A stretch of 64,000 nt of DNA, taken from Gammaproteobacteria bacterium (lineage in GTDB: Bacteria; Pseudomonadota; Gammaproteobacteria; Steroidobacterales; GCA-2729495). Under the pieces are notes generated by a model. It was given only the letters and a program-made list of their open reading frames with translations. It did no database searches and was not told where the DNA came from. The translations under genes and the position numbers were made by a program. Below are positions 1-64,000 of the stretch, piece by piece (position 1 is the stretch's first letter; each line of letters starts with the position of its first letter). The DNA is taken from positions 1 through 64,000 of the forward strand of contig JAQWPD010000044.1 in NCBI GenBank assembly GCA_029245525.1, in the 5' to 3' direction.

Positions 1-1002
1 CTCATTACTGAGTACTACACATCCTCAACACCGGTCATACGCATTGCGGAATCCGGTAAAACCGGTGCAGCAACGGTAATGATTACGGGACTTGCCGTCG
101 GCATGCAGTCAGTGGTTATTCCATTGCTGACAATCTGCGCAATCATCTATGTCTCAACAGATCTTGCGGGGGTTTATGGTGTCGGTATTGCAGCAGTCGG
201 TTTGCTGGCAACTGTTGGCATGACCATGGCTGTAGATGCTTATGGCCCTATCGCCGATAACGCCGGCGGCATCGCAGAGATGGGTGGTCTGGGTGCCGAT
301 ACCCGCGAAATCACTGACTCGCTCGATGAACTGGGCAACACCACCGCAGCAATGGGTAAAGGTTTTGCCATCGGTGCGGCAGCATTGGCGGCACTGGCAA
401 TTATTGCTGCATTCGTCGAAACCATAACAAAATTTAATCCCGATTTTGTGCTGCACCTTGGCGACCCGATGGTCTTGATTGGCCTCTTCCTCGGTGGCAT
501 CGTGCCGTTTCTTATCGCCAGTATCACCATGACTGCAGTGGGCGAAGCGGCCATGACTATGATTGAGGAAATCCGTCGGCAGTTCCGCGAAATTCCCGGC
601 CTCATGGAAGGCACAGCAGAACCCGACAATGCCAAGTGTATTGATATCGCAACTACCGCGGCACTGCGAAAAATGCTGCTTCCGGGCTTGGTGGCTGTAG
701 CAGTTCCCCCTGCTATAGGCTTCGGCCTAGGGCCGGAAGCCTTGGGTGGAGCGCTCGGTGGTGCCCTGCTCGGCTGTGTGCTCCTCGCGCTTACGATGGC
801 TAACGCCGGCGGTGCTTGGGACAACGCCAAAAAATATGTCGAAAAAGGCAATCTCGGCGGCAAGGGCTCGGATGTGCATTCAGCCGTTGTTGTTGGTGAC
901 ACCGTCGGTGATCCGTTCAAAGATACCTCAGGCCCATCGATGAACATTTTGATTAACGTTATGGCTATCGTCAGCTTGGTGATTGCACCACTGCTGGTTT
1001 AG
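1..1002 (+). CDS. hppA: Membrane-bound K+-dependent pyrophosphatase, C-terminal part
   Basis: The 3' part of an ion-pumping inorganic pyrophosphatase, an integral inner-membrane enzyme coupling PPi hydrolysis to H+ or Na+ export. The frame is open from base 1, so the N-terminal half lies outside the window; 333 of roughly 670-700 residues are present. Family hallmarks are [16 protein letters not shown] (nt 235-282) and the C-terminal [15 protein letters not shown]. The sequence [10 protein letters not shown] (nt 334-363) has Ala where K+-independent enzymes carry Lys (GNTTKA), so this is the K+-dependent class. Whether it pumps H+ or Na+ cannot be decided because the N-terminal determinants are missing. 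A strong terminator follows at 1050-1076. Confidence 0.95.
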
Positions 1003-1049
1003 CCTGTTGAGGTTTAAAAACAGATACGCTTAATGCGGTCAATAAAAAA

Positions 1050-1076
1050 GGGCGGCCAAACGGTCGCCCTTTTTTT
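1050..1076 (+). terminator. Rho-independent terminator of hppA
   Basis: An 8-bp GC-rich stem (GGGCGGCC 1050-1057 with GGTCGCCC 1062-1069, one G-T pair), a 4-nt loop and seven T's. It lies 48 bases after the hppA stop codon. Confidence 0.9.
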
Positions 1077-1205
1077 AAACTGAGTTTATTGCCCTATTTT
1101 TACAGCGTCTGTCACCATGATGAAACGCCCCCCCAAAACACGGCAGCTGCACCCGATTTTGAGAAAGTCGATGAATGTGCCTGAAAAACCCCAGCCCCGA
1201 GACCG

Positions 1206-1892
1206 CTACTTCACCGCAATTTTTACCTCGGGCTTGTCAAAAGGGTTATTGGCACAGTAGTTCATGCCGATACCCTCTTTAATATTACCGTTCTTATCAA
1301 CCTTCGCGAAAATACGATATGGCTCATAGTCAGCCAGAATGCCGTATTCACCTGTGTAGGTGTAGCAGGCAAAGTTTTCAAACACAAAATATTTTGGCGG
1401 TAAGAAAGTCAGCGTAGAGAAAGCGACAAGAGTCACTGTGTACGCTACGCCGGCCCAACGACGAGTATTTATCTCAAGCGGCTCTCGGGAGAGAATGCAC
1501 CAGCTAACAAACTGCCCGGCAGCAATACCGAAAATCATGATGCTGAGCATCAATGGCAATGAAGGCTTCACACCTACAGCAAATGACCATTCCATATACC
1601 CAAAATAGGTCAACATTATAAGTGTCGGCGTAGTCACCAAGGCCATTGCCTTACCGAACCAATAGTTATTGGCATCATCGCGTGTGTAAGTGTATTGGAC
1701 TAAGGCCCAGACCAAGCCAGGCCAAAAGTACATTTTAGTGTGTTCCCAAGCACTTTCGTTAACAGCAGCAACAAGCGCCATCGGCGTCCAGTAATCGGTC
1801 AACTCAAAGGCAAAGTGCAATAATGAACCGACCACCGCGACCCAAAATACGCAGCCTATGTCCCATAATGCCAGTTTTAATTTTCGGTTCAT
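1206..1892 (-). CDS. DUF6512-like multi-pass membrane protein
   Basis: A protein of about 228 residues with roughly six hydrophobic segments, so an inner-membrane protein. The stretch VNESAWEHTKMYFWP resembles the VNESxWEHxKLxFxP signature I associate with the uncharacterised DUF6512 family; the assignment is from memory. The last 60 or so residues are polar and contain two Cys. The ATG at 1892 is chosen because AGGGG (1901-1905 on the minus strand) sits eight bases before it; an in-frame GTG at 1910 is the longer alternative. The gene is divergent from the unknown membrane gene at 2071. No function is proposed. Confidence 0.75.
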   Translation of the reverse strand: MNRKLKLALWDIGCVFWVAVVGSLLHFAFELTDYWTPMALVAAVNESAWEHTKMYFWPGLVWALVQYTYTRDDANNYWFGKAMALVTTPTLIMLTYFGYMEWSFAVGVKPSLPLMLSIMIFGIAAGQFVSWCILSREPLEINTRRWAGVAYTVTLVAFSTLTFLPPKYFVFENFACYTYTGEYGILADYEPYRIFAKVDKNGNIKEGIGMNYCANNPFDKPEVKIAVK

Positions 1893-2070
1893 GGTTTTTT
1901 CCCCTGCCACACCAGTTCATCCCATCTCCCATAGATTCGCTTCGTTTGCCCCTTTGGATTCATGCCAATAACACCACCCTTCGGGCAATAAGCGCAGAGA
2001 TACTTAGAATTTAAAGATTCTGGATAGAATTGGCGACTATTATTTTCAGCTTGAGTTCACCGGAATATTT

Positions 2071-2889
2071 ATGCTTGAACTATTTGTCGCACTGATTGCA
2101 ATAACTGGCATTGTAATTGCCATTATTTTCAACACCAAATACAAAAGTCGCAAATGGGATATGTATTATCCCAATCTGGCATGGATGCGCGGCGGTATGT
2201 ACTTCAGCTTCTGCTGGACACTATCGTATCTCACCGGCGGCATGGCTCTCATTCTCGATAATCCAGTGTTCACTGCAGAGCAATGGGCAAACCCAAACTG
2301 GCGCATCTATACCGGACTGGCCTGCCTGTTTATTGTTTTAGCGTATAGCGTTAATTGGTGTTACTTCACTCCGGTGTTTAAACGAAAGAAGAAGTGGCTG
2401 GTCGCAATTATTTTCGGTGCTCTTTGGGGGTCAAGTTCTGGCCAGTTGTTTTTATCAGCGTGGCTACTCGCAAACATGACGCCTCTTACCGTCTGGTGGG
2501 CAACTGGCGCGGCATTCCTGTGTCTTGCTGCCTACCAACCCAACTGGCATAACATTTATTGGGATCATTACATTGCGCCCGAGCATGACACACCAATGAC
2601 TCAGGTTATTAAAGCCACCACCTGCCATATTCCGAACCTGCTCATCTGGTTGCCCCTTCTCACTATTTACGAAAACTACGCGCTGTTTGTTGGTGCGCAG
2701 GTCTGGGCCTGCACCTCGGCAGCACTCGGCATGCACTTTCCGGCGCCGTGGGATGCCCCCAGCAAACTAAACTATGCTGTTCGAACCGATGCAAAGCCCG
2801 CCCGATGCACTGGCTACATTCCTGCAGACCCTAAAAAAGACCCGTACACCCCGTTTTATCCGGGATGGACCGGGCCTGATAAGCCATAA
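2071..2889 (+). CDS. Uncharacterised six-helix membrane protein
   Basis: A 272-residue protein I do not recognise. It shows about six hydrophobic segments (approximately residues 2-21, 41-62, 82-104, 109-133, 140-155 and 186-212). After the fifth is a striking aromatic, His/Asp-rich stretch, PNWHNIYWDHYIAPEHD, which could bind a metal or cofactor. The C-terminal 50 residues are polar and proline-rich. It is divergent from the DUF6512-like gene and 37 bp upstream of an FMN-binding split-barrel gene, so it may be cotranscribed with the latter. Confidence 0.7.
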   Translation: MLELFVALIAITGIVIAIIFNTKYKSRKWDMYYPNLAWMRGGMYFSFCWTLSYLTGGMALILDNPVFTAEQWANPNWRIYTGLACLFIVLAYSVNWCYFTPVFKRKKKWLVAIIFGALWGSSSGQLFLSAWLLANMTPLTVWWATGAAFLCLAAYQPNWHNIYWDHYIAPEHDTPMTQVIKATTCHIPNLLIWLPLLTIYENYALFVGAQVWACTSAALGMHFPAPWDAPSKLNYAVRTDAKPARCTGYIPADPKKDPYTPFYPGWTGPDKP

Positions 2890-2926
2890 ATCAAGCAATT
2901 GAGGCTGAGTTAATAAGGACAAACCT

Positions 2927-3478
2927 ATGAGCGAATCACATCCCTGGTTAGAAACCACACCTTGGCCTACCGCGCAGCTGCCGCGTGAAGAACTCAGCAC
3001 GCGAATCGAGCACTTTCTGGCGACCCAATGGATGGGCGTACTATGCACCATTGGGAAGAATGGTCCTATCGGCAGTCCGGTTGAATATTATGCGGATGGT
3101 TTAAATATTTTTATTCTGCCGCAACCGAACAGCCCAAAGGTAAAAGCCATCACACGTGATCCGCGATTGTGTTTTGCTATCCACGGAGAAAACTCCGGCT
3201 GGGCCAGCGTGCGCGGTGCACAGGTCTTTGGCAATGCCCGGTTTATTGATCCTGGCACACCAGAACATGAACATGGCATGCGTGTTTATCGTTGGCAGCA
3301 ATCGGCCATACAGCTGGGCAAACCTTTGGATACGGCACCGCAAGTGCCGTTGCTGGTCATTAAACCCGAGCGGGTGGTGTACACCGAGCACTGGCTGCGA
3401 AAAGACGGTTTTGGTCCAAGGCAGATCTGGCATTGCGATCCCGATAAGCAAGGCGCATCCAGAACTTATAGCCACTAA
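2927..3478 (+). CDS. Pyridoxamine 5'-phosphate oxidase-family FMN-binding protein
   Basis: A 183-residue soluble protein with the split beta-barrel fold of the PNPOx-like/FMN-binding family. The N-terminal third carries the usual strand pattern (WMGVLCTIGKNGPIGSPVEY), followed by KVKAITRDPRLCFAIHG and a GWASVRGAQVFGNARF strand pair. Substrate unknown; such proteins reduce small molecules with FMN or F420, or bind haem. An AAGGA Shine-Dalgarno site lies about eight bases before the ATG. Its stop overlaps the end of the convergent oxidoreductase gene by four bases. Confidence 0.8.
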   Translation: MSESHPWLETTPWPTAQLPREELSTRIEHFLATQWMGVLCTIGKNGPIGSPVEYYADGLNIFILPQPNSPKVKAITRDPRLCFAIHGENSGWASVRGAQVFGNARFIDPGTPEHEHGMRVYRWQQSAIQLGKPLDTAPQVPLLVIKPERVVYTEHWLRKDGFGPRQIWHCDPDKQGASRTYSH

Positions 3479-4392
3479 TTAGAAGCGCGAATACCAGCGA
3501 CCACCTCTAAAATCATCAATTGCATGGGCTTACACCCGATGCCAACAACCTCTTCAAAATCAGATGGCACATCGAAGGCACCATTGCGGATAGCCTGGTA
3601 ACAGCCGGTTAACATTGCCGCCACCTCGGCACCGCGTACGGGTGTCATTTTAGCAAGACATTCTTCATCGCTGCTCATTTCATAGCGGACATTAATTTCG
3701 GCGCAATGATTCACCATCTCAACCAGTTGTTCCTGCGTATACGCATCGCCCACCAGATTTACTACACGATTATCGCAGTGGCCTGCCAGTGCCAAACGCG
3801 CAAAAGCAATCGCCAACTCATTGCGGGTAATGTAGGCGCAGTAGCCCTCTCCCCCGTTGTTTCGAAAGACGCCCTCAGCGGCTGCGTTGAGAATATGGGC
3901 CACATCAAATTCAAGATACAAACCATTGCGGGCAGCGATCCATATAAGGCCTGATTCCTGCAAATCCTGCTCGGCCTGACGATTCACCTCCGCCATGGGT
4001 GCGTACATAGTCTGCATTTCGTCACCGTTGCCGATCACGCTGGTGTAAATAACTTTGCGGACACCCGCAGCCAGAGCAGCCTTAATAACATTACGGTGCA
4101 ACGCCACCCGATCGCCAACACCCGCGGGCGTGGAAACAAGCACTGCGGTATCGACACCCGCAAATGCCTGCTGCATCTGCTCCACCGAGCCGTAGTCACC
4201 CTGCCTCACTTCCACACCGGAATCAGCAAGCTTTGAGGGATCGCGGGCGATGGCAACCAGACGCGATGTTTGATCTTCGCTGCCCTCTACCAATTCGCCC
4301 TGTGGTGTGTACTGTACATCGAGAAGACGCTTGAGTTCGTTGAGAATAGCGAGGCCCAGATGGCCGCTTGCGGCGGTAATTGCAATTTTCAT
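3475..4392 (-). CDS. NmrA-like NAD(P)-binding oxidoreductase
   Basis: A 305-residue atypical short-chain dehydrogenase of the NmrA/QOR2 type. It begins MKIAITAASGHLGLAIL, a Rossmann fold with a GxxGxxG-like dinucleotide motif, and continues with the family pattern of a VLVSTPAG strand and a YTSVIGNGDE segment in place of the classical YxxxK site. Homologues reduce quinones or act as NADPH sensors. The start at 4392 is chosen because the Rossmann strand begins immediately there; a frame open to 4518 would add 42 unrelated residues across the terminator at 4456-4497. Specific substrate unknown. Confidence 0.8.
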   Translation of the reverse strand: MKIAITAASGHLGLAILNELKRLLDVQYTPQGELVEGSEDQTSRLVAIARDPSKLADSGVEVRQGDYGSVEQMQQAFAGVDTAVLVSTPAGVGDRVALHRNVIKAALAAGVRKVIYTSVIGNGDEMQTMYAPMAEVNRQAEQDLQESGLIWIAARNGLYLEFDVAHILNAAAEGVFRNNGGEGYCAYITRNELAIAFARLALAGHCDNRVVNLVGDAYTQEQLVEMVNHCAEINVRYEMSSDEECLAKMTPVRGAEVAAMLTGCYQAIRNGAFDVPSDFEEVVGIGCKPMQLMILEVVAGIRASN

Positions 4393-4455
4393 AGTGACAG
4401 CACTTAAACGAAAGAGAGTGCCATTCTGCCATAAATTATTCAGCCAGAAGTACCA

Positions 4456-4497
4456 ACAACGAAAAGAGGCTCCGCACGCGGAGCCTCTTTTCGTTGT
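4456..4497 (-). terminator. 20-bp perfect inverted repeat, terminator after prfC
   Basis: Two perfectly complementary 20-base arms (4456-4475 and 4478-4497) separated by AC. The arms contain GAAAAGAGGCTCC and GGAGCCTCTTTTC, so a GC-rich core is flanked by an A-run and a T-run on both strands. It lies between the prfC stop (4596) and the start of the next minus-strand gene (4392). It should end prfC transcription and could work in both directions. Confidence 0.8.
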
Positions 4498-4595
4498 CAC
4501 CTCAGCTGATAACTGCAACCGCGTAATATAAAATTATCGGCATATACTTTCCGAACAGTTTCGGAACTGTGGACTCAGGGCAGATGCAAGAATAG

Positions 4596-6224
4596 TTAGC
4601 CCTGGCTTAAGACCTGCCCATGCTCCCTTGTAGAGTGGAACCCAACTGTTGGCCACTTTTCCTGAGTTAGGCTCAGCTTGTATTTACTGCTGGCCAGAAA
4701 CACGGGATTGCCATCGACATCCAATGCCATTGAGGCCAGTTCGCGCTTCTGAAAATCATTCCGCGTTGTTTCGTCGGGAAAACTCAACCAGCGAGCTGTA
4801 TGGATCTCAACGGGCTCATACTTAGCTTCGACACCGTACTCAGCCGACAACCGATGCGCAACAATTTCAAACTGCAAACGACCTACAGCACCCAATAACA
4901 TGCGACCAAGATCATTAGTAAACACCTGCACTGCGCCCTCTTCACCAAGTTGCTCCAAACCCTTAGCAAGTTGCTTGGCTTTGAATGGATCTTCGGGACG
5001 TGCAGCTAAAAATAGCTCGGGTGCAAAATAGGGAATACCCGTGAAAGTAAGGTTCTCGCCCTCGGACAAGGTGTCACCGATCTGCAGCTGACCGTGATTG
5101 TGAATACCAATGATGTCGCCCGCATAAGCCGCTTCACTGGCGACACGACTGTTTGCCATAAAGGTCAGTGCATTACCGATGCGGAGCTCGCGATCAAGCC
5201 GCAGGTGCCGGGTTTTGATTCCGGGCTTGTACTCCCCCGAACAAATACGGAAGAAGGCAATGCGATCACGATGCTTCGGGTCCATATTTGCCTGAATTTT
5301 AAACACAAAGCCGCTGAATGGTTTTTCTGCTGGTGCCACTTCGCGACTTAGCGCAGCGCGCAGCTGTGGCTGAGGCGCCCAGCCAACCAACGCATCTAGA
5401 ACTTCCTGGACGCCGAAGTTGTTAATACCGGAACCAAAAAAAACGGGTGTCTGCATGCCAGCCAGAAACATCTCTAAATCGAAAGGATCACTGGCTTCAC
5501 GCAGCAACTCAACTTCTTCACGGAATGTTTCTATCTCGTCAGGATATAAGGTGTCCAGCAATGGGTTATCTAATCCCTTCATCACCTGCTGGTCTGTGCC
5601 TTGCTTTTCCTTGCCCGAGGTAAACTTCACCAAATGGTCGCGCTGCAAATCGTAAACACCACGGAACGACTTACCCATGCCGATAGGCCAGGTTACCGGA
5701 GCACAATCAATTTTCAGGGTTTCTTCAACTTCCTGAAGGATATCCAGGGGACCACGAACCTCGCGATCAAATTTATTCACAAAGGTAATAATCGGCGTGT
5801 TGCGCAAACGACAAACTGCCAACAGTTTAATAGTCTGCGCCTCAACGCCCTTGGCAGCATCAATAACCATCACCGCCGCATCGACAGCGGTCAGAACACG
5901 ATATGTGTCTTCCGAGAAGTCTTCGTGACCGGGTGTATCCAGCAGGTTGATTGTGGTGTCGGCATACTCGAACTGCATTACCGAGCTGCTCACCGAAATA
6001 CCTCGCTGCTTTTCGATCTCCAGCCAGTCGGATGTAGCATGGCGGGTTGCACGTCGCGCTTTGACCGCGCCAGCCTCCTGAATTGCACCACCATAGAGCA
6101 GCAGCTTTTCAGTCAAGGTTGTTTTACCTGCATCAGGGTGAGAAATAATCGCAAAGGTACGGCGCTTTGCCACTTTCTTGGCAAGCCGTTGCATTATTTC
6201 GGGCTGATTGCTGGTGTCAGGCAT
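4596..6224 (-). CDS. prfC: Peptide chain release factor 3
   Basis: RF3, the GTPase that recycles RF1/RF2 from the ribosome after termination. It has 542 residues, close to the usual 525-540. GTP-binding motifs are SHPDAGKTT (28-36), DTPGHEDF (96-103) and NKFD (150-153), with the switch I segment containing RGIS (74-77). The rest matches domains II and III of the family. It lies 109 bp after the DUF6279 lipoprotein gene, probably with its own promoter, and is followed by a strong terminator at 4456-4497. Confidence 0.97.
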
Positions 6225-6333
6225 ACGCTAAACAGGGTTACTTAATAACCGATCCAGAGGACCGGAGAATGCTTCAAGAAGCGCGCATCATACATTGCCT
6301 GAACACCTTTGGGTAAGGATTAGGCGCAATAGC

Positions 6334-7239
6334 CTAGCGGGAAACACTCTTAGCGGACAGTTTCCTAAAATCGCTGGCGTAGTTATTGAGTCGCCGCTTT
6401 GCAACTTCGCGCTGTTTCGGCGTCAGGCTATTAATCAGCCCACTGGTGAGATCGAGTGCGGCAACCAAATTAGCATCGACGGTTTTCTGAAACTCTGGCT
6501 CATCATAGTACCGCGGGTACACGTAAAGATTAGTAAGGCGCTCACGATACTCAGCCTCCGGCGGATGCTCTTTGACCAATTGCACAAATACCAACTGCCA
6601 GCGACGCCGGTTTTCAATCCAGTCTTGGGTAGCATCTCGCATATTGCCTAAAGAATTGCTGATATATTGCTTCTGCTCAGCATTCAATTTACCCAGAAAT
6701 TGCTCAAGTATTTTAATTGTTCTTTCATCACGATTTGCTTTTCGCTCTTCTTCAGTAACCCCAGAATACTCTTCAAACAACTCCTGATTATTCTCCTCCA
6801 TGCGCTGAACCATCTGCTGCACCTGTTCATCTGTGAGGCCACTCAGAAATAACTGGGCATCCGGAATGATGTGCAGCATGGAGGCATCCCAAAAGTCGAG
6901 CATCTCGTCATAAGCAATGCTTGCTTGCTCAGGCGTAAAGGGCCCATCAAGCGATGCAGCCAAAGCAGAAAGGTAGTCGGAGTAAAGCGGCAACTGGGTC
7001 TGACGATGCCAGGCAAGGTTGCGATCAACCATTTCCCGCAACTCGACCTTCTGCTGCTTATCGAGATCGAAATGACGGGCCAGATAAAAAGTAAGCACCC
7101 AATCGATCTGATTGTACGCGAAACCGGTTCGGCTACAGCCATTCAAGCCAGAGGCCAGCACCACAATACACAGCAGCATAGCCAATGGTCGGCGGACTAA
7201 AACAAAGAGCCGTTTTCCTTTAACGCCGACACCTGTCAT
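6334..7239 (-). CDS. DUF6279-family lipoprotein
   Basis: A 301-residue predicted lipoprotein. An N-terminal Arg-containing segment and hydrophobic stretch end in GLNGC, with Cys35 as the likely lipidation site. The following FAYNQIDWVLTFYLARHFDL matches the start of the DUF6279 domain. The remainder is highly charged and helical and rich in Gln/Glu, with no catalytic motif visible. It starts eight bases after the purA stop, so it is very probably cotranscribed with purA. Function unknown; the family is scattered in gammaproteobacteria. Confidence 0.8.
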   Translation of the reverse strand: MTGVGVKGKRLFVLVRRPLAMLLCIVVLASGLNGCSRTGFAYNQIDWVLTFYLARHFDLDKQQKVELREMVDRNLAWHRQTQLPLYSDYLSALAASLDGPFTPEQASIAYDEMLDFWDASMLHIIPDAQLFLSGLTDEQVQQMVQRMEENNQELFEEYSGVTEEERKANRDERTIKILEQFLGKLNAEQKQYISNSLGNMRDATQDWIENRRRWQLVFVQLVKEHPPEAEYRERLTNLYVYPRYYDEPEFQKTVDANLVAALDLTSGLINSLTPKQREVAKRRLNNYASDFRKLSAKSVSR

Positions 7240-7247
7240 ACAAGACC

Positions 7248-8838
<1,591 letters not shown>

Positions 8839-9708
8839 TTACTTCGCCGTGGAATTATTCAGATAACGGAAAAACTCACCATCCGGCGCAATCACTAACA
8901 GATCGCCTGAGCTACCAAGCGAGCGTCGATAGGCTGAAATACTGCGGTAAAACGCGTAAAACTCAGAGTTTTTCGTGTAAGCCGCCGCATAGATCTCCGC
9001 AGCCTGAGCATCGCCCTTACCACGGATGATTTCTGCATCACGGTACGCCTCGGCCAGCAGCACGGTACGCTTGCGCTCGGCATCGGCACGAATCTGCTCA
9101 GCGGCTTCTGCACCCTCAGCACGCAACTCCGAGGCAACACGAGCACGCTCCTGACGCATTCTGCGATAGACAGAATCACTAACTTCTTCGGAGAACTCGA
9201 TGCGTTTAACCCGCACATCGACCACCTCAATCCCCAATGTCTTCGCGTTTTCACGCACGCCCTTCATCATGTCAGACATCAATTCACGGCGCTCAGCTGT
9301 AACCACCTCAGGCACGGTTCGCTTCGCAAATTCGCTACGAATGCCGTCTTTAACCTGCTCCAGCAAACGCTGCTTAGCGACCAGCTCATCACCACGAGTG
9401 GCATTGTAGTAATTATCAATATTAACGATACGCCATTTCACGAAGAAATCGACATACAGATTCTTTTTCTCAAAGGTCAGGAAAAGTTCCTGAGGATTGC
9501 TAAGAGTGAGAATCCGCTTCGGATACTTCTCGACGTTGTTCACAAACGGCACTTTAAAGTGCAGACCCGGCGCAAAATCAGACCCGACAATCTCACCGAA
9601 GCGGAATTTAATAGCGAGCTCACGTTCATCGACGGTAAACACACTCTGAGAAACCACCAACAAAATGACGGCAATGATCAACACAAATACAGGTTTAAAA
9701 ATATTCAT
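8839..9708 (-). CDS. hflC: HflC, modulator of FtsH protease
   Basis: A 289-residue SPFH/prohibitin-domain membrane protein that forms the HflKC complex around FtsH. It has an N-terminal signal anchor (about residues 5-25), then the SPFH domain beginning VDERELAIKFRFGEIVG. A charged coiled-coil region follows, containing the RAEGAEAAEQIRADAERKR-type helix. Its start overlaps the hflK stop in TAATG, so translation is coupled. Confidence 0.96.
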   Translation of the reverse strand: MNIFKPVFVLIIAVILLVVSQSVFTVDERELAIKFRFGEIVGSDFAPGLHFKVPFVNNVEKYPKRILTLSNPQELFLTFEKKNLYVDFFVKWRIVNIDNYYNATRGDELVAKQRLLEQVKDGIRSEFAKRTVPEVVTAERRELMSDMMKGVRENAKTLGIEVVDVRVKRIEFSEEVSDSVYRRMRQERARVASELRAEGAEAAEQIRADAERKRTVLLAEAYRDAEIIRGKGDAQAAEIYAAAYTKNSEFYAFYRSISAYRRSLGSSGDLLVIAPDGEFFRYLNNSTAK

Positions 9709-10856
9709 TAGCGGCTACCCCGGCTGCGTGAACCCTGATTAGAAGTTGAGGTGCCTGAACCTGCCGGTACGCTACCACCACCACCCGAGCTAGACTGGCC
9801 GCTGCCGCTCACAACATCGCCGCCACTGCGCTGCTGAATTAACTGGTCAACCGGCAGATACAACAGATTGCCACTGCCTTCGGCATCCAGCAGAACCTTA
9901 TTGGAATTACTGTAGACCGACTCAATAGCTTCGATATACAAACGATCACGTGTCACCTTAGGCGCTTTTTCATATTCAGTGAGCAACTGAGAAAAGCGCG
10001 AAGTTTCACCCTGCGCATCGGCAATCACCTGCTCTTTATAGCCTTCAGAATCCAGCAAACGACGCGCAGCCTCACCACGAGCTTTTGGTAAGATATCATT
10101 GGCGTAAGACTGAGCCTCGAAAGAAAGTCGCTCTCTGTCTTCCCGGGCTTTAATCGCATCCTGAACAGCTGCCTCCACCTGACCTGGGAAGTTAACATCC
10201 TGGAGATTGGCAGTGGTTACCAATATCCCTGCACCGTACTCATCTAGCGCATTCTGAATAACAGTTTTAGTTTCTTCTGCTATCTGCGCACGACCCTCCA
10301 AGAGCACGAAATCCATTTTATACTTACCAATAACTTCGCGAATAGCGCTTTCGCTAATATCATTAAGTGTTGTGTCAGCATCACGCACATTAAACAGATA
10401 CGCTTCTGGATCAGCATTGCGGTATTGCACCACCAGATCCACTTCGATGATATTTTCATCCGCGGTGAGCATTCGGGTCTGCTGGTTATAGTTTTTTACC
10501 CCAGAAACGTTAACCTGCAGAACCTGCTCAACGGGCCAGGGAATGTGCCAACGCAAGCCAGGCTGGGTAACACTGGAGAATGCACCAAAGCGCAACACCA
10601 CACCACGCTCCGCATTGTCTACCGTGTAAAATCCGGAAAAAGCCCACGCGCCTGCCAAAACAATTAATACCAATATGCCAATCGGGCCACCGGCACCACT
10701 GCCCTGACCTGCAGACTTGCCGGATTTACCGCCACCGAACATCGCATTAATACGCGCCTGCCACTCGCGCATGATTTTATCCAGATCCGGCGGGCCATCT
10801 TTGCCACTGCCGTTATCCCAGGGGTTCTTACCATTACCGGATTCATTCCAGGCCAT
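9708..10856 (-). CDS. hflK: HflK, modulator of FtsH protease
   Basis: The 382-residue partner of HflC. The cytoplasmic N-terminus is Gly/Asn/Lys rich (NGKNPWDNGSGKDGPPDLD) with the usual DLDKIMREWQ helix. A membrane anchor spans about residues 57-75 (IGILVLIVLAGAWAFSGFY), then the SPFH domain with NAERGVVLRFG. The C-terminal 45 residues are low-complexity Ser/Gly. It lies in hfq-hflX-hflK-hflC order, with 119 bp separating it from hflX, so a promoter may lie there. Confidence 0.96.
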   Translation of the reverse strand: MAWNESGNGKNPWDNGSGKDGPPDLDKIMREWQARINAMFGGGKSGKSAGQGSGAGGPIGILVLIVLAGAWAFSGFYTVDNAERGVVLRFGAFSSVTQPGLRWHIPWPVEQVLQVNVSGVKNYNQQTRMLTADENIIEVDLVVQYRNADPEAYLFNVRDADTTLNDISESAIREVIGKYKMDFVLLEGRAQIAEETKTVIQNALDEYGAGILVTTANLQDVNFPGQVEAAVQDAIKAREDRERLSFEAQSYANDILPKARGEAARRLLDSEGYKEQVIADAQGETSRFSQLLTEYEKAPKVTRDRLYIEAIESVYSNSNKVLLDAEGSGNLLYLPVDQLIQQRSGGDVVSGSGQSSSGGGGSVPAGSGTSTSNQGSRSRGSR

Positions 10857-10975
10857 TGTATGTGTGTCCGTATTACTGTGCTGTTTGTTTATGCCACTTG
10901 TACACCGTGGCTTCTAATATTATATCCGGCAGTCCATCCAGCCCAAAACGCCATATGGCATTTTGAAAGAGCTCC

Positions 10976-12247
10976 CTAGCCGTCAATCAATAACCGCTCT
11001 CGCTGGCGAAGACGGTCGTAGCGAGAGCGATCGATCTCAAGATCAAGCTCACAACTTCCGTCATCATGCATTCGTTCTGTAAAAACCCGTGCCTGCTCAT
11101 AAAGCAAGGCCCGCAAACGAGCCTGTGTTACATCAAGCTGCACAGTTCCTCTGACCCTATCCTTATGCAGAAATTCCGCAATGGCGTCTAACAACAGGTC
11201 GATTCCAGCCCCGGTGTGTGCTGACAACCAAATTCTCCGAACTTCACCGGTTTCTGAACGGTCAACCCGAGGCTCGACCCCCAGTATATCAGCCTTATTG
11301 TAAATCTGAATCATTGGCAGCCGATTGGCACCGATCTCCTCCAACACCTCATCAACCTGCCCGATACGCACTTTATGCTCAGCATCAGCACAATCAACTA
11401 CATGCAGCAGCAAATCCGCATCGCGGGTTTCTTCAAGCGTCGACTGAAATGCCGCAATCAGCTCATGCGGCAGATCCCGAACAAAGCCTACAGTATCAAC
11501 AAGAATGGTCTCATCGCCACCGGGTAACCCCACCTTGCGCAAGGTGGGGTCCAGCGTTGCAAAGAGCTTATCGGCAGCCACCACCCCGGCATCACTTAGA
11601 ATATTAAATAAGGTCGACTTGCCCGCATTGGTGTAGCCCATTAACGACACCGTCGGCATTTCCTGCTTCTTACGCTGCTGCCGACCCTGCTGTCGGCGCG
11701 CATCAACGCGCTCGAGTCGCTTCTGCAAGCGCTTAATACTGTGGCCGACGAGGCGTCTGTCGGTTTCGAGCTGAGTTTCACCCGGCCCACGCAGACCGAT
11801 ACCGCCCTTCTGTCGCTCCAGATGAGTCCAGCCACGCACCAGCCGGGTGGACAAATGCCTAAGTTGAGCAAGCTCGACCTGTAACTTACCCTCATGGGTG
11901 CGGGCACGCTGAGCAAAAATATCCAAAATAAGACCGGTGCGATCAATAACCCGGATATTCAGCTCTTGCTCAAGATTAATTTCCTGGCGCGGTGTCAGTA
12001 CATGATCTATCAACAGCACATCAATGCACTCAGCCCGAACATAGAGCTTCAACTCTTCGAGCTTGCCGCTACCGATAAGGAACCTGGGAGTTGCTGTGTT
12101 CCGGCGGGCATAAAGCTGACCCACAATATCGACACCCGCCGAGACCGCGAGGGAAAAAAACTCCTGCTCATCATCAGTGGTGCAAATCTGGCCTAACTTA
12201 AAATGCAACAGCGCCGCGCGATTCCCGTATTCGGGCCTATCAAACAA
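10976..12247 (-). CDS. hflX: Ribosome-associated GTPase HflX
   Basis: A GTPase that binds the 50S subunit and splits stalled ribosomes under stress. It has 423 residues. The N-terminal HflX domain ends with the glycine-rich linker GGIGLRGPGETQLETDRR. The G domain has GYTNAGKST (204-212), DTVGF and NKAD motifs. It lies 95 bp downstream of hfq on the same strand. Confidence 0.97.
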   Translation of the reverse strand: MFDRPEYGNRAALLHFKLGQICTTDDEQEFFSLAVSAGVDIVGQLYARRNTATPRFLIGSGKLEELKLYVRAECIDVLLIDHVLTPRQEINLEQELNIRVIDRTGLILDIFAQRARTHEGKLQVELAQLRHLSTRLVRGWTHLERQKGGIGLRGPGETQLETDRRLVGHSIKRLQKRLERVDARRQQGRQQRKKQEMPTVSLMGYTNAGKSTLFNILSDAGVVAADKLFATLDPTLRKVGLPGGDETILVDTVGFVRDLPHELIAAFQSTLEETRDADLLLHVVDCADAEHKVRIGQVDEVLEEIGANRLPMIQIYNKADILGVEPRVDRSETGEVRRIWLSAHTGAGIDLLLDAIAEFLHKDRVRGTVQLDVTQARLRALLYEQARVFTERMHDDGSCELDLEIDRSRYDRLRQRERLLIDG

Positions 12248-12342
12248 GCGTCAACCCCCACCCTTTCAATAACAGGTGCAAAAAAGCTCGATCTCGAAAT
12301 GCTATCGCAGATAATGCTTGCAGTGAAGGAGCAAACTGAAAC

Positions 12343-12579
12343 TTAGTCTTCGTTTTCATCACCATAGGGTATGGTTATCGCACGTGATGGCACGACGGTA
12401 GAAATTGCATGCTTGTAAACCATCTGGTTTACACCATTGTTTAGTAAAACGACAAACTGATCAAACGAGTCGATGGCTCCCTGTAACTTAATCCCATTTA
12501 CAAGAAAAATAGACACTGGAATCTTTTCTTTACGCAGTGCATTTAGAAACGGATCTTGCAGTGAATGTCCTTTTGACAT
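12343..12579 (-). CDS. hfq: RNA chaperone Hfq
   Basis: A 78-residue Sm-like RNA chaperone for small-RNA regulation. The Sm1 core runs from [18 protein letters not shown] through [10 protein letters not shown], and the Sm2 motif is YKHAIST. The C-terminal tail is very short and acidic (GDENED) compared with the long tail of the E. coli protein. An AGGAG site sits about seven bases before the ATG. Upstream is a short GCCGG/CCGGC hairpin and then a 20-bp tandem repeat (12696-12735). Confidence 0.98.
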
Positions 12580-12695
12580 TGTCGACTCCTGAGGGCATTT
12601 GACGGCCGGGTTGTGATCCGGCTTTATCGTTATCTGAATAAGCCAGACTTACTTGTTATTTTTTTAAAAAGCTCTCGTTTGTTATCGCATCATTC

Positions 12696-12735
12696 TTATT
12701 GGTACTAACGAGCCTTTATTGGTACCAACGAGCCT
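12696..12735. repeat. Two tandem copies of a 20-bp repeat upstream of hfq
   Basis: The 20-bp unit TTATTGGTACTAACGAGCCT occurs at 12696-12715 and again at 12716-12735 with one change (T to C in the tenth-eleventh base region of the unit). It lies in the 244-bp interval between the miaA stop and the hfq start, about 120-155 bases before the hfq ATG. Role unknown; it could be an operator pair or a slippage duplication. Confidence 0.8.
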
Positions 12736-12823
12736 CTCGACCCATAATGGAGTCATTCTAGCCACTAATTTTGCCAGTTGCACTACTGAAACCCGATTCT
12801 TTAGACCCAGAATGCCGAAGCGC

Positions 12824-13768
12824 TCAACCGCCACGGCTTGCCAAACGCTGTTGCACTAGAGCCAGCACCTGCTCAACTTTATCTTCAGAATCGCTATCTA
12901 CCAGTTGGGTGTGCCCCATCCGCCGCATCCAGGTCATCTGGCGCTTAGCAAGTCGACGGGTCGCAACTATCGCGCTTTCAGTGGCATCCGCCAGGCTGCT
13001 TTCCCCCAGCAAATGAGCAGCGATCTGACGGTAACCAACAGCTCGCATCGAAGGCGCATTCACAGTCACGCCCTGCAGTTCAAGCAGCTCTGCCACTTCA
13101 GCCAATAGGCCATCGTCCAGCATTGCCATAAACCGCTCGCGAATAGTCTGATGCAGACGCGAACGGTCTCCAGGCATTAGACCAATATTCACAAACTCAG
13201 CTTCTATAGCAGGGGCTGTTGCTTGCTGAAGGTCCGACAGCTTCTCACCCGAGAGGGCGATTACTTCCAGCGCCCGCTGAATCCGCTGTCCATCGGCAGG
13301 CTTAATGCGACTGGCGGCAAGCGGATCCAGTACAGCCAATTCGGCGTGCAATGCAGGCCAGCCCTGATCGGCTGCCCGCGCATTTATTCTTTCGCGTATT
13401 TGCGGATCAGCCTCAGGCAATAGCGCTAAGCCTGATTGCAGCGCACGGAAGTACATCATGGTTCCGCCGACAAGCACGGGCACTCTGCCCTGCGAACTGA
13501 TAGCAGCAATCTCGCGTACTGCATCGCTGCAAAAATTGCCAACGTTATAGCTTTCCCATGGGTCGCGAATATCGATCAAACGATGCGGTGCGGCCGCCAA
13601 AGTGGCTTCATCAGGCTTTGCTGTGCCGATTACCATGCCCCGATAAACCATTGCCGAATCCACGCTGACAATATCGCACGGAAGCGCCTGCGATAGCCGG
13701 ACCGCACTGGCGGTTTTACCAGCAGCCGTTGGACCCATCAAACAAATGACTAAAGGAGTTTTTGACAC
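12824..13768 (-). CDS. miaA: tRNA dimethylallyltransferase
   Basis: MiaA transfers a dimethylallyl group to A37 of tRNAs that read UNN codons. It has 314 residues and the P-loop GPTAAGKT (12-19). Other family blocks are DSAMVYRGMVIGTAKP and the substrate-binding VGGTMMYFRAL. It begins six bases after the mutL stop, so it is cotranscribed with mutL. Confidence 0.97.
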   Translation of the reverse strand: MSKTPLVICLMGPTAAGKTASAVRLSQALPCDIVSVDSAMVYRGMVIGTAKPDEATLAAAPHRLIDIRDPWESYNVGNFCSDAVREIAAISSQGRVPVLVGGTMMYFRALQSGLALLPEADPQIRERINARAADQGWPALHAELAVLDPLAASRIKPADGQRIQRALEVIALSGEKLSDLQQATAPAIEAEFVNIGLMPGDRSRLHQTIRERFMAMLDDGLLAEVAELLELQGVTVNAPSMRAVGYRQIAAHLLGESSLADATESAIVATRRLAKRQMTWMRRMGHTQLVDSDSEDKVEQVLALVQQRLASRGG

Positions 13769-13774
13769 CAGCTG

Positions 13775-15565
13775 TTATCTGCCGCGCGAAAACAAACGAT
13801 CGAGCTCTTTTAGCGTCAATGCGCTCCAGGTCGGTCGGCCGTGATTGCACTGATCAGCCCTGTCGGTAGTTTCCATCTCGCGCAATAAGGCGTTCATCTC
13901 CGCAATAGTCAATTGGCGATTTGCTCGCACCGAACCGTGACAAGCGATAGTGGAAAGCATCTCATCCTGCTGTGCATGCAGGCGCTCGCTACTGCCCGTC
14001 TCAACGATATCGCTAAGCATGTCGCGCAATAAAGCCTCGGCATTGCGATCATCAATGAGCATAGGAATTTGTCGCAGCATCAGCGTATCCAGACCGGTAC
14101 GACCGATCTCTAAACCCAGACCTGAAAAATAATCCTGATGCGCCTCAACCAAATCGGCTTCCGATTCAGCCACGTTAATCATTATCGGGATCAACAGCGG
14201 CCGACTCTGCACACCATCCGCAGCGACCGATGCTTTTAGTTTCTCGTAGGTAACCCGCTCATGTGCCGCATGGGCATCCACAATGACCAAGCCATCCTGA
14301 TTCTCAGCAAGAATATAAATGCCATGAAGTTGCGCCACGGCATAACCCAATGGCGGTATCTCGCCGTGACTGACATCACTCGACTTCAGCGTCGCCAACG
14401 ACTCATAAAACCTATCATTGCCAATGCGCCGCGCGTAACGCCCTCGGCGATCCTCTGCCTGCTGAGGACTCAAACCAATCGGCTGCTGATAGGGGTGCTG
14501 ATGACCCGGCAGCAATCCGGATGCCGTCGCGGGGGCTGACGCGGGAAATTCCGCATCGCTTCCAGTTGGGCGGGTTTCGGCCAGCGCCGCCTCAACCGTA
14601 CGGCGAACAAAGTCATGAACCGGGCGACTGTCTCTGAAGCGAACCTCATGCTTTGCAGGATGCGCATTCACATCAACAGCTTTGGGGTCGATCTCGAGAA
14701 ATAATACACAGGCCGGATAACGACCATGAAACAACACATCCCGATAAGCGTGCTTTACAGCATGGGTGACAGTTTTGTCACGCACCGCACGCCCATTCAG
14801 GTAAGTGTGCTGCATATCTGGCTGGCTGCGCGAAAACGTCGGCCGCGCAATCCAGCCCCACAGACGCATATCGCCCAATGAGTGCTCTACATACAAGGCA
14901 TGCTCAACAAATTCAGTTCCGCAAATTCGCGCAACACGCTGCTCCTGCGATGGACGATCATTGGCGGCAGCAAGGTCAAACAAAGGCTTGCCATTATGCG
15001 TTAGCCGAAAGGCCACCGGAAAACGGCTCAGCACTATCCGACGGACCAGTTTGTTGAGATGACCGAATTCGGTTTTCTCGGTACGCAAAAAACGTCGGCG
15101 GGCCGGTATATTGTAGAACAGGTCGCGAACTTCAACAGTAGTACCTTGAGGATGCGGTGCTGGGGACGGCGCCGGCAGCTGACCCCCACTGACTAAGACA
15201 CTGTAACCGGACTTACCCGATGCAGCAGCACTGGTAAGACGCATTCGAGATACCGATGCAATACTCGGCAGCGCTTCGCCGCGAAACCCGAGTGACGCAA
15301 CCTGCTCTAAATCGTCAAGACTCGAAATTTTGCTAGTGGCATGACGCGACAATGCCAACGCAACTTCAGACTCTGGAATACCGCAACCGTTATCACGAAT
15401 CCGGATTAACTTGATGCCACCCTGCTCAATATCAATCTCCACCCGGCTAGCGCCGGCATCGAGACTGTTCTCGAGCAACTCCTTAACAACAGATGCGGGT
15501 CGCTCAACCACTTCGCCGGCGGCGATTTGGTTAATTAGGTGAGAAGGGAGTTGACGAATAGGCAT
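13775..15565 (-). CDS. mutL: DNA mismatch repair protein MutL
   Basis: A GHKL ATPase that links MutS mismatch recognition to strand nicking. It has 596 residues. The N-terminal ATPase has IAAGEVVERPASVVKELLEN, DNGCGI and GFRGEAL. The C-terminal domain carries DAHAAHERVTYE, equivalent to the DQHA(x)2E(x)4E metal-binding endonuclease motif with Gln replaced by Ala. Several gammaproteobacteria without MutH have Met in this position and still nick, so endonuclease activity is likely but not certain. The C-terminal ACHGSVRANR and HGRPT metal-site segments are present. Confidence 0.97.
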   Translation of the reverse strand: MPIRQLPSHLINQIAAGEVVERPASVVKELLENSLDAGASRVEIDIEQGGIKLIRIRDNGCGIPESEVALALSRHATSKISSLDDLEQVASLGFRGEALPSIASVSRMRLTSAAASGKSGYSVLVSGGQLPAPSPAPHPQGTTVEVRDLFYNIPARRRFLRTEKTEFGHLNKLVRRIVLSRFPVAFRLTHNGKPLFDLAAANDRPSQEQRVARICGTEFVEHALYVEHSLGDMRLWGWIARPTFSRSQPDMQHTYLNGRAVRDKTVTHAVKHAYRDVLFHGRYPACVLFLEIDPKAVDVNAHPAKHEVRFRDSRPVHDFVRRTVEAALAETRPTGSDAEFPASAPATASGLLPGHQHPYQQPIGLSPQQAEDRRGRYARRIGNDRFYESLATLKSSDVSHGEIPPLGYAVAQLHGIYILAENQDGLVIVDAHAAHERVTYEKLKASVAADGVQSRPLLIPIMINVAESEADLVEAHQDYFSGLGLEIGRTGLDTLMLRQIPMLIDDRNAEALLRDMLSDIVETGSSERLHAQQDEMLSTIACHGSVRANRQLTIAEMNALLREMETTDRADQCNHGRPTWSALTLKELDRLFSRGR

Positions 15566-15633
15566 CCGGTTATTTTTTCAGAACCGCGGCCAAATGTCAG
15601 GTAAGAATCTGTAATAAGCTAAAAATGAACCTA

Positions 15634-17016
15634 TCAGGTGCGTTGACGCGAGGGAATCTGAATGACCTGACCCACCTTAATACGGTCATCGCGCAAACTG
15701 TTAGCGCTGCGGATGTTTGTGACCGAGACATTGTGCCGGTAGGCTATTTCACTCAGCGTGTCGCCACTGCGCACCACATACTCCGCGCTATCGGCAGACT
15801 CTCTGCTGAGGCGCGCAACTTTAGTGCCCACAGGAGGGTTCTTGTAAAAGTAATTACGCACACCATTAAAAATGGCCTTGGCTATTTTCTCTTGGTGCCG
15901 ACCACTGCCCAGGTTTTTTTCTTCCTTCGGGTTCGAGATATACGCAGTCTCAATCAGGATCGATGGAATATCAGGCGACTTCAGAACCAAAAAACGGGCT
16001 TGCTGCACCGAATCTCTGCGAACCTTCCCCACCGAGCCCATTTCCTGAATCACTTCGGAGCCCACATCAAAACTAGCACCTATAGCGGCATTCTGTGACA
16101 GGTCCAGCAATACCGACGCAAGCGTTTCATTCTTATCACTGAGTTTAACATTGCCAATTAGATCCGCAGCGTTCTCACGATCGGCCAAACGCCGGGCATG
16201 CTCATCGGTAGCGCCGCGTTCAGACAACACATAAACCGTTGAGCCATGGACACGTCGGTCTTTAAACGCGTCCGCATGGATAGAGACAAACAGATCGGCA
16301 TTGTATTTATGCGCCTTTTCAATCCGGCCGCGCAAGCTAATGAATCGATCATCATCACGAATCAACACTGCACGCATGCCAGACTCTTCATTCACAATAC
16401 GCGCCATTCGCTTGGCTATTGCAAGCACCACATCCTTTTCAAGCAGCCCTTTTTTACCGCGCGCACCGGGATCTTTGCCACCATGACCTGCGTCAATTGC
16501 GACAATCACATCTCGCTCCTGACGGGCAATCGGGTCGACGCTTTTAACCACAAGCACAGTGCGTCGTGCAGTCGATCCGCCAGCAGCTGTTAAATCGACC
16601 ACCAACCGAGGACCAGAACTGCCGTTGGAATCCAGCATAAAACTGCTGGCGGTGACGGCTGAACTGACATCCAATACCAGCCGTGTCATGCCATCTTGGC
16701 TTTTTGAAACTCGAAAATTCTGCACCGGCCCCTGAACTGCAGGAAAACGCCGAGCCTTTGACGTTAAATCAGTATCAAACAGATCAATAACCACACGATG
16801 CGGCCCAGAGAGCGTAAACACTTTGTAACGGGCCGGCTGATCCAGATCAAGGACAACGCGGGTATTGTTTTGATTGTCGGCAAGACGAACGCCCTGCACT
16901 CGAGCCTCGGCAAACACCGAACTGGTCAGCAGAAAACCCGCGCACAGGAAAAGGCTCACGAGTAAATTTCGCAGACTGCACGTCACATGCCGTTTGCTAT
17001 GAAGATGGTGAGCCAT
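15634..17016 (-). CDS. amiB: N-acetylmuramoyl-L-alanine amidase with AMIN and LysM domains
   Basis: A periplasmic zinc amidase that cleaves septal peptidoglycan during daughter-cell separation. After a signal peptide (about residues 15-36) come an AMIN domain starting VQGVRLADNQNNTRVVLDL, an Amidase_3 domain with the VAIDAGHGGKDPGA zinc site and ILIETAYISN, and a C-terminal LysM domain. The start at 17016 (MAHHLHSKRH) gives a sensible signal peptide; upstream in-frame ATGs up to 17106 exist and no clear Shine-Dalgarno site decides. It is in the conserved tsaE-amiB-mutL order. Confidence 0.93.
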   Translation of the reverse strand: MAHHLHSKRHVTCSLRNLLVSLFLCAGFLLTSSVFAEARVQGVRLADNQNNTRVVLDLDQPARYKVFTLSGPHRVVIDLFDTDLTSKARRFPAVQGPVQNFRVSKSQDGMTRLVLDVSSAVTASSFMLDSNGSSGPRLVVDLTAAGGSTARRTVLVVKSVDPIARQERDVIVAIDAGHGGKDPGARGKKGLLEKDVVLAIAKRMARIVNEESGMRAVLIRDDDRFISLRGRIEKAHKYNADLFVSIHADAFKDRRVHGSTVYVLSERGATDEHARRLADRENAADLIGNVKLSDKNETLASVLLDLSQNAAIGASFDVGSEVIQEMGSVGKVRRDSVQQARFLVLKSPDIPSILIETAYISNPKEEKNLGSGRHQEKIAKAIFNGVRNYFYKNPPVGTKVARLSRESADSAEYVVRSGDTLSEIAYRHNVSVTNIRSANSLRDDRIKVGQVIQIPSRQRT

Positions 17017-17245
17017 AGTCGCGCAACCCATGGAATCGACGTCAAGACACATAAGTATACGACTTTTACACAGAGTGAAAAGATATTTTTCTATATATAT
17101 TAGCATTATAGCGAGAATATCTAGTTTCTACTGGATAGATAGATACTGGGCAGACCATATAAACTACTGATAAAAATAAGAAATAAAAATCAGCAGCACA
17201 AAAGCAGTTGCTTATTCAATGCCTTGGCGTTGCCAGCGTCTGAAC

Positions 17246-17722
17246 CTAAAAGTGCCCCAGCACCGCCGCCCCTGACACCGACATGGCTGCAATGTGCAAC
17301 TTGCGGGCTGCTCCATCCAAAGTGAGCTGCAAGACCAAGTCCGGAGGGCCTAGCGCGCGACCCGCCCGCTCGGGCCATTCAACCAGAAACAAGGCATTGG
17401 CAGGCAGATCATCCAAAGCCAAAAACTCCAACTCAGCCCCATCCCGCAAGCGATACAAGTCCATGTGGTATACCGGTCGCGGCACTAACTCGTAAGGCTC
17501 TATCAGCGTGTAGGTCGGACTCGGCACGCGCCCGGTATAACCCAGAGCGCAGAGTACGCCCCGACTGAAGGTGGTTTTACCGGCACCGAGATCACCGTGA
17601 AGGAAAATCTGAAATCTGACATCCGGCAGACCAGCGAGCGCTGCAGCCAAACGGGCACCAGCCGCTTCGGTTGCATCGCCATCAGCCAAGCTTAGAGACT
17701 GCTCCGACAATACGCCACTCAT
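17246..17722 (-). CDS. tsaE: tRNA threonylcarbamoyladenosine biosynthesis ATPase TsaE
   Basis: The ATPase that supports TsaB/TsaD in forming t6A37 on ANN-decoding tRNAs. It has 158 residues, with Walker A GDLGAGKTTF, the conserved SPTYTLIEPYE and HMDLYRL, and LVEWPERAG. The start overlaps the end of nnr by four bases (ATGA), so the two are translationally coupled. Confidence 0.96.
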   Translation of the reverse strand: MSGVLSEQSLSLADGDATEAAGARLAAALAGLPDVRFQIFLHGDLGAGKTTFSRGVLCALGYTGRVPSPTYTLIEPYELVPRPVYHMDLYRLRDGAELEFLALDDLPANALFLVEWPERAGRALGPPDLVLQLTLDGAARKLHIAAMSVSGAAVLGHF

Positions 17723-19197
17723 GGATTCAACACAGTTCGCAAGTGCTGCAATAAGTCACTGGCCAACATGCCGCGCTCACCTTCACTTGCAGCTCTATCA
17801 CCGGCGAGGGCGTGGGCGTATGCCGCTGCTGCTGCCGGCGCCTGCAAACCGCCGGTCTGGCCTAAAATTGCGGCAACAACACCGGTAAGCACATCCCCCA
17901 TTCCCGCTGTTGCCATCCCCGGATTACCGCCGTTTACTACAAACGGGACGGACTGCTCACCGGCGATCAACGTGCCATGGCCCTTCAAGACTGCCACCCC
18001 ACCGTAGCGTGACTGCAACGCCTGCACCGCACTCAAGCGGTCGGACTGAACTTCTGCGACACTCACGCCCAATAAGCGTGCGGCCTCACCCGGGTGCGGT
18101 GTCAGCACCCAATCATTTCGATGCTGCGGATATTCTGCAAGAATATTCAATGCATCGGCATCGAGCACCTTCGGTTTATCCACTTGCACCAGCCGATCAA
18201 AGCACCGCTTTGCCCATTCATCGCGACCCAAACCCGGGCCCAGGGCAATAACACTGCAACGCGTGATGAGATCACTAAGATCAGCAGCGTCCTCTAGCGC
18301 ATGCACCATTAGCTCCGGCCTGCCGCTCAGAATTGCGGCAACACCAGCCTGGCGCGTTGCAACCGAGACAAGCCCCGAGCCAGCACGTAATGCCGCTTCG
18401 GCACACATTCGAGCGGCCCCCGCCATGCCATAATTTCCGCCAACCACTAAAACATGCCCGAACATACCTTTGTGAGACCCTGGCTCTCGCACAGGCAATA
18501 GCTCGGCAAGGTCCTGCTCGCCAAACAGCAACAATCCCGGCACCATATCAGCGGATAGAGACGGCGGAATACCTAAGTCATCGAACAGGAGTTCGCCGCC
18601 GTGATTAAGTCCGTCAGCGAGAAACAAGCCGATCTTTAAACCGACAAAACTAACGGTTACATCCGCATTAATGGCGACACCCATAACTTCGCCGGTAAGA
18701 CCGTTAATACCGGTAGGTATATCAACCGCGAGTATTGGTTTATCCGACAAGTTAACACCCTTAACGGCGGCAAGATAAGGACCTTCCAGATCACGATCGA
18801 TACCAGTACCAAGCATTGCATCAATAATCAGATCTCCTGCCTGACAACTCACTGGGTCGTAAGCCTGTGTCTCGCCACCTGCGGCGCGAAAATCGTCAAA
18901 CGCTTTGTACGCATCGCCATTCAAGCACGAGGGATCAGTTATTGCGACCACGGTCACTTCAATACCCGCAGCTCGCGCTAAACGCGCAATCACGTAACCA
19001 TCGCCTGCATTATTACCAGAGCCGCATAGCACCAACCAATGGCGAGCCTGCGTAAATCGGGCAAAGCCCATGTCAAAGGCATATTGCCCAGCACGGCACA
19101 TGAGCTCATAACCGGACACATCGAGATGCGCAATTGCACGTTGGTCAAGCTCGCGCACCTGAGAAGGGGAATAGACAGAATGTAACCATGGGCTCAT
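17719..19197 (-). CDS. nnr: Bifunctional NAD(P)H-hydrate epimerase/dehydratase
   Basis: Repairs hydrated NAD(P)H. The N-terminal YjeF epimerase domain has CGSGNNAGDGYVIARL. The C-terminal ADP-dependent dehydratase has ALGPGLGRDEW, TPHPGEAARLLG and the GMGDVLTGV loop. From the ATG at 19197 the protein is 492 residues, the usual length; a frame open to 19440 would add 81 residues that overlap queG and have no family counterpart. It is divergent from queG. Confidence 0.96.
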   Translation of the reverse strand: MSPWLHSVYSPSQVRELDQRAIAHLDVSGYELMCRAGQYAFDMGFARFTQARHWLVLCGSGNNAGDGYVIARLARAAGIEVTVVAITDPSCLNGDAYKAFDDFRAAGGETQAYDPVSCQAGDLIIDAMLGTGIDRDLEGPYLAAVKGVNLSDKPILAVDIPTGINGLTGEVMGVAINADVTVSFVGLKIGLFLADGLNHGGELLFDDLGIPPSLSADMVPGLLLFGEQDLAELLPVREPGSHKGMFGHVLVVGGNYGMAGAARMCAEAALRAGSGLVSVATRQAGVAAILSGRPELMVHALEDAADLSDLITRCSVIALGPGLGRDEWAKRCFDRLVQVDKPKVLDADALNILAEYPQHRNDWVLTPHPGEAARLLGVSVAEVQSDRLSAVQALQSRYGGVAVLKGHGTLIAGEQSVPFVVNGGNPGMATAGMGDVLTGVVAAILGQTGGLQAPAAAAAYAHALAGDRAASEGERGMLASDLLQHLRTVLNP

Positions 19198-19242
19198 AAG
19201 GCTGATTATACTGTGCCAACGTCCCCAACGAGCAAGCAACGA

Positions 19243-20328
19243 ATGGCACATAACAAGCATGACCAGATAAACCCTTCGCCGCAGATGAACGAGCTCGCTG
19301 AGCAAATCGGCAAATGGGCACTGAAACTCGGTTTTCAGCACGTTGGATTCAGCAGACCTGAGCTGCCTGATGCAGAAGTCCGGCTGCAAAACTGGATCAC
19401 TGCCGGACGACATGGTGACATGAGCTACATGATGAAGCATGGCACGAAACGGTCGCGGCCCGGCGAACTCGTGCCGGGAACACTGACCGTTATTTCTGTG
19501 CGCATGGATTATCTACCCGAAGAGCCCGGCAATCCGAAACAACTGCTGGAGCAGCCAGATAAGGCCTATATTTCGCGCTATGCCCTAGGTCGCGACTACC
19601 ACAAGCTAGTGCGTCGCCGCCTGCAGCAACTGGCGGATAAAATCACCACAAAGTGCGGCAGTTTTGGTTACCGTGCATTCGTCGATAGCGCACCAGTGCT
19701 GGAAAAGGCGCTAGCACAAAATGCCGGCATTGGCTGGATAGGCAAACACACCAATCTCATCGATAAAAACACCGGCTCCTGGTTTTTTCTTGGTGAACTG
19801 TTTACAGACCTACCCCTGCCGGTTAACGCAACACCGGCAAGCAATCATTGCGGCAGCTGCACAACATGCATTGATGTTTGCCCCACTGCTGCAATCACAG
19901 GACCTTACCAACTTGATGCGCGTCGATGCATCTCATACCTCACCATTGAAATGCGTGAGAGCATTCCAGAAGAGTTCCGCAAAGCAATTGGTAACCGCAT
20001 TTATGGTTGTGATGACTGCCAACTATTCTGTCCATGGAATAAATTTGCTCGGCCCACCAAAGAGCCTGACTTTGCTCCCCGCCACGGACTCAACGATGTA
20101 GAGCTGTGCGAACTATTTGGCTGGGATGAAGCGCTTTGGCTGGAACGAATGGCTGGTAGCGCCATCCGAAGGGTTGGCTACGAAGCCTGGCTGCGCAATA
20201 TTGCCGTCGCGCTAGGCAATGCAACAAATAGTGAAGCAGCCGTTACAGCGCTTCAAAAAAGGATCGATGACCCGTCAGCAATCGTTAAAGAACATGTGCT
20301 TTGGGCGCTGGGCGAGCACGCAAAATAG
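19243..20328 (+). CDS. queG: Epoxyqueuosine reductase QueG
   Basis: A cobalamin- and Fe-S-dependent enzyme for the last step of queuosine synthesis in tRNA. The two [4Fe-4S] sites are visible as CGSCTTCIDVCP and CDDCQLFCPWN. A C-terminal HEAT-like part (residues about 280-361) contacts tRNA. The N-terminal catalytic part includes the YALGRDYHKLVRRRL segment. Possible starts are GTG 19213, ATG 19243 and ATG 19285; none has a convincing Shine-Dalgarno site and 19243 gives 361 residues. Confidence 0.95.
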   Translation: MAHNKHDQINPSPQMNELAEQIGKWALKLGFQHVGFSRPELPDAEVRLQNWITAGRHGDMSYMMKHGTKRSRPGELVPGTLTVISVRMDYLPEEPGNPKQLLEQPDKAYISRYALGRDYHKLVRRRLQQLADKITTKCGSFGYRAFVDSAPVLEKALAQNAGIGWIGKHTNLIDKNTGSWFFLGELFTDLPLPVNATPASNHCGSCTTCIDVCPTAAITGPYQLDARRCISYLTIEMRESIPEEFRKAIGNRIYGCDDCQLFCPWNKFARPTKEPDFAPRHGLNDVELCELFGWDEALWLERMAGSAIRRVGYEAWLRNIAVALGNATNSEAAVTALQKRIDDPSAIVKEHVLWALGEHAK

Positions 20329-20342
20329 CAAGATGCTATTTG
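20322..20342. terminator. AT-rich hairpin between queG and panC
   Basis: AAATAGCA (20323-20330), loop AGA, then TGCTATTT (20334-20341): a perfect 8-bp stem with A/T flanks. It overlaps the queG stop codon and abuts the panC stop codon of the convergent gene. It may be a weak bidirectional terminator; the stem has only two or three GC pairs. Confidence 0.4.
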
Positions 20343-20343
20343 G

Positions 20344-21192
20344 CTAGGTGTCGAACTGCAGATTATCAATGAGACGGGCCTTACCAAGCTGCGCAGCCAC
20401 TAAAATAATCAACTTACCCGCAATCTTTTTAGGCACGGACAAATCCGCAGGTCGCCGCACCGAGAAATACTCCGTGCTAAACCCCCCATTCGTCAGTATT
20501 TTTATGGCAGCAGATTCAACTTTGGCAATGCTTTCACCATCCAGAATCTTCTCCCGAGCTTCGCACAACGTCGCATACAACAGGGGCGCCGACAGCGTTT
20601 CGGCAGCTGTTAAATACTGATTCCGCGAACTCATCGCCAGACCCGCATCATCGCGCACCGTTGGGGCAGAAAGTATTTGGGTGTGCAAGTGAAGCTCTTC
20701 GGCCATTCGCTGCAGAATGACAAATTGTTGAAAATCCTTTTCGCCAAAAACTGCAACATTCGGTGAAACAATATTTAGCAGCCTCATGACCACCGACGTA
20801 ACACCCTCGAAATGTTTTGCCCGACGCTCTCCACACAAAACATCAGACAAGGCGGGCACGAATACGCGAGTGGAATTTTCAACACCTAATGGATAGATAT
20901 CTTCAGCCTTGGGCGCATACAAAATGTCAATGCCAGAGCGACTCAGCTGTCGTGCATCTTTTTCCGGGGTTCGTGGATAAGCTCCGAAATCTTCCCCCTT
21001 ACCGAACTGGGTCGGATTCACAAATACAGACACCACAACACGATCTGCATTGGCGGAAGCCAACTGACAAAGACTCATATGCCCTTTATGCAAATTGCCC
21101 ATAGTAGGAACCAGAGCAACAGTTTCACCAACTTGGTGCCACTCAATCAACTGCTCACGCAAAGCCTTGTTGTTAGTAATAGTTAGCATCAA
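20344..21192 (-). CDS. panC: Pantothenate synthetase
   Basis: ATP-dependent condensation of pantoate and beta-alanine. It has 282 residues, with the nucleotidyltransferase motif PTMGNLHKGHMSL (29-41), FVNPTQFG, and FGEKDFQQ. It lies 79 bp after panB on the same strand, forming the panBC pair. Confidence 0.97.
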   Translation of the reverse strand: MMLTITNNKALREQLIEWHQVGETVALVPTMGNLHKGHMSLCQLASANADRVVVSVFVNPTQFGKGEDFGAYPRTPEKDARQLSRSGIDILYAPKAEDIYPLGVENSTRVFVPALSDVLCGERRAKHFEGVTSVVMRLLNIVSPNVAVFGEKDFQQFVILQRMAEELHLHTQILSAPTVRDDAGLAMSSRNQYLTAAETLSAPLLYATLCEAREKILDGESIAKVESAAIKILTNGGFSTEYFSVRRPADLSVPKKIAGKLIILVAAQLGKARLIDNLQFDT

Positions 21193-21271
21193 AAAGTTAT
21201 CGCAAGTTTAACGAAGCCGCACTAAAGCCAATATTAAAAAATACAGGAATAAACAGAGATTGCTCGTTATT

Positions 21272-22105
21272 TTAGGAGAAACAATGTTCTGGAGCCGGAT
21301 AGCTCCGGTTTTTGACCGCCTCAACATAGCGCACACAACCCTCGGCTATAGAACCGGAGTCACTCTCCATAAAGTTCTGCACGAATTTTGGCAAGCGTCC
21401 CTGAGTAATACCCAAGGCATCGTAGAGCACCAAGATTTGACCATCAACATCAGGCCCTGCACCAATACCTATAACCGGCACTTCGACTTTACCGGCAACG
21501 GCCTTTCCCACCTCATTTGGGACGCACTCAAGCAACACGATATCAGCACCGGCATCTTGCAGCGCAATAGCATCATCGATCATTTGCAAAGCCTGGCCTG
21601 AATCTCGACCCTGAACTTTAAAACCACCAATCTTATGCACAGACTGAGGCTTCAAACCAATATGCGCACACACAGGAATATCGTGACGCGTGAGATGCCT
21701 TACGATTTCTATCTGACTTGAGCCCCCCTCGAGCTTAATCATCATTGCACCACCTTCCTGCATCAAACGAACAGAATTTTCCAATGCCTGCTCAGGCGTG
21801 GTGTAACTCATAAATGGCATATCTGCCACCAGAAAACTTCGGCGCAAACCGCGACGCACCATCTTGGTATGATAAATAATGTCATCAACGGTAACGGGCA
21901 CAGTGGTGTCATGACCTTGAACCACCATGCCAAGCGAATCGCCAACAAGCACGAGATCGGTATCAGCCTTATCGACCAACACTGCAAAACTGGCATCATA
22001 GGCGGTAAGGCAGGCAATCGGAACCTTCTCCGCTTTCATTTTTCGTAGCGTAGAAATATTGACCGGCGGCGTATCCATGCCGCGTTGTTCTAATTGGGTA
22101 TACAT
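21272..22105 (-). CDS. panB: 3-methyl-2-oxobutanoate hydroxymethyltransferase
   Basis: PanB makes ketopantoate from 2-oxoisovalerate and methylene-tetrahydrofolate. It has 277 residues, with the TIM-barrel blocks LTAYDASFA, VLVGDSLGMVVQGHD, KLEGG and AHIGLKPQ. The start at 22105 is used; an in-frame ATG at 22078 (MDTPPVNIS) is closer to the usual N-terminus. Confidence 0.96.
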   Translation of the reverse strand: MYTQLEQRGMDTPPVNISTLRKMKAEKVPIACLTAYDASFAVLVDKADTDLVLVGDSLGMVVQGHDTTVPVTVDDIIYHTKMVRRGLRRSFLVADMPFMSYTTPEQALENSVRLMQEGGAMMIKLEGGSSQIEIVRHLTRHDIPVCAHIGLKPQSVHKIGGFKVQGRDSGQALQMIDDAIALQDAGADIVLLECVPNEVGKAVAGKVEVPVIGIGAGPDVDGQILVLYDALGITQGRLPKFVQNFMESDSGSIAEGCVRYVEAVKNRSYPAPEHCFS

Positions 22106-22165
22106 AGTTATAGGTTACCTGATTCAACCGTCGTTGGCAGTCTCTGCGTTGCGCCAGCCGGACGA

Positions 22166-22813
22166 CTAGCCAAGGGCGCTGGCCAAGGGATTAAAAAACT
22201 GTCGGCCACTGCGGGCAGCATCAATCTCGCGCACAAGCATCTGAAAATGCTCATCATTACTGACAGGGTCAATTTCCGCAGCATTCACAATCAGCAACGG
22301 TGAGGCATCATAGGCATGGAAAAACCGTGCGTATGCATCGGTTAACTGCTCAAGGTAATTTCGCCGGATCTGCTGCTCGTAGCTAATTCCGCGCAATCCA
22401 ATGCGAAAGAAAAGCGTATCCACCGGCGCCTGCAGATAAACCACCAGATCTGGGGCAGGAGGTTCAAACTCCAACGCATCGCGAACCTGATCATAGAGCT
22501 TCAATTCGTTCTGATCGAGTGTGATTTCAGCGAACAAGCGGTCTTTATCCATTAGAAAATCAGCAACCCGAGTTTCGCCAAACAAATCCGCCTGACGCAA
22601 GCGCTCTAATTGATTAACGCGCTGAAACAGAAAAAATAATTGGGTTTGCAATGCAGCTTTCCGAGCATCACGGTAAAAACCAGAGAGGAATGGGTTGGCA
22701 TCAGCGTCTTCGAGCAGCAACTCACTGTCATAGCGCTCGGCAAGACGTCTTGCCAGACTGGTTTTTCCGACCCCGATAGGGCCCTCTATTGCGATATAGC
22801 GCGGCTCAGACAT
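22166..22813 (-). CDS. Deoxynucleoside kinase
   Basis: A 215-residue dNK/dGK-type kinase that phosphorylates deoxynucleosides for salvage. P-loop GPIGVGKTS (10-18), a MDKDRLF segment like the DRS motif of the family, and the Arg-rich lid LRGISYEQQIRRNY. It sits between folK and panB, a placement common in gammaproteobacteria. The nucleoside preference is not evident from sequence. Confidence 0.85.
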   Translation of the reverse strand: MSEPRYIAIEGPIGVGKTSLARRLAERYDSELLLEDADANPFLSGFYRDARKAALQTQLFFLFQRVNQLERLRQADLFGETRVADFLMDKDRLFAEITLDQNELKLYDQVRDALEFEPPAPDLVVYLQAPVDTLFFRIGLRGISYEQQIRRNYLEQLTDAYARFFHAYDASPLLIVNAAEIDPVSNDEHFQMLVREIDAARSGRQFFNPLASALG

Positions 22814-23004
22814 TGCACCCTGTTCTTATAATTATTGAGTTAATAAATGTTTAAGAATTAGCGTCAGCCATGTGCCTGTGAAGGCCGCTTCATATACGCT
22901 AACACCCTACCCCAAAGCACTCCCAACGGATGACTCGTGCTACTGAGCACCATAACAAATGAATGTCCCGCTTGGAATGATTTTTAAGTCGCGACTGCAG
23001 ACGC

Positions 23005-23490
23005 CTACTCGATTCGGCATAGCTCATCGGGACTCGTCCTTTCTACCAGCTGAGCCAGCGCCCCAACGCCGGGGATATCCAGTTGCGGTGCGATGTCAAA
23101 TAACGGCAACAATACAAAGCTGCGATGAGCAATACCGGGATGCGGCACCTTAAGGTTAGGCTCAAAAACAATGAGGTCAGAATAAACCAATAGATCCAGA
23201 TCGAGAACCCGAGGCCCCCAATGAATGCCTTTAGCGCGATCTCTGCCCGCCTGCAACTCCACCTCCAACAACTTTACCAGCAATGCCTGTGGCGATAATG
23301 CTGTACTCAACTCCGCCACGGCATTCACATAATTCGGCTGATCCTGCGGCCCCAAGGGGGGATTACTGTAAAGAGGAGATTGCGCCACCAAGCTCGTATC
23401 CGGAAGATCGGACAGCGCGCGAAACGCCTGACGAACCTGAGTCACCGGGTCATTCAGGTTACTGCCAATACCAATATAACACCGCAGCAT
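23005..23490 (-). CDS. folK: 6-hydroxymethyl-7,8-dihydropterin pyrophosphokinase
   Basis: HPPK of folate synthesis. It has 161 residues, beginning with YIGIGSNLNDP, and has the family signature GPRVLDLDLLVY and VPHPGIAHRSFVLLPL. It starts six bases after the pcnB stop, so it is cotranscribed with pcnB. The following 191-bp interval before the kinase gene holds no recognisable gene. Confidence 0.97.
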   Translation of the reverse strand: MLRCYIGIGSNLNDPVTQVRQAFRALSDLPDTSLVAQSPLYSNPPLGPQDQPNYVNAVAELSTALSPQALLVKLLEVELQAGRDRAKGIHWGPRVLDLDLLVYSDLIVFEPNLKVPHPGIAHRSFVLLPLFDIAPQLDIPGVGALAQLVERTSPDELCRIE

Positions 23491-23496
23491 AAGCGT

Positions 23497-24840
23497 CTAG
23501 GTTTTACGCCGGCGACGACGCGGCCGACGACGCGCCGCATTCTCTGCATCTTCTTTTGCCGCTTTAGCCGCACCGAAGGCACGTGCTTGCTCTGCCTCAG
23601 GTTTGGTCTGAATTTCAGTCCACCAATTGGCGGTTCTAGCATCGACCTCACCGAGAACCTGGCGCAATAACATTAAATCGTAGGCAGCGCGAAAGCGTGG
23701 ATGCCCAAGCATGCTCATCGCTCGTTTACCCTTGGTACGATTAAACTTGGGCTGTAGCTGCAGCATCTCGCGCATCGGGTAAGAAAACCGTTTGGGCATA
23801 AACACTATATCGTTAGTTCGCTGCACCAAGTTATTGGAAGCAATATTTCCTGCCTGCAGTTCCGTGCAGCCCTCTGCTTCCCTTAAGCGCTTAGTATCTT
23901 GAATCATAGGCCCCCAAAGAAACACACCAACAAGAAACATCGGAGTAACAGGACGACCTTCGGCAACACGCTCATCAGTATTTCTCAATGCCTGCTCAAT
24001 AAATTTTAATCGTTCCGGATGATTGTTTTTAACGCCTTCATCCAGCCATTGGTCAGTTTCTGGGTACAAGTGCCGAAACAAACTCAGCTGGCGCAGATGG
24101 CGAAAACCTTCCAACGCATGGCCGGATTGGAAGATTTTACAAACCTCATCAAACAATCGCGCCGGGGGCACATCGCGCAACAGCTCTGCTAATCGCGGCA
24201 ACGGCTCAGCGGTATCGGGATGAATGGTAAATTCAAGCTTCGCGGCAAAACGTGCGGCCCGCAACATCCTCACCGGGTCTTCCCGATAACGGGTTTCCGG
24301 ATCACCCAGCATGCGCAAGGTGCGCCTTCTAATATCAGCCACACCCTCCACGCAATCACGTATCGAAAAATCAGCGATGTTGTAATAAAGCGCATTGGCA
24401 GTGAAATCTCTGCGCCAGACATCATCTTCTAACGTGCCATAAACATTATCGCGCAGCACCCGACCAGTGCCCTTAGAAACCTCATGGTCATGATCATCAT
24501 TATCAGGATCAGCACTACTGCGAAAAGTTGCTACCTCGATAATTTCACGACCAAAGCGCACATGCACCAACCGGAAACGGCGGCCAATGACTCGACTATT
24601 GCGAAACAACTTGTGCACTTCATCAGGAGTAGCATCGGTAGCCACATCGAAATCTTTAGGACTTTTCTTTAATAAAAGATCCCGCACACTGCCACCCACT
24701 AAATACGCCTCGTAACCGCCCTTTTTCAGGCGATAAAGTACTTTCAGCGCTGCATCGGAGATGTTATCGCGGGAAACGGTGTGCTCTGGACGGGAGATAA
24801 TCTCCGCGGCATGGGGTTTATTAGATTTGTCTGACGACAT
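23497..24840 (-). CDS. pcnB: Poly(A) polymerase I
   Basis: Adds 3' poly(A) tails that promote RNA decay. It has 447 residues. The nucleotidyltransferase motif is LVGGSVRDLLL followed by KDFDVATDA (catalytic acidic residues), then WRRDFTANAL and the RMLRAARFAAKL neck. The C-terminus is a run of Arg/Lys (PRRRRRKT), typical of PAP I rather than CCA-adding enzyme. Confidence 0.95.
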   Translation of the reverse strand: MSSDKSNKPHAAEIISRPEHTVSRDNISDAALKVLYRLKKGGYEAYLVGGSVRDLLLKKSPKDFDVATDATPDEVHKLFRNSRVIGRRFRLVHVRFGREIIEVATFRSSADPDNDDHDHEVSKGTGRVLRDNVYGTLEDDVWRRDFTANALYYNIADFSIRDCVEGVADIRRRTLRMLGDPETRYREDPVRMLRAARFAAKLEFTIHPDTAEPLPRLAELLRDVPPARLFDEVCKIFQSGHALEGFRHLRQLSLFRHLYPETDQWLDEGVKNNHPERLKFIEQALRNTDERVAEGRPVTPMFLVGVFLWGPMIQDTKRLREAEGCTELQAGNIASNNLVQRTNDIVFMPKRFSYPMREMLQLQPKFNRTKGKRAMSMLGHPRFRAAYDLMLLRQVLGEVDARTANWWTEIQTKPEAEQARAFGAAKAAKEDAENAARRRPRRRRRKT

Positions 24841-24865
24841 TCAGGAAACTTTAATTTAGTAACAC

Positions 24866-24893
24866 TTGTGCAAATTTTGAGGAAAACTATAAT
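24866..24893 (+). promoter_or_regulatory. Candidate sigma-70 promoter for tRNA-Glu
   Basis: TTGTGC (24866-24871), a 16-bp spacer and a consensus TATAAT (24888-24893), followed by a GC-rich stretch. The tRNA begins about 125 bases further on, so a leader would be removed by processing; the leader can form an ACGTCGC/GCGACGT stem. Confidence 0.5.
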
Positions 24894-25024
24894 ACCAGCC
24901 CTCGCCTGCCAGAGTTAAGGTAATTACACGGACAGCGAGGACAGTGCGCCTAAGAGCGGCAAGTGGCCGGGACGTCGCGCCACAGATGACAACGGCGACG
25001 TGCGCATTATGCAGAACAACGAAT

Positions 25025-25099
25025 GCTCCCTTCGTCTAGCGGTTAGGACACGGCCCTCTCAAGGCTGAAACACGAGTTCGATTCTCGTAGGGAGCACCA
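25025..25099 (+). tRNA. tRNA-Glu (anticodon CUC)
   Basis: A full cloverleaf: acceptor GCTCCCT pairs with AGGGAGC, D stem GTC/GAC, anticodon stem CGGCC/GGCTG with loop CTCTCAA (anticodon CTC), T stem ACGAG/CTCGT with loop TTCGATT, and an encoded ACCA end. The body resembles tRNA-Glu(UUC), including the CTTCGTCTAG start, but reads GAG only. It points toward the polyketide cluster that starts 39 bp downstream. Confidence 0.93.
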
Positions 25100-25137
25100 C
25101 TTCAGATGCGCCTACTCTGGATGCAAGTCGATCAGCC

Positions 25138-26367
25138 TTAATCCAATCGTTTAAATACCAACGACGTATTGATTCCGCCAAATGCGAAGTTATTTGACAT
25201 GACGTATTCACAAGAAATATTGCGGCCTTCTTTAACAATGTAATCAAGCTCCCCACACTCAGGATCAACATTATCAAGATTGATAGTCGGAGCAAACCAG
25301 CCTTCATGCATCATCTCAATTGCCAACCAGGCCTCAAGTGCGCCACATGCGCCGAGAGTATGACCCATGTAGCTCTTCATTGAACTGACCGGCGTGCTAC
25401 TGCCTAAAACCTCGTGGGTTGCAAGGCTTTCTGCAATATCGCCATGATCTGTCGCGGTACCATGTGTACTGATATAACCTATCTGGCTGGCATCAATGCC
25501 CGCATCATCTAATCCCTCAGCAATACAACGCGCCATGGTTTTCCGATTAGGACGTGTCACATGACTGCCGTCAGAATTGCTCGCGAAGCCAACCAACTCG
25601 CAAATAATCTTCGCGCCTCTGGCCTTCGCATACTCATATTCTTCAAGCACGAAGGTGCACGCCCCCTCGCCTAATACAAGGCCATCACGATCACGGTCAT
25701 AGGGACGCGGTGTCTTTTTGGGCTGGTCGTTCATCGTGCTGGTCGCATACAGCGTATCGAACACAGCCGCTTGAGTCGGGCAAAGCTCTTCGCCCCCACC
25801 TGCTAGCATAATATCCTGCTGCCCATAACGGATGGCTTCAAATGCATAGCCGATACCCTGACTGCCCGCCACACATGCTGTGCTCGTAGGAATAATCCGA
25901 CCCGTCAAACCAAAAAAAACGCCGATATTTACTACAGCCGTATGGCTCATCATGCGAACGTAACTCGTAGCATTTAGCCCATCGAGACTTTTATGCAACA
26001 ACATCTGACCAAACTCGGCAACGGCATCGGTGCTGCCTGCTGACGAACCATAAGATACGCCACATCTACCAGACTTAATAACGGGGTCATCCAGCAGGCC
26101 AGCCGACTGAAGCGCACGCTCACTGGCAGTGACCGCCATTTTCGAAACTCGACCCATGCTGCGAAGCTGCCGGCGCGTGTAGTGCTCCGGCACTTCAAAA
26201 CCGGTAACCGGCGAACCCAACGCGGTGTTTAAACCATCATATTCGTGCCAATGATCAAAAAACTGAACAGCATTACGATACTCGCCCAACTGCTTGCGGA
26301 TTGTTGGCCAATCCGAGCCCAGTGGCGATATTCCTGAAATAGCTGTTACTACTACCCTGCGAATCAT
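25138..26367 (-). CDS. Beta-ketoacyl-ACP synthase (ApeR-type)
   Basis: A 409-residue FabF/FabB-fold ketosynthase with an intact Cys-His-His triad: STACVAGSQ (Cys165), THGTATD (His302) and GHTLGACG (His336). It is the last gene of the minus-strand thioesterase-dehydratase-reductase block, directly adjoining the reductase gene (26368). In aryl polyene clusters the ketosynthase next to the P and Q genes is thought to act alone, early in elongation or in loading; that role is by analogy. Confidence 0.9.
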   Translation of the reverse strand: MIRRVVVTAISGISPLGSDWPTIRKQLGEYRNAVQFFDHWHEYDGLNTALGSPVTGFEVPEHYTRRQLRSMGRVSKMAVTASERALQSAGLLDDPVIKSGRCGVSYGSSAGSTDAVAEFGQMLLHKSLDGLNATSYVRMMSHTAVVNIGVFFGLTGRIIPTSTACVAGSQGIGYAFEAIRYGQQDIMLAGGGEELCPTQAAVFDTLYATSTMNDQPKKTPRPYDRDRDGLVLGEGACTFVLEEYEYAKARGAKIICELVGFASNSDGSHVTRPNRKTMARCIAEGLDDAGIDASQIGYISTHGTATDHGDIAESLATHEVLGSSTPVSSMKSYMGHTLGACGALEAWLAIEMMHEGWFAPTINLDNVDPECGELDYIVKEGRNISCEYVMSNNFAFGGINTSLVFKRLD

Positions 26368-27087
26368 TTAGCCGCTCAAGCCCCCGTCTACTGTCAAAAC
26401 CTGACGGGTAATATACGCTGCATCTTCAGAACATAGAAATGCAACAGCCTTGGCAACTTCTTCCGGCTGACCGAGACGCCGTGCCGGAATCATTTTTTTA
26501 AATTCATCGACAGCTAACTCGATAGTCATATCAGTTTCTATCAGCCCCGGCGCAACACAGTTGACTGTAATCTTACGTTTAGCCAACTCCAAAGCCAGCG
26601 ATTTTGCTGCACCAATCAAACCAGCCTTGGATGCACTGTAGTTAACCTGACCACGGTTACCGGTAATGCCAGCAACGGATGTTAGCACCACAATCCTCCC
26701 GGGCTTTCGCCTGCGCACCATAGGCATCACCAGCGGCTGAACAACATTAAAGAAACCGTCTAAATTAGTATGTATAACGGCATCCCATTCAATGCCTGTC
26801 ATTTGTGGAAACGAGGCATCTTTTGCGATACCGGCACTGCAAACCACGCCGTAATAAGCGCCATGCGCGTCAATGTCAGCATTCAGCGAATTGGCTACAG
26901 CCTCTCTCTGTGAAATATCAAACTGCAGCACACGTCCCACACCGGAACACTGCCGCAGCGTTTCTGCAGCACCTTCAGCATCACGCACATAGTGCACAAC
27001 AACCTGATAACCCTGCTGCGAGAGTTCAACAGCAACTGCCCTACCAATTCCGCGGCTTGCGCCCGTAACCAATACTGTTTCCAACAC
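26368..27087 (-). CDS. 3-ketoacyl-ACP reductase (FabG/ApeQ-type)
   Basis: A short-chain dehydrogenase that would reduce the beta-keto group each cycle. It shows TGASRGIG for NADPH binding and the YSASK catalytic motif, and ends like FabG with [11 protein letters not shown]. The GTG at 27087 is preferred because GGGAG (27092-27096) precedes it by four bases and it places the Rossmann strand near the N-terminus. An ATG at 27117 would add ten residues and lacks a Shine-Dalgarno site. Confidence 0.9.
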
Positions 27088-27129
27088 CAAACTCCCAACG
27101 TAAACGCCCTGCAACATAGTACCGTAAGA

Positions 27130-27603
27130 CTAAGCCGACAGACTCTCAAGAGACAAGTCGCCTCCGGGCTTTACATAAACCGATAAACGGGCAGAAATCT
27201 CAACACCCTCTCCAAATACCCGCCCTTCAAACGCACCTAAACCGTAGGTTGCAGCCACGTTTTCAACCACCTCCACTGTCAACTCAACACCCGATGGAAG
27301 ATATCCACAACTGGAATGGAATTTCTGACTCCCGATAAGCAAACCAAGCGGAATAGGTTCGCCACGTTCCATAGCATTGAGGCCGCCCAAAGCCGCAATG
27401 GCCTGAGCCATATATTCAATTGCTATCCAAGCAGGCACGCCATGTGGCGCCAAAAAGAAACTGCTATCCGCCGACACATGCACTGCTGCACAAAGCCGAT
27501 CCGGGTGATGGGATATCAGCGAATCCAACAGTAACATCGGGCCACGGTGCAACAGAGCATCTTCCAAAGACGCTCCCTCAACCGATATCGCATTTTCAAC
27601 CAT
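27130..27603 (-). CDS. Hot-dog 3-hydroxyacyl-ACP dehydratase (ApeP-type)
   Basis: A 157-residue single hot-dog protein of the FabA/FabZ superfamily that should remove water to form the conjugated double bonds. LLHRGPMLLLDSL matches the HRxPMLLVD-like start of the family, and PAWIAIEYMAQAIAALGG contains the conserved Glu of the central helix. The ATG at 27603 overlaps the end of the thioesterase gene (TATGGTTGA), giving coupled translation. Confidence 0.87.
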   Translation of the reverse strand: MVENAISVEGASLEDALLHRGPMLLLDSLISHHPDRLCAAVHVSADSSFFLAPHGVPAWIAIEYMAQAIAALGGLNAMERGEPIPLGLLIGSQKFHSSCGYLPSGVELTVEVVENVAATYGLGAFEGRVFGEGVEISARLSVYVKPGGDLSLESLSA

Positions 27604-28009
27604 ACGCGATGCCAAGACGATCAAACAGAACCTGTGGCGAACCCATACACATTTCTTCTGTTTCTTTATGGACTGCGACCTGAACAGTCATGCCCTTGGT
27701 GACCAAGTCACCCTCAGAATTATGAACCTGATACGATAATTTTAGGCGGTATTCATATTCTTCTAAACGCGCAGTTACCTGAATTTTTTCATCGAAGCCA
27801 ACTGTCTTTAAATAACGAATATTGGCGTCAATCACAGGCCATACGTGCCCTGCCTTTTCCATCTCTATGTAGCCATAATTGATCTTATCTAACAACACAC
27901 ACCGGGCTTCATCAAAATAGCGCAGGTAGTTGCCATGCCAAACCACACCCGCTGGGTCGCAATCGTGATACGCAACTAACACTTCAACGGTTGCTTCAAG
28001 CTCAATCAT
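27596..28009 (-). CDS. 4-hydroxybenzoyl-CoA-type thioesterase (ApeK-type)
   Basis: A 137-residue hot-dog thioesterase. YHDCDPAGVVWHGNYLRYF is the 4HBT active-site signature, with the Asp of CDPAG as nucleophile or base. It could clear stalled chains from the ACP or release product. The start at 28009 overlaps the glycosyltransferase stop (ATGA), and a longer start at 28024 is less likely. Confidence 0.88.
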   Translation of the reverse strand: MIELEATVEVLVAYHDCDPAGVVWHGNYLRYFDEARCVLLDKINYGYIEMEKAGHVWPVIDANIRYLKTVGFDEKIQVTARLEEYEYRLKLSYQVHNSEGDLVTKGMTVQVAVHKETEEMCMGSPQVLFDRLGIAYG

Positions 28010-28764
28010 ACAAATAACTTCCATAGCTTTCGGTAGAACAAAACAGGTGACAACACCAGCATACCTATGACCAGCTTAGTGTGCATTAAGGTGATCTGGG
28101 CATTATCCCTGAACATACGAAAGTGTGACAAACCCTGCTCCGGATACTCCACCTTAGTATCCATGAACTGCACCTCGCCGCCCGCCCACATCCAACGCAC
28201 TAGCGCTTCGAGATCAAACTGCATGCGCGCAGGCAATGGCACATAACGCACCACTCGCAACATCTTTTCGACCGGATAGATCCGGAACCCGCACATTGCG
28301 TCTTTAATCTCGGCGGAAAGCGTCTCAATGCGCAACAAAGCCAATGACAGCTTTCGTCCCTGCAATCGCGCCGCAGGAATATCGCCGCCAAAAGTGGGCC
28401 GCCCCGAAACCAATGCGTCTGGGAACTTTCTCGACACGGCAATCATAGGCTTTATATCGCTCGCCCGATGCTGGCCATCAGCATCAATCTGAACCACATG
28501 GGTATAGCCACGCTGCTTGGCTTCGGCGATACCCAACATCACAACAGAACCTTTGCCGCGATTCCTGGCAACCTGAACCAGCTCGAAACCCTGATAGCCT
28601 GCAACAATTCGGCTGACTTCAGCAATGCTCAATGGATCACTGCCATCATCTATGATCAATCCTGGCATGCCAGCTTCAGCCAGCAGTGGCATAAATCGCC
28701 TTAACTGCTCATGGTGGTTGTAGTGCGGAATCAGCAGACAATATTTTTCATGTATGCACGACAT
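28006..28764 (-). CDS. Family 2 glycosyltransferase
   Basis: A 252-residue GT2 enzyme. LLIPHYNH starts the nucleotide-sugar fold, DDGS follows, and VVQIDADGQH is the DxD-type metal site. The last segment near residues 232-248 is hydrophobic, so it may be membrane-associated. In E. coli-type aryl polyene clusters a GT2 domain is fused to an acyltransferase (ApeJ, from memory); here the LpxL-like acyltransferase is a separate gene at 35961. The donor and acceptor are unknown. Confidence 0.85.
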   Translation of the reverse strand: MSCIHEKYCLLIPHYNHHEQLRRFMPLLAEAGMPGLIIDDGSDPLSIAEVSRIVAGYQGFELVQVARNRGKGSVVMLGIAEAKQRGYTHVVQIDADGQHRASDIKPMIAVSRKFPDALVSGRPTFGGDIPAARLQGRKLSLALLRIETLSAEIKDAMCGFRIYPVEKMLRVVRYVPLPARMQFDLEALVRWMWAGGEVQFMDTKVEYPEQGLSHFRMFRDNAQITLMHTKLVIGMLVLSPVLFYRKLWKLFV

Positions 28765-28766
28765 AT

Positions 28767-29111
28767 TCAGGAAAAACTGCCTTCGGAATGGAGACCTAAG
28801 GATGAACTCAAACGATACGAAAAAACGCCGCCACTCTTTTTGAATATTTCATACTGCATATCTAATGGCGGCTGTGCAATCGTCTTAAACTTCACTCTGG
28901 GTGAGCTGTGAAATGTCTCGGTAGAAAAGCCAAGCTTGGCAGCCAGCAGCATAGCCCAATGCAATTGGACCACACCGGCAAGTATCGGAAGACCAGCAAA
29001 ATGACCCTCCAAAGATGGGTTATCAGCATCCAGCCGGAAAACGCAACGCATATAGTCTGCATTGATTTCCTGCTCTGTCATTATTGGCAACACGCCTATT
29101 TGATTTGCCAC
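28767..29111 (-). CDS. Small hot-dog dehydratase (ApeI-type)
   Basis: A 114-residue hot-dog protein with GHFAGLPILAGVVQLHW, the FabZ/ApeI signature with its active His. With the ApeP-type protein it would form the dehydratase. It starts 11 bases after the membrane-protein gene stop and ends two bases before the glycosyltransferase start. An in-frame ATG at residue 11 (MTEQEINADY) is a possible later start. Confidence 0.85.
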   Translation of the reverse strand: MANQIGVLPIMTEQEINADYMRCVFRLDADNPSLEGHFAGLPILAGVVQLHWAMLLAAKLGFSTETFHSSPRVKFKTIAQPPLDMQYEIFKKSGGVFSYRLSSSLGLHSEGSFS

Positions 29112-29122
29112 AACGATGGTCT

Positions 29123-29725
29123 TTATGAGATCCCATGACGGCGTCGATAACGCTGCCTATAAAAATATTCACTGACCAGCAATAGACCAATAAGCAGATA
29201 GGAAATACATCCGTTATATAAAGCCCAGTAACTGGTCACCCCAAACCAGGCAAGAATAGCTGATATCAGCGCATTGATGGCAAAAAAGGCACACCAGATA
29301 AGCGTTAATGCCCGCATATAGGGTATCGCCTGCGATGGAATATCCATTTTAGCTGCGCGGGAAAAACGCTCGATCATCGATGGTGGCCGGGCAACCGTGA
29401 ACGCAAACGCACACATCAAAGCAATGCTCATCATGGTTGGATACAGCATCAACAATCGCACACTTTGAGACGCATAAAGCACCACAAAAAATATCGCCAC
29501 AACAACTGCACTTAGGGCAAGTAATAACGGTTGCTTGCGCACTAATGGCACGATACGGAGCAACAACAAAACAGCAAGCAATGCTGCTAGGCTTGACAAG
29601 CCATAGCTATCCAGAAGGTAATAGACGGCAACCGGATACACCACCAAAGCAATGGCGAATAGAAAACCAAACAAACGAGAAATAAAATGCTGACTCACTT
29701 TAAGCGGCTCAGCTGCGAGTCTCAA
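29123..29725 (-). CDS. COG4648-like membrane protein (ApeG-type)
   Basis: A 200-residue protein with about five or six membrane helices. PPSMIERFSRAAKMDIP and the aromatic WALYNGCISYLLIG segment match the predicted membrane proteins that accompany the ACP in aryl polyene and related acyl-lipid clusters. Its biochemical role is not established. It overlaps the preceding ACP gene by four bases (ATGA). Confidence 0.8.
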   Translation of the reverse strand: MRLAAEPLKVSQHFISRLFGFLFAIALVVYPVAVYYLLDSYGLSSLAALLAVLLLLRIVPLVRKQPLLLALSAVVVAIFFVVLYASQSVRLLMLYPTMMSIALMCAFAFTVARPPSMIERFSRAAKMDIPSQAIPYMRALTLIWCAFFAINALISAILAWFGVTSYWALYNGCISYLLIGLLLVSEYFYRQRYRRRHGIS

Positions 29726-29958
29726 AGAGCATCCAAAACTTTGACAACATCGCCAATAGTGCGAACAGCCTTGAAGTCATCCGGCGGCACTCTCTTGCCG
29801 GTTTCTTCCTTCAAACGAACAATTAGATCAACCGCATCGATGCTGTCGAGGTCCAGCGATTCATAAAGCTGGGCATCGGATGTTACCGCCTCTGCAGAAA
29901 CATCAAAGTCTGCCACCAGAATACGCCGCAATAGTTTGAAATTATTACTGTCCATCAC
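29722..29958 (-). CDS. Acyl carrier protein
   Basis: A 78-residue ACP. The phosphopantetheine site is Ser in LDLDSIDAVDLI, and helix III follows the usual DDFKAVRTIGDVV pattern. It heads the minus-strand block that runs to the ketosynthase at 25138. A 153-bp interval upstream has no gene and may hold its promoter. Confidence 0.93.
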   Translation of the reverse strand: MMDSNNFKLLRRILVADFDVSAEAVTSDAQLYESLDLDSIDAVDLIVRLKEETGKRVPPDDFKAVRTIGDVVKVLDAL

Positions 29959-30111
29959 ACCTTTTGAGCACGAAGTCTCGCAACCTCTGCCTATCGCTAT
30001 TTAAATAGAGCAATGCGTTCGCTGCTTTCCGTGGCGAACCCGTGTTGCTGAGTATATCAGCGAGTAAACGCAGAATGCATAGCCAGCAGTTATTTTCGCT
30101 ACCATAAGGCA

Positions 30112-30924
30112 TCACGCCCTGTACTCTGCCATTAGCGCGTCACCAAACCACGCTTCCAAATACTGATTAAACCTGCGGGACGCCATGCGCGGCCCCAGGT
30201 CTTCGAGTAATTCAGGATCCACCCGCATTGTAGGCTTTACAGCCAACCGCATTATAACTTGCTCCGAGGGCACAGAGTACCAAGGGTCAGACTTGGTCAA
30301 CGTTGTCGGTGATACATCAATGAGCACCGGAAGAATATCGCAATCTGCCCGCACAGCAATAGTTGCTGCGCCAGCTTTAAAGTCCAGTGGTCGGCCGGGA
30401 GCGGTGCGGGTTCCTTCAGGAAACAGAATAAGTGTGTTCGCCCGCTGTAACGATTCAACGCAACGGGTCAAAAGAAGCTCCGGGTCTGCATTTGAAATAT
30501 AGTCAGCACTTCGCATCATAAGGTGAGTAAAAGGGTTAACCCAAAGAGCACGCTTTACGACACATTGCGACTCTGGGTACATCGCCAGCAAAAAAATAAC
30601 GTCAATTAATGACGGGTGGTTCGCTAAAATCAATAATGGACCCTGAATATCATGCCGCTTATAGCCGCTGATTTCGTAATCAAGAACCCCCAAAGTCCGC
30701 ATCAACCAGACAAACAGTTGACACAAGTGGCCAACCTGTCGCCGCAGTGCGCGCTGCACTTCCGCAGTCTTACCCCATTGGGTAACTGACGCGATGATAG
30801 CAATAGGCAGAATTAAAGCACCCATCAGCAACGCGCCGAGGCCGAAAGCGCCGAAACTGATAGCCGTAGCCAGCCATCGCCAACAATGATTTAAGAACTG
30901 CAGCAAAAAAAACACCCCATTCAA
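30112..30924 (-). CDS. PlsC-like 1-acylglycerol-3-phosphate acyltransferase (ApeD-type)
   Basis: A 270-residue membrane acyltransferase with N-terminal hydrophobic helices. The HX4D catalytic motif is NHPSLIDV and the glycerol phosphate-binding motif is FPEGTR. In aryl polyene clusters this protein probably helps join the polyene to a lipid. It is divergent from the ketosynthase gene at 31059. Confidence 0.87.
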   Translation of the reverse strand: MNGVFFLLQFLNHCWRWLATAISFGAFGLGALLMGALILPIAIIASVTQWGKTAEVQRALRRQVGHLCQLFVWLMRTLGVLDYEISGYKRHDIQGPLLILANHPSLIDVIFLLAMYPESQCVVKRALWVNPFTHLMMRSADYISNADPELLLTRCVESLQRANTLILFPEGTRTAPGRPLDFKAGAATIAVRADCDILPVLIDVSPTTLTKSDPWYSVPSEQVIMRLAVKPTMRVDPELLEDLGPRMASRRFNQYLEAWFGDALMAEYRA

Positions 30925-31058
30925 CGCCGGGCACGGTACCCGCGTATTGTGCCTATCGTTCCCCCGGGTCTTGAAACAGGACTGCGACGGTGAAATAGTA
31001 CCACCCCCATACAGTTGATTCGTTAACTATTGTTTTCCAAACCAACCGGCAGCGCACA

Positions 31059-32252
31059 TTGTATTCCAATTGTTTCATATCCTCCTACACACTCACATGC
31101 AGCGCGGGCATCGGGCTGGCAGCGATCCGGAACTCTGTTCGTAATAACTTGAGCGGACTGAGCGATAAAGGCTGGCCGGATAGTGATGTAGAGACCTGGC
31201 TCGGGATGGTCGATCAAGGCTCACTGAACCGCATTGCACTTACGCACAAATGGCTAAGTCGCAACAATCAGCTTGCCCTGCTGGCAATGACTCAGGATAA
31301 CTTCCTCGCAGCAGCTCGGGAACAGATTAGCCGATTCGGGCCACAGCGCGTTGGCGTAATACTCGGCACCAGCACTTCAAGCATTGGCCGCACTGAAGAG
31401 GCTTATTGCCACTTAAGCTACACGGATGAGTTCACCGCAGAGTATATGCAACCGGAAATTAATACACCGCATTCGACCGGCGCCTTCATCGCTAACTATC
31501 TAGGCATAACAGGCCCTGCAATAACCATTAGCACCGCCTGCTCATCGAGCGCGAAAGCATTCGCAAGCGGCGCGCGCTGGCTCGAGGCCGGCCTGGTTGA
31601 TTCCGTCATCATTGGTGGCGTCGACACGCTGTGCCTGAGCGTCATTTATGGATTTAACTCTCTGCAACTCGTCTCAAGCGAAGCCTGTAAACCCTTCGAC
31701 CAGTTCCGCACAGGAATAAGTCTCGGCGAAGCCGGCGGCTTCGCCATTCTGAATAAAGACTCAAAAAATGCACAAGCAGCATTATTAGGCTATGGCGAAA
31801 GTACTGATGCATGGCATATGTCGACGCCCCATCCTGAAGGACTCGGCGCGAAGCTTTCGATGCAGCAGGCATTAGATCGTGCATCATGTGAGGCTTATGA
31901 TATTGACTACGTCAATCTTCATGGCACCGGCACCCGTGCAAATGACGATATCGAAGGTCTTGCCTGCCAGACGCTATTCGCCGATGCGCTGGCGGACACC
32001 TATGTCAGCGCAACAAAGGGGCTCACTGGCCATACACTCGGCGCAGCAGGCATCACCGAAGCAATTTTAGCTATTGAAAGCATTAAAACCGGCATCGTGC
32101 CAGGCACAACCAATACGACTCAGCCCGAAACAGTGATGCGTGAACACCTGGTGCTAACCAGTACGGAAGCCGCGATAGGCAAAGCCATGAGCAATTCTTT
32201 CGGTTTTGGCGGAAATAACTGCACCCTTATTTTCGGAGATGCAGGAGAATGA
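31059..32252 (+). CDS. Beta-ketoacyl-ACP synthase (ApeO-type)
   Basis: A 397-residue ketosynthase with the complete triad: STACSSSAK (Cys161), LHGTGT (His288) and KGLTGHTLGAAG (Lys320, His325). It overlaps the chain-length-factor-like gene by four bases (ATGA), as expected for a heterodimeric type II ketosynthase pair. The only plausible start is TTG at 31059; there is no in-frame ATG before the first beta-strand and no clear Shine-Dalgarno site, so the N-terminus is uncertain. Confidence 0.9.
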   Translation: MYSNCFISSYTLTCSAGIGLAAIRNSVRNNLSGLSDKGWPDSDVETWLGMVDQGSLNRIALTHKWLSRNNQLALLAMTQDNFLAAAREQISRFGPQRVGVILGTSTSSIGRTEEAYCHLSYTDEFTAEYMQPEINTPHSTGAFIANYLGITGPAITISTACSSSAKAFASGARWLEAGLVDSVIIGGVDTLCLSVIYGFNSLQLVSSEACKPFDQFRTGISLGEAGGFAILNKDSKNAQAALLGYGESTDAWHMSTPHPEGLGAKLSMQQALDRASCEAYDIDYVNLHGTGTRANDDIEGLACQTLFADALADTYVSATKGLTGHTLGAAGITEAILAIESIKTGIVPGTTNTTQPETVMREHLVLTSTEAAIGKAMSNSFGFGGNNCTLIFGDAGE

Positions 32253-33052
32253 AACTCTATGTATCAGGCATCGGTATCTGGTCGGATCTTGCACAAGACT
32301 GGGAGCAACTTAAAACCGCTTTGGCCGAAAATTCCAATACGAACCCGGCCGGCGTCCCCCTATCCAAACTCATTCCCGGGGCAGAGCGGAGGCGTGCGCC
32401 TAAAACGGCGAAGCTGGCAGTCGAAGTGGCCGAGCAAGCATGCCGTATGGCCAAAGCTGACATGAGCGACACGGCATCTGTGTTTACCTCGGTACTTGCT
32501 GACACCGAAATCTCAGACAACATCTGTCGGGCACTAGCGCTGCCACAAAAAATATTATCGCCAACAAAGTTTCACAACTCAGTACAAAATGCCCCTGCAG
32601 GTTACTGGGCAATAGGAAGCGGTAATCATGCACCGTGCAATTATGTCGGCGGCTTTATGGAAAGCTGGGCCTTAGCACTTATAGAAGCGGCAAGCCAATG
32701 CCTTATCGAGCAACGGAATGTATTATTGGTGAACTACGATATCGCCAACAAAGCGCCTCTCTCTGGGGTGTGCCGAATTGATGAAAGCTTCGCCAGTGCA
32801 CTGCTACTGCAAGCGACCTGCACACACCAAGACAGCGTAGAGCTCAAACTTGAATTGTGTGCTGGTAGCAATCCTCAGCCTATCGCCCATAGCCTATCTG
32901 CGCAAACACTATGCCGCAGAAACCCAAGTGCTGCCGTGCTGGCACAACTTGAAGTATTTGCGATGAAAACTGACGAACAAAATGCAACAGAGTTACGTTG
33001 GCCAATAAATTCTGATGCCCATTTACGGATCAGGAGTCGAGGCTCACTGTGA
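32249..33052 (+). CDS. Ketosynthase-like chain length factor (ApeC-type)
   Basis: A 267-residue protein like the N-terminal thiolase half of a ketosynthase (Ketoacyl-synt_2 family). FHNSVQNAPAGYWAIG is the family's hallmark, and the active Cys position is occupied by a non-catalytic GGFMESWALAL segment. No HGTGT or GHTLG motif is present, so it cannot condense by itself. It is expected to pair with the ketosynthase encoded just upstream and to limit chain length. Confidence 0.82.
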   Translation: MKLYVSGIGIWSDLAQDWEQLKTALAENSNTNPAGVPLSKLIPGAERRRAPKTAKLAVEVAEQACRMAKADMSDTASVFTSVLADTEISDNICRALALPQKILSPTKFHNSVQNAPAGYWAIGSGNHAPCNYVGGFMESWALALIEAASQCLIEQRNVLLVNYDIANKAPLSGVCRIDESFASALLLQATCTHQDSVELKLELCAGSNPQPIAHSLSAQTLCRRNPSAAVLAQLEVFAMKTDEQNATELRWPINSDAHLRIRSRGSL

Positions 33053-33065
33053 CAGCTGCCATGAC

Positions 33066-35324
33066 TTAGCTGAGCGAACCCAGTCGCGCTATACCAAAAG
33101 CTATTAACACCCCAGTCAGCACGGTAAACCCAAGGCCGGAAAGAATCGGCACTGCTGACGATGCCAGGACAGCAAAACCTGCAGCTGTCGATAGCACCGA
33201 AGCCAGTATCGCGTGACGGCTGTTGGCGATACTGTTATCAGATGGGAGCGCTACGCGACTCAGAAACAAGAGATAATCCAGTCCAAGCCCCGCCACCAGC
33301 ACAACCGCCATAAGATTAAACAGCGATATCGCATCGAACAAGAGCAGATTAACGGCAAGTGTTCCGGCGACCGTCGCGAGCAACCCCCCAGCAACCCAAA
33401 ACAATCGGCGGCCAGGACGAAGCACGGCGAGCAGTACGCCACATATCAGGACAAAGGCAATGCCTAGCATCGTGAGTATTCGTGCTCGGTATTGCTGCAC
33501 CAGGGATACCGATGCCTGCTTCAAATCGATGAGCAGAGCTTCGGGAGCGTAATCAGCAAGCTGCTCAGAAAAAACGGCCACATCGGCAATTTGCCCCGGA
33601 ATCAAAACGGAAGACCACACCCCTTCCCGCTCATACAAACCCGAGGCAATGCTCTGCTCAAAGACTGTATCCGCGTAACTTTCCGGCACTAATAAAAGCC
33701 TCCGTTGTAACGCCATCACATTGCTAGAAAACGCATCAAAAGCGTTCTCGACCAACCCGAACTCACGGGCAGCCTGAATGGCAAACTCGGGCTTAAAGAC
33801 CGCAGCCATTGCAACCCGCTGTTCCTGCAGCACTGCAGGCGGCAATAGATCCGACACCGATTGGACCGAGCCTACCAATTCCGGATGCAGTCGAAGAATC
33901 TCGGTGACCCTCAAGGTCTCTTCAAGCAATGAATCGAGATCTTGCGACTGCAGTAACAACAAATAGCGAATATCCGGTGCACCGAACTCTGCACGCAACG
34001 CCCTATCGCGTTCGATAGTTTCAGCAGGCAGTGGCGTTAATGCCGACAAGTCGTCAGACCACAAGTGATCGGCGCCATGAAACAATACGGAGCCACCAAG
34101 CAGCAATATCAACAACCACACATGATGGCGTAAGCGGACCGGCTCCGCCGAAACAGCAGACTCATCTGAAACCGAAGTAACGTCTCCGAGCAATGCCGGC
34201 AATAGGGTCATGCTGACCAACAAAGCAACACTCACCCCAACCGCCGAAAATACACCCAATTGGGCCAAGCCTTCCGAACCCGAAGCCGCCACAGCAAGAT
34301 ACGCAAGTACAGTGCTGCCCGCGCCAAGACGCAAAGTGGGCCATATATGCTCCAATGCTGCTCGGCCACTGCGACCATGACTAAACACATGCAATGGAAA
34401 ATCTATCGCGACGCCAAACAAGGTAAAACCGAAAGCCAGCGTGATGCCGTGAATCTGGTCGAACAACAGAGTTACAGCGGCCAGTGCTGCAAGCGCACCA
34501 ATCGCGAGTGGCAATGCGCTTAACAACACAACATGCACACTGCGGTAAACCGCAAGCAACACAATAATAATCGCGAGTATTGCAAGCAGGCTGCGCAACT
34601 GGGCCTCAGACTGAATTGTCCGCTGCAACTCCACACCGTATGCACCTACACCATAGGTCTGAGCAACAGTACCAAACTGGTCATTCGCAATATGAGCAAT
34701 TAAGGCTGCAATCTTCTGCTGCGCTCCGATCTCATAAGCTGGCGCGCGCGCCTCCGCGACAAGATAAACGCGCCCGCCCGGAGTAACCCAAGTCATCGTC
34801 GCAGAACTTTGATCGGCAGAAAGCTTGCTTAGGACTTCCAGCGAAGACAAATAAGGATCTGCAGCAATAATATCTTCCAGCGCTGGGTCAGGCGCAAAGG
34901 TAAGATCGGGTATACGCGAGCCTATAGCTGCATTCACGCCTGCCTGTGAAAGGTCAATATCATCGAGCAAATAGCGGTTGGCAAAAATAACATCCGGCAA
35001 CCGCTCAACAGAGAGTGTCTGTCGGCCGTTATAAACACTGCGAAACAGTCCCGAGTTCTCCAACTGAAACCTGAACTCATTGCTGGCATCAAAGGGCTGG
35101 GCAGAAAAACCTTCAGGCAAAACAATAAACCAAAGCTGTGACCCCGCCCCCTGACCGAGACGATCGACCAACACCGATTCCTGAGGCGTTTCGGCGGCTG
35201 GCAAAAAGTAGGCTAGATCAACCGTACTATTAAAACGGGTAATCACCGTAAGTGCGCTCAATCCTGCGCACAATAACCACAGCAGCAGCCAAACGCGCAG
35301 ATTGCGGGGATGGGCATCGGTCAC
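33066..35324 (-). CDS. MMPL/RND-family exporter (ApeM-type)
   Basis: A 752-residue protein with about twelve membrane helices in two repeats, each with a large periplasmic loop after the first helix. Sequences such as GFTLFGVAIDFPLHVFSH and ALGLDYLLFLSRV-like GLDYLLFLSR are the helix 4 features of MMPL transporters. It probably extracts the aryl polyene lipid from the inner membrane and hands it to the LolA-like partner encoded 10 bp upstream. It converges on the chain-length-factor gene. Confidence 0.88.
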   Translation of the reverse strand: MTDAHPRNLRVWLLLWLLCAGLSALTVITRFNSTVDLAYFLPAAETPQESVLVDRLGQGAGSQLWFIVLPEGFSAQPFDASNEFRFQLENSGLFRSVYNGRQTLSVERLPDVIFANRYLLDDIDLSQAGVNAAIGSRIPDLTFAPDPALEDIIAADPYLSSLEVLSKLSADQSSATMTWVTPGGRVYLVAEARAPAYEIGAQQKIAALIAHIANDQFGTVAQTYGVGAYGVELQRTIQSEAQLRSLLAILAIIIVLLAVYRSVHVVLLSALPLAIGALAALAAVTLLFDQIHGITLAFGFTLFGVAIDFPLHVFSHGRSGRAALEHIWPTLRLGAGSTVLAYLAVAASGSEGLAQLGVFSAVGVSVALLVSMTLLPALLGDVTSVSDESAVSAEPVRLRHHVWLLILLLGGSVLFHGADHLWSDDLSALTPLPAETIERDRALRAEFGAPDIRYLLLLQSQDLDSLLEETLRVTEILRLHPELVGSVQSVSDLLPPAVLQEQRVAMAAVFKPEFAIQAAREFGLVENAFDAFSSNVMALQRRLLLVPESYADTVFEQSIASGLYEREGVWSSVLIPGQIADVAVFSEQLADYAPEALLIDLKQASVSLVQQYRARILTMLGIAFVLICGVLLAVLRPGRRLFWVAGGLLATVAGTLAVNLLLFDAISLFNLMAVVLVAGLGLDYLLFLSRVALPSDNSIANSRHAILASVLSTAAGFAVLASSAVPILSGLGFTVLTGVLIAFGIARLGSLS

Positions 35325-35334
35325 GGCCAGGCTC

Positions 35335-35964
35335 TCAAAGCCGTGGTGCCTCAGCTACCGAAAAGCTCAGGCGCTGCCAACGTTTTGGTCCTTGATCAAT
35401 GAAAATTTCAGTAATCTCATCGGCTGTTGCGGACACATTCATCTCCAGCACATAGCGGCGTAAATACTTATTTTTGGGCTTACAGATCAACGTCCAGCTA
35501 TCTCCATCATGCTCAATTGCGACAACATACAACTCGTCAATCGTATTAATGTCGCCTTCAAGAATGGCACGCAAGCTACGGAAAAAGTCGTACAGTCCCT
35601 GATCTTTAGTAATCGAGAACTCTCGCGTTTTATCAACTCGCTCCACCCGCACCAAATTATTGCCGATTGTAATCGTTTCCTGAAATGGCTCGATAACACG
35701 TTTTATCAACTCACCCTGACCACTAAAGACAATATCTCCAGTAATTTTCAGCGGCTCACGCAAACGGCTAGCCATCCGGTATTCGGTGTATGTCCGTGGC
35801 TCATCACGTCGCACATCCAGGCTGGAAAGAATCTTCACAAGCTCCAGATCAGAAGCTACCGATTGAGCACAAGCGGAGGCCATAGAAAGAGCCAAAAAGA
35901 CACAGCAAAAAAATCGCCTCACTCCAAAGCCGGCTGTATTCAACTTACACAATAAGACTTTCAT
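35335..35964 (-). CDS. LolA-like periplasmic carrier (ApeL-type)
   Basis: A 209-residue secreted protein. A signal peptide (about residues 1-34, ending CAQSVA or nearby) is followed by an open-barrel LolA-related domain with FIDQGPKRWQRLSF at the end. It is expected to ferry the product across the periplasm. The ATG overlaps the acyltransferase stop by four bases. Confidence 0.82.
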   Translation of the reverse strand: MKVLLCKLNTAGFGVRRFFCCVFLALSMASACAQSVASDLELVKILSSLDVRRDEPRTYTEYRMASRLREPLKITGDIVFSGQGELIKRVIEPFQETITIGNNLVRVERVDKTREFSITKDQGLYDFFRSLRAILEGDINTIDELYVVAIEHDGDSWTLICKPKNKYLRRYVLEMNVSATADEITEIFIDQGPKRWQRLSFSVAEAPRL

Positions 35965-36845
35965 ATAAAATAATCGTAAAAATTAAACCAGTTGTCGGGA
36001 GCCCTTTTTACATATTTCTCCAAACAATCCATATAACGTTGTGCGAACAGTCGTATGTCTTGTTGACGATCCTTGCGGGATGTCTTCAGACCCGTTGTAA
36101 GAACCTCGCAATGTACGTCATAGCCACCATCAACGAAGACTGGGAAGATCGCAATCACGGGGGCCTTAAAAGCCGCTGCCACCATGAACGGTCCGGCCGG
36201 CAACCTGGCCTTACCATCAAGGAAGTCAACTTCAATCACACGATCACTCTCAAACACCCGATCAGCAAGAAAGCCTACCCACTGTGACTCACGCATTGCT
36301 GCTGCAATCTCTACACCAAGCGAGGCCGCCGATTGATGGGGACTAATGATCGAGCGGATAAATTCCGGATCAATTTCGGCCATTCGTCGCATAAAATTAG
36401 GGTTAATTTCATCATCAACTACGATCCTCATTTGTACCTGAGGATGCTCAACTGCGACCATGCGCGCCGCCTCAAATGAACCAAAATGTGCCGCTAAAAA
36501 AACCCCACCCTGAGCATCCTGCACAAGATCAACCAATGGCTCAGTGCCAAAGAAACGTATCCGGATATTGCTGGCGCGACCCGACATGATGAATATTCGA
36601 TCGGCAGTCACCCGAGCGAAAGTCATGAATTGGGCGAATACTTCATGCCATTTTGGCTTGCGTTGATAAACACGGGACAGAAAACGCTGTGATGCGTGAC
36701 GCTCATCGGCTCGAACCAAAACAAAGTACAACACCACCGGATACAGCAATACAAATACTGCTGCCCTGCCAAAAGTAATCGCAAAAAGCTCCATGAAGCG
36801 AAGTGCCCACATGGAGCCTGCCTCAGGTCGCTTACGCCAGCCCAC
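35961..36845 (-). CDS. LpxL/HtrB-like acyltransferase
   Basis: A 294-residue inner-membrane acyltransferase of the lipid A late-acyltransferase type. An N-terminal helix is followed by LAAHFGSFEA, the HX4E catalytic motif, and a later VGFLADRVFESDR segment. It is separate here from the glycosyltransferase at 28006, whereas the two are fused in some aryl polyene clusters. Its start overlaps the AMP-ligase gene by 14 bases. Confidence 0.83.
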   Translation of the reverse strand: MGWRKRPEAGSMWALRFMELFAITFGRAAVFVLLYPVVLYFVLVRADERHASQRFLSRVYQRKPKWHEVFAQFMTFARVTADRIFIMSGRASNIRIRFFGTEPLVDLVQDAQGGVFLAAHFGSFEAARMVAVEHPQVQMRIVVDDEINPNFMRRMAEIDPEFIRSIISPHQSAASLGVEIAAAMRESQWVGFLADRVFESDRVIEVDFLDGKARLPAGPFMVAAAFKAPVIAIFPVFVDGGYDVHCEVLTTGLKTSRKDRQQDIRLFAQRYMDCLEKYVKRAPDNWFNFYDYFI

Positions 36846-38247
36846 TAACTTCGCCCTGTGTTTTTCCTGGTTCCACAGGAATCCCCTCAGCCTGCAACAA
36901 GATCTGCAGCGCCGCTTGTTTTAGCTTGCCCGTCTCGTCGCGAGGCAATGCATCAATCTGACAGACTCTGCGCGGCAAAAAACTCTGCTCAATTAGGCCT
37001 GCCAACGCTTTTTCAACGGCGGCAGCATCTCCATCCTGCAGAACCACCAATATAAGCAAACGGCCGGCTTCAGTCTGGGGCGGTAAAACGACACCATCAA
37101 CAACGCTGTCCAGAGACAGCAGTGTGGCATTCAAATCTGCCAGAGAGGCCCTTTTCCCGGCCACTTTAATCAGATCCGAATCACGACCCACTATTGAGAA
37201 ATCGCCGTTCTCAGAAAAGCATAATTCATCCGCAAGCTTCACAGGATGAGCAAGATGAGGCGCGGACAAAATGGCTGCGCCGTCTTCCTCAATCATAGTG
37301 AACTCAGGAAAACGCCTAAAATACTGCTGCCATTCGGCAGCAACTGACAAACGGCAGGCAAATGATCCGGCTTCGCTACAACCATAAATCTCAAGCAATT
37401 CCCCATGAATTGAATCAAGCAAACCCATCGCCAAACTATCATTTAATGGTGCTGTAGCTGACAACAGATGTCTAACCAGAGAGATATCCATACCCGAGCG
37501 ATACAGAGCCCGCAAATGGTGCGGCGTGGATACAAAGTAGTTGTCGGCTCCGACAAGTTTTAGAGCAGCGATAACGTCACCGGGAAACAGTGTCGAACCA
37601 GAAAATATCGCAATATTAGAAACACAGGATACTAGCAAAGACCACTCCAGCCCATACATATGCCAGGGCGGTGCCGTCGATACAATTGCTGGATTAGAGC
37701 CTAATGATAACGACTCATGCAATACACGGCTGTTGATCTTTGCACCAGCAAACAAGCTGTCCACCGTCTTCTCTATAGACTGTGCGATACCGGTGGTGCC
37801 AGAGGTATAAACGATTGCAGCCAATTGATCGGCAGGCAATAACGGAACTCCAACGTTACCCGAGCACTGCTTGACTCCGGACATGTCAAAAACGGGCAAA
37901 GGACACTCATTGAATGCGGCTGAAGTCACAACATAGGCCTCAGGAAACTGCCGTGCAGCACCCTTAAGTAGACCCACTTGATGACCCGGCAATAGGACAT
38001 TGCATTGGCCTCGAAGCAAAACAGCAAAAAAAGTTACTGCAAACTGATAACGATCCTCGCAATAATTTATCGCATACGGCTTATCGGGAAGGCTCTCTGC
38101 AAGCGCAGTCACATGAGATAAAAAATCTCCAGCAGAAACCTGTCCTTTTGCGGTCAGAAACATAGGCCGGTGCATTGCCCGGTCTAACATTAAGTGAGTT
38201 GCTGAATTCAAGACTGGCCTCCGGGCCAAACTCGACAAACCCGACAA
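36832..38247 (-). CDS. Acyl-CoA synthetase-like AMP ligase (ApeH-type)
   Basis: A 471-residue ANL-superfamily ligase, expected to activate the hydroxybenzoate starter and load it on an ACP. The AMP-binding loop is AIVYTSGTTG, and a later DLIKVAGKR segment is the hinge region. The C-terminal Lys motif is ETGKLKQ. It starts 15 bp after the ACP gene and forms an operon with the acyltransferase, carrier and exporter. Confidence 0.88.
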   Translation of the reverse strand: MSGLSSLARRPVLNSATHLMLDRAMHRPMFLTAKGQVSAGDFLSHVTALAESLPDKPYAINYCEDRYQFAVTFFAVLLRGQCNVLLPGHQVGLLKGAARQFPEAYVVTSAAFNECPLPVFDMSGVKQCSGNVGVPLLPADQLAAIVYTSGTTGIAQSIEKTVDSLFAGAKINSRVLHESLSLGSNPAIVSTAPPWHMYGLEWSLLVSCVSNIAIFSGSTLFPGDVIAALKLVGADNYFVSTPHHLRALYRSGMDISLVRHLLSATAPLNDSLAMGLLDSIHGELLEIYGCSEAGSFACRLSVAAEWQQYFRRFPEFTMIEEDGAAILSAPHLAHPVKLADELCFSENGDFSIVGRDSDLIKVAGKRASLADLNATLLSLDSVVDGVVLPPQTEAGRLLILVVLQDGDAAAVEKALAGLIEQSFLPRRVCQIDALPRDETGKLKQAALQILLQAEGIPVEPGKTQGEVSGLA

Positions 38248-38262
38248 ACAGGTTTGCTGAGC

Positions 38263-38532
38263 TCAACCAGCGACAGTCTGCTGGCCGATAAATGCAGATA
38301 AGCTTCGCAAAGTACGAAAAACCTCTTTGGTTTCTTCGTCTTCGGCCTTTATATGAACGCCATAATTCTGGGACACTGCCACAGCGATTTCGAGGGCATC
38401 AATAGAATCAAGCCCTAAACCATCATCGAATAGGTTGTCTTCCGGCTCAATATTGTCAGCAGTAACGTCTTCAAGATTCAACACTTCTACAATTAGTTCT
38501 GCCAATTTTTGTTCTTCTACCGATTTTTCCAC
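38263..38532 (-). CDS. Second acyl carrier protein
   Basis: An 89-residue ACP with the phosphopantetheine Ser in GLGLDSIDALEIAV. It heads the minus-strand operon ACP-ligase-acyltransferase-LolA-like-exporter. It is adjacent to the ligase gene, so it may be the starter-loading ACP. It is divergent from the halogenase gene, and the 116 bp between them should contain both promoters. Confidence 0.93.
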   Translation of the reverse strand: MEKSVEEQKLAELIVEVLNLEDVTADNIEPEDNLFDDGLGLDSIDALEIAVAVSQNYGVHIKAEDEETKEVFRTLRSLSAFIGQQTVAG

Positions 38533-38648
38533 GCTTAAGCCCCACTTCCTTAGCCTATGGTCAGATTGATCTGTTTAAAACATCCGGTGCATGAATATTC
38601 ACGCAATGCCCTATTTTGAGCAAACCGCGGTTCAAGTACAATGGCGTC

Positions 38649-39947
38649 ATGAACATTGAAGCTCAAACCGCACCAGTCGGCAACAACACTCAAACCAGGG
38701 ATGTCATAGTGATCGGTGGCGGGCCCGCTGGCACAACTGTGGCAACATTACTTGCACAAAAAGGCTGGCAAGTCACTCTATTTGAAAAAGAAACACACCC
38801 ACGCTTTCATATCGGCGAATCACTCCTGCCAATGAACTTGCCTATCTTTGAGCATCTGGGCGTACTCGACCAAGTCGCCGCTGCTGGCATCAAAAAAAAT
38901 GCAGCCGTTTTTACCAGCCCAACGATCAAAGCCAAGCCCACCCGCTTCCCATTCGCAAATGCTCTGGCTGACTCACCACCTCATGCCTATCAAATTGAGC
39001 GCTCCAAGCTCGATAAAATACTGTTCGACAACAGCCATGCCAACGGTGTGCAAACTCTCGAGCAGCATGAGGTTATTGCCATATCTCTAGTGAAAAACGG
39101 TACACATAAACTGCAAGTTCGTGGTCCTGACAACAACATTCGTGCGTGGCAATGCCGCTATGTGCTGGACGCATCCGGACAACAGTCGCTCATATCCAAA
39201 CAGCAAAAGTGGAGGCTGCCGAACTCTCGACACTCGGCTTCTGCAGTTTTCGCCCACTTTTCCGGTATTCCGCTTAATGAGGGTGATGGCTCTGGAGATA
39301 TCAACGTGTATTGGTTTGCTCAGGGCTGGATGTGGTTTATACCCCTTGGCGACGACCTTATGAGCATAGGGATTGTCGCAAGCCCTGACTACCTGAAAAC
39401 GCGCAAGCCAACAGAATCATTATGTGACTTTCTTAGCAACACCGTGAACAAGTCGTTTGCAGCCCGTAAACGATTTAAAAACGGAACACAGCTGTTCCCT
39501 GCAAAAGCAGTATCGAATTATTCGTACACATCCAGTCAACGCAGTGGCGCAGGGTTCGCTCTTATCGGTGATGCACATACTTTCATTGATCCGGTATTTT
39601 CGAGCGGTGTATATCTGGCAATGTCAGGTGCAGAACGAGTGGTGCCGTTAGTCGACCATTGGTTGCGGGGAAATAGGCTAAGGTACGCCATTACACGCAA
39701 TCGCTACGAGCACACAATGACGCGAGCAGTAAAGGCATTCAGCTGGTTTATATACCGTTTTACAACGCCTCAAATGGAGTATTTATTCCAGAACCCGCGC
39801 AATATATTGGGTGTAGAGCAGGCGGTAGTGTCAATGCTTGCCGGCGATGTGTATAAACGTAACTCGGTACATCTGCGATTGCTCGTATTTAAGTTCATCT
39901 TCTTTATGGCTGGTATTTTCGGGCCAGCCAAACGGCAAAAAAGCTAA
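38649..39947 (+). CDS. Flavin-dependent halogenase-like enzyme
   Basis: A 432-residue FAD enzyme. VIGGGPAGTT (21-30) binds FAD, then RFHIGESLLP. Halogenase hallmarks are present: WMWFIP (W227, W229, I231, P232) fits WxWxIP, and FIDPVFSSG (312-320) fits the Fx.Px.Sx.G tunnel motif. Lys83 in IKKNAAVF aligns by eye with the catalytic Lys of phenolic halogenases. It is predicted to halogenate the aryl ring or polyene. The first ATG at 38649 is used; a TTG at 38616 would add 11 residues. It starts the three-gene block with the chorismatase and radical SAM genes. Confidence 0.85.
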   Translation: MNIEAQTAPVGNNTQTRDVIVIGGGPAGTTVATLLAQKGWQVTLFEKETHPRFHIGESLLPMNLPIFEHLGVLDQVAAAGIKKNAAVFTSPTIKAKPTRFPFANALADSPPHAYQIERSKLDKILFDNSHANGVQTLEQHEVIAISLVKNGTHKLQVRGPDNNIRAWQCRYVLDASGQQSLISKQQKWRLPNSRHSASAVFAHFSGIPLNEGDGSGDINVYWFAQGWMWFIPLGDDLMSIGIVASPDYLKTRKPTESLCDFLSNTVNKSFAARKRFKNGTQLFPAKAVSNYSYTSSQRSGAGFALIGDAHTFIDPVFSSGVYLAMSGAERVVPLVDHWLRGNRLRYAITRNRYEHTMTRAVKAFSWFIYRFTTPQMEYLFQNPRNILGVEQAVVSMLAGDVYKRNSVHLRLLVFKFIFFMAGIFGPAKRQKS

Positions 39948-39950
39948 CAC

Positions 39951-40997
39951 ATGTCAATAGCGGCTAAAAAAACCCCATCGTGTTCTGAGCTCACTGTCCG
40001 CTTAGACAAGACAGATGGCTCAAACGAAACTAACGCGCTTTTCCGCTTTTGTTTTGGTCGAGACTTGTCCGAGCAATCTGCTGACGGCACAGTGAATATC
40101 CCCATACCTCTTCAGGTACTAGGCAACGGGGCCAAGTTCGAAGTTTGGGAAACCAGCGAACCCGTGCACAGCGGCAGAATAGCTAACAACATGTTTTTTG
40201 CTGCCAGTACATCGTGGCTGATGATTCACACTACAGTCCTTATCGATGACACTAGCGACCTAAGTTCACTAACTCATGATATCTACAACAACATGCTGAA
40301 TGAGGTGGTCCAGCGCAACTATGAAGACATAGTTCGCACCTGGAATTACATTCCTGAAATTAACAAAGGTGATGGCGACAGTGAGCGCTACCGACAGTTT
40401 TCTCTAGGTCGCTCGATTGCCTTCGAGTCACACAACTGCAACATTGAAACACTCCCTGCTGGAACAGCCATCGGCAGTGTTGCAGGAACGCAGTTGGGTA
40501 TTACGATACTCGCCGCCAAGAGCAGCAACATCCGGGTCGAGAATCCGCGTCAAATGAGCGCCTTTCAATATCCTCGCCAATACGGGCCCCGCAGCCCTTC
40601 ATTCGCACGCGCTGTATTATTAAGCCAGTGTGAGCTTCCCGTTCTGCTTGTATCGGGGACTGCGAGCATACTAGGGCATGAAAGCGTGCACACCAGTAAA
40701 TTAATCAATCAGGCCGAAGAAACAACACGTAACATTGTTAGTCTGCGCGACGCCGCCCTGAAACAATCCGGCACGGCTGAGAGCTTCTCAGCAGGATGCC
40801 TGCGCATCTATGTCCGCGATAAAGCCGACTTCCCCATAGCTGTCGACAGCCTGAAAGAGTTACTCCATAACCGGGATGGCAGCAAGCCCGACTATATCGT
40901 GCTGCTCGGCGATATCTGCCGAACCGACTTGCTGGTAGAAGTTGAGGCGGTCTATCAAGCAAGGCCTCCGCTTGCAGACAATATCGCACTGGCTTAA
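39951..40997 (+). CDS. Chorismatase (FkbO/Hyg5/XanB2-like)
   Basis: A 348-residue enzyme that should convert chorismate to a hydroxybenzoate. Segments WNYIPEIN (131-138), ERYRQFSLGRS, ENPRQMSAFQYPRQYGPRSP (197-216) and SGTASILGHES (235-245) are diagnostic of this family of two YjgF-like domains. Family members make 3-hydroxybenzoate, 4-hydroxybenzoate or dihydroxycyclohexadienoate; the subtype cannot be fixed by eye. Three bases separate it from the halogenase gene. XanB2 supplies the xanthomonadin starter in Xanthomonas, so the same role is inferred. Confidence 0.88.
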   Translation: MSIAAKKTPSCSELTVRLDKTDGSNETNALFRFCFGRDLSEQSADGTVNIPIPLQVLGNGAKFEVWETSEPVHSGRIANNMFFAASTSWLMIHTTVLIDDTSDLSSLTHDIYNNMLNEVVQRNYEDIVRTWNYIPEINKGDGDSERYRQFSLGRSIAFESHNCNIETLPAGTAIGSVAGTQLGITILAAKSSNIRVENPRQMSAFQYPRQYGPRSPSFARAVLLSQCELPVLLVSGTASILGHESVHTSKLINQAEETTRNIVSLRDAALKQSGTAESFSAGCLRIYVRDKADFPIAVDSLKELLHNRDGSKPDYIVLLGDICRTDLLVEVEAVYQARPPLADNIALA

Positions 40998-41012
40998 CGA
41001 GGCAAAGGATTC

Positions 41013-42332
41013 GTGAAAATCGCTTTTATCTCTGGTAATAGGGAAAAACTTCCTGATGCAGTAGTGCCTATCGGACTCCTGTACATCATGGCCAACACCC
41101 CCGATTGCCATGACAAAGAGCTGATTGATCTGTGCTTTGTCGACGACCCTGACGCACACCTGAAAGAAACACTCGGCAAAATGAGCCCGGATGTTGTGGC
41201 ACTGGGAATGCGCAATATCCAGAACAATGATTATTCCGGCATGGAAGACAATCTCAATTACTACGCTGATTTAATCGTTACCATTCGCAAAAGCTGTTCT
41301 GCATCTGTGGTTCTTGGGGGCTCAGGCTTTAGTGTCATGCCCAAAGAATTAATGGCTCGACTCAAACCCGATTACGGCATTTCCGGTGAAGGCGAACAGG
41401 CGTTTCCAAAGCTGCTGAAGGCTCTCGAAACCGGAGAAGGCATCAACGCAATCGGGGCGCTGCATCGATATATCGATGGTCAGATACTATCAAGCCCGCG
41501 ACCACCCGAGTTTCTGGACATGAACACGCTGATACCGCCAGACCGGTCACTTGCGGCGCACACGTATTACCAGAGCTTCGGTGTCGACTCTATCCAAACC
41601 AAACGTGGCTGTCCGCTAAGGTGCGACTATTGCACCTACCCCATCATTGAAGGCAGGGTTGGGCGCACCCGCGACCCGGTGGCCGTTGTCGATGAAATGT
41701 TTGCTGCGGCAAATGACTGCCCTGATATCAATCACTTTTTTATCGTTGACTCAGTATTTAATCTACCTAAAACTCACGCTAAGAAAGTTTGTCGCGAACT
41801 AATAAAGCGCAACTGGACGATTCCATGGACCTGCTATGCCAACCCATTGGGTTTTGATACAGAGTTTGCCGAACTGGCGAAGGCAGCGGGCTGTGCTGGC
41901 ATGGAAGTCGGATCAGACTCAGGGGTAAACCATGTGCTAAAAAAAATGCACAAAGGCTTTACCACCGATCACATCCGAAAGCTGCACAACACATGTGAAA
42001 CAACCGGCATTCCTGATTGCCACACATTCATTATCGGTACTGAGGGCGAAACTATCGAGGATGTGCAACAGACGCTGGATTTCATTGCTGACCTCGATCC
42101 ATTCAGCGTATTTATCATGATCTGGATCGATGATTTCGAAGCGTTGGATCCTGGCTATCGGGCAGAGCGAATGGCATTCCGAAAGGATATCGAAGTCTTG
42201 CTGGAAGCGAACAAAGACAAGTTCCCAACCTGGTCGGTTCCGGCGCTGAAAATCAATTTCAATGAGCGACTGTTTGCGGCACTGCGCAAATCCGGCAGGC
42301 ACGGTCCTCTTTGGCAACACATAAGGGGCTAG
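41013..42332 (+). CDS. Cobalamin-binding-type radical SAM enzyme
   Basis: A 439-residue protein with an N-terminal B12-binding-like Rossmann domain (residues about 1-150, ending GISGEGEQAFPKLL) and a radical SAM barrel with CPLRCDYC (Cys200, Cys204, Cys207). The canonical DxHxxG cobalamin motif is not seen, which is common in this superfamily. Members often methylate unactivated carbons. The start is GTG at 41013. In the pigment cluster it could methylate the ring or chain; that is inference. No cobalamin riboswitch was recognised upstream. Confidence 0.85.
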   Translation: MKIAFISGNREKLPDAVVPIGLLYIMANTPDCHDKELIDLCFVDDPDAHLKETLGKMSPDVVALGMRNIQNNDYSGMEDNLNYYADLIVTIRKSCSASVVLGGSGFSVMPKELMARLKPDYGISGEGEQAFPKLLKALETGEGINAIGALHRYIDGQILSSPRPPEFLDMNTLIPPDRSLAAHTYYQSFGVDSIQTKRGCPLRCDYCTYPIIEGRVGRTRDPVAVVDEMFAAANDCPDINHFFIVDSVFNLPKTHAKKVCRELIKRNWTIPWTCYANPLGFDTEFAELAKAAGCAGMEVGSDSGVNHVLKKMHKGFTTDHIRKLHNTCETTGIPDCHTFIIGTEGETIEDVQQTLDFIADLDPFSVFIMIWIDDFEALDPGYRAERMAFRKDIEVLLEANKDKFPTWSVPALKINFNERLFAALRKSGRHGPLWQHIRG

Positions 42333-42520
42333 GTAAAGCAATTAACACAACCGGACTATCACGGGAAGAACCCCCAAAAGACCTTTTAAGACCAACAAAA
42401 CCACGCCATTCATAAAAATAAAAGCGTAGACTAAATAAGGCACTTAAGAACTAAGGCGCTGTAAAGTTGTCCCTTTAATAGGCATCAACACAACAGTCTC
42501 CGGCAAGACCGCAAGCACGT

Positions 42521-42552
42521 TTGACCCTAATCAATACTCCAGAGTGTAGAAT
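42521..42552 (+). promoter_or_regulatory. MerR-type metal-responsive promoter of the cop operon
   Basis: TTGACC (42521-42526) and TAGAAT (42547-42552) are separated by 20 bp, the overlong spacer used by MerR-family activators. Inside lies a 22-bp near-dyad ACCCT-N12-AGAGT (42524-42545). The ACYCT...AGAGTGTA layout matches the ZntR/CadR/PbrR type better than the ACCTTCC-type CueR site (from memory). No merR-like gene is in the window. The expected transcription start is about 42558-42560. Confidence 0.65.
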
Positions 42553-42562
42553 TGAAAGTATT

Positions 42563-42916
42563 ATGAGTTAGCGAGCATTTGGAAACCTGCTGCTTTGTCT
42601 GCTGCTGTCTTTGCAGGGCATCAGTCTCGCCCATGCGAACTGCAACGAACATGCCAACGACAACACTGCATCCGGTGTTGTTGTGTCCATGGAAGCAACT
42701 CATGAACACTGTGAGACAACCGAGCTGGAAAAACACCAAATGCCGGCCGATCAGATGTGCGACAACGGCTGCAATGACTGCCCCAGTGCAAGCATTGCGT
42801 TTAGCAAAACATCGGAAGAACAGCTGGCACTGCAGATTGCCGATTATCCTCCCTACGTGGACGTTCATTCTGCGCCTCTATCTGAAGGCGTACCAATCCC
42901 ACCCGATTGCGCCTAA
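42563..42916 (+). pseudogene. Small Cys/His-rich exported protein with an amber codon at position 3
   Basis: From the ATG at 42563 the frame reads Met-Ser-TAG, then continues unbroken to 42916. The segment after the stop, RAFGNLLLCLLLSLQGISLAHA, is a good signal peptide, and the mature part is rich in Cys/His/Met (MPADQMCDNGCNDC), like small copper-operon proteins. A C-to-T change (CAG to TAG) would explain it. The next usable TTG start at 42611 leaves a truncated signal peptide and a 101-residue protein. Either a recent pseudogene, an unusual start, or a sequence error. Confidence 0.6.
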
Positions 42917-43019
42917 ACACAAGATCAGTGCGTCTGCGATAACCCGCTCAATACAGAGCTTCGCAGATTTCAATGCTCAATCTTTCGTTTCGCAATGACG
43001 AACTCGGGATACCACTAGA

Positions 43020-44819
43020 ATGAATCAGCCTCCTTTTACCTCGCACCAACTGCTTTCACGGCGACGCTTTGTTACAGGCGTTGCGGCGGGCGCCTCACTC
43101 GTTGCCTCAGGGCTCATGACCAGAGCGGATGCAAACAATAACCTGAGTGGCAATACTTTTAATCTGACTATCGGCAATCAGCAGGTGAACTTCACCGGGA
43201 AAAACCGCATCGCCACAACTGTCAACGGTTCACTGCCAGGGCCCACACTGCGCTGGAAAGAAGGTCAGCACGTAAATATGAACGTGACCAACCAACTTGG
43301 TGTCGACAGCTCCATTCACTGGCACGGCATTATTCTGCCCGAAGACATGGACGGTGTCCCGGGCTTGAGCTTCGCCGGCATAAGGCCTGGCGAAACGTTT
43401 AATTATAATTTTAAGCTTAACCAAAGCGGTACCTACTGGTATCACAGTCATTCCGGGTTTCAGGAGCAAACCGGGGTTTTGGGCGCAATAGTCATTGAAC
43501 CTGAGGGCGGCGAGCCTTTCCCCACCGATCGCGATTACGTCATCATACTGTCGGATTGGAGTGACGAAAAACCCGAAAGAGTTTATAGCAATCTGAAAAA
43601 ACAAAGTGACCTCTACAATTGGAATGAACGAACCTTAGTGGATACGTGGCGTGACATTCGATCGAAAGGGGTTTCAGCTACTGCTGCCGACCGGCATATG
43701 TGGAATATGATGCGTATGTCTGATCGCGATATCTCGGATGTCAACGGCACAACCTATACATTTCTGATGAACGGTCAGACACCTGCAGACCGCTGGAAGG
43801 GTTTGTTCAAACGTGGCGAAAAGGTCCGTTTAAGATTCATCAATGCCGCCGCCATGACGTTTTTCGATGTTCGCATTCCAGGCCTTAAACTTAAAGTTGT
43901 CAGCGCCGATGGGCAGGCTATCGAGCCCGTGACTGTCGATGACTTTCGTATTGGTGTGGCCGAAACCTATGATGTCATCGTCGAGCCAGAAAGCGATGCG
44001 GCCTATAGCATCTTTGCTCAGGACATCGATCGCTCCGGCTATGCCCTCGGCATGCTAACTCCGGATCTGTCATTAAACGCAGATGTACCCACGATGGACC
44101 CACGGCCTATTCTCAGCCATGCCGACATGGGTATGAGCATGGCGCACGCGGGCGGCGGTCACAGCGGCATGAATCACGGAAATATGGCCAGCCCCAAAAT
44201 GAATCACGCCAACATGACCGATCCCCACATGAATCACGCCAACATGACCGATCCCCACATGAATCACCGCAGCCCAGCGCCGGCGGGCATGGGCAGCACT
44301 GCACCCATCATTCACAAGAGCTCCGAAAAAGGCCCGCAAACGGACATGCGTGCAGAAATGCCACAGACTCAACTCAACAATCCCGGTATCGGACTGGTCG
44401 ATAATGGGCGACGAGTGCTCACCTACGCCGATTTACGCAACCTTTATCCGACACCCGACCCACGCGACCCTACGCGGGAAATTCAATTGCATCTCACTGG
44501 CAACATGCAGCGTTATATGTGGTCCATGGATGGCATGGCCTTTGTCGATGCCGAGCCATTGAAATTTAACTATGGCGAGCGGTTACGCATCACTCTGGTA
44601 AACGACACCATGATGAATCATCCCGTGCACCTGCATGGCATGTGGAGCGACCTTGAAACGGGAGATCCAAAACGTATTCCGCGAAAACACACCGTGATCG
44701 TGCAGCCTGGTAGAAAAATCAGCTATCTGGTCACTGCCGATGCAAGAGGCAACTGGGCGTATCATTGCCATCTGATGTATCACATGATGGGTATGTTTCG
44801 CGTTGTGGAGGTAAGTTGA
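43020..44819 (+). CDS. copA: Copper resistance multicopper oxidase CopA
   Basis: A 599-residue periplasmic multicopper oxidase, exported by Tat (SRRRF at 13-17). Copper-binding motifs are HWHGI, YHSHSGFQ, HPVHLHGMW and YHCHLMYHMMGM. A Met/His-rich insert (about residues 374-420) contains tandem MNHANMTDPH repeats and probably binds Cu(I). It lies 103 bases after the small Cys-rich gene and is followed by copB. Confidence 0.95.
   Translation: MNQPPFTSHQLLSRRRFVTGVAAGASLVASGLMTRADANNNLSGNTFNLTIGNQQVNFTGKNRIATTVNGSLPGPTLRWKEGQHVNMNVTNQLGVDSSIHWHGIILPEDMDGVPGLSFAGIRPGETFNYNFKLNQSGTYWYHSHSGFQEQTGVLGAIVIEPEGGEPFPTDRDYVIILSDWSDEKPERVYSNLKKQSDLYNWNERTLVDTWRDIRSKGVSATAADRHMWNMMRMSDRDISDVNGTTYTFLMNGQTPADRWKGLFKRGEKVRLRFINAAAMTFFDVRIPGLKLKVVSADGQAIEPVTVDDFRIGVAETYDVIVEPESDAAYSIFAQDIDRSGYALGMLTPDLSLNADVPTMDPRPILSHADMGMSMAHAGGGHSGMNHGNMASPKMNHANMTDPHMNHANMTDPHMNHRSPAPAGMGSTAPIIHKSSEKGPQTDMRAEMPQTQLNNPGIGLVDNGRRVLTYADLRNLYPTPDPRDPTREIQLHLTGNMQRYMWSMDGMAFVDAEPLKFNYGERLRITLVNDTMMNHPVHLHGMWSDLETGDPKRIPRKHTVIVQPGRKISYLVTADARGNWAYHCHLMYHMMGMFRVVEVS
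44171..44268 (+). repeat. 30-bp tandem repeat coding the Met-rich segment of CopA
   Basis: The units at 44201-44230 and 44231-44260 are identical (start TGAATCACGCCAACATGACC), with a diverged copy at 44171-44200 and a partial copy at 44261-44268. Thirty bases preserve the frame and encode Met/His/Asn repeats in copA, so copy number can change the Met-rich segment by ten residues. Confidence 0.95.
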
Positions 44820-44821
44820 GC

Positions 44822-45544
44822 ATGCGCATTAACAAGCCAACTATGCTGTTTTTTGCTCTATGCGCTTCGCTCTCGAGCGGGTCGGTGCTCGCTGACACAA
44901 AGATGAACGGCAACCCGATCATCACCAAACTTTCTGTGCAAAGCCTAGAATACGGTTTCGGTTCTGGTGCGAACACGCTTAATTGGGAGCAGGCACAACT
45001 GCAGATAGGCACCGACCTCAATGGTCTGTCAATTCGCTCTAATGGCCACACCGAAAACGGCAAGGTCGACGAGGCCAATCTGATCGTGCAATACAGCCGA
45101 GGCATCTCAGCGTTCTGGGATTTACAAGCAGGCTGGAAACGAGATATCCGTCCGCAACCGCATCGCGACTCGGCGGTTTTCGGGCTCAGCGGCACTGCGC
45201 CTTACCGTTTTGAGGTGGAAAGCTATGTGGGGATCGGTCGCGGTGGCAACATCGAGTTCTACCTTGATGCAGAAAAAGAGTTGCTCATTACCAATCGCTG
45301 GATGCTAGCGCCACAGTTTTCGATAAACGCATTCAGCCAAAAAGACGCTGAAGTAGGAATTGGCTCTGGGGTGAACGAAACCGAACTGGCATTGAGGCTG
45401 CATTATGTCTGGCGTAAAAACCTACTGCCTTACATCGGCATAGCGTATCAGCAGGAATATGGAGAAACTGCCGACCTGACGCGTGCCGAAGGCGATAGTA
45501 CGCACAATACTCAATGGGTTGTTGGCATTCAGGGCTGGCTATAA
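44822..45544 (+). CDS. copB: Copper resistance protein CopB
   Basis: A 240-residue outer-membrane beta-barrel protein with a signal peptide ending SVLA. Alternating strands (LEYGFGSGANTLNWEQAQLQ, YVGIGRGG) and the C-terminal WVVGIQGWL fit CopB. It lacks the Met/His-rich N-terminal region of many CopB proteins and is therefore shorter. The ATG at 44822 follows GGAGG at 44807-44811, inside the end of copA. Confidence 0.92.
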   Translation: MRINKPTMLFFALCASLSSGSVLADTKMNGNPIITKLSVQSLEYGFGSGANTLNWEQAQLQIGTDLNGLSIRSNGHTENGKVDEANLIVQYSRGISAFWDLQAGWKRDIRPQPHRDSAVFGLSGTAPYRFEVESYVGIGRGGNIEFYLDAEKELLITNRWMLAPQFSINAFSQKDAEVGIGSGVNETELALRLHYVWRKNLLPYIGIAYQQEYGETADLTRAEGDSTHNTQWVVGIQGWL

Positions 45545-45562
45545 AGCCCGCTATCAAAGTAA

Positions 45563-46222
45563 TTAACTCTTCGGCAGAAATGCCTGCAAGGTCAGACGGT
45601 CCATCGCAACATTCGATGTGTAAGTCACCTTGTGCGATACCGTTTCACGGTTAATCACCAGCCGGTTAGCCAGTGGTGCCACAGCGTGCCCCATGCCATC
45701 AGCCTTTGCCTTGTCGGACTCATAAAAAATAAAGTCACCGAACCAGTCATCTTGCCAGGTATCGTTCAGGTAAAAGGTCAGTGCGGTATTAGTGTGAGCG
45801 TCGTTATGCTCGCCCATTCCGGAATGCGCCTTCCAGCGATACACACCAATATAGATTTCTGCTTCGGGATCAATAAAGCCGGTTGCATGCACGGCATCAA
45901 TAAACATCGTCAATTCCGCTGGCATGTCACTCCCTTTGCTCGACCACTGGCGGGTACCCATGTTGTCATCGAAATCGCGGATCAGTTGTTGATCCCAATT
46001 GCGCTGCTCTCTCGTTCTATCACAATTGGCTTTTATGGCCCATTGCTGCAATTTGATAAACTCCTGATGGTCCAAAAAGCTATCACACAAAATCACTCCG
46101 CCATCGGCAAATACCTGGACGGAATTCTCTTGTTTTCTTTGAGCTGCATACGCCCTCAACTTGTCCTTCAGAGATTGAGGTAACAACCTACGCAACCACC
46201 CAATTAATGTTTTACTGCTCAT
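45563..46222 (-). CDS. 2OG-Fe(II) oxygenase-like protein
   Basis: A 219-residue soluble protein with the prolyl-4-hydroxylase-type iron site: EHNDAH (His139, Asp141) and a distal SHKVT (His197), with FYLNDTW and GDFIFYE in between. The oxygenase could hydroxylate a peptide, sugar or small molecule; the substrate is unknown. It converges on copB, 18 bp away, and its promoter is separate, so a copper link is uncertain. Confidence 0.78.
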   Translation of the reverse strand: MSSKTLIGWLRRLLPQSLKDKLRAYAAQRKQENSVQVFADGGVILCDSFLDHQEFIKLQQWAIKANCDRTREQRNWDQQLIRDFDDNMGTRQWSSKGSDMPAELTMFIDAVHATGFIDPEAEIYIGVYRWKAHSGMGEHNDAHTNTALTFYLNDTWQDDWFGDFIFYESDKAKADGMGHAVAPLANRLVINRETVSHKVTYTSNVAMDRLTLQAFLPKS

Positions 46223-46530
46223 ACCTGACCCATCCTACCCACTATTCGAGGCGTTTAGCGAAATACATACCCAATCATGGACTCTATCCTCGCCCTACTC
46301 ATAAAATCTGATCGTTCATCGTAACCTTGCCAGTTTAGCCAGAAAAGCGCTTCTGTCACAAACAGACATCAACTAAGGTCAAAAAAGAGCAAAAAAAAGC
46401 CCCATCCAATGATGGGGCAAAAAGGGCACATTACAATCAAAAAATGCGCAAGGGGTTATTCCACGGTATCAGTAGGTCCACAAGCATCTGTTGCAGAGCC
46501 GGTGTTCGCAGCTCTTCGCCATAATAAATA
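46223..46530. other. Intergenic interval upstream of the 2OG oxygenase gene
   Basis: A 308-bp stretch with no convincing gene. Its right part carries the terminator at 46391-46418 of the minus-strand small-gene operon, and its left part presumably the promoter of the 2OG oxygenase gene. Short frames in the right part only shadow the small gene that starts at 46719. Confidence 0.6.
46391..46418 (-). terminator. Rho-independent terminator
   Basis: On the minus strand: stem GCCCCATC/GATGGGGC (46399-46406 with 46411-46418), a 4-base loop and eight T's (46391-46398), followed by a second T-rich run. It ends the operon of the 63-residue and 138-residue genes. Confidence 0.9.
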
Positions 46531-46719
46531 TCAGAGTTGGTCCTCAACCAAAATAGAGATCTGCACCATCTCGGCCATCGCTGCATCGCGCAACGCACCA
46601 GGCTCTGTACACACCACGGCGGCCTGCAACTGCTGTTGCAGGTGCCAGAGCTCTGCAGCGCTTTCCAACTGAACATTACAGCCTTTCAGCATGAACAAAT
46701 CACTCGTTGATACAGCCAT
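46531..46719 (-). CDS. Small hypothetical protein (62 residues)
   Basis: A short soluble protein, MAVSTSDLFML..., helical and rich in Ala/Gln/Leu, which I do not recognise. The ATG at 46719 has a perfect GGAGG (46726-46730) six bases before it, which strongly supports translation. It lies 41 bp after the larger unknown gene, and a terminator follows at 46391-46418, so the two form an operon. Confidence 0.6.
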   Translation of the reverse strand: MAVSTSDLFMLKGCNVQLESAAELWHLQQQLQAAVVCTEPGALRDAAMAEMVQISILVEDQL

Positions 46720-46760
46720 ATCCAACCTCCACTACTTCAACCAGAAATCGATGATGCCAG

Positions 46761-47177
46761 TCAAGATTCAACACGATGGCATTCAGCCATCGTGTCACCC
46801 TGCTGCATCGTTGCCAGGTGCGCACCAAGATACAGAGTCTGCGCATCAGTTAACCCATGCAGGTAGCTGGAGCTTGCGGCCACCTCACCGGACATATCGA
46901 GCAAAGCGCGCGCAGCCTCAAGCGCGTCTTTCTCATTGCCGTTCAGCAGGCAAAACACATAAGCCACCATCTGATACTCCTGTGGGGTGAGCTCCAGTGA
47001 GCGCGCGAGTCCCTCAATCAAGCCAGATGCATAGCCACGGGCCGCCATCGCTGATTCTTCCCTCCCCTCACATAAATGCTGCAAAGCACGCCGTTTTACC
47101 CACAGATGCGTGGCTCTGGCCACCGCATCTGCCCGTCTGAGCCAATCGGTGGAGAAATATGGGCTATCGAAGTTCAT
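46761..47177 (-). CDS. Hypothetical helical protein (138 residues)
   Basis: A soluble protein of 138 residues with an alanine- and leucine-rich helical pattern (KDALEAARALLDMSGE) and no domain I recognise. It is transcribed away from the AraC-type regulator at 47265, so the 87-bp interval may be a shared control region. It heads the operon with the small gene at 46531. Confidence 0.6.
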   Translation of the reverse strand: MNFDSPYFSTDWLRRADAVARATHLWVKRRALQHLCEGREESAMAARGYASGLIEGLARSLELTPQEYQMVAYVFCLLNGNEKDALEAARALLDMSGEVAASSSYLHGLTDAQTLYLGAHLATMQQGDTMAECHRVES

Positions 47178-47264
47178 GGGGATAAGTTACGGAAACAAAT
47201 GCCATGCATCTTGTCTTTAGCGGCCAAGTCAGATTCAATACCTATCAAACACTTGGGAAAGATT

Positions 47265-48287
47265 ATGTTTCTAGAACCAACTTCACTCTCTGCGAATGCC
47301 CTGCTGATGACCGAAACGGTCGAACGGCACTATGGCATCGACCCGAAACCCATGCTGAACAAGCTCGACATGGATCCAGCCTTAATGTACAAGCCTGGCG
47401 CGCGCTACCCCACACTAAAAATGATTGCGCTTTGGAAAATGATTGTTGAAGAAACCGGCGACCCCTGCGTGGGTCTGGTTATTGGTAGTCATGTAAAAAC
47501 CACCACCTTTCATGCCCTCAGCTTTGCCTGGCTTGCCAGCAGCTCGATTACTGAGGAGCTGAAAAGATTGCAACGCTATTTCAAAGTAATCTGCAGCATG
47601 CCCCTCGACCTGAATATCGTAGACGACGGCAGTCACTATCGCTTTGAAGTGCACTACCCCGAGGGGAGCCCGATGGGGCCACCGGAGTCTATTGATGCTT
47701 TCTTTATGGCGATGCTTAGACTCTGCCGTTTAACCCGAGATGATGATTTTTGCCCAACTAAAGTCTGTTTTACCGCCGACCATAACCGCGCTAGCATCAG
47801 TCGTTACACCGATGCATTTTCAGCTCCGGTCGAGCTCGGCACACCGTTTAATTACATTGAATTTGATAAAACAGAATGCGATGCCATGTTGTCAGGGAGA
47901 AATATTGAGCTGGCTATGGCCAACGAACGAATCCTGGACAGCTATGTGCAGGCGCTGGATCCGGATAAAGTCACCAGCCAGGTTAGAGGATTACTAATCT
48001 CCCTAATGCCCTCAGGGCATGTCGGCCAGGAAGAAGTTGCGCGAAAAATGAATCGCAGTTTAAGCACCTTGCAGCGACAACTCAGCAGCGAAGGCAAAAA
48101 CTTCAAGGATATTAGAGATGAAACACGGCGACTGATGGCGGAAGAATACATCCGTGAGGGTCATTACTCGCTAAGCCAAATTGCATTTCTGCTGGGTTTC
48201 TCAGACCAAAGTAATTTTTCCCGTGCCTTCAAGCGCTGGACTGGCAGCACCCCCGGCGATTACCGGCCTGTGCACATTGAGACATAA
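47265..48287 (+). CDS. AraC-family transcriptional regulator
   Basis: A 340-residue regulator of the OruR/ArgR-like type: an N-terminal arabinose-binding-like domain (PF12625 type) and a C-terminal double helix-turn-helix, with HYSLSQIAFLLGFSDQSNFS and FKRWTGSTPGDYR. The ATG at 47265 has GGGAAAG upstream and matches family length; a frame open from 47076 would overlap the divergent gene. It may control the divergent small-gene operon. Confidence 0.85.
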   Translation: MFLEPTSLSANALLMTETVERHYGIDPKPMLNKLDMDPALMYKPGARYPTLKMIALWKMIVEETGDPCVGLVIGSHVKTTTFHALSFAWLASSSITEELKRLQRYFKVICSMPLDLNIVDDGSHYRFEVHYPEGSPMGPPESIDAFFMAMLRLCRLTRDDDFCPTKVCFTADHNRASISRYTDAFSAPVELGTPFNYIEFDKTECDAMLSGRNIELAMANERILDSYVQALDPDKVTSQVRGLLISLMPSGHVGQEEVARKMNRSLSTLQRQLSSEGKNFKDIRDETRRLMAEEYIREGHYSLSQIAFLLGFSDQSNFSRAFKRWTGSTPGDYRPVHIET

Positions 48288-48430
48288 GCGCTGCATGTTC
48301 CAGACCATGATTCTCAGCTTAAGCATTAAGTCGCTGCTAACACGCGCACTACAGGACCGGTGGCTGAGCTTGCGCCGCTTGGCTGGAGATTAGTTAGTAC
48401 CGATGTTATTCAGCGGCATCACTTTCATGC

Positions 48431-48877
48431 ATGGACCAACTCATGGGTATCTTAAACAATCCAGATTCTTCAACAGTTGGCCCTCTGCGCCGACTGATGG
48501 CAGGTATGTATGACTGGCTGTTAATTCTTGCCATGGCAATAATCGGTTCGATGCCCATCGTATTTTTTTATGGGGAATCGGTGCCAACAGGAAACCTGAT
48601 GTACCAATTAGCACTGTTGGCACTCAGCATCGGCTACTTTACGTATTGCTGGACGCGAAGCGGCCAAACGCTGGGAATGAGGACTTGGAATATCCGGATC
48701 ATGACTAAAGCCGGCGGTCGAATTAACACAAAGCAGTGCCTGCTGCACTTCGCTGCCGCTTTCATTTCGCTTGCAACAATGGGCATAGGTTTCTGGTGGG
48801 CATGGACTAACCACGAAAGAATCACTTGGCATGATCTCTGGAGTGAAGCCCGACTGCAGCACACACCAAAGCGCTGA
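48431..48877 (+). CDS. RDD-family membrane protein
   Basis: A 148-residue protein with three or four membrane segments. RRLMAGMYDWLLI has the Arg/Asp pair of RDD proteins, and RSGQTLGMRTWNIRI is the second conserved block. Function is not known; some RDD proteins are Na+/H+ antiporters. It is convergent with lptG, 11 bp away. Confidence 0.83.
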   Translation: MDQLMGILNNPDSSTVGPLRRLMAGMYDWLLILAMAIIGSMPIVFFYGESVPTGNLMYQLALLALSIGYFTYCWTRSGQTLGMRTWNIRIMTKAGGRINTKQCLLHFAAAFISLATMGIGFWWAWTNHERITWHDLWSEARLQHTPKR

Positions 48878-48888
48878 CAGCACTATGC

Positions 48889-49959
48889 CTAACGCGTTCT
48901 CAACAGCAAGACCACCGTTAAAACAGCCAGCATAAATGTCGGCATCCAGCCCATCAGAAATGGATTAAGGTTAAAAACATCTGATGTGTCTTTTGCAATG
49001 CTGTTAAATAAAAAATAACCCAGACCAATGGCCAAGCCCACTAGCATCCTTGCTCCAGCGCCACCTGAGCGCAAACTCCCCATGACAAAGGGCACCGCTA
49101 ACACAGACATAATTGCAATGCCGGCAATACCCGCCACACGACCCCAAAAAGCGATTTCGTATTCTTCAGCATCGAGATCGTTCGATTTTAAGTAATCAAT
49201 ATAGCTGTATAGCTCAGCACCACTAAGACTGCTGGTACGAACTTCCGTTAACTCGAGCACATCCGCATTTAACTGACTCGGCGCACTGATAGTCGGTGAG
49301 TCGCTAATGATAATGCCTTCATTAACAAACACGCTTTCGCTATAGTCGTTAAAGGTCCAATTATTAAGTGCATCCACCTCAGCTGAACGCGCCCGACTAA
49401 TTGATAACAAACCATTGTTCTCAGAATTAACATTATAAATAAACATGCCACCAGAACCGATGCCATTCTCTGCACCAGTGATGTTAAGAAACAAACTTCC
49501 GTCACGCAGCCAGGCACTCCCCGACACCGCCATACGCATATCAGAATTTTTGGTTAATGTTTTCATTTGCCGAGCATAACGATCCAGCGGTGGAGCAATG
49601 CTTTCGGCAAGCAGCGCTCCAGTGACTGCCAGCACTATACCCGTGTACAAAGCCGACCGGCCAATCATCATTAATGAGACACCGGAAGCCCGCAGCACAA
49701 TAAGTTCGCTGTGCGTCGCCAATGCCCCCATACCCAGCAGGCCACCCAACAGCACGGATACCGGCAGCACACCCACGGCAAATCGTGGCAGCTTGAGACC
49801 GGTATACATCAAAGCCTCTTTAATGCCGTAGGCGCCAGTTCCAATATCATCCAGCTGAGAAATGAACTCAATAAAGCCGCCCACTGAGAGCAGCACGCCA
49901 AGAACCATAAGCGTCATCATCATAATCGAGCGGAAAATATAGCCATCGACAATTCTCAT
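48889..49959 (-). CDS. lptG: LPS export permease LptG
   Basis: A 356-residue transmembrane component of the LptB2FG ABC transporter that pulls lipopolysaccharide from the inner membrane. It has three N-terminal helices, a periplasmic beta-jellyroll and three C-terminal helices. The start overlaps the lptF stop by four bases. Confidence 0.93.
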   Translation of the reverse strand: MRIVDGYIFRSIMMMTLMVLGVLLSVGGFIEFISQLDDIGTGAYGIKEALMYTGLKLPRFAVGVLPVSVLLGGLLGMGALATHSELIVLRASGVSLMMIGRSALYTGIVLAVTGALLAESIAPPLDRYARQMKTLTKNSDMRMAVSGSAWLRDGSLFLNITGAENGIGSGGMFIYNVNSENNGLLSISRARSAEVDALNNWTFNDYSESVFVNEGIIISDSPTISAPSQLNADVLELTEVRTSSLSGAELYSYIDYLKSNDLDAEEYEIAFWGRVAGIAGIAIMSVLAVPFVMGSLRSGGAGARMLVGLAIGLGYFLFNSIAKDTSDVFNLNPFLMGWMPTFMLAVLTVVLLLRTR

Positions 49960-51068
49960 GCCGCCCCTCCACCGAAACGATTGCGCAAATAAGCCTTATA
50001 ACGCGTTAGGCCGCCGTGCTGACTCAGCAATAGACCAATAGCGACCAACAGAAATATGAGGTGCACCCACCATAATCCCAGCCAAGCCGGAGTGATGCCC
50101 TGCATCAGCCAGACTTTAGCCGCAACTAGAATATTTATATAAATAATGTAGATAAAAATGCCACCGGCCAGATTGCTGTAGCGGCTCTGACGCGGCCGAG
50201 ATTTACTGAGCGGAACAGCCAACACGGTAAGCACAAATAGCGTCAACGGCACCGACAAGCGCCACTGAATTTCTGCCCCTGCACGCGACTGATCCAATGC
50301 CGATAACTCACGAAACGTCATTGCATCAATATCAAATTTTGGGAGCCTAGTTTCGGCAACAACATATGGAATACCGTGCTCGGCAAACTTAATTATGCGA
50401 AATTCTGGGGTACCGGGCACTCCTTCATAGCGATGACCATCGACAAAGGTAAGAATTTTAGAGCCCGTATCTGCATCATTACGTTGGTTGGCCTCAGCAG
50501 CGACGATCACCTGTACCTCATCAGCCTCTCGATTCCGCACAAACACATTGGTAAGACGACCACTTTCATCGACCTTCTCTGCGTACAAAACCGCGTCGCG
50601 GGTGCCAAGCGGAATAAACCGACCTGCTTCCAGCATGCTCAAACTTAGATTTTTACTGGCGTCGAAACCGATTTCCTGAATCATACGCCTTGCCGATGGT
50701 GCAATATCCAGCGACAACCATGTCGCCATGCCCACCAACACTAGCGCAATCACTGACAGAGGACGATACAGCGAAGCAGGACCGATGCCGCAGGCCATTA
50801 TCGCGGCCATTTCACTGTCGCGATAAAAACGCGCAAGCGACACCATAATAGAAATAAAAATGCTAATCGGCATTAATATTGTCAAATATTGCACAGAACC
50901 CAGTGCCATCAAAGCAAACAGGGCATCTTTGGGAAGCTTCGAACCAGCAGCATCGCCAAGCACCTGAGCAAACTGTTCTATCATCAGCACAAGCAACAGC
51001 ACCGCGGTCACCGCTGCCCAGGTAATCAGCGTCTCACGAAATACGTAACGATTAAGAATACTGGGCAT
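49956..51068 (-). CDS. lptF: LPS export permease LptF
   Basis: A 370-residue partner of LptG with the same YjgP/YjgQ fold. MPSILNRYVFRETLITW is the typical start; the ATG at 51068 is preferred over frames open to 51131. It is divergent from pepA, the usual gammaproteobacterial arrangement. Confidence 0.93.
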   Translation of the reverse strand: MPSILNRYVFRETLITWAAVTAVLLLVLMIEQFAQVLGDAAGSKLPKDALFALMALGSVQYLTILMPISIFISIMVSLARFYRDSEMAAIMACGIGPASLYRPLSVIALVLVGMATWLSLDIAPSARRMIQEIGFDASKNLSLSMLEAGRFIPLGTRDAVLYAEKVDESGRLTNVFVRNREADEVQVIVAAEANQRNDADTGSKILTFVDGHRYEGVPGTPEFRIIKFAEHGIPYVVAETRLPKFDIDAMTFRELSALDQSRAGAEIQWRLSVPLTLFVLTVLAVPLSKSRPRQSRYSNLAGGIFIYIIYINILVAAKVWLMQGITPAWLGLWWVHLIFLLVAIGLLLSQHGGLTRYKAYLRNRFGGGAA

Positions 51069-51211
51069 ATAAATAGTCAGAATATCAAGTAAACTAGCGC
51101 GAACGCGTTGGTTCTCGGGTGCGAGCCTCAATCATGGGTGCTCCGCACAAACCGAGTCAAGCCCGCGGCACGAACAAACATTAATAACCCATTAATTTCT
51201 AGGAGATACAG

Positions 51212-52693
51212 ATGCGATTTCAAGTAACCACCGGCAAACCGGGAAAACAGCGCTGCAAGGTTGCCGTAGTGCCTGTGTTTGCCTCAGGAAAACTTGGATC
51301 TGTCGGTAAGGCCATTGATGCCCTGGCTGCCAAAGCCATATCTGCTGTGATCAAAGCAGGGGATATCTCAGGCAAAGTCGGCGAAACCCTGCTGCTAACA
51401 GAAACCGGCGCTTTACCGGCTGAGCGCATTCTGCTGGTTGGTTGCGGTGAGAAAGAGGCCTTCGACCGAGTCGAATATCGCAAAGCGGTGCAGGCAAGTT
51501 TCACCGTCCTGCTGAACAAATCCTATGCAGACGCCCAGTTTTACCTCGCTGCCGACGGAATCAGCAATGGCGGCGCCTACCGTTCGGCACGCATCCTTGC
51601 CGAAACCTGGCATCGGCAATCATACCGCTTCCGGCAGCCGAGCAAACCCAAGCCAGCCGCACAGTCACTCAAAAAACTCAGCATCAGCATCGACATTAAG
51701 CACAGCGATGCCGCGAAGAAAGGCTTCTCGGACGGCAACGGTATTGGCGTAGGCATGAGTTTTACCCGCGACCTGGGCAACACTCCTGCAAACTACTGCA
51801 CACCCTCATACCTTGCCGGTCAGGCACGCAAACTGGCAAAGACAGATAAAAAACTGACCACGCAGGTTCTCACTGAGGCCAATATAAAGAAGCTGGGCAT
51901 GGGTTCGTTCTTGTCTGTAACGGCGGGAAGTTCAGAACCCGCGAAGTTCATCATCATGCAATATCAGGGCGCAGCTAAAACTAAAGCACCTATCGTCATT
52001 GTCGGCAAAGGCATTACCTTTGATACCGGCGGCATTTCTCTGAAGCCTCCGGCAGCAATGGATGAAATGAAGTACGACATGGGCGGTGCCGCCGCGGCTT
52101 TTGGTGTTATGCGCGCTGCTGTAGAAATTGGCATTAAGGTCAACTTGGTTGTACTCATTCCGACCTGCGAGAACATGCCTAGTGCGACCGCCACTAAGCC
52201 AGGTGATGTTGTCACCTCAATGTCGGGACAAACTATCGAAGTTCTTAATACCGATGCAGAAGGGCGACTCATACTTTGCGATGCGCTCACCTATGCCCGT
52301 CGTTTTAAGCCCGCTGCGCTTATTGATATCGCAACCCTCACCGGCGCCGTGGTGATCGCACTGGGTAAACATCGCATGGGCCTGATGGCTAACTCCGACA
52401 AGCTTGCCGATGCACTCATGGGAGCCGGTGATGCCGCAGATGATCTGGCATGGCGCTTACCACTCGATAAGCCCTACAACGATCTACTAAAAAGCAACTT
52501 CGCTGACATGGCCAATATCGGTGGCCGAGCAGCAGGCACAATTACAGCGGCATGCTTTTTATCTCGGTTTACCGACGGTATGGAATGGGCGCATCTCGAT
52601 ATCGCTGGTGTCGCCTACAACGGCGGTACTGCCAGCAAAGGCAGCACCGGCCGGCCTGTTCAGTTGCTGGTTGAATACCTGCTGCAGCACTGA
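51212..52693 (+). CDS. pepA: Cytosol aminopeptidase (leucyl aminopeptidase)
   Basis: A 493-residue M17 metallopeptidase that removes N-terminal residues. The catalytic signature NTDAEGRL starts near residue 346, and GKGITFDTGGISLKP carries metal ligands. An AGGAG site precedes the ATG. It is followed by holC and valS, the conserved order. Confidence 0.96.
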   Translation: MRFQVTTGKPGKQRCKVAVVPVFASGKLGSVGKAIDALAAKAISAVIKAGDISGKVGETLLLTETGALPAERILLVGCGEKEAFDRVEYRKAVQASFTVLLNKSYADAQFYLAADGISNGGAYRSARILAETWHRQSYRFRQPSKPKPAAQSLKKLSISIDIKHSDAAKKGFSDGNGIGVGMSFTRDLGNTPANYCTPSYLAGQARKLAKTDKKLTTQVLTEANIKKLGMGSFLSVTAGSSEPAKFIIMQYQGAAKTKAPIVIVGKGITFDTGGISLKPPAAMDEMKYDMGGAAAAFGVMRAAVEIGIKVNLVVLIPTCENMPSATATKPGDVVTSMSGQTIEVLNTDAEGRLILCDALTYARRFKPAALIDIATLTGAVVIALGKHRMGLMANSDKLADALMGAGDAADDLAWRLPLDKPYNDLLKSNFADMANIGGRAAGTITAACFLSRFTDGMEWAHLDIAGVAYNGGTASKGSTGRPVQLLVEYLLQH

Positions 52694-52716
52694 GCTTGCG
52701 CTGAAGGAGAAGCCTG

Positions 52717-53163
52717 TTGCAGGATACTGCGACCCGTGTTGATTTTTACATTCTTGAGTCGGCTTCCCGGCCCGAGCGGCTGAATTTTGTGTGTCGATTA
52801 ACAGAAACTGCTTACAAAGCAGGCAATACCATCTACCTGCTAGCTGCATCAAGCAGTGAGGCGGTGGAGATCAACAAGCTGCTATGGACATTCAAAGATG
52901 ATGGCTTTGTGCCACACAATTTAAGCGGGGATAGCAATCAGGCGTCCGCGCCCATTATGATTGGGCATGAACAGCCGGATAATAGAGAGTATGGCTTGAT
53001 AATCAACCTTGCTAACTCAGTGCCAGCAGAATTCGACAAATTCCAGCGAATCGCGGAAATCATTGACGCATCATCCACGGCAAAGCACTCGGGACGACAG
53101 CGGTTTACTCAGTATCGGACGGCAGGGATAGAACCCGACACGCATAAAATCGGTGGTAATTGA
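52717..53163 (+). CDS. holC: DNA polymerase III chi subunit
   Basis: A 148-residue chi subunit linking the clamp loader to SSB. VDFYILESASRPERLNFVCRL is the family start. The start codon is TTG at 52717, well supported by AAGGAGA (52704-52710) seven bases upstream. Confidence 0.92.
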   Translation: MQDTATRVDFYILESASRPERLNFVCRLTETAYKAGNTIYLLAASSSEAVEINKLLWTFKDDGFVPHNLSGDSNQASAPIMIGHEQPDNREYGLIINLANSVPAEFDKFQRIAEIIDASSTAKHSGRQRFTQYRTAGIEPDTHKIGGN

Positions 53164-53485
53164 ATTGGCTATAGATGATAACGACATTCCGATACTCACA
53201 GACTCAGTGGACATACCGGTATTGACCGAGGCAGCAGATCTGGATCTGGACAGCAGCCCGACACTGGTACTCAGCGAGCATCAGATTAACGAACTGCGTA
53301 TCCGTCTTACCGACAGCGCGCATGGGTTAATGGAGCGCTTGCTCTACAGCGCTATCCGCGAAATGGAAAATGCGTTACTGGAAGACCTTACCAACCATCT
53401 TCGTGATGAACTGCCTGAGATCATTGATACTATTTTGCAAGAACACCTCGGCAAACCCGTTCAGGGAACCGGGGAAGCGGACTAA
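53153..53485 (+). CDS. Small acidic conserved protein between holC and valS
   Basis: A 110-residue acidic protein (IDDNDIPILTDSVDIPVLTE) with a helical C-terminal half (LLYSAIREMENALLEDL). It overlaps holC by 11 bases and ends six bases before valS, so it is part of the operon. I recall a small hypothetical protein at this position in pseudomonads; function unknown. The GTG at 53153 is the longest start, and TTG at 53165 is possible. Confidence 0.65.
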   Translation: MVIELAIDDNDIPILTDSVDIPVLTEAADLDLDSSPTLVLSEHQINELRIRLTDSAHGLMERLLYSAIREMENALLEDLTNHLRDELPEIIDTILQEHLGKPVQGTGEAD

Positions 53486-53491
53486 GGATTC

Positions 53492-56380
53492 ATGGACAAA
53501 ACATACCAACCTGGCGACATTGAAGAGCGCTGGTATAAGCAGTGGGAAACTGCAGGCTACTTCGAACCCTCAAATGAGGGAAAACCCTATTGCATCATGA
53601 TTCCGCCACCTAACGTGACCGGCACATTGCATATGGGTCATGCATTTCAGGACACCATCATGGATACCCTGATCCGCTACCACCGCATGCAGGGGCACAA
53701 CACACTGTGGCAACCCGGCACCGATCATGCGGGAATTGCTACGCAGATGGTTGTAGAACGCCAACTTGAAGCTGAAGGCATCAGTCGCCATGATCTCGGG
53801 CGCGAAGCATTCCTTGAGAAAGTCTGGGAGTGGAAAGAAAAATCGGGCAACACCATCTCCAATCAGTTACGCCGGATGGGCAGTTCGCTCGACTGGGAGA
53901 ATGAACGTTTCACGATGGACAAGGGCTTGTCTGAGGCCGTAATTGAAGTTTTTGTGAGCCTGCACAGCGAAGGGCTTATCTTCCGCGGCAAGCGTCTGGT
54001 TAACTGGGACCCGGTATTGCATACCGCGGTCTCTGACCTGGAAGTAATCTCTGAAGAAGAGAACGGCTACCTTTGGCACTTCCGCTACCCGCTTGCTGAT
54101 GGCAAAGGCTACCTGACCGTTGCCACCACCCGCCCGGAAACTATGCTGGGCGATGCCGCCGTGGCGGTTCACCCGGATGACGAACGTTACGGGCATCTGA
54201 TCGGACAAATGGTCAGCCTACCCCTCAGCGGCCGGCATATTCCGATTATTGCCGACGAGTATGTCGACCCCGAGTTTGGCAGTGGCTGCGTCAAGATCAC
54301 TCCCGCGCATGACTTTAATGACTATGAGGTCTGGAGCAGACATAAAGCAGAACTCGGCAACATCCCGCATGGCGGTCTGATTAATATCTTTACTGTCGAC
54401 GCGCATATAAAAGCATCTGCTGGCGATGACCTCACCTTCGGTCACAAAGCAGTGCATAAGCCGGGAGCCGAGGGCTCCACCAGCGATGCCGATACCTATA
54501 CACTGCTGCCTGAAAAATATCGTGGCATGGATCGCTTTGCTGCACGTAAAGCCATTGTTGCCGATCTCGATGCGCTTGGACTGCTTGAGAGAATCGCCGA
54601 TCACAAATTAATGGTCCCGCGTGGCGACCGCAGCGGTCAGGTTATTGAACCGTATCTCACCGACCAATGGTTTGTAAAAACAGCGCCGCTGGCCAAACCG
54701 GCTATTGAGGCGGTAGAAGATGGGCGAATTAAATTCATTCCGGAAAACTGGTCGAAAACCTACTTCGAATGGATGAATAACATTCAGGACTGGTGTATTT
54801 CGCGCCAACTGTGGTGGGGCCATCGGATTCCAGCTTGGTACGGCGAAGATGGCAGCATCTACGTTGCCCACAATGAATTGGAAGCCCGCGAGAAATACAA
54901 CATACCGGCTACAGAGCAGCTTACTCAGGACCCAGACGTACTCGACACCTGGTTCTCGTCAGCGCTGTGGCCGTTCTCTACACTCGGTTGGCCGAACGAC
55001 CCAAACGCACTTAAAACTTTTTATCCCGGCAACGTTTTGGTCACCGGTTTTGACATCATTTTCTTCTGGGTTGCACGCATGATCATGATGGGCATAAAGT
55101 TTGCTGGCGACGTGCCATTCCGTGAAGTGTATATTCACGGCTTGATCCGCGATCAAGATGGCCAGAAGATGTCGAAGTCAAAAGGCAATGTGCTGGACCC
55201 ACTGGATCTGATCGATGGTATTAAATTGGAGCCGCTGGTGGAAAAACGCACCGGCGGTTTAATGCAGCCGGCATTACGCCCTAAAATTGAAAAATCCACC
55301 CGCCAGCAGTTTCCCAATGGTATTCCAGAATTCGGCACCGACGCATTGCGCTTTACCTTCGCAGCACTCGCTAGCAACGGTCGCGATGTCCGCTTTGATT
55401 TAAATCGTATTTCCGGCTATCGCAATTTCTGCAACAAAATTTGGAACGCAACGCGCTATGCGCTAATGAATACCGAGGGTAATGTCGACTGCGCTACCGG
55501 ACAAACTATCGACCCCGCTAAACTCAGCCTACCTGACCGCTGGATTCTATCGCGACTCGGCAAAACCGTTGGCGAAGTGCAGCGGCACATCGAAGCCTAT
55601 CGTCTCGACCTTGCCGCCAAAGACCTGTATGAATTCACTTGGAACGAGTACTGCGATTGGTACCTCGAGCTGTCGAAGCCCATTTTGCAGGACGACGAAC
55701 TGTCAGAGAGCGAAAAAGCCCTCACCCGCAACACCCTAATCACGGTGCTCGAAGCATTACTGCGCTGCCTGCACCCGATTACGCCGTTCATTACCGAAGA
55801 AATCTGGCAAAAAGTTGCGCCTCTGGCTGGCAAATCGGGCCCTAGCATCATGTTGCAGCCCTATCCGAACAGCGCAGACTTCCCGCGCGACGAGCAGTCT
55901 GAAGAAGAGCTGCTCTGGATCAGAGAATTCGTACTCGGTTTACGGCAAATTCGTGGTGAGATGGATATTTCTCCGGGCAAACAGCTGAACGTATTAATGC
56001 AGGATGCTGCTGAGAAAGATCGCGAGCTGTTTCTCCGCCATGAAATCTATCTGAGCAAACTTGCTCGTCTGGAAAGCAGTCGATTTCTTGAGACCGGAGA
56101 AACTTCGCCGCCCAGCGCAACAGCTCTGCTTGGTGGCATGAAAATTCTGGTGCCAATGGCCGGTTTGATCGATGTTGAAGCGGAACGACTACGACTGAGC
56201 AAGGCCATGGAAAAAGTTACCGGGGAGCTGAAAAAGTTACAAGGCAGGCTAAGCAACGAAGCATTCGTTGCCAAAGCACCGCCTGCTGTCGTGGCTAAAG
56301 AGCGACAACGACAAAAAGAATTGGAACGTGAGATCAGCCAGCTGAATGATCAACTGGAGCTACTGATCACAATCGAATAA
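53492..56380 (+). CDS. valS: Valyl-tRNA synthetase
   Basis: A class I aminoacyl-tRNA synthetase of 962 residues. [15 protein letters not shown] carries the HIGH-type motif (HMGH at 47-50), and KMSKSKGN starts near residue 559. An editing domain lies in between, and a C-terminal coiled coil binds tRNA. Length and motifs are normal. Confidence 0.98.
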
Positions 56381-56392
56381 TAGGAACACATC

Positions 56393-57328
56393 ATGGTCAC
56401 TGACCTTGCAAGCGCTAAAGCCGTTACCGATAAACTCGCAAATGAAGTTGGCCAGATCATCCTTGGCAAAGAACAGGAAATACAGCTGGCCTTAGCCTGC
56501 ATTCTTGCCGGAGGACATCTGCTTATTGAAGATGTACCCGGCGTGGGCAAAACCCTAATGGCGCGCTCCTTAGCCCACAGTCTCGGCCTCAGCTTCAGTC
56601 GCATCCAATTTACCAGCGACCTGATGCCTGCCGATGTCATTGGCGTATCCATCTATCAGCAAAATGACAATCGCTTTGTCTTCCATAAAGGTTCAATTTT
56701 TGCGCAAATGGTGCTCGCTGATGAAGTAAATCGTGCCGCACCAAAATCGCAAAGCGCATTACTCGAGGCAATGGAAGAACAACAGGTCACTGTTGATGGA
56801 AAAAGCTGGGAACTGCCACAACCGTTTATCGTTATCGCCACACAGAATCCTACGCATCAAATTGGTACCTACCCATTGCCCGAATCACAACTCGATCGCT
56901 TTCTTATGCAGATCGGCCTGGGTTACCCGTCAGAACCTCTGGAACGAAAACTGCTCCGTGGTGATGACCGACGCGGAACACTAAAATCACTAAGACCTCA
57001 GATTAGCGGCGACGAACTGCCCGCGTTGCAACACGCCATTAAACTTGTTCAAGTCAGCGAAGCACTGCTCGACTATGCACAGGCGCTAACGCGCTATACG
57101 CGCGAGCACCCAGACTTTGAACTGGGCTTATCGCCACGTGCCAGCATTGACCTAGTCAACGCCGCCCGAGCCTGGGCACTCATTCAGGGCCATCTGGGTG
57201 TGCAACCCGAAGACCTGCAATCGGTCTTCGCTGCTGTTGCCGATCATCGGCTGCGTCTTAATTCTGCCACTGGCGCAATGCCCGGTCAGGCAGCAATGCA
57301 AGTGCTCACGGAAGTTGCCATACCCTGA
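56393..57328 (+). CDS. MoxR-family AAA+ ATPase
   Basis: A 311-residue ATPase with GVPGVGKT Walker A and LADEVNRAAPKSQSALLEAM sensor region. MoxR proteins act as chaperones for complexes assembled with DUF58 or VWA proteins. It overlaps the DUF58 gene by one base (TGATG) and forms a three-gene operon with it and the transglutaminase gene. Confidence 0.93.
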   Translation: MVTDLASAKAVTDKLANEVGQIILGKEQEIQLALACILAGGHLLIEDVPGVGKTLMARSLAHSLGLSFSRIQFTSDLMPADVIGVSIYQQNDNRFVFHKGSIFAQMVLADEVNRAAPKSQSALLEAMEEQQVTVDGKSWELPQPFIVIATQNPTHQIGTYPLPESQLDRFLMQIGLGYPSEPLERKLLRGDDRRGTLKSLRPQISGDELPALQHAIKLVQVSEALLDYAQALTRYTREHPDFELGLSPRASIDLVNAARAWALIQGHLGVQPEDLQSVFAAVADHRLRLNSATGAMPGQAAMQVLTEVAIP

Positions 57329-58338
57329 TGAAGGGGCCGGCAGAAACCCTGTGTGCAATTTCTGCCGGGATCCGGAATGCTCTGAGAGAGCGCAGCAACC
57401 AGTGGATACTAAAACGTCAGGGCATCGATGACGTATCGGTAACGCTTCATCGCCGCCGAACTTATATCCTGCCGACTCGCGCCGGAGCGTTTTTTGCAGT
57501 CGTTGTTCTTATGTTACTCATCGGCTCGCTAAATTACGCAAACAACATGGGCTTCGCGCTAACATTTCTACTTACCGGGGTCGGTCTTGTGGCCATGCAT
57601 CACTGCCATAGAAATCTCGCCGGTCTCTGCATTAGCTTCAAACAAGCAAAACCTGTGTTTGCCGGAGACAAGGCTCAATTTGAATTTATTATCGACAACA
57701 CGGACGCGCTCAGTCGCTCTCAAATTGGGGCCGGACTGAAAGAAGCTACTGCGGTCTGTGGTGACATTCGCGCTAAAAACCGGGCGATATTCGCACTGCC
57801 ACTGGTAACCAGCAAGCGCGGCTGGATTACCTGCCCTCGGATCGAGCTAAGCACCACCTACCCACTGGGGCTATTTCGTGCCTGGGCCCCGGTGCATATG
57901 GATCTGCAGGCCCTCGTTTATCCGCGGCCGACGAATCGACTGCAAACTATTCTAAGCGCCAGCAGCGCACAGAGCCTGAGCGGTCTTAGCCTAATCGGTG
58001 AAGATGAGTTCTCTGGTTTACGTGAATACCGCAGCGGTGATTCTCTGCGCAATATTGCATGGAAGTCGGCAGCCAGCCTCGGCATTCTGCTCGTTAAAGA
58101 ATACAAAGAGGGGGGACAAACGCCGCTGTGGATCGATTGGTCTCAACTGCCCTATCCAGAAACAGAAACTCGCCTTTGCGCAATGTGCCGGCTAGTGATT
58201 GATGCCGATGCTGAGCAACAGGTTTACGGGCTGCGTCTGCCCGGTGTGACTGTCTCTCCGGAAAAAGGCCACTCGCATTTGCATCATTGCTTGCGCGAAC
58301 TTGCGATGTTCGCGCCGGCGAAACCAAGCCGCAGCTGA
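57328..58338 (+). CDS. DUF58-domain protein
   Basis: A 336-residue protein with two N-terminal membrane helices (about 56-100) and a DUF58 region with GLREYRSGDSLRNIAWKSAA. These proteins accompany MoxR ATPases; the exact function is not known. The stop overlaps the tgpA start (TGATG). Confidence 0.9.
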   Translation: MKGPAETLCAISAGIRNALRERSNQWILKRQGIDDVSVTLHRRRTYILPTRAGAFFAVVVLMLLIGSLNYANNMGFALTFLLTGVGLVAMHHCHRNLAGLCISFKQAKPVFAGDKAQFEFIIDNTDALSRSQIGAGLKEATAVCGDIRAKNRAIFALPLVTSKRGWITCPRIELSTTYPLGLFRAWAPVHMDLQALVYPRPTNRLQTILSASSAQSLSGLSLIGEDEFSGLREYRSGDSLRNIAWKSAASLGILLVKEYKEGGQTPLWIDWSQLPYPETETRLCAMCRLVIDADAEQQVYGLRLPGVTVSPEKGHSHLHHCLRELAMFAPAKPSRS

Positions 58339-60335
58339 TGGATAAACTACTGCCGTTGCATGAACCCAGTGCGCAGGACAGACGCATCCGCCTATTGTGG
58401 CTGCTCATTGCCGTTCTTTTCGTAAGTCTGCCACACCTGCTCCAAGTAAATATCTGGATCACGCTTATGCTGCTCGGCGTTAGCGCCTGGCGCTATGCAC
58501 TCGAGTATCGTAACTGGAGCGTGCCATCTGTGTGGATCAAGGTGCCACTGGTGTTTGCCGCCCTGGCCGCCGTTGGTTTTACCTATCGCAGCATCACCGG
58601 CGTAGAGGCCGGCACAGGATTGTTGCTGGTGATGTTGGCGCTGAAGATTCTCGAAACTAAAACCGGACGGGACCTGATCGTCGTCTCAGCAATCTGCTGG
58701 TTCCTGATGTTTGCGGCATTTCTTCGTGAACAGCAGCTCTGGGCTATACCCTACATACTCTTTGGCATTAGCCTGTCAGTCGCCGCATTGATTCAGATCC
58801 ACCGGGTTAGTGCAGTATTACCAGCGCGCCAAGTCATCACAAAAACTGCCGGAATCATCATTCAGGCGCTGCCCATCATGCTGGTACTGTTCTTTCTATT
58901 CCCGCGAATTCCGGCACCGTTCTGGGCGATGTCCACTGTTGGCTCTAGCGCGCAAACCGGGCTCAGCGATCAGCTGAATCCCGGCGATATCTCCAGCCTA
59001 AGCCGATCTGACAGTGTTGCGTTCCGGGTAAGGTTCAACGGTGCGATACCACCGGCGAGTGAGCGCTATTGGCGCGGCCCGGTGATGACTTACTTCAATG
59101 GCCGAGAATGGTCATGGGCTGATCGGGGTGAACCGATCCTTTCAGTGGAGGAGCTGTTGGTGGGTGGCACCTACTATGAATACGAACTGATGCTCGAGCC
59201 ACACGGCAGAGAATGGTTGCTAGCATTAGAATCGCCAGTGCAATGGAGCCAAAACAAAGCCTATCTATCGGCAAACCTGCAGTTGATCAGTCAAATACCG
59301 GTACGACAGCGCATTGCCTATACGGCACGATCTTATCAATTTGTCCAAAAACAACTGCCTGATGTCGAACGGCACATTCAGGCCATGCGACATTTGCCGA
59401 GCGGAAGTAACCCGGAGACATTGGCGTTTGCACTAAAGCTCAGAAATGAATCGAGCAGTGACAGCGATTACCTGAATCGAATACTCGATATGTTCCGGCA
59501 ACAGAATTTTTACTACACACTGCGGCCACCGCGCTTAGGTAACAACCCAGTAGACCAATTTTTGTTCGCTAGTCGTAGAGGGTTCTGTGAACACTATGCA
59601 TCGGCCTTTGCGACACTCGCCCGCGCCGCAAATATTCCAGCGCGGGTGGTCACCGGGTATCTTGGTGGGGAACTGAACCCAATGAATAACGACCTGATCG
59701 TACGCCAATCCGATGCGCACGCCTGGACCGAGGTCTGGATAGACGGTAACTGGTTGCGCGTAGACCCGACTGCTGCGGTGGCTCCGCAGCGGATTGAACT
59801 GGGTCTGGACGAAGCACTATCCGCCAGCGATTTCGATTTCCGCCGCAACATGCGTAATACGCAACTATTTCGTCAGGCCATACTCAGTCTGGATGCTGTC
59901 AATGCCGCGTGGAATCGCTGGGTACTGGCTTTCGGCCCCGAAATGCAACAAGACTTATTGCGCAATGCAGGTTTCGACAAGCCGGATATGCGGGATCTGA
60001 TTCTGCTCATGGCGATCAGCATCAGTCTGTTACTGGCTGCACTTGCGTATTACCTGCGCTTCGGCATCCGCAGCAAAAAAGACCCGCTGCTGCAAACCTA
60101 CGAAACCTTCTGCAAGAAACTGGCCGATAGCGGCGTGATTCGCCACCGCAGCGAAGGCCCCGCAAGTTTCGCTGCTCGTGCCAGCCGACTCCGGCAAACC
60201 GATAGATCACATATTGAATCGATTACACAACTGTATATCCGGCTGCGCTATGAGTCCATTGGCAGCATTGTCCCAGCAGCAGAATTGCGACAATTAACCA
60301 AGCTCGTGAAAGCTTTTAAACCGACTTCAGATTAA
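58338..60335 (+). CDS. tgpA: TgpA-type transglutaminase membrane protein
   Basis: A 665-residue protein with five or six N-terminal helices (DUF3488) and a periplasmic transglutaminase-like domain: GFCEHYASAFATLARAANIP (Cys), DAHAWTEVW (His) and RVDPTAA (Asp). A final helix and a DUF4129-like tail follow. The ATG at 58338 overlaps the DUF58 stop. TgpA is essential in Pseudomonas aeruginosa. The gene converges on the transporter gene with a 4-base overlap. Confidence 0.92.
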   Translation: MDKLLPLHEPSAQDRRIRLLWLLIAVLFVSLPHLLQVNIWITLMLLGVSAWRYALEYRNWSVPSVWIKVPLVFAALAAVGFTYRSITGVEAGTGLLLVMLALKILETKTGRDLIVVSAICWFLMFAAFLREQQLWAIPYILFGISLSVAALIQIHRVSAVLPARQVITKTAGIIIQALPIMLVLFFLFPRIPAPFWAMSTVGSSAQTGLSDQLNPGDISSLSRSDSVAFRVRFNGAIPPASERYWRGPVMTYFNGREWSWADRGEPILSVEELLVGGTYYEYELMLEPHGREWLLALESPVQWSQNKAYLSANLQLISQIPVRQRIAYTARSYQFVQKQLPDVERHIQAMRHLPSGSNPETLAFALKLRNESSSDSDYLNRILDMFRQQNFYYTLRPPRLGNNPVDQFLFASRRGFCEHYASAFATLARAANIPARVVTGYLGGELNPMNNDLIVRQSDAHAWTEVWIDGNWLRVDPTAAVAPQRIELGLDEALSASDFDFRRNMRNTQLFRQAILSLDAVNAAWNRWVLAFGPEMQQDLLRNAGFDKPDMRDLILLMAISISLLLAALAYYLRFGIRSKKDPLLQTYETFCKKLADSGVIRHRSEGPASFAARASRLRQTDRSHIESITQLYIRLRYESIGSIVPAAELRQLTKLVKAFKPTSD

Positions 60336-61582
60336 TCCTCAATCGGCACTTTGCGCAGCAGATATAACCCACCAAGAAATAAAACCAACACCGACAAAAT
60401 GCCCAACCGCTGGCTGCCGGTTAACAGCGCAACAACGCCAGTGAGTGCCGGCCCTAGAATCGCTGCGAACTTACCAAGCATGTTGTAAAAACCAAAAAAC
60501 TCGGCATGCCGACCATATGGAACGAGGCGAGCATACAGCGATCGACTCAGGCTCTGCACTCCGCCCTGCACCAAGCCAATCGTGAATGCCAGCGCATAAA
60601 AATGCCAGCTGAGAGTCACAAAAGGTGCCGCAAGAGTTACCAGAACATAAACCGTTAAAGCAATATAGATGCCTTTACGGGCGCCAATGCGGGCACCTAA
60701 AACCCCGAACGCAATCGCGGCAGGGAACCCGACATAGTTGGTTAATAGAATGGCAGAAATTAAATCGTCAGCTGCGAGGCCACGCGACAAACCATAGTCA
60801 ACGGCCATCTTAATAATGGTGTAAACCCCATCGATATAGAGCCAATAAGCCAATAAGAACATCGCCAATGCACGATGATGACGGACATTACGTAACGTCG
60901 CTACAACCTGCCGCCAACTGGCCAGAAATGAAACACCTCGGAGTGGAGCTGAATCGGGGGCACGTTCCGGCACCCAAAGTAATAAAGGAATACTGAATAC
61001 GCCCCACCAAATACCCACGGATAAAAACGACCAGCGCATGGCCTCTTCTGCTGTTGCAAGACCGAACCAATCCGGATTCATTACCATGAGCACATTCAAT
61101 GTAAACAGTAATGCACCGCCCAAATAACCTAAAGCAAAACCGTAAGCCGACACGCGATCAAGCTCTGTGTCATCAGCAACATTGGTAAGCAGCGAGTCGT
61201 AAAATGAATTACCGCCAGCAAAGCCGGCGTACGCAAGCGCATACAGCACAATTGCAAATAACCACTCGCCTTGGGCGACCCAGAACAACGCCGCAGTCAT
61301 GCTTATCCCAACTGCCGCAAACAATGCCACCATGCGCTTGCGACTGCCGCGACCATCGGCCATCACACCAAGCACCGGCGCAAATAATGCGACGATCAAA
61401 CTGGCACCAGCATTAGTCCAACCCAGGCGAAATGTCGTGACTACAGATGCAGCATCATCATTCCAATAGCCCGACAACAGAATAGGAAAAAAGACGGTAA
61501 CAACTGTTAATGAAAAAGCCGAGTTAGCCCAGTCGTATAAAGCCCAGCCAATAACTGTTTTACGTCCGTAAACCGGACTCAT
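60332..61582 (-). CDS. UMF1-family MFS transporter (Atg22-like)
   Basis: A 416-residue permease with about twelve helices. It starts with GWALYDWANSAFSLTVVTVFFP, which is the UMF1/Atg22 signature. Substrate unknown; relatives are implicated in amino-acid efflux. Its start overlaps the rimI stop by one base (TAATG). Confidence 0.9.
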   Translation of the reverse strand: MSPVYGRKTVIGWALYDWANSAFSLTVVTVFFPILLSGYWNDDAASVVTTFRLGWTNAGASLIVALFAPVLGVMADGRGSRKRMVALFAAVGISMTAALFWVAQGEWLFAIVLYALAYAGFAGGNSFYDSLLTNVADDTELDRVSAYGFALGYLGGALLFTLNVLMVMNPDWFGLATAEEAMRWSFLSVGIWWGVFSIPLLLWVPERAPDSAPLRGVSFLASWRQVVATLRNVRHHRALAMFLLAYWLYIDGVYTIIKMAVDYGLSRGLAADDLISAILLTNYVGFPAAIAFGVLGARIGARKGIYIALTVYVLVTLAAPFVTLSWHFYALAFTIGLVQGGVQSLSRSLYARLVPYGRHAEFFGFYNMLGKFAAILGPALTGVVALLTGSQRLGILSVLVLFLGGLYLLRKVPIED

Positions 61583-62052
61583 TAAACCACGAGCTCTTTT
61601 GCAAAAACCACCGCATCTTCGCGGCCACTTTTCGCCTGATAGTAATTTTTACGCAGGCCCACTTCATTAAACCCCGCACGGTAATATAGATGTTTTGCCG
61701 CATCGTTTGATTCACGAACCTCAAGGTACATTTGCCTAGCACCCAACTCACGTGCCATGTCGATCAATACATGCAACATATAGTCGCCATGACCCTTACC
61801 CTGCATTTCGGGCTCAATGCAAAGGTTTAATAAGTGCGCCTCACCCACTGCTGCCGACAGCATGCCATAGCCAAACAGCATGCCGTGACGCTCGAACACA
61901 ATGCCGTGGTAACCAGAGGCTAAACAGTCGCGAAAGGTGTTTGCATACCAAGGGAATGCATAGGATCTGGATTCAATAACCGTAACCGCAGGAATATCCT
62001 CCAATGTCATACTGCGAATCTCCGGCAAAGATTCATTTCTTGCAGCACTCAT
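61582..62052 (-). CDS. rimI: Ribosomal protein bS18 N-alanine acetyltransferase
   Basis: A 156-residue GNAT acetyltransferase that acetylates the N-terminus of S18. PEMQGKGHGDYMLHVLI is the acetyl-CoA loop (QxxGxG), and LEVRESNDAAKHLYYRAGF is the C-terminal block. The start adjoins the DNA glycosylase stop (TGAATG). Confidence 0.93.
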   Translation of the reverse strand: MSAARNESLPEIRSMTLEDIPAVTVIESRSYAFPWYANTFRDCLASGYHGIVFERHGMLFGYGMLSAAVGEAHLLNLCIEPEMQGKGHGDYMLHVLIDMARELGARQMYLEVRESNDAAKHLYYRAGFNEVGLRKNYYQAKSGREDAVVFAKELVV

Positions 62053-62898
62053 TCAGACCGCCGGGGAGAGAGTACGCCGCGCCAGTTGCAGATCCTCCCA
62101 CACACGCGCTTTCTCGCTGGGACGGCTCAAGAGATATCTTGGGTGATAGGTCACAATGAGGGGGGTATCCGCAGTGGCATGTCGATGCACCTGACCGCGC
62201 AGGGCCGTAACAGAAATATCGGTATCGACACCAGTGAGATAGCGTCCGGCTGTCAGACCAAGGGCCAGAATAAGGCTAGGCCGCACTAATGCAATCTCTG
62301 CTTCAAGATGTCCGGCGCAGCTATGCACCTCTGATGCCTCAGGCGGTCGCTGCTCAGCTGCCATGCACTTCGTCATATGAGTAATGTAAACCTGCGATCG
62401 ATCGAATCCAATTGAGGCCAGCATACCGTTTAAGAGAGCGCCGCTCCGACCGGCAAAGGGCTGACCCGCTGCATCGTCAGCCGAAGAAGGCGCTTCGCCA
62501 ACAATAAGGCAGGCCGCAGACTGACTGCCCGAACCAACGATCGCGCAAGTGCGGTCGGCATGCCGTGGGCATGCAATACAAGCCGACACCAAAGGTATTA
62601 AATCATTCCAAGTCGTCGCGGATGGTATAACCTGTTCGACTGGCTTCTGAGGCGCTACCGCCGATGCAGACGTGTGAAGCTGCGCTGCATTAAGCGCCAG
62701 CTCAGGGGCCGAGGGTTTCTGCGCAGACGCGCCCTCCGACTGAGATGTTACTGCTTGCGGCGAGGAAGGGCCCAGGCTCAGCTCAGCATCAAGCGCTTCA
62801 ATCGTCTCACAGTCTGGCGATTGGCTGCGCAAACGCCATTCCCGAATACCCATTGCTCTGAGCACATCAGAACGGCGCGCATGGCTATGATCAGTCAT
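62053..62898 (-). CDS. Family 4-like uracil-DNA glycosylase (Fe-S)
   Basis: A 281-residue protein with the four-Cys Fe-S pattern of family 4 UDGs (C107, C110, C178, C194; CxxC and C-x15-C). Motif LIVGEAPSSADD stands where the family has GEAPGxxED, and TYHPRYLLSRP is the C-terminal HPxxL loop. An N-terminal 100-residue region is low-complexity Ala/Ser/Pro and lacks a domain. It is encoded between rimI and pssA. Confidence 0.85.
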   Translation of the reverse strand: MTDHSHARRSDVLRAMGIREWRLRSQSPDCETIEALDAELSLGPSSPQAVTSQSEGASAQKPSAPELALNAAQLHTSASAVAPQKPVEQVIPSATTWNDLIPLVSACIACPRHADRTCAIVGSGSQSAACLIVGEAPSSADDAAGQPFAGRSGALLNGMLASIGFDRSQVYITHMTKCMAAEQRPPEASEVHSCAGHLEAEIALVRPSLILALGLTAGRYLTGVDTDISVTALRGQVHRHATADTPLIVTYHPRYLLSRPSEKARVWEDLQLARRTLSPAV

Positions 62899-62915
62899 AC
62901 GCTGGCAGCCGCAGG

Positions 62916-63800
62916 TCAGGTCTGATCATGGTAATCATTGCCATCAGCTTCCGGATCGACCTCAACAATCTTTGCAGGCCGCATTTTTCGAAAGAGCCAG
63001 TAAACAGGACCTGAGATCGCAAAACTTGCTGCCAAGCAAAACAGCACCAACGGTGGATTCAGGGCGATAAGCACAAACACCATTGGCACGATGATGATAT
63101 AGGTAAATGAAATCTGCTTACGTGTACCGATTTCTTTAAAGCTGTAATAGTCAAAACGCGACACCATTAAGGCGCCGGCTGCTGCCGTCACTAGAAACGC
63201 CAGCGTCAGCGATCCGCCTCCCGACCACCCAAGATCGGCGGCCAACCAAACAAAACTTGCCACCAAAGAGGCCGCTGGAGGGCTCGGTAAACCTTGAAAG
63301 AACTGTTTGCTGGTGCTTGCCGAGATCACATTAAATCGTGCTAAGCGCAGCGCTGCCGAAACCGTATAGGTAAATGCGGCAAGCCAGCCTAACTTGCCCC
63401 ATATCGGGCCAGTCTCCACCAAACGCTCTATGCCCCACTGATAGACCACAATCGCCGGTGCCAAACCAAAAGCGATCATATCTGAAAGGCTGTCATACTC
63501 TTTACCAAAATCACTTTCCGTGCGCGTAAGCCGGGCAATCTTGCCATCCAGACCGTCAAAGATCTGCGCCACGAAAATCGCAATAGCCGCTTTATCGAAG
63601 TTACCGTCGATCGACGCAACAATGGCATAAAAACCCGCAAACAATGCGGCTGTAGTCATCAGATTCGGCAGCAGATAGGTTCCTTTGCTGCGAATCAGGC
63701 GTTTTTTATCAGATGTCTCGAGCATAATGTTTTTGACGCGGCCCATGCCGGCTATACCCCTAGGAGCGGAGAGTTTGCCATGTGAACCATCCAAATTCAT
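62916..63800 (-). CDS. pssA: CDP-diacylglycerol-serine O-phosphatidyltransferase
   Basis: PssA makes phosphatidylserine, the precursor of phosphatidylethanolamine. A CDP-alcohol phosphotransferase signature DGKIARLTRTESDFGKEYD...D and several membrane helices are present. Possible starts are 63800, 63746 (with AGGGG upstream) and 63725; homology begins near KKRLIRSKGTYLLPNL, so a shorter form is possible. Confidence 0.94.
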   Translation of the reverse strand: MNLDGSHGKLSAPRGIAGMGRVKNIMLETSDKKRLIRSKGTYLLPNLMTTAALFAGFYAIVASIDGNFDKAAIAIFVAQIFDGLDGKIARLTRTESDFGKEYDSLSDMIAFGLAPAIVVYQWGIERLVETGPIWGKLGWLAAFTYTVSAALRLARFNVISASTSKQFFQGLPSPPAASLVASFVWLAADLGWSGGGSLTLAFLVTAAAGALMVSRFDYYSFKEIGTRKQISFTYIIIVPMVFVLIALNPPLVLFCLAASFAISGPVYWLFRKMRPAKIVEVDPEADGNDYHDQT

Positions 63801-63901
63801 CCAGTCCGCGTGGGTTTGGTCCGTGCGGGCGGCGACTTAAGTCTGTTTAATGGTTAGAATATTGACCGCTTACCCTTACTTATCAGTCATACAGCCCTAT
63901 C

Positions 63902-64000
63902 ATGCGCCTCTCAAACCTACCCGTCACTACTCTAAAAGAAGTTCCAGCTGATGCCGAAGTTATCAGCCATCGGCTGATGCTCCGCGCTGGATTAATTCGG
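63902..64000 (+). CDS. proS: Prolyl-tRNA synthetase, N-terminal start
   Basis: The first 33 residues of ProS, cut by the window edge. [20 protein letters not shown] and [13 protein letters not shown] closely match the start of bacterial ProS. The gene is divergent from pssA. Confidence 0.93.

Follow-up and report, generated by a model that had tools for sequence, protein, structure and literature searches.

What might a cobalamin-type radical SAM enzyme do in a gene cluster for aryl polyenes (APE), bacterial pigments of very wide distribution? The question is raised by 19 genes at positions 25138-42332 of the window (the whole 64,000-nucleotide stretch of DNA that was analysed), which ORF coordinates and family searches placed where a preliminary description had put them. 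Sixteen of these genes belonged to the APE core, and the remaining three, a right-hand block encoding a flavoprotein, a chorismatase and the radical SAM enzyme, lay on one strand, 3 and 15 nt apart. The reading favoured here, with a chance slightly better than even, is a xanthomonadin/arcuflavin-type APE cluster with an added TsrM-like B12 enzyme, which would C-methylate the hydroxybenzoate-derived head group, doing the job of ApeB or adding a second methyl.

Gene content of the cluster

The genes, with their family matches and percentages against E. coli CFT073 proteins, were as follows:

25138-26367, minus strand: ketosynthase, ApeR-like (FabF type); ketoacyl-synt 1.8e-32; 59% to CFT073 ApeR over 407 aa; NF006587 705 bits (cut-off 470)
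26368-27117, minus strand: ketoreductase, ApeQ-like; adh_short_C2 1.1e-56; 57.5% to ApeQ
27130-27624, minus strand: dehydratase, ApeP-like; ApeP-like family 3.6e-11; 32% to ApeP
27596-28024, minus strand: thioesterase, ApeK-like; 4HBT_2 1.8e-13; 45% to ApeK
28006-28764, minus strand: family 2 glycosyltransferase, the N-terminal half of ApeJ as its own gene; Glycos_transf_2 1.2e-10; 42% to ApeJ residues 8-242
28767-29111, minus strand: dehydratase, weakly ApeI-like; ApeI-like family 3.1e-4, 21.5 bits (below the cut-off of 28.5); 38% over 60 aa, 7e-4
29123-29725, minus strand: ApeG-like protein; no Pfam match; 31% to ApeG, 1.4e-18
29722-29958, minus strand: acyl carrier protein, ApeF-like; PP-binding 1.6e-12; DSI motif; 46% to ApeF
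30112-30924, minus strand: lysophospholipid acyltransferase, ApeD-like; Acyltransferase 3e-18; 44% to ApeD
31059-32252, plus strand: ketosynthase, ApeO-like; Ketoacyl-synt_C 5.5e-28; 38% to ApeO; active-site Cys motif TACSS
32249-33052, plus strand: chain length factor, ApeC-like; Ketoacyl-synt_2 (PF13723) 3.2e-20; ketosynthase active-site motif not found; no ApeC blastp match at 0.1
33066-35324, minus strand: MMPL/RND exporter, ApeM-like; MMPL 3.7e-7; 26% to ApeM
35335-35964, minus strand: LolA-like carrier, ApeL-like; LolA_3 1.3e-13; no ApeL blastp match at 0.1
35961-36845, minus strand: LpxL-type acyltransferase, the C-terminal half of ApeJ; Lip_A_acyltrans 2.1e-17; 29% to ApeJ residues 250-549
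36832-38247, minus strand: aryl acid:ACP ligase, ApeH-like; AMP-binding 2.7e-15; 26% to ApeH
38263-38532, minus strand: acyl carrier protein, ApeE-like; NF006617 105 bits (cut-off 70); 49% to ApeE
38649-39947, plus strand (ATG; TTG start at 38616): flavin-dependent halogenase-like enzyme; Trp_halogenase 4.1e-29
39951-40997, plus strand: chorismatase, FkbO/Hyg5-type, predicted 3-hydroxybenzoate-forming; TIGR04444 1.9e-58, 198 bits (below the cut-off of 325)
41013-42332, plus strand: cobalamin-type radical SAM enzyme, predicted head-group C-methylase; Radical_SAM 2.4e-18; CX3CX2C at 200; TIGR04072 7.3e-80, 268.7 bits

Nine comparisons, covering 8 of the 19 cluster genes, with congeners (loci L048, L002 and L014) gave 87-96% amino-acid identity and dN/dS values of 0.06-0.15, so the cluster genes are not chance ORFs. 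Both flanks were conserved: pcnB (94% in L048) and a tRNA on the left, and a CopA-type multicopper oxidase (96% in L002) on the right. The tRNA was the sole Rfam match in the window, where no cobalamin riboswitch was found at the gathering threshold.

Fifteen of the 18 CFT073 ape genes had counterparts in the window, 13 by blastp and two (ApeL and ApeC) by Pfam only, and both kinds of search bore out the description of the core as aryl polyene type. It comprised a ketosynthase pair with an ApeC-type chain length factor (Pfam only), a ketoreductase, a dehydratase (the ApeI-like one weak), two acyl carrier proteins and a ligase, together with the acyltransferases, LolA protein and MMPL exporter of lipid attachment and export. 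ApeA, ApeB and ApeN, all present in CFT073, had no credible homologue within the window (best ApeB tblastn match 25% over 36 aa, E 0.84); conversely, none of the 18 CFT073 genes encodes a chorismatase, a halogenase or a radical SAM enzyme, whereas the window has a chorismatase, a halogenase-like gene and a radical SAM gene. ApeB is the head-group methyltransferase of the CFT073 cluster, which uses a 4-hydroxybenzoate (4-HBA) starter (PMC8253772, in the part covered). This type of methyltransferase is not universal in APE clusters.

The flavoprotein was closest to the PDB chains of two halogenases, 3e1t (9e-45) and CmlS (4.9e-43); halogenases made up most of its top chains, with an unassigned flavoprotein ranked third. 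Three motifs described for flavin-dependent halogenases in the part of PMC7336383 covered were all complete: GxGxxG at 34, WxWxIP at 238 and Fx.Px.Sx.G at 323. The best NCBIfam match was the CmlS halogenase (183.7 bits, below the cut-off of 900), followed by QhpG, a flavin monooxygenase (133.4 bits, below the cut-off of 240). That runner-up would suit a hydroxylase or other flavin oxidase and a pigment free of halogen, which we regard as possible at well under an even chance, given the first rank of CmlS, the prevalence of halogenases among the PDB chains and the intact motifs. On sequence the enzyme is best called a putative halogenase. Of the product foreseen in the preliminary description, with a halogen and an extra C-methyl or rearranged group, the C-methyl stands as the best prediction, and a halogen may or may not be present.

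The chorismatase kept Gly240, Cys327 and the catalytic Glu334 of Hyg5 (the L006 row was left out of this comparison). The residues typical of class CH-II are Gly164, Gly231 and Cys318 in the numbering of Nat-hyg5 (PMC7170507, in the part covered); two of the three were retained, the third being Ala, and the Ala of FkbO at the last two of these positions was not seen in the window enzyme. With only two CH-II residues kept, a placement in CH-II or in CH-III (the XanB2 class) was dropped. Its predicted product is 3-hydroxybenzoate (3-HBA). As the preliminary description had it, the right-hand block adds a starter route through a chorismatase and a cobalamin-type radical SAM enzyme; the halogenase that it named is, by family matches, a halogenase-like flavoprotein.

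Fold and conserved residues of the radical SAM enzyme

The Pfam B12-binding match of the radical SAM protein was weak (29 bits, cut-off 32.1) and a motif search detected no DxHxxG; the B12 domain was assigned because of the TIGR04072 match and the TsrM-like fold. The predicted model, built without cofactors (pLDDT 93.5), combined this fold and domain with the CX3CX2C motif, and matched TsrM over 433 of 439 residues (Z 36.6), followed by MgmA (Z 31.0), AprD4 (Z 30.9) and OxsB (Z 28.7). TsrM is a tryptophan C2-methyltransferase (PDB 6WTE/6WTF) in which Arg69 lies under the cobalt and Glu273 sits on the unique iron (PMC8992657, in the part covered). The window enzyme differs from it in identity (28%), in length (439 residues vs. 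575) and in its TIGR04428 (TsrM) score of 140 bits, below the cut-off of 500.

Arg69 of TsrM corresponded to Arg67, invariant in 40 of 40 rows and placed by sequence alignment rather than in a cofactor-bound model. This residue is not special to the close group: it also occurs in TIGR04072-type relatives, and Arg-Asn at 67-68 was seen in seven more distant rows among those listed of alignment A1. Glu273 was replaced by Val248, the 40 rows having Val in 36, Ile in two, Thr in two and Glu in none. With this Glu lost, the mechanism of TsrM has not simply been carried over, and SAM could bind the cluster iron, which would also allow a radical route. The kept Arg is in line with heterolytic transfer of the TsrM kind, in which a nucleophilic aromatic carbon is the acceptor. 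The non-radical aromatic methylation by TsrM has been called atypical, and a family that keeps the Arg and lacks the iron-blocking Glu would offer a natural variant for testing the role of that Glu.

Val248, by leaving the cluster iron without a Glu, would also permit 5'-deoxyadenosyl radical chemistry, and a non-methylating B12 radical catalyst acting on the head group (rearrangement, cyclisation or oxidation) might be considered. The BchE and AprD4 models did match the enzyme (86.8 and 78.4 bits), as did the folds of AprD4 and OxsB, but BchE, AprD4 and OxsB all ranked below TsrM in sequence and fold, and methyl transfer would fill a known gap in a window without ApeB; we find such a catalyst unlikely.

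Subfamily and genomic neighbourhood of the radical SAM enzyme

Close relatives of the radical SAM enzyme formed one group of 31 tree rows (branch support 100/99, 100% of 200 bootstrap trees), whose titled records came from Myxococcota, Planctomycetota and Gammaproteobacteria. These rows excluded L011 (internal stop) and G697 (cut gene), and included L002 and L077 (identical to L015); L141 repeats L093. The nearest curated family, TIGR04072, is named "lipid biosynthesis B12-binding/radical SAM protein" in NCBIfam and shares Arg-Asn at 67-68. The window enzyme (268.7 bits) and three close relatives (249-276 bits) scored below its cut-off of 360, the window match spanning 1-359 of 443 model positions, and the nine rows above the cut-off likewise formed one group, apart from the 31 close rows across a well-supported branch (midpoint root). 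Membership of TIGR04072 is ruled out by this score and separate grouping.

Neighbourhoods were counted in 31 context loci, a different set from the 31 tree rows, taken as one per genome (without the congeners G414 and G451 or the partial G628 gene) and searched with proteins of the window, L046, L053, L043 and CFT073; some ORFs called in G+C-rich loci were shadow ORFs. At least three APE gene types lay beside the radical SAM gene in 13 of the 31 loci, or 13 of the 22 of at least 12 kb, compared with one of 13 control stretches, chosen and not random (13/22 vs. 1/13, p 0.004). The controls were L119-L122, two window flanks, a chorismatase locus from G194 (L116), and the stretches L050-L052 and L108-L110 around more distant radical SAM genes; L110 was the sole control with three APE gene types. 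Nine of the 22 long loci had fewer than three, some having none in 20 kb (L009, L012). A chorismatase lay within 1.1 kb of the radical SAM gene in 8 of the 31 loci, and within the order this pairing occurred in two separate radical SAM lineages, their chorismatases 36-40% identical. The radical SAM enzyme is not confined to the window cluster: other phyla, too, have members of its subfamily next to APE and chorismatase genes.

The co-occurrence count covered 282 genomes from the phylum to which G470 belongs. A chorismatase was present in 6 of 25 genomes with the radical SAM gene and in 1 of 257 without it (p 1.8e-6), and, when the count was limited to carriers of the APE chain-length-factor family, in 5 of 17 vs. 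0 of 71 (p 1.6e-4); leaving out seven already-known genomes gave p 9e-4 and 2.4e-3, respectively. The chain-length-factor family itself was found in 17 of 25 vs. 71 of 257 genomes (p 1.3e-4). These p values ignore shared ancestry, the six chorismatase-positive genomes representing about four radical SAM lineages, and the 25 genomes include G669 and G711, outside the close group (38-41% identical). The other 19 of the 25 had no chorismatase at E 1e-15 (a match of 4e-11 in G474 was not counted), which means that the substrate may be something other than what a chorismatase makes.

Two genomes rule out a constant link between the chorismatase-radical SAM pair and the polyene core. In G348 it adjoined a 121-residue C-terminal ketosynthase piece inside a 147 kb contig, and a search of the genome found no PF13723 protein; the pair looks as if it had outlived the polyene core. 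In G461 a PF13723 gene lay about 340 kb from the pair. Absence from a draft is weak evidence: PF13723 was likewise not matched in the congeners G414 and G451, both of which carry the cluster at least in part. In G414 the reason is that the contig (L048) stops within the gene just before. The arrangements in G348 and G461 might suggest a separate pathway for the pair, for instance to a quinone-like or free phenolic product, merely beside APE genes. We hold this improbable: linkage of the radical SAM gene to APE genes recurs in records of three phyla, the gene is over-represented in genomes with the APE chain length factor family, and pigment pathways split over two loci exist (arcuflavin; PMC3949708, in the part covered).

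We take Kuste2803, a B12/radical SAM protein of anammox bacteria, to be a member of TIGR04072. It is a ladderane candidate, named as an enzyme that might cyclise polyunsaturated chains (PMC2649909, in the part covered). By analogy with this speculation, the window enzyme might act on the polyene chain and not on the ring, methylating or cyclising the conjugated acyl-ACP. Its closest NCBIfam model is one of lipid biosynthesis, and its subfamily often adjoins APE genes without a chorismatase; it falls outside the group above the TIGR04072 cut-off, however, the G348 pair stands without a polyene core, and the fold and kept Arg indicate an aromatic-carbon methylase, though the Arg is common to TIGR04072 relatives. 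Action on the chain is, on balance, doubtful. A bolder form, in which the group is a relative of the ladderane-cluster enzymes that closes rings in or branches the ACP-bound aryl polyene, giving carbocyclic or ladder-like aryl polyenes in three phyla, is very improbable; if true, it would offer a tractable model for ladderane biosynthesis.

An ApeB homologue was found in one of 47 context stretches searched. In L004 the ORF 9 nt after the radical SAM gene encoded an ApeB homologue (46%), another head-group gene. This adjacency favours a head-group role for the radical SAM enzyme but counts against a plain replacement of ApeB by it, and a strict one is ruled out, both genes standing side by side.

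Proposed pathway and comparison with known systems

The favoured reading, head-group C-methylation, draws on the APE core, the tight flavoprotein-chorismatase-radical SAM run, the neighbourhood and co-occurrence counts, the G348 pair, the TsrM-like fold with its kept Arg, and the ApeB neighbour in L004. Against it stand the genomes lacking a chorismatase, the L004 pairing as regards plain replacement, the missing Glu, the low TIGR04428 score, the sharing of the Arg with TIGR04072 relatives, the lipid-biosynthesis name of that family and the long loci with few APE genes. Gene content, synteny, subfamily, predicted fold, conserved residues and co-occurrence are observations; substrate, timing, methyl transfer and any halogen we infer as follows. 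The chorismatase would convert chorismate to 3-HBA, possibly also 4-HBA, and the ApeH-like ligase would load it onto the ApeE-like carrier protein. ApeO/ApeC, the ketoreductase and the dehydratase would assemble the polyene, the acyltransferases and glycosyltransferase would attach it to a lipid, and MMPL and LolA proteins would export the polyene lipid to the outer membrane. The phenol ring, being electron-rich, may be halogenated or hydroxylated by the flavoprotein; the radical SAM enzyme would move a methyl from methylcobalamin to a ring carbon, a job that in E. coli falls to the SAM-dependent methyltransferase ApeB. If so, a cobalamin-dependent C-methylase of a phenolic starter or head group would have been recruited into a pigment family in three phyla. 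The chorismatase-radical SAM pair is small and can therefore be tried in a laboratory strain of E. coli.

In the literature within reach, which excludes most subscription journals, we found neither an aryl polyene cluster with a cobalamin radical SAM enzyme nor a cobalamin-dependent radical SAM methyltransferase acting on hydroxybenzoate; the portions of PMC9902471, PMC8549736 and PMC10456417 covered described no APE cluster with such a gene. A chorismatase and a halogenase-type gene within an APE cluster are shared with the xanthomonadin and arcuflavin systems, compared here by description and not by sequence. Xanthomonadin clusters (Xanthomonas and a Lysobacter relative) resemble the window in the 3-HBA starter from a XanB2-type chorismatase (xanB2), the halogenase gene (in Xanthomonas) and the KS-CLF pair, and differ in that the part of PMC3691225 covered mentions no radical SAM gene. 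Azoarcus sp. BH72 has, for arcuflavin, the halogenase arcA, the chorismatase arcB (3-HBA and 4-HBA) and the methyltransferase arcM (PMC3949708, in the part covered), and shares the polyene core, AMP ligase, LolA, exporter and acyltransferases. Its genes lie in two loci and those of the window cluster in a single stretch; it has the annotated methyltransferase arcM and a DAR partner where the window has the radical SAM enzyme and no ApeB-type methyltransferase, and the portion of its gene table covered lists no radical SAM gene. The preliminary claim of an undescribed gene set thus narrows to one gene: an APE core with chorismatase and halogenase is already described, and the sole new part is the radical SAM gene at 41013-42332.

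Gene content of the cluster and its flanks

The source genome (2.28 Mb in 123 contigs, completeness 98%) carried 19 genes at 25138-42332, confirming the gene content given for this region in the preliminary description, and the cluster was assigned with high confidence to the xanthomonadin/arcuflavin-type aryl polyenes (APE). The E. coli CFT073 cluster has 18 ape genes, and blastp identified counterparts of 13 of them in the window (ApeD, E, F, G, H, I, J, K, M, O, P, Q and R; two separate genes correspond to ApeJ); ApeL and ApeC counterparts were identified via Pfam family alone, and no credible counterpart of the CFT073 proteins ApeA, ApeB and ApeN was found within the window. E. coli ApeB is a SAM-dependent methyltransferase thought to modify the aromatic head group (PMC8253772). 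The right-hand block comprised three co-directional genes with intergenic gaps of 3 and 15 nt: a halogenase-like flavoprotein (38649-39947), a chorismatase (39951-40997) and a cobalamin (B12)-type radical SAM gene (41013-42332; rSAM). Eight cluster genes were set against congeners in nine comparisons; dN/dS ranged from 0.06 to 0.15, and the genes compared are therefore under purifying selection.

On the left, pcnB was separated from the cluster by a tRNA gene (25025-25096, + strand, 63 bits), a possible integration edge, although pcnB also adjoins the cluster in the congener L048. Two genes of the right flank were both kept in another congener, L002:

Within 43020-45544, + strand, CopA-type copper resistance multicopper oxidase (TIGR01480, 850.6 bits, cut-off 479)
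44765-45544, + strand, protein after the CopA-type oxidase, without an NCBIfam match; CopB-like as a guess

Fold, phylogeny and distribution of the radical SAM protein

The rSAM model, built from a 40-row alignment (A1), had a mean pLDDT of 93.5 and a pTM of 0.91. Its best structural match was TsrM (Foldseek E 3e-31; VIA-align Z 36.6, rmsd 2.6 Å, 433 of 439 residues, 28% identity), followed by MgmA, AprD4 and OxsB (Z 31.0, 30.9 and 28.7 respectively). TsrM carries out the non-radical methylation of an aromatic carbon; its Arg69 leaves the lower face of the cobalt free, and its Glu273 sits on the cluster iron (PMC8992657, PMC13331322). Altering Arg69 in TsrM is reported to abolish methyl transfer to the substrate while cobalamin is still methylated (PMC8992657). 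By sequence alignment, Arg69 corresponded to Arg67 of rSAM, which was invariant (40/40 rows) and, like Arg69 in TsrM, lay just past the third strand in the model, and Glu273 corresponded to Val248 (V in 36, I in 2 and T in 2 of the 40 rows). This arginine was also present in the seven more distant A1 rows inspected and is therefore not special to the rSAM group. Ring C-methylation by rSAM, which would act as a B12-dependent C-methylase of a hydroxybenzoate-derived head group, is marginally favoured.

The 31 close rSAMs fell together on one side of a branch in a 56-row tree, separate from nine proteins scoring over the cut-off of TIGR04072, the nearest curated B12/radical SAM family (support 100/99 in both cases). 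The window rSAM clustered with Planctomycetota-titled rows, within a set otherwise mostly from the Myxococcota sample, a position in the tree which suggests that it was gained by transfer; a second rSAM lineage from the same order (genomes G382, G348 and G461) was placed elsewhere within the group.

A single contig scan with rSAM as the query retrieved 14 loci, of which two were Chromatiales records at 95-96% identity and twelve, at 53-67%, came from records whose titles named Planctomycetota, Myxococcota, Myxococcales, Deltaproteobacteria, Woeseiaceae, Gammaproteobacteria and Proteobacteria. The closest named relative by rSAM was JABIQA010000038.1 (“Chromatiales bacterium isolate SI072_bin130”, 96% identical). 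Counting its own genome, rSAM was present in 5 of 40 genomes of the family, 6 of 196 of the order and, at 1e-60, 4 of 274 of the class (the other three at just 32-36% identity). It was also found in 2 of 294 genomes from the phylum of G472 (G472 itself among them) and, at 1e-90, in 25 of 282 from the phylum of G470, a rate which may be inflated, as 7 of the 25 had already been found in the first contig scan. No description of this subfamily was found in the literature searched, which covered few subscription journals.

Genes accompanying rSAM

Of the 31 rSAM loci, 13 had three or more types of APE gene (13/22 of those of 12 kb or more, 0/9 of those under 12 kb), compared with one of 13 control stretches picked by the author. 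A chorismatase lay within 1.1 kb of rSAM, measured between match ends, in eight of the 31 (the window, L043, L044, L045, L006, L007, L094 and L101). Among the 282 genomes from the phylum of G470, PF13723 (the ApeC family) was found in 17/25 rSAM-positive vs. 71/257 rSAM-negative genomes, chorismatase in 6/25 vs. 1/257 and, within PF13723-positive genomes, chorismatase in 5/17 vs. 0/71 (p 1.3e-4, 1.8e-6 and 1.6e-4 respectively; 1.0e-3, 9e-4 and 2.4e-3 with the seven first-scan genomes removed), these p values ignoring the shared descent of the genomes. Nineteen of the 25 rSAM-positive genomes gave no chorismatase at 1e-15.

In L096, L097, L099, L102, L103 and L111, all from the sample of the G470 phylum, another flavoprotein, larger than the first and similar to L046 7288-8880, was seen near rSAM; it adjoined a ketoreductase in five of these six loci. 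Alpha/beta hydrolase-like proteins near rSAM in two loci (L006 11340-12662, L098 14207-15571) possibly serve product release or attachment.

In G348 (stated completeness 100), the chorismatase-rSAM pair adjoined a C-terminal 121-residue piece of an ApeR-type ketosynthase, 66% identical to that of the window, and a search of the genome for PF13723 proteins found none. The pair reads as the survivor of a lost polyene core, and this single case therefore argues for an aromatic substrate rather than the polyene. In L004, the ORF following rSAM after 9 nt encoded a homologue of ApeB (46% across 352 aa), which scored 431 bits against the FlxJ family (cut-off 560). The two enzymes can therefore coexist, perhaps for two methylations, which speaks against a plain replacement of ApeB by rSAM. 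The cluster of the related genome G378 retained the chorismatase and flavoprotein (51%) with a different B12-type radical SAM enzyme (31%) adjoining the ketosynthase (L046 17308-18897, also L118); it reached the cut-off of no NCBIfam model and seems to have been recruited separately. Four stretches resembling this second type adjoined a chorismatase in L115 (genome G478).

Comparison with described clusters

The best PDB matches of the window flavoprotein were the halogenases 3e1t (CndH) and CmlS. Halogenases of this sort would be expected to work on carrier-bound substrates. Two CH-II residues of the chorismatase, Gly and Cys, agreed with the Hyg5 type, which forms 3-HBA, and not with FkbO, which has Ala there; the third CH-II position held Ala. 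The flavoprotein contained GxGxxG, WxWxIP and Fx.Px.Sx.G, the motifs of flavin-dependent halogenases (PMC7336383), and probably carries out a halogenation.

The interpretation in the preliminary description was supported in part. It knew of no cluster with exactly this gene set; a polyene core, a chorismatase and a halogenase had already been described together for arcuflavin (PMC3949708), and xanthomonadin clusters are described as containing xanB2 along with a halogenase (PMC3691225). This combination is thus not new, and the novel element is rSAM, a conserved enzyme subfamily added to a known cluster type.

Follow-up and report, generated by a model that had tools for sequence, protein, structure and literature searches.

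The window analysed here is a stretch of 64,000 nucleotides of gammaproteobacterial DNA. On its forward strand, positions 38649..39947 are a stop-free open reading frame whose translation is a protein of 432 aa (P0001); its ATG at 38649 is nested within a longer frame that begins at a TTG at 38616. The gene is the first of a tight operon, in which it is followed by a chorismatase gene after a gap of 3 bases and then by a B12-radical SAM gene after a gap of 15 bases. This operon stands head-to-head with an operon for an acyl carrier protein (ACP) and an AMP ligase, and the genes for an LpxL-type acyltransferase, LolA and an MMPL exporter are likewise divergent from P0001. The features are as follows.

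25138..26367, minus strand: second beta-ketoacyl synthase, most similar to that of the Vibrio/E. coli APE type
26368..27117, minus strand: FabG-type ketoreductase
27130..27624, minus strand: ApeP-like dehydratase
27596..28024, minus strand: thioesterase-like protein (4HBT)
28006..28764, minus strand: family 2 glycosyltransferase
30112..30924, minus strand: PlsC-type acyltransferase
31059..32252, plus strand: beta-ketoacyl-ACP synthase
32249..33052, plus strand: KS-like chain-length-factor partner (Ketoacyl-synt_2)
33066..35324, minus strand: MMPL-family exporter
35335..35964, minus strand: LolA-like protein
35961..36845, minus strand: LpxL-type acyltransferase
36832..38247, minus strand: AMP ligase (ArcT/Xcc4015-like role)
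38263..38532, minus strand: acyl carrier protein (ACP), oriented divergently to P0001
38649..39947, plus strand: FAD-dependent halogenase-lineage protein P0001, 432 aa (from Pfam, structural relatives, alignment and tree)
38895..38897, plus strand: codon of Lys83 of P0001, the equivalent of the catalytic Lys (from alignment to solved halogenases)
39327..39344, plus strand: WMWFIP of P0001 (WxWxIP motif, residues 227-232)
39582..39608, plus strand: FIDPVFSSG of P0001 (FxxPxxSxG motif, residues 312-320)
39951..40997, plus strand: chorismatase, FkbO/Hyg5/XanB2 family (PF21168 above cut-off)
41013..42332, plus strand: B12-binding radical SAM protein, nearest to TIGR04072 (below its cut-off)

The cluster around P0001 is an aryl-polyene (APE) cluster of the xanthomonadin/arcuflavin type: a XanB2-type chorismatase is present together with a KS and its CLF-like partner, an ACP, an AMP ligase, LolA, an MMPL exporter and an acyltransferase. 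The chorismatase (39951-40997) scores 198 bits against TIGR04444, under the curated 325, and carries the Cys of Hyg5 (VCRSDLL) where FkbO has Ala. This Cys presumably accompanies 3-hydroxybenzoate formation, and the enzyme is a probable source of that compound. No ring-hydroxyl methyltransferase was found among the cluster genes scanned (25138-42332); its gene may lie elsewhere, as in Azoarcus, where it occupies an unlinked locus. No flavin reductase is encoded within the cluster either, and one PF01613 protein is encoded on another contig of the genome. The region 25138-38532 mixes two APE types, with the second KS, FabG, ApeP and thioesterase genes being most like those of the Vibrio/E. coli type and the KS/CLF pair and AMP ligase being of the xanthomonadin type. 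Just 3′ of the P0001 operon lies a gene for a multicopper oxidase with His/Met-rich NHANMTDPHM repeats (43020-44819, plus strand), and the segment 45563-46222 (minus strand) shows a weak match to 2OG-Fe(II) oxygenase.

Several pigment clusters are available for comparison. The Xanthomonas xanthomonadin clusters contain halogenase genes and their pigments carry 0-2 Br, while Lysobacter has no such halogenase gene and a pigment without Br (PMC3691225). Like P0001, the Xanthomonas halogenase belongs to a 3-HBA-primed APE cluster with a KS/CLF-like pair, a likeness that rests on gene content (PMC3691225). In Steroidobacter 35Y, a xanthomonadin cluster of 14 genes is accompanied by a dibromo pigment (PMC5979037). 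In Azoarcus sp. BH72, arcA, which encodes a halogenase-annotated flavoprotein, adjoins arcB, which encodes a XanB2-type chorismatase, as at the P0001 locus, and the product, arcuflavin (C41H52O4), is halogen-free (PMC3949708). The arcuflavin pathway also shares its AMP ligase, ACP, LolA, exporter, KS and CLF-like genes with the P0001 cluster; it differs in having the methyltransferase gene arcM (at an unlinked locus) and DAR genes, whereas the P0001 operon has a B12-radical SAM gene instead (PMC3949708). In the APE cluster of E. coli CFT073, no flavoprotein is annotated.

The P0001 gene was compared with those of two congeners, whose proteins are 88-91% identical to P0001. The nucleotide differences at the first, second and third codon positions number 20/16/121 and 32/17/134, respectively. 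Because third positions dominate, the gene is a constrained coding gene under purifying selection, and a chance open reading frame at 38649-39947 is ruled out by the same pattern. An AF2 model built from P0001 and the two congeners gave a pLDDT of 31.9, too low for the model to be of use.

P0001 scores 102 bits for the Pfam family Trp_halogenase, whose cut-off is 21, and its best solved relatives are CndH, CmlS, 3NIX and ChlB4, with CndH and CmlS foremost. A GxGxxG FAD-binding motif is present as GGGPAG at residue 23. The sequence-only reading had named Lys83, WMWFIP at residues 227-232 and FIDPVFSSG at residues 312-320 within this frame, and all of them were found at those positions. When P0001 was shuffled 200,000 times, WxWxIP arose 80 times and FxxPxxSxG 1,430 times, and the two never co-occurred. 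Residue 83 is a Lys in the context I81-K82-K83-N84, and the Lys column of CndH, CmlS, PltA, Mpy16, ChlB4 and 8ZOP matches K83, not K82; K82 is replaced by Gln in the congener L040. K83 thus corresponds to the catalytic Lys (K79 in PrnA), an assignment made by alignment with solved relatives other than PrnA.

Each of the 72 aligned sequences has the catalytic-site lysine, and all three motifs (Lys, WxWxIP and FxxPxxSxG) are also present in 3NIX and in the flavoproteins of clade B, a second family that comes from APE clusters of the Vibrio/E. coli type. Geranylgeranyl reductases have neither the Lys nor the other two motifs, and a ring reductase identity for P0001 was rejected on this ground. 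Since 3NIX and clade B share the motif set, it is no evidence of activity; as judged from these alignments, the three motifs mark a wider halogenase-like group as against geranylgeranyl reductases, and not halogenation itself. With CndH (3E1T), CmlS (3I3L), PltA (5DBJ), Mpy16 (5BUK) and ChlB4 (7FCO), P0001 shares the fold family, the Lys, WxWxIP and an FxDPxFSxG-type motif, at only moderate similarity (127-157 bits). A C-terminal stretch, LFxxPRN...SLLAGDvF...LFKxiYY (residues 374-426 of P0001, 39768-39926), is conserved in clade A, the clade of P0001, and sets it apart from these five enzymes; it is also missing from clade B. Within the genus this stretch is strongly hydrophobic, and it is perhaps a membrane or carrier contact.

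Phylogenetic trees were constructed with IQ-TREE and FastTree and rooted with geranylgeranyl reductases, which were substituted for QhpG when a search of 143 genomes gave no match to the latter at the threshold used. The rooted tree excludes five divergent sequences, and its reference sequences are partial ones taken from HMMER alignments. Clade A comprises 42 sequences and is monophyletic (99.4/100), while 3NIX and clade B group together (99.9/100). Six solved halogenases join clade A, and the split of this assembly from 3NIX, clade B and the geranylgeranyl reductases is moderately supported in IQ-TREE (82/87) and has an SH-like support of 0.995 in FastTree. The nearest characterised branch to clade A is that of CndH, CmlS, PltA, Mpy16 and ChlB4. 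A GDAxxFxDP motif is found in clade A and the solved halogenases, whereas GNAxxFxDP is mostly found in the 3NIX/clade B group. P0001 therefore does not fall among non-halogenating reductases, being apart from both the geranylgeranyl reductases and 3NIX. The earlier view favoured a halogenase over a ring monooxygenase or reductase. Both the tree and the xanthomonadin-type cluster are consistent with it, but the motif reasoning behind it is weaker than was claimed; its conclusion is likely right, and its reasoning only partly so.

The genomic settings of the two clades also differ. A chorismatase gene occurs in 25 of the 41 clade A loci, immediately downstream of the halogenase in 20 of them, and in none of the 15 clade B loci; these counts are lower bounds, as several loci end at contig ends. 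The halogenase gene is present in all three genomes of the genus, and relatives 48-52% identical to P0001 occur in one further genus of the family and in one genus that belongs to a different family of the order. Among named records, Chromatiales metagenome bins come nearest; the close relatives are known solely from metagenome bins, and no relative was found in viral contigs. Two genomes of the same family, G018 and G021, retain the chorismatase-radical SAM pair, which in the case of G021 lies within an APE cluster. Neither gave a match to the halogenase, and the patchy presence of the latter fits a tailoring enzyme. On a Variovorax replicon, a clade A halogenase gene (L098:11968-13305) has no APE gene within 12 kb; clade A is thus not strictly tied to such clusters. 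Another clade A homologue (L030/L063; G269:C286:4472-5698) is recorded with a single TAG in its frame, and about 0.4 kb beyond it lies a distant radical SAM gene.

From the gene, its motifs, the operon, the cluster type and the phylogenetic placement, we infer the activity, halide, substrate and timing of P0001 as follows. With a probability of about 0.72, P0001 is a two-component FADH2-dependent halogenase on the CmlS/CndH/PltA side that tailors an aryl polyene of the xanthomonadin/arcuflavin type. In the chemistry of this family, FADH2, O2 and halide yield HOX, which passes through a tunnel to the lysine, and an activated aromatic carbon is substituted (PMC10696468, PMC5945002). In the present case, 3-hydroxybenzoate would come from the operon chorismatase. 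Its loading would fall to the divergently encoded AMP ligase and ACP, and its elongation to the KS/CLF, KR and DH set. A flavin reductase encoded elsewhere in the genome would provide FADH2 to P0001, where a C4a-hydroperoxide would form with O2; attack by halide would give HOX, which would reach Lys83 through a tunnel lined by WxWxIP. From there, the activated halogen would substitute the ring beside the phenol of 3-hydroxybenzoyl- or aryl-polyenoyl-ACP, and the adjacent vinyl carbon may perhaps be halogenated as well. PltA-type enzymes act on carrier-bound substrates. By analogy with them, and given the neighbouring ACP, P0001 most likely acts on a 3-hydroxybenzoyl or aryl-polyenyl group bound to the carrier. 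Of the halides, bromide is the likelier, and P0001 is probably a brominase.

Counted for the halogenase reading were the Trp_halogenase score, the tree placement, the GDA motif, the chorismatase linkage, the patchiness, the brominated Xanthomonas and Steroidobacter pigments and the flavin reductase in the genome. Counted against it were, mainly, the halogen-free Azoarcus pigment, and further the non-specific motifs, the lack of an in-cluster flavin reductase and the split of only 82/87. The medium of the Azoarcus feeding cultures was LB with 0.5% NaCl, bromide being unmentioned (PMC3949708). In our own reading, this case would accordingly weigh against a chlorinase more than against a brominase, and a brominase starved of bromide may account for it.

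The same pigment could point to another explanation, that P0001 is a halogenase-fold flavoprotein which, rather than halogenating the head group or the chain, oxygenates or otherwise oxidises it. In favour of this, the arcuflavin cluster shares the gene pair with the P0001 locus and its product is halogen-free (PMC3949708), the motifs recur in 3NIX and the APE-cluster flavoproteins of clade B, and QhpG shows that a halogenase-like fold is able to hydroxylate (PMC7876137). However, P0001 sits with the solved halogenases and not with 3NIX and clade B, which form a separate clade with GNA for GDA and without chorismatase genes in the clade B loci, even though clade B shares the APE-cluster setting. 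Moreover, arcuflavin contains no extra oxygen that needs an oxygenase beyond those of a methoxyaryl polyene and a DAR ester, and brominated pigments are known from the Xanthomonas and Steroidobacter clusters. We regard this explanation as unlikely. The solitary Variovorax homologue would suit an active halogenase for a free phenol or another metabolite rather than an aryl polyene, but the operon with a chorismatase and the divergent ACP and AMP ligase genes, a setting that recurs across clade A, makes this quite improbable for P0001. A decayed or inactive relative could be imagined from the apparent dispensability of some pigment-cluster members and from the TAG-bearing homologue in G269; with the frame of P0001 intact, every motif kept and the changes strongly biased to third positions, the chance of this is very slight.

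The most unusual feature of the P0001 operon is the B12-radical SAM gene directly after the chorismatase gene. The pair is also conserved in two further genera of this family at 49-50% identity (radical SAM gene at 41013-42332, plus strand; counterparts at L120:9245-10564 and L121:9306-10631), and in one of them it lies within an APE cluster without a halogenase. No description of a B12-radical SAM gene in APE clusters was found in the literature. We tentatively consider that a cobalamin-dependent radical SAM enzyme and a halogenase may share one head group or chain as their substrate in this APE pathway, the former possibly acting by C-methylation or in the manner of its ladderane-associated relatives.

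The family of P0001 is widespread and already annotated, and it tailors yellow aryl-polyene pigments; P0001 is mostly an ordinary member. The usual checklist of Lys, WxWxIP and FxxPxxSxG does not separate halogenases from other APE-cluster flavoproteins. P0001 adds a probable APE-cluster halogenase from an uncultured gammaproteobacterial lineage. Xanthomonas pigments are brominated and that of Azoarcus is halogen-free, a conflict that can be tested with P0001 as one more enzyme. If the tentative reading of the operon is true, the halogenase, chorismatase and B12-radical SAM genes together would lead to a pigment class not yet described.
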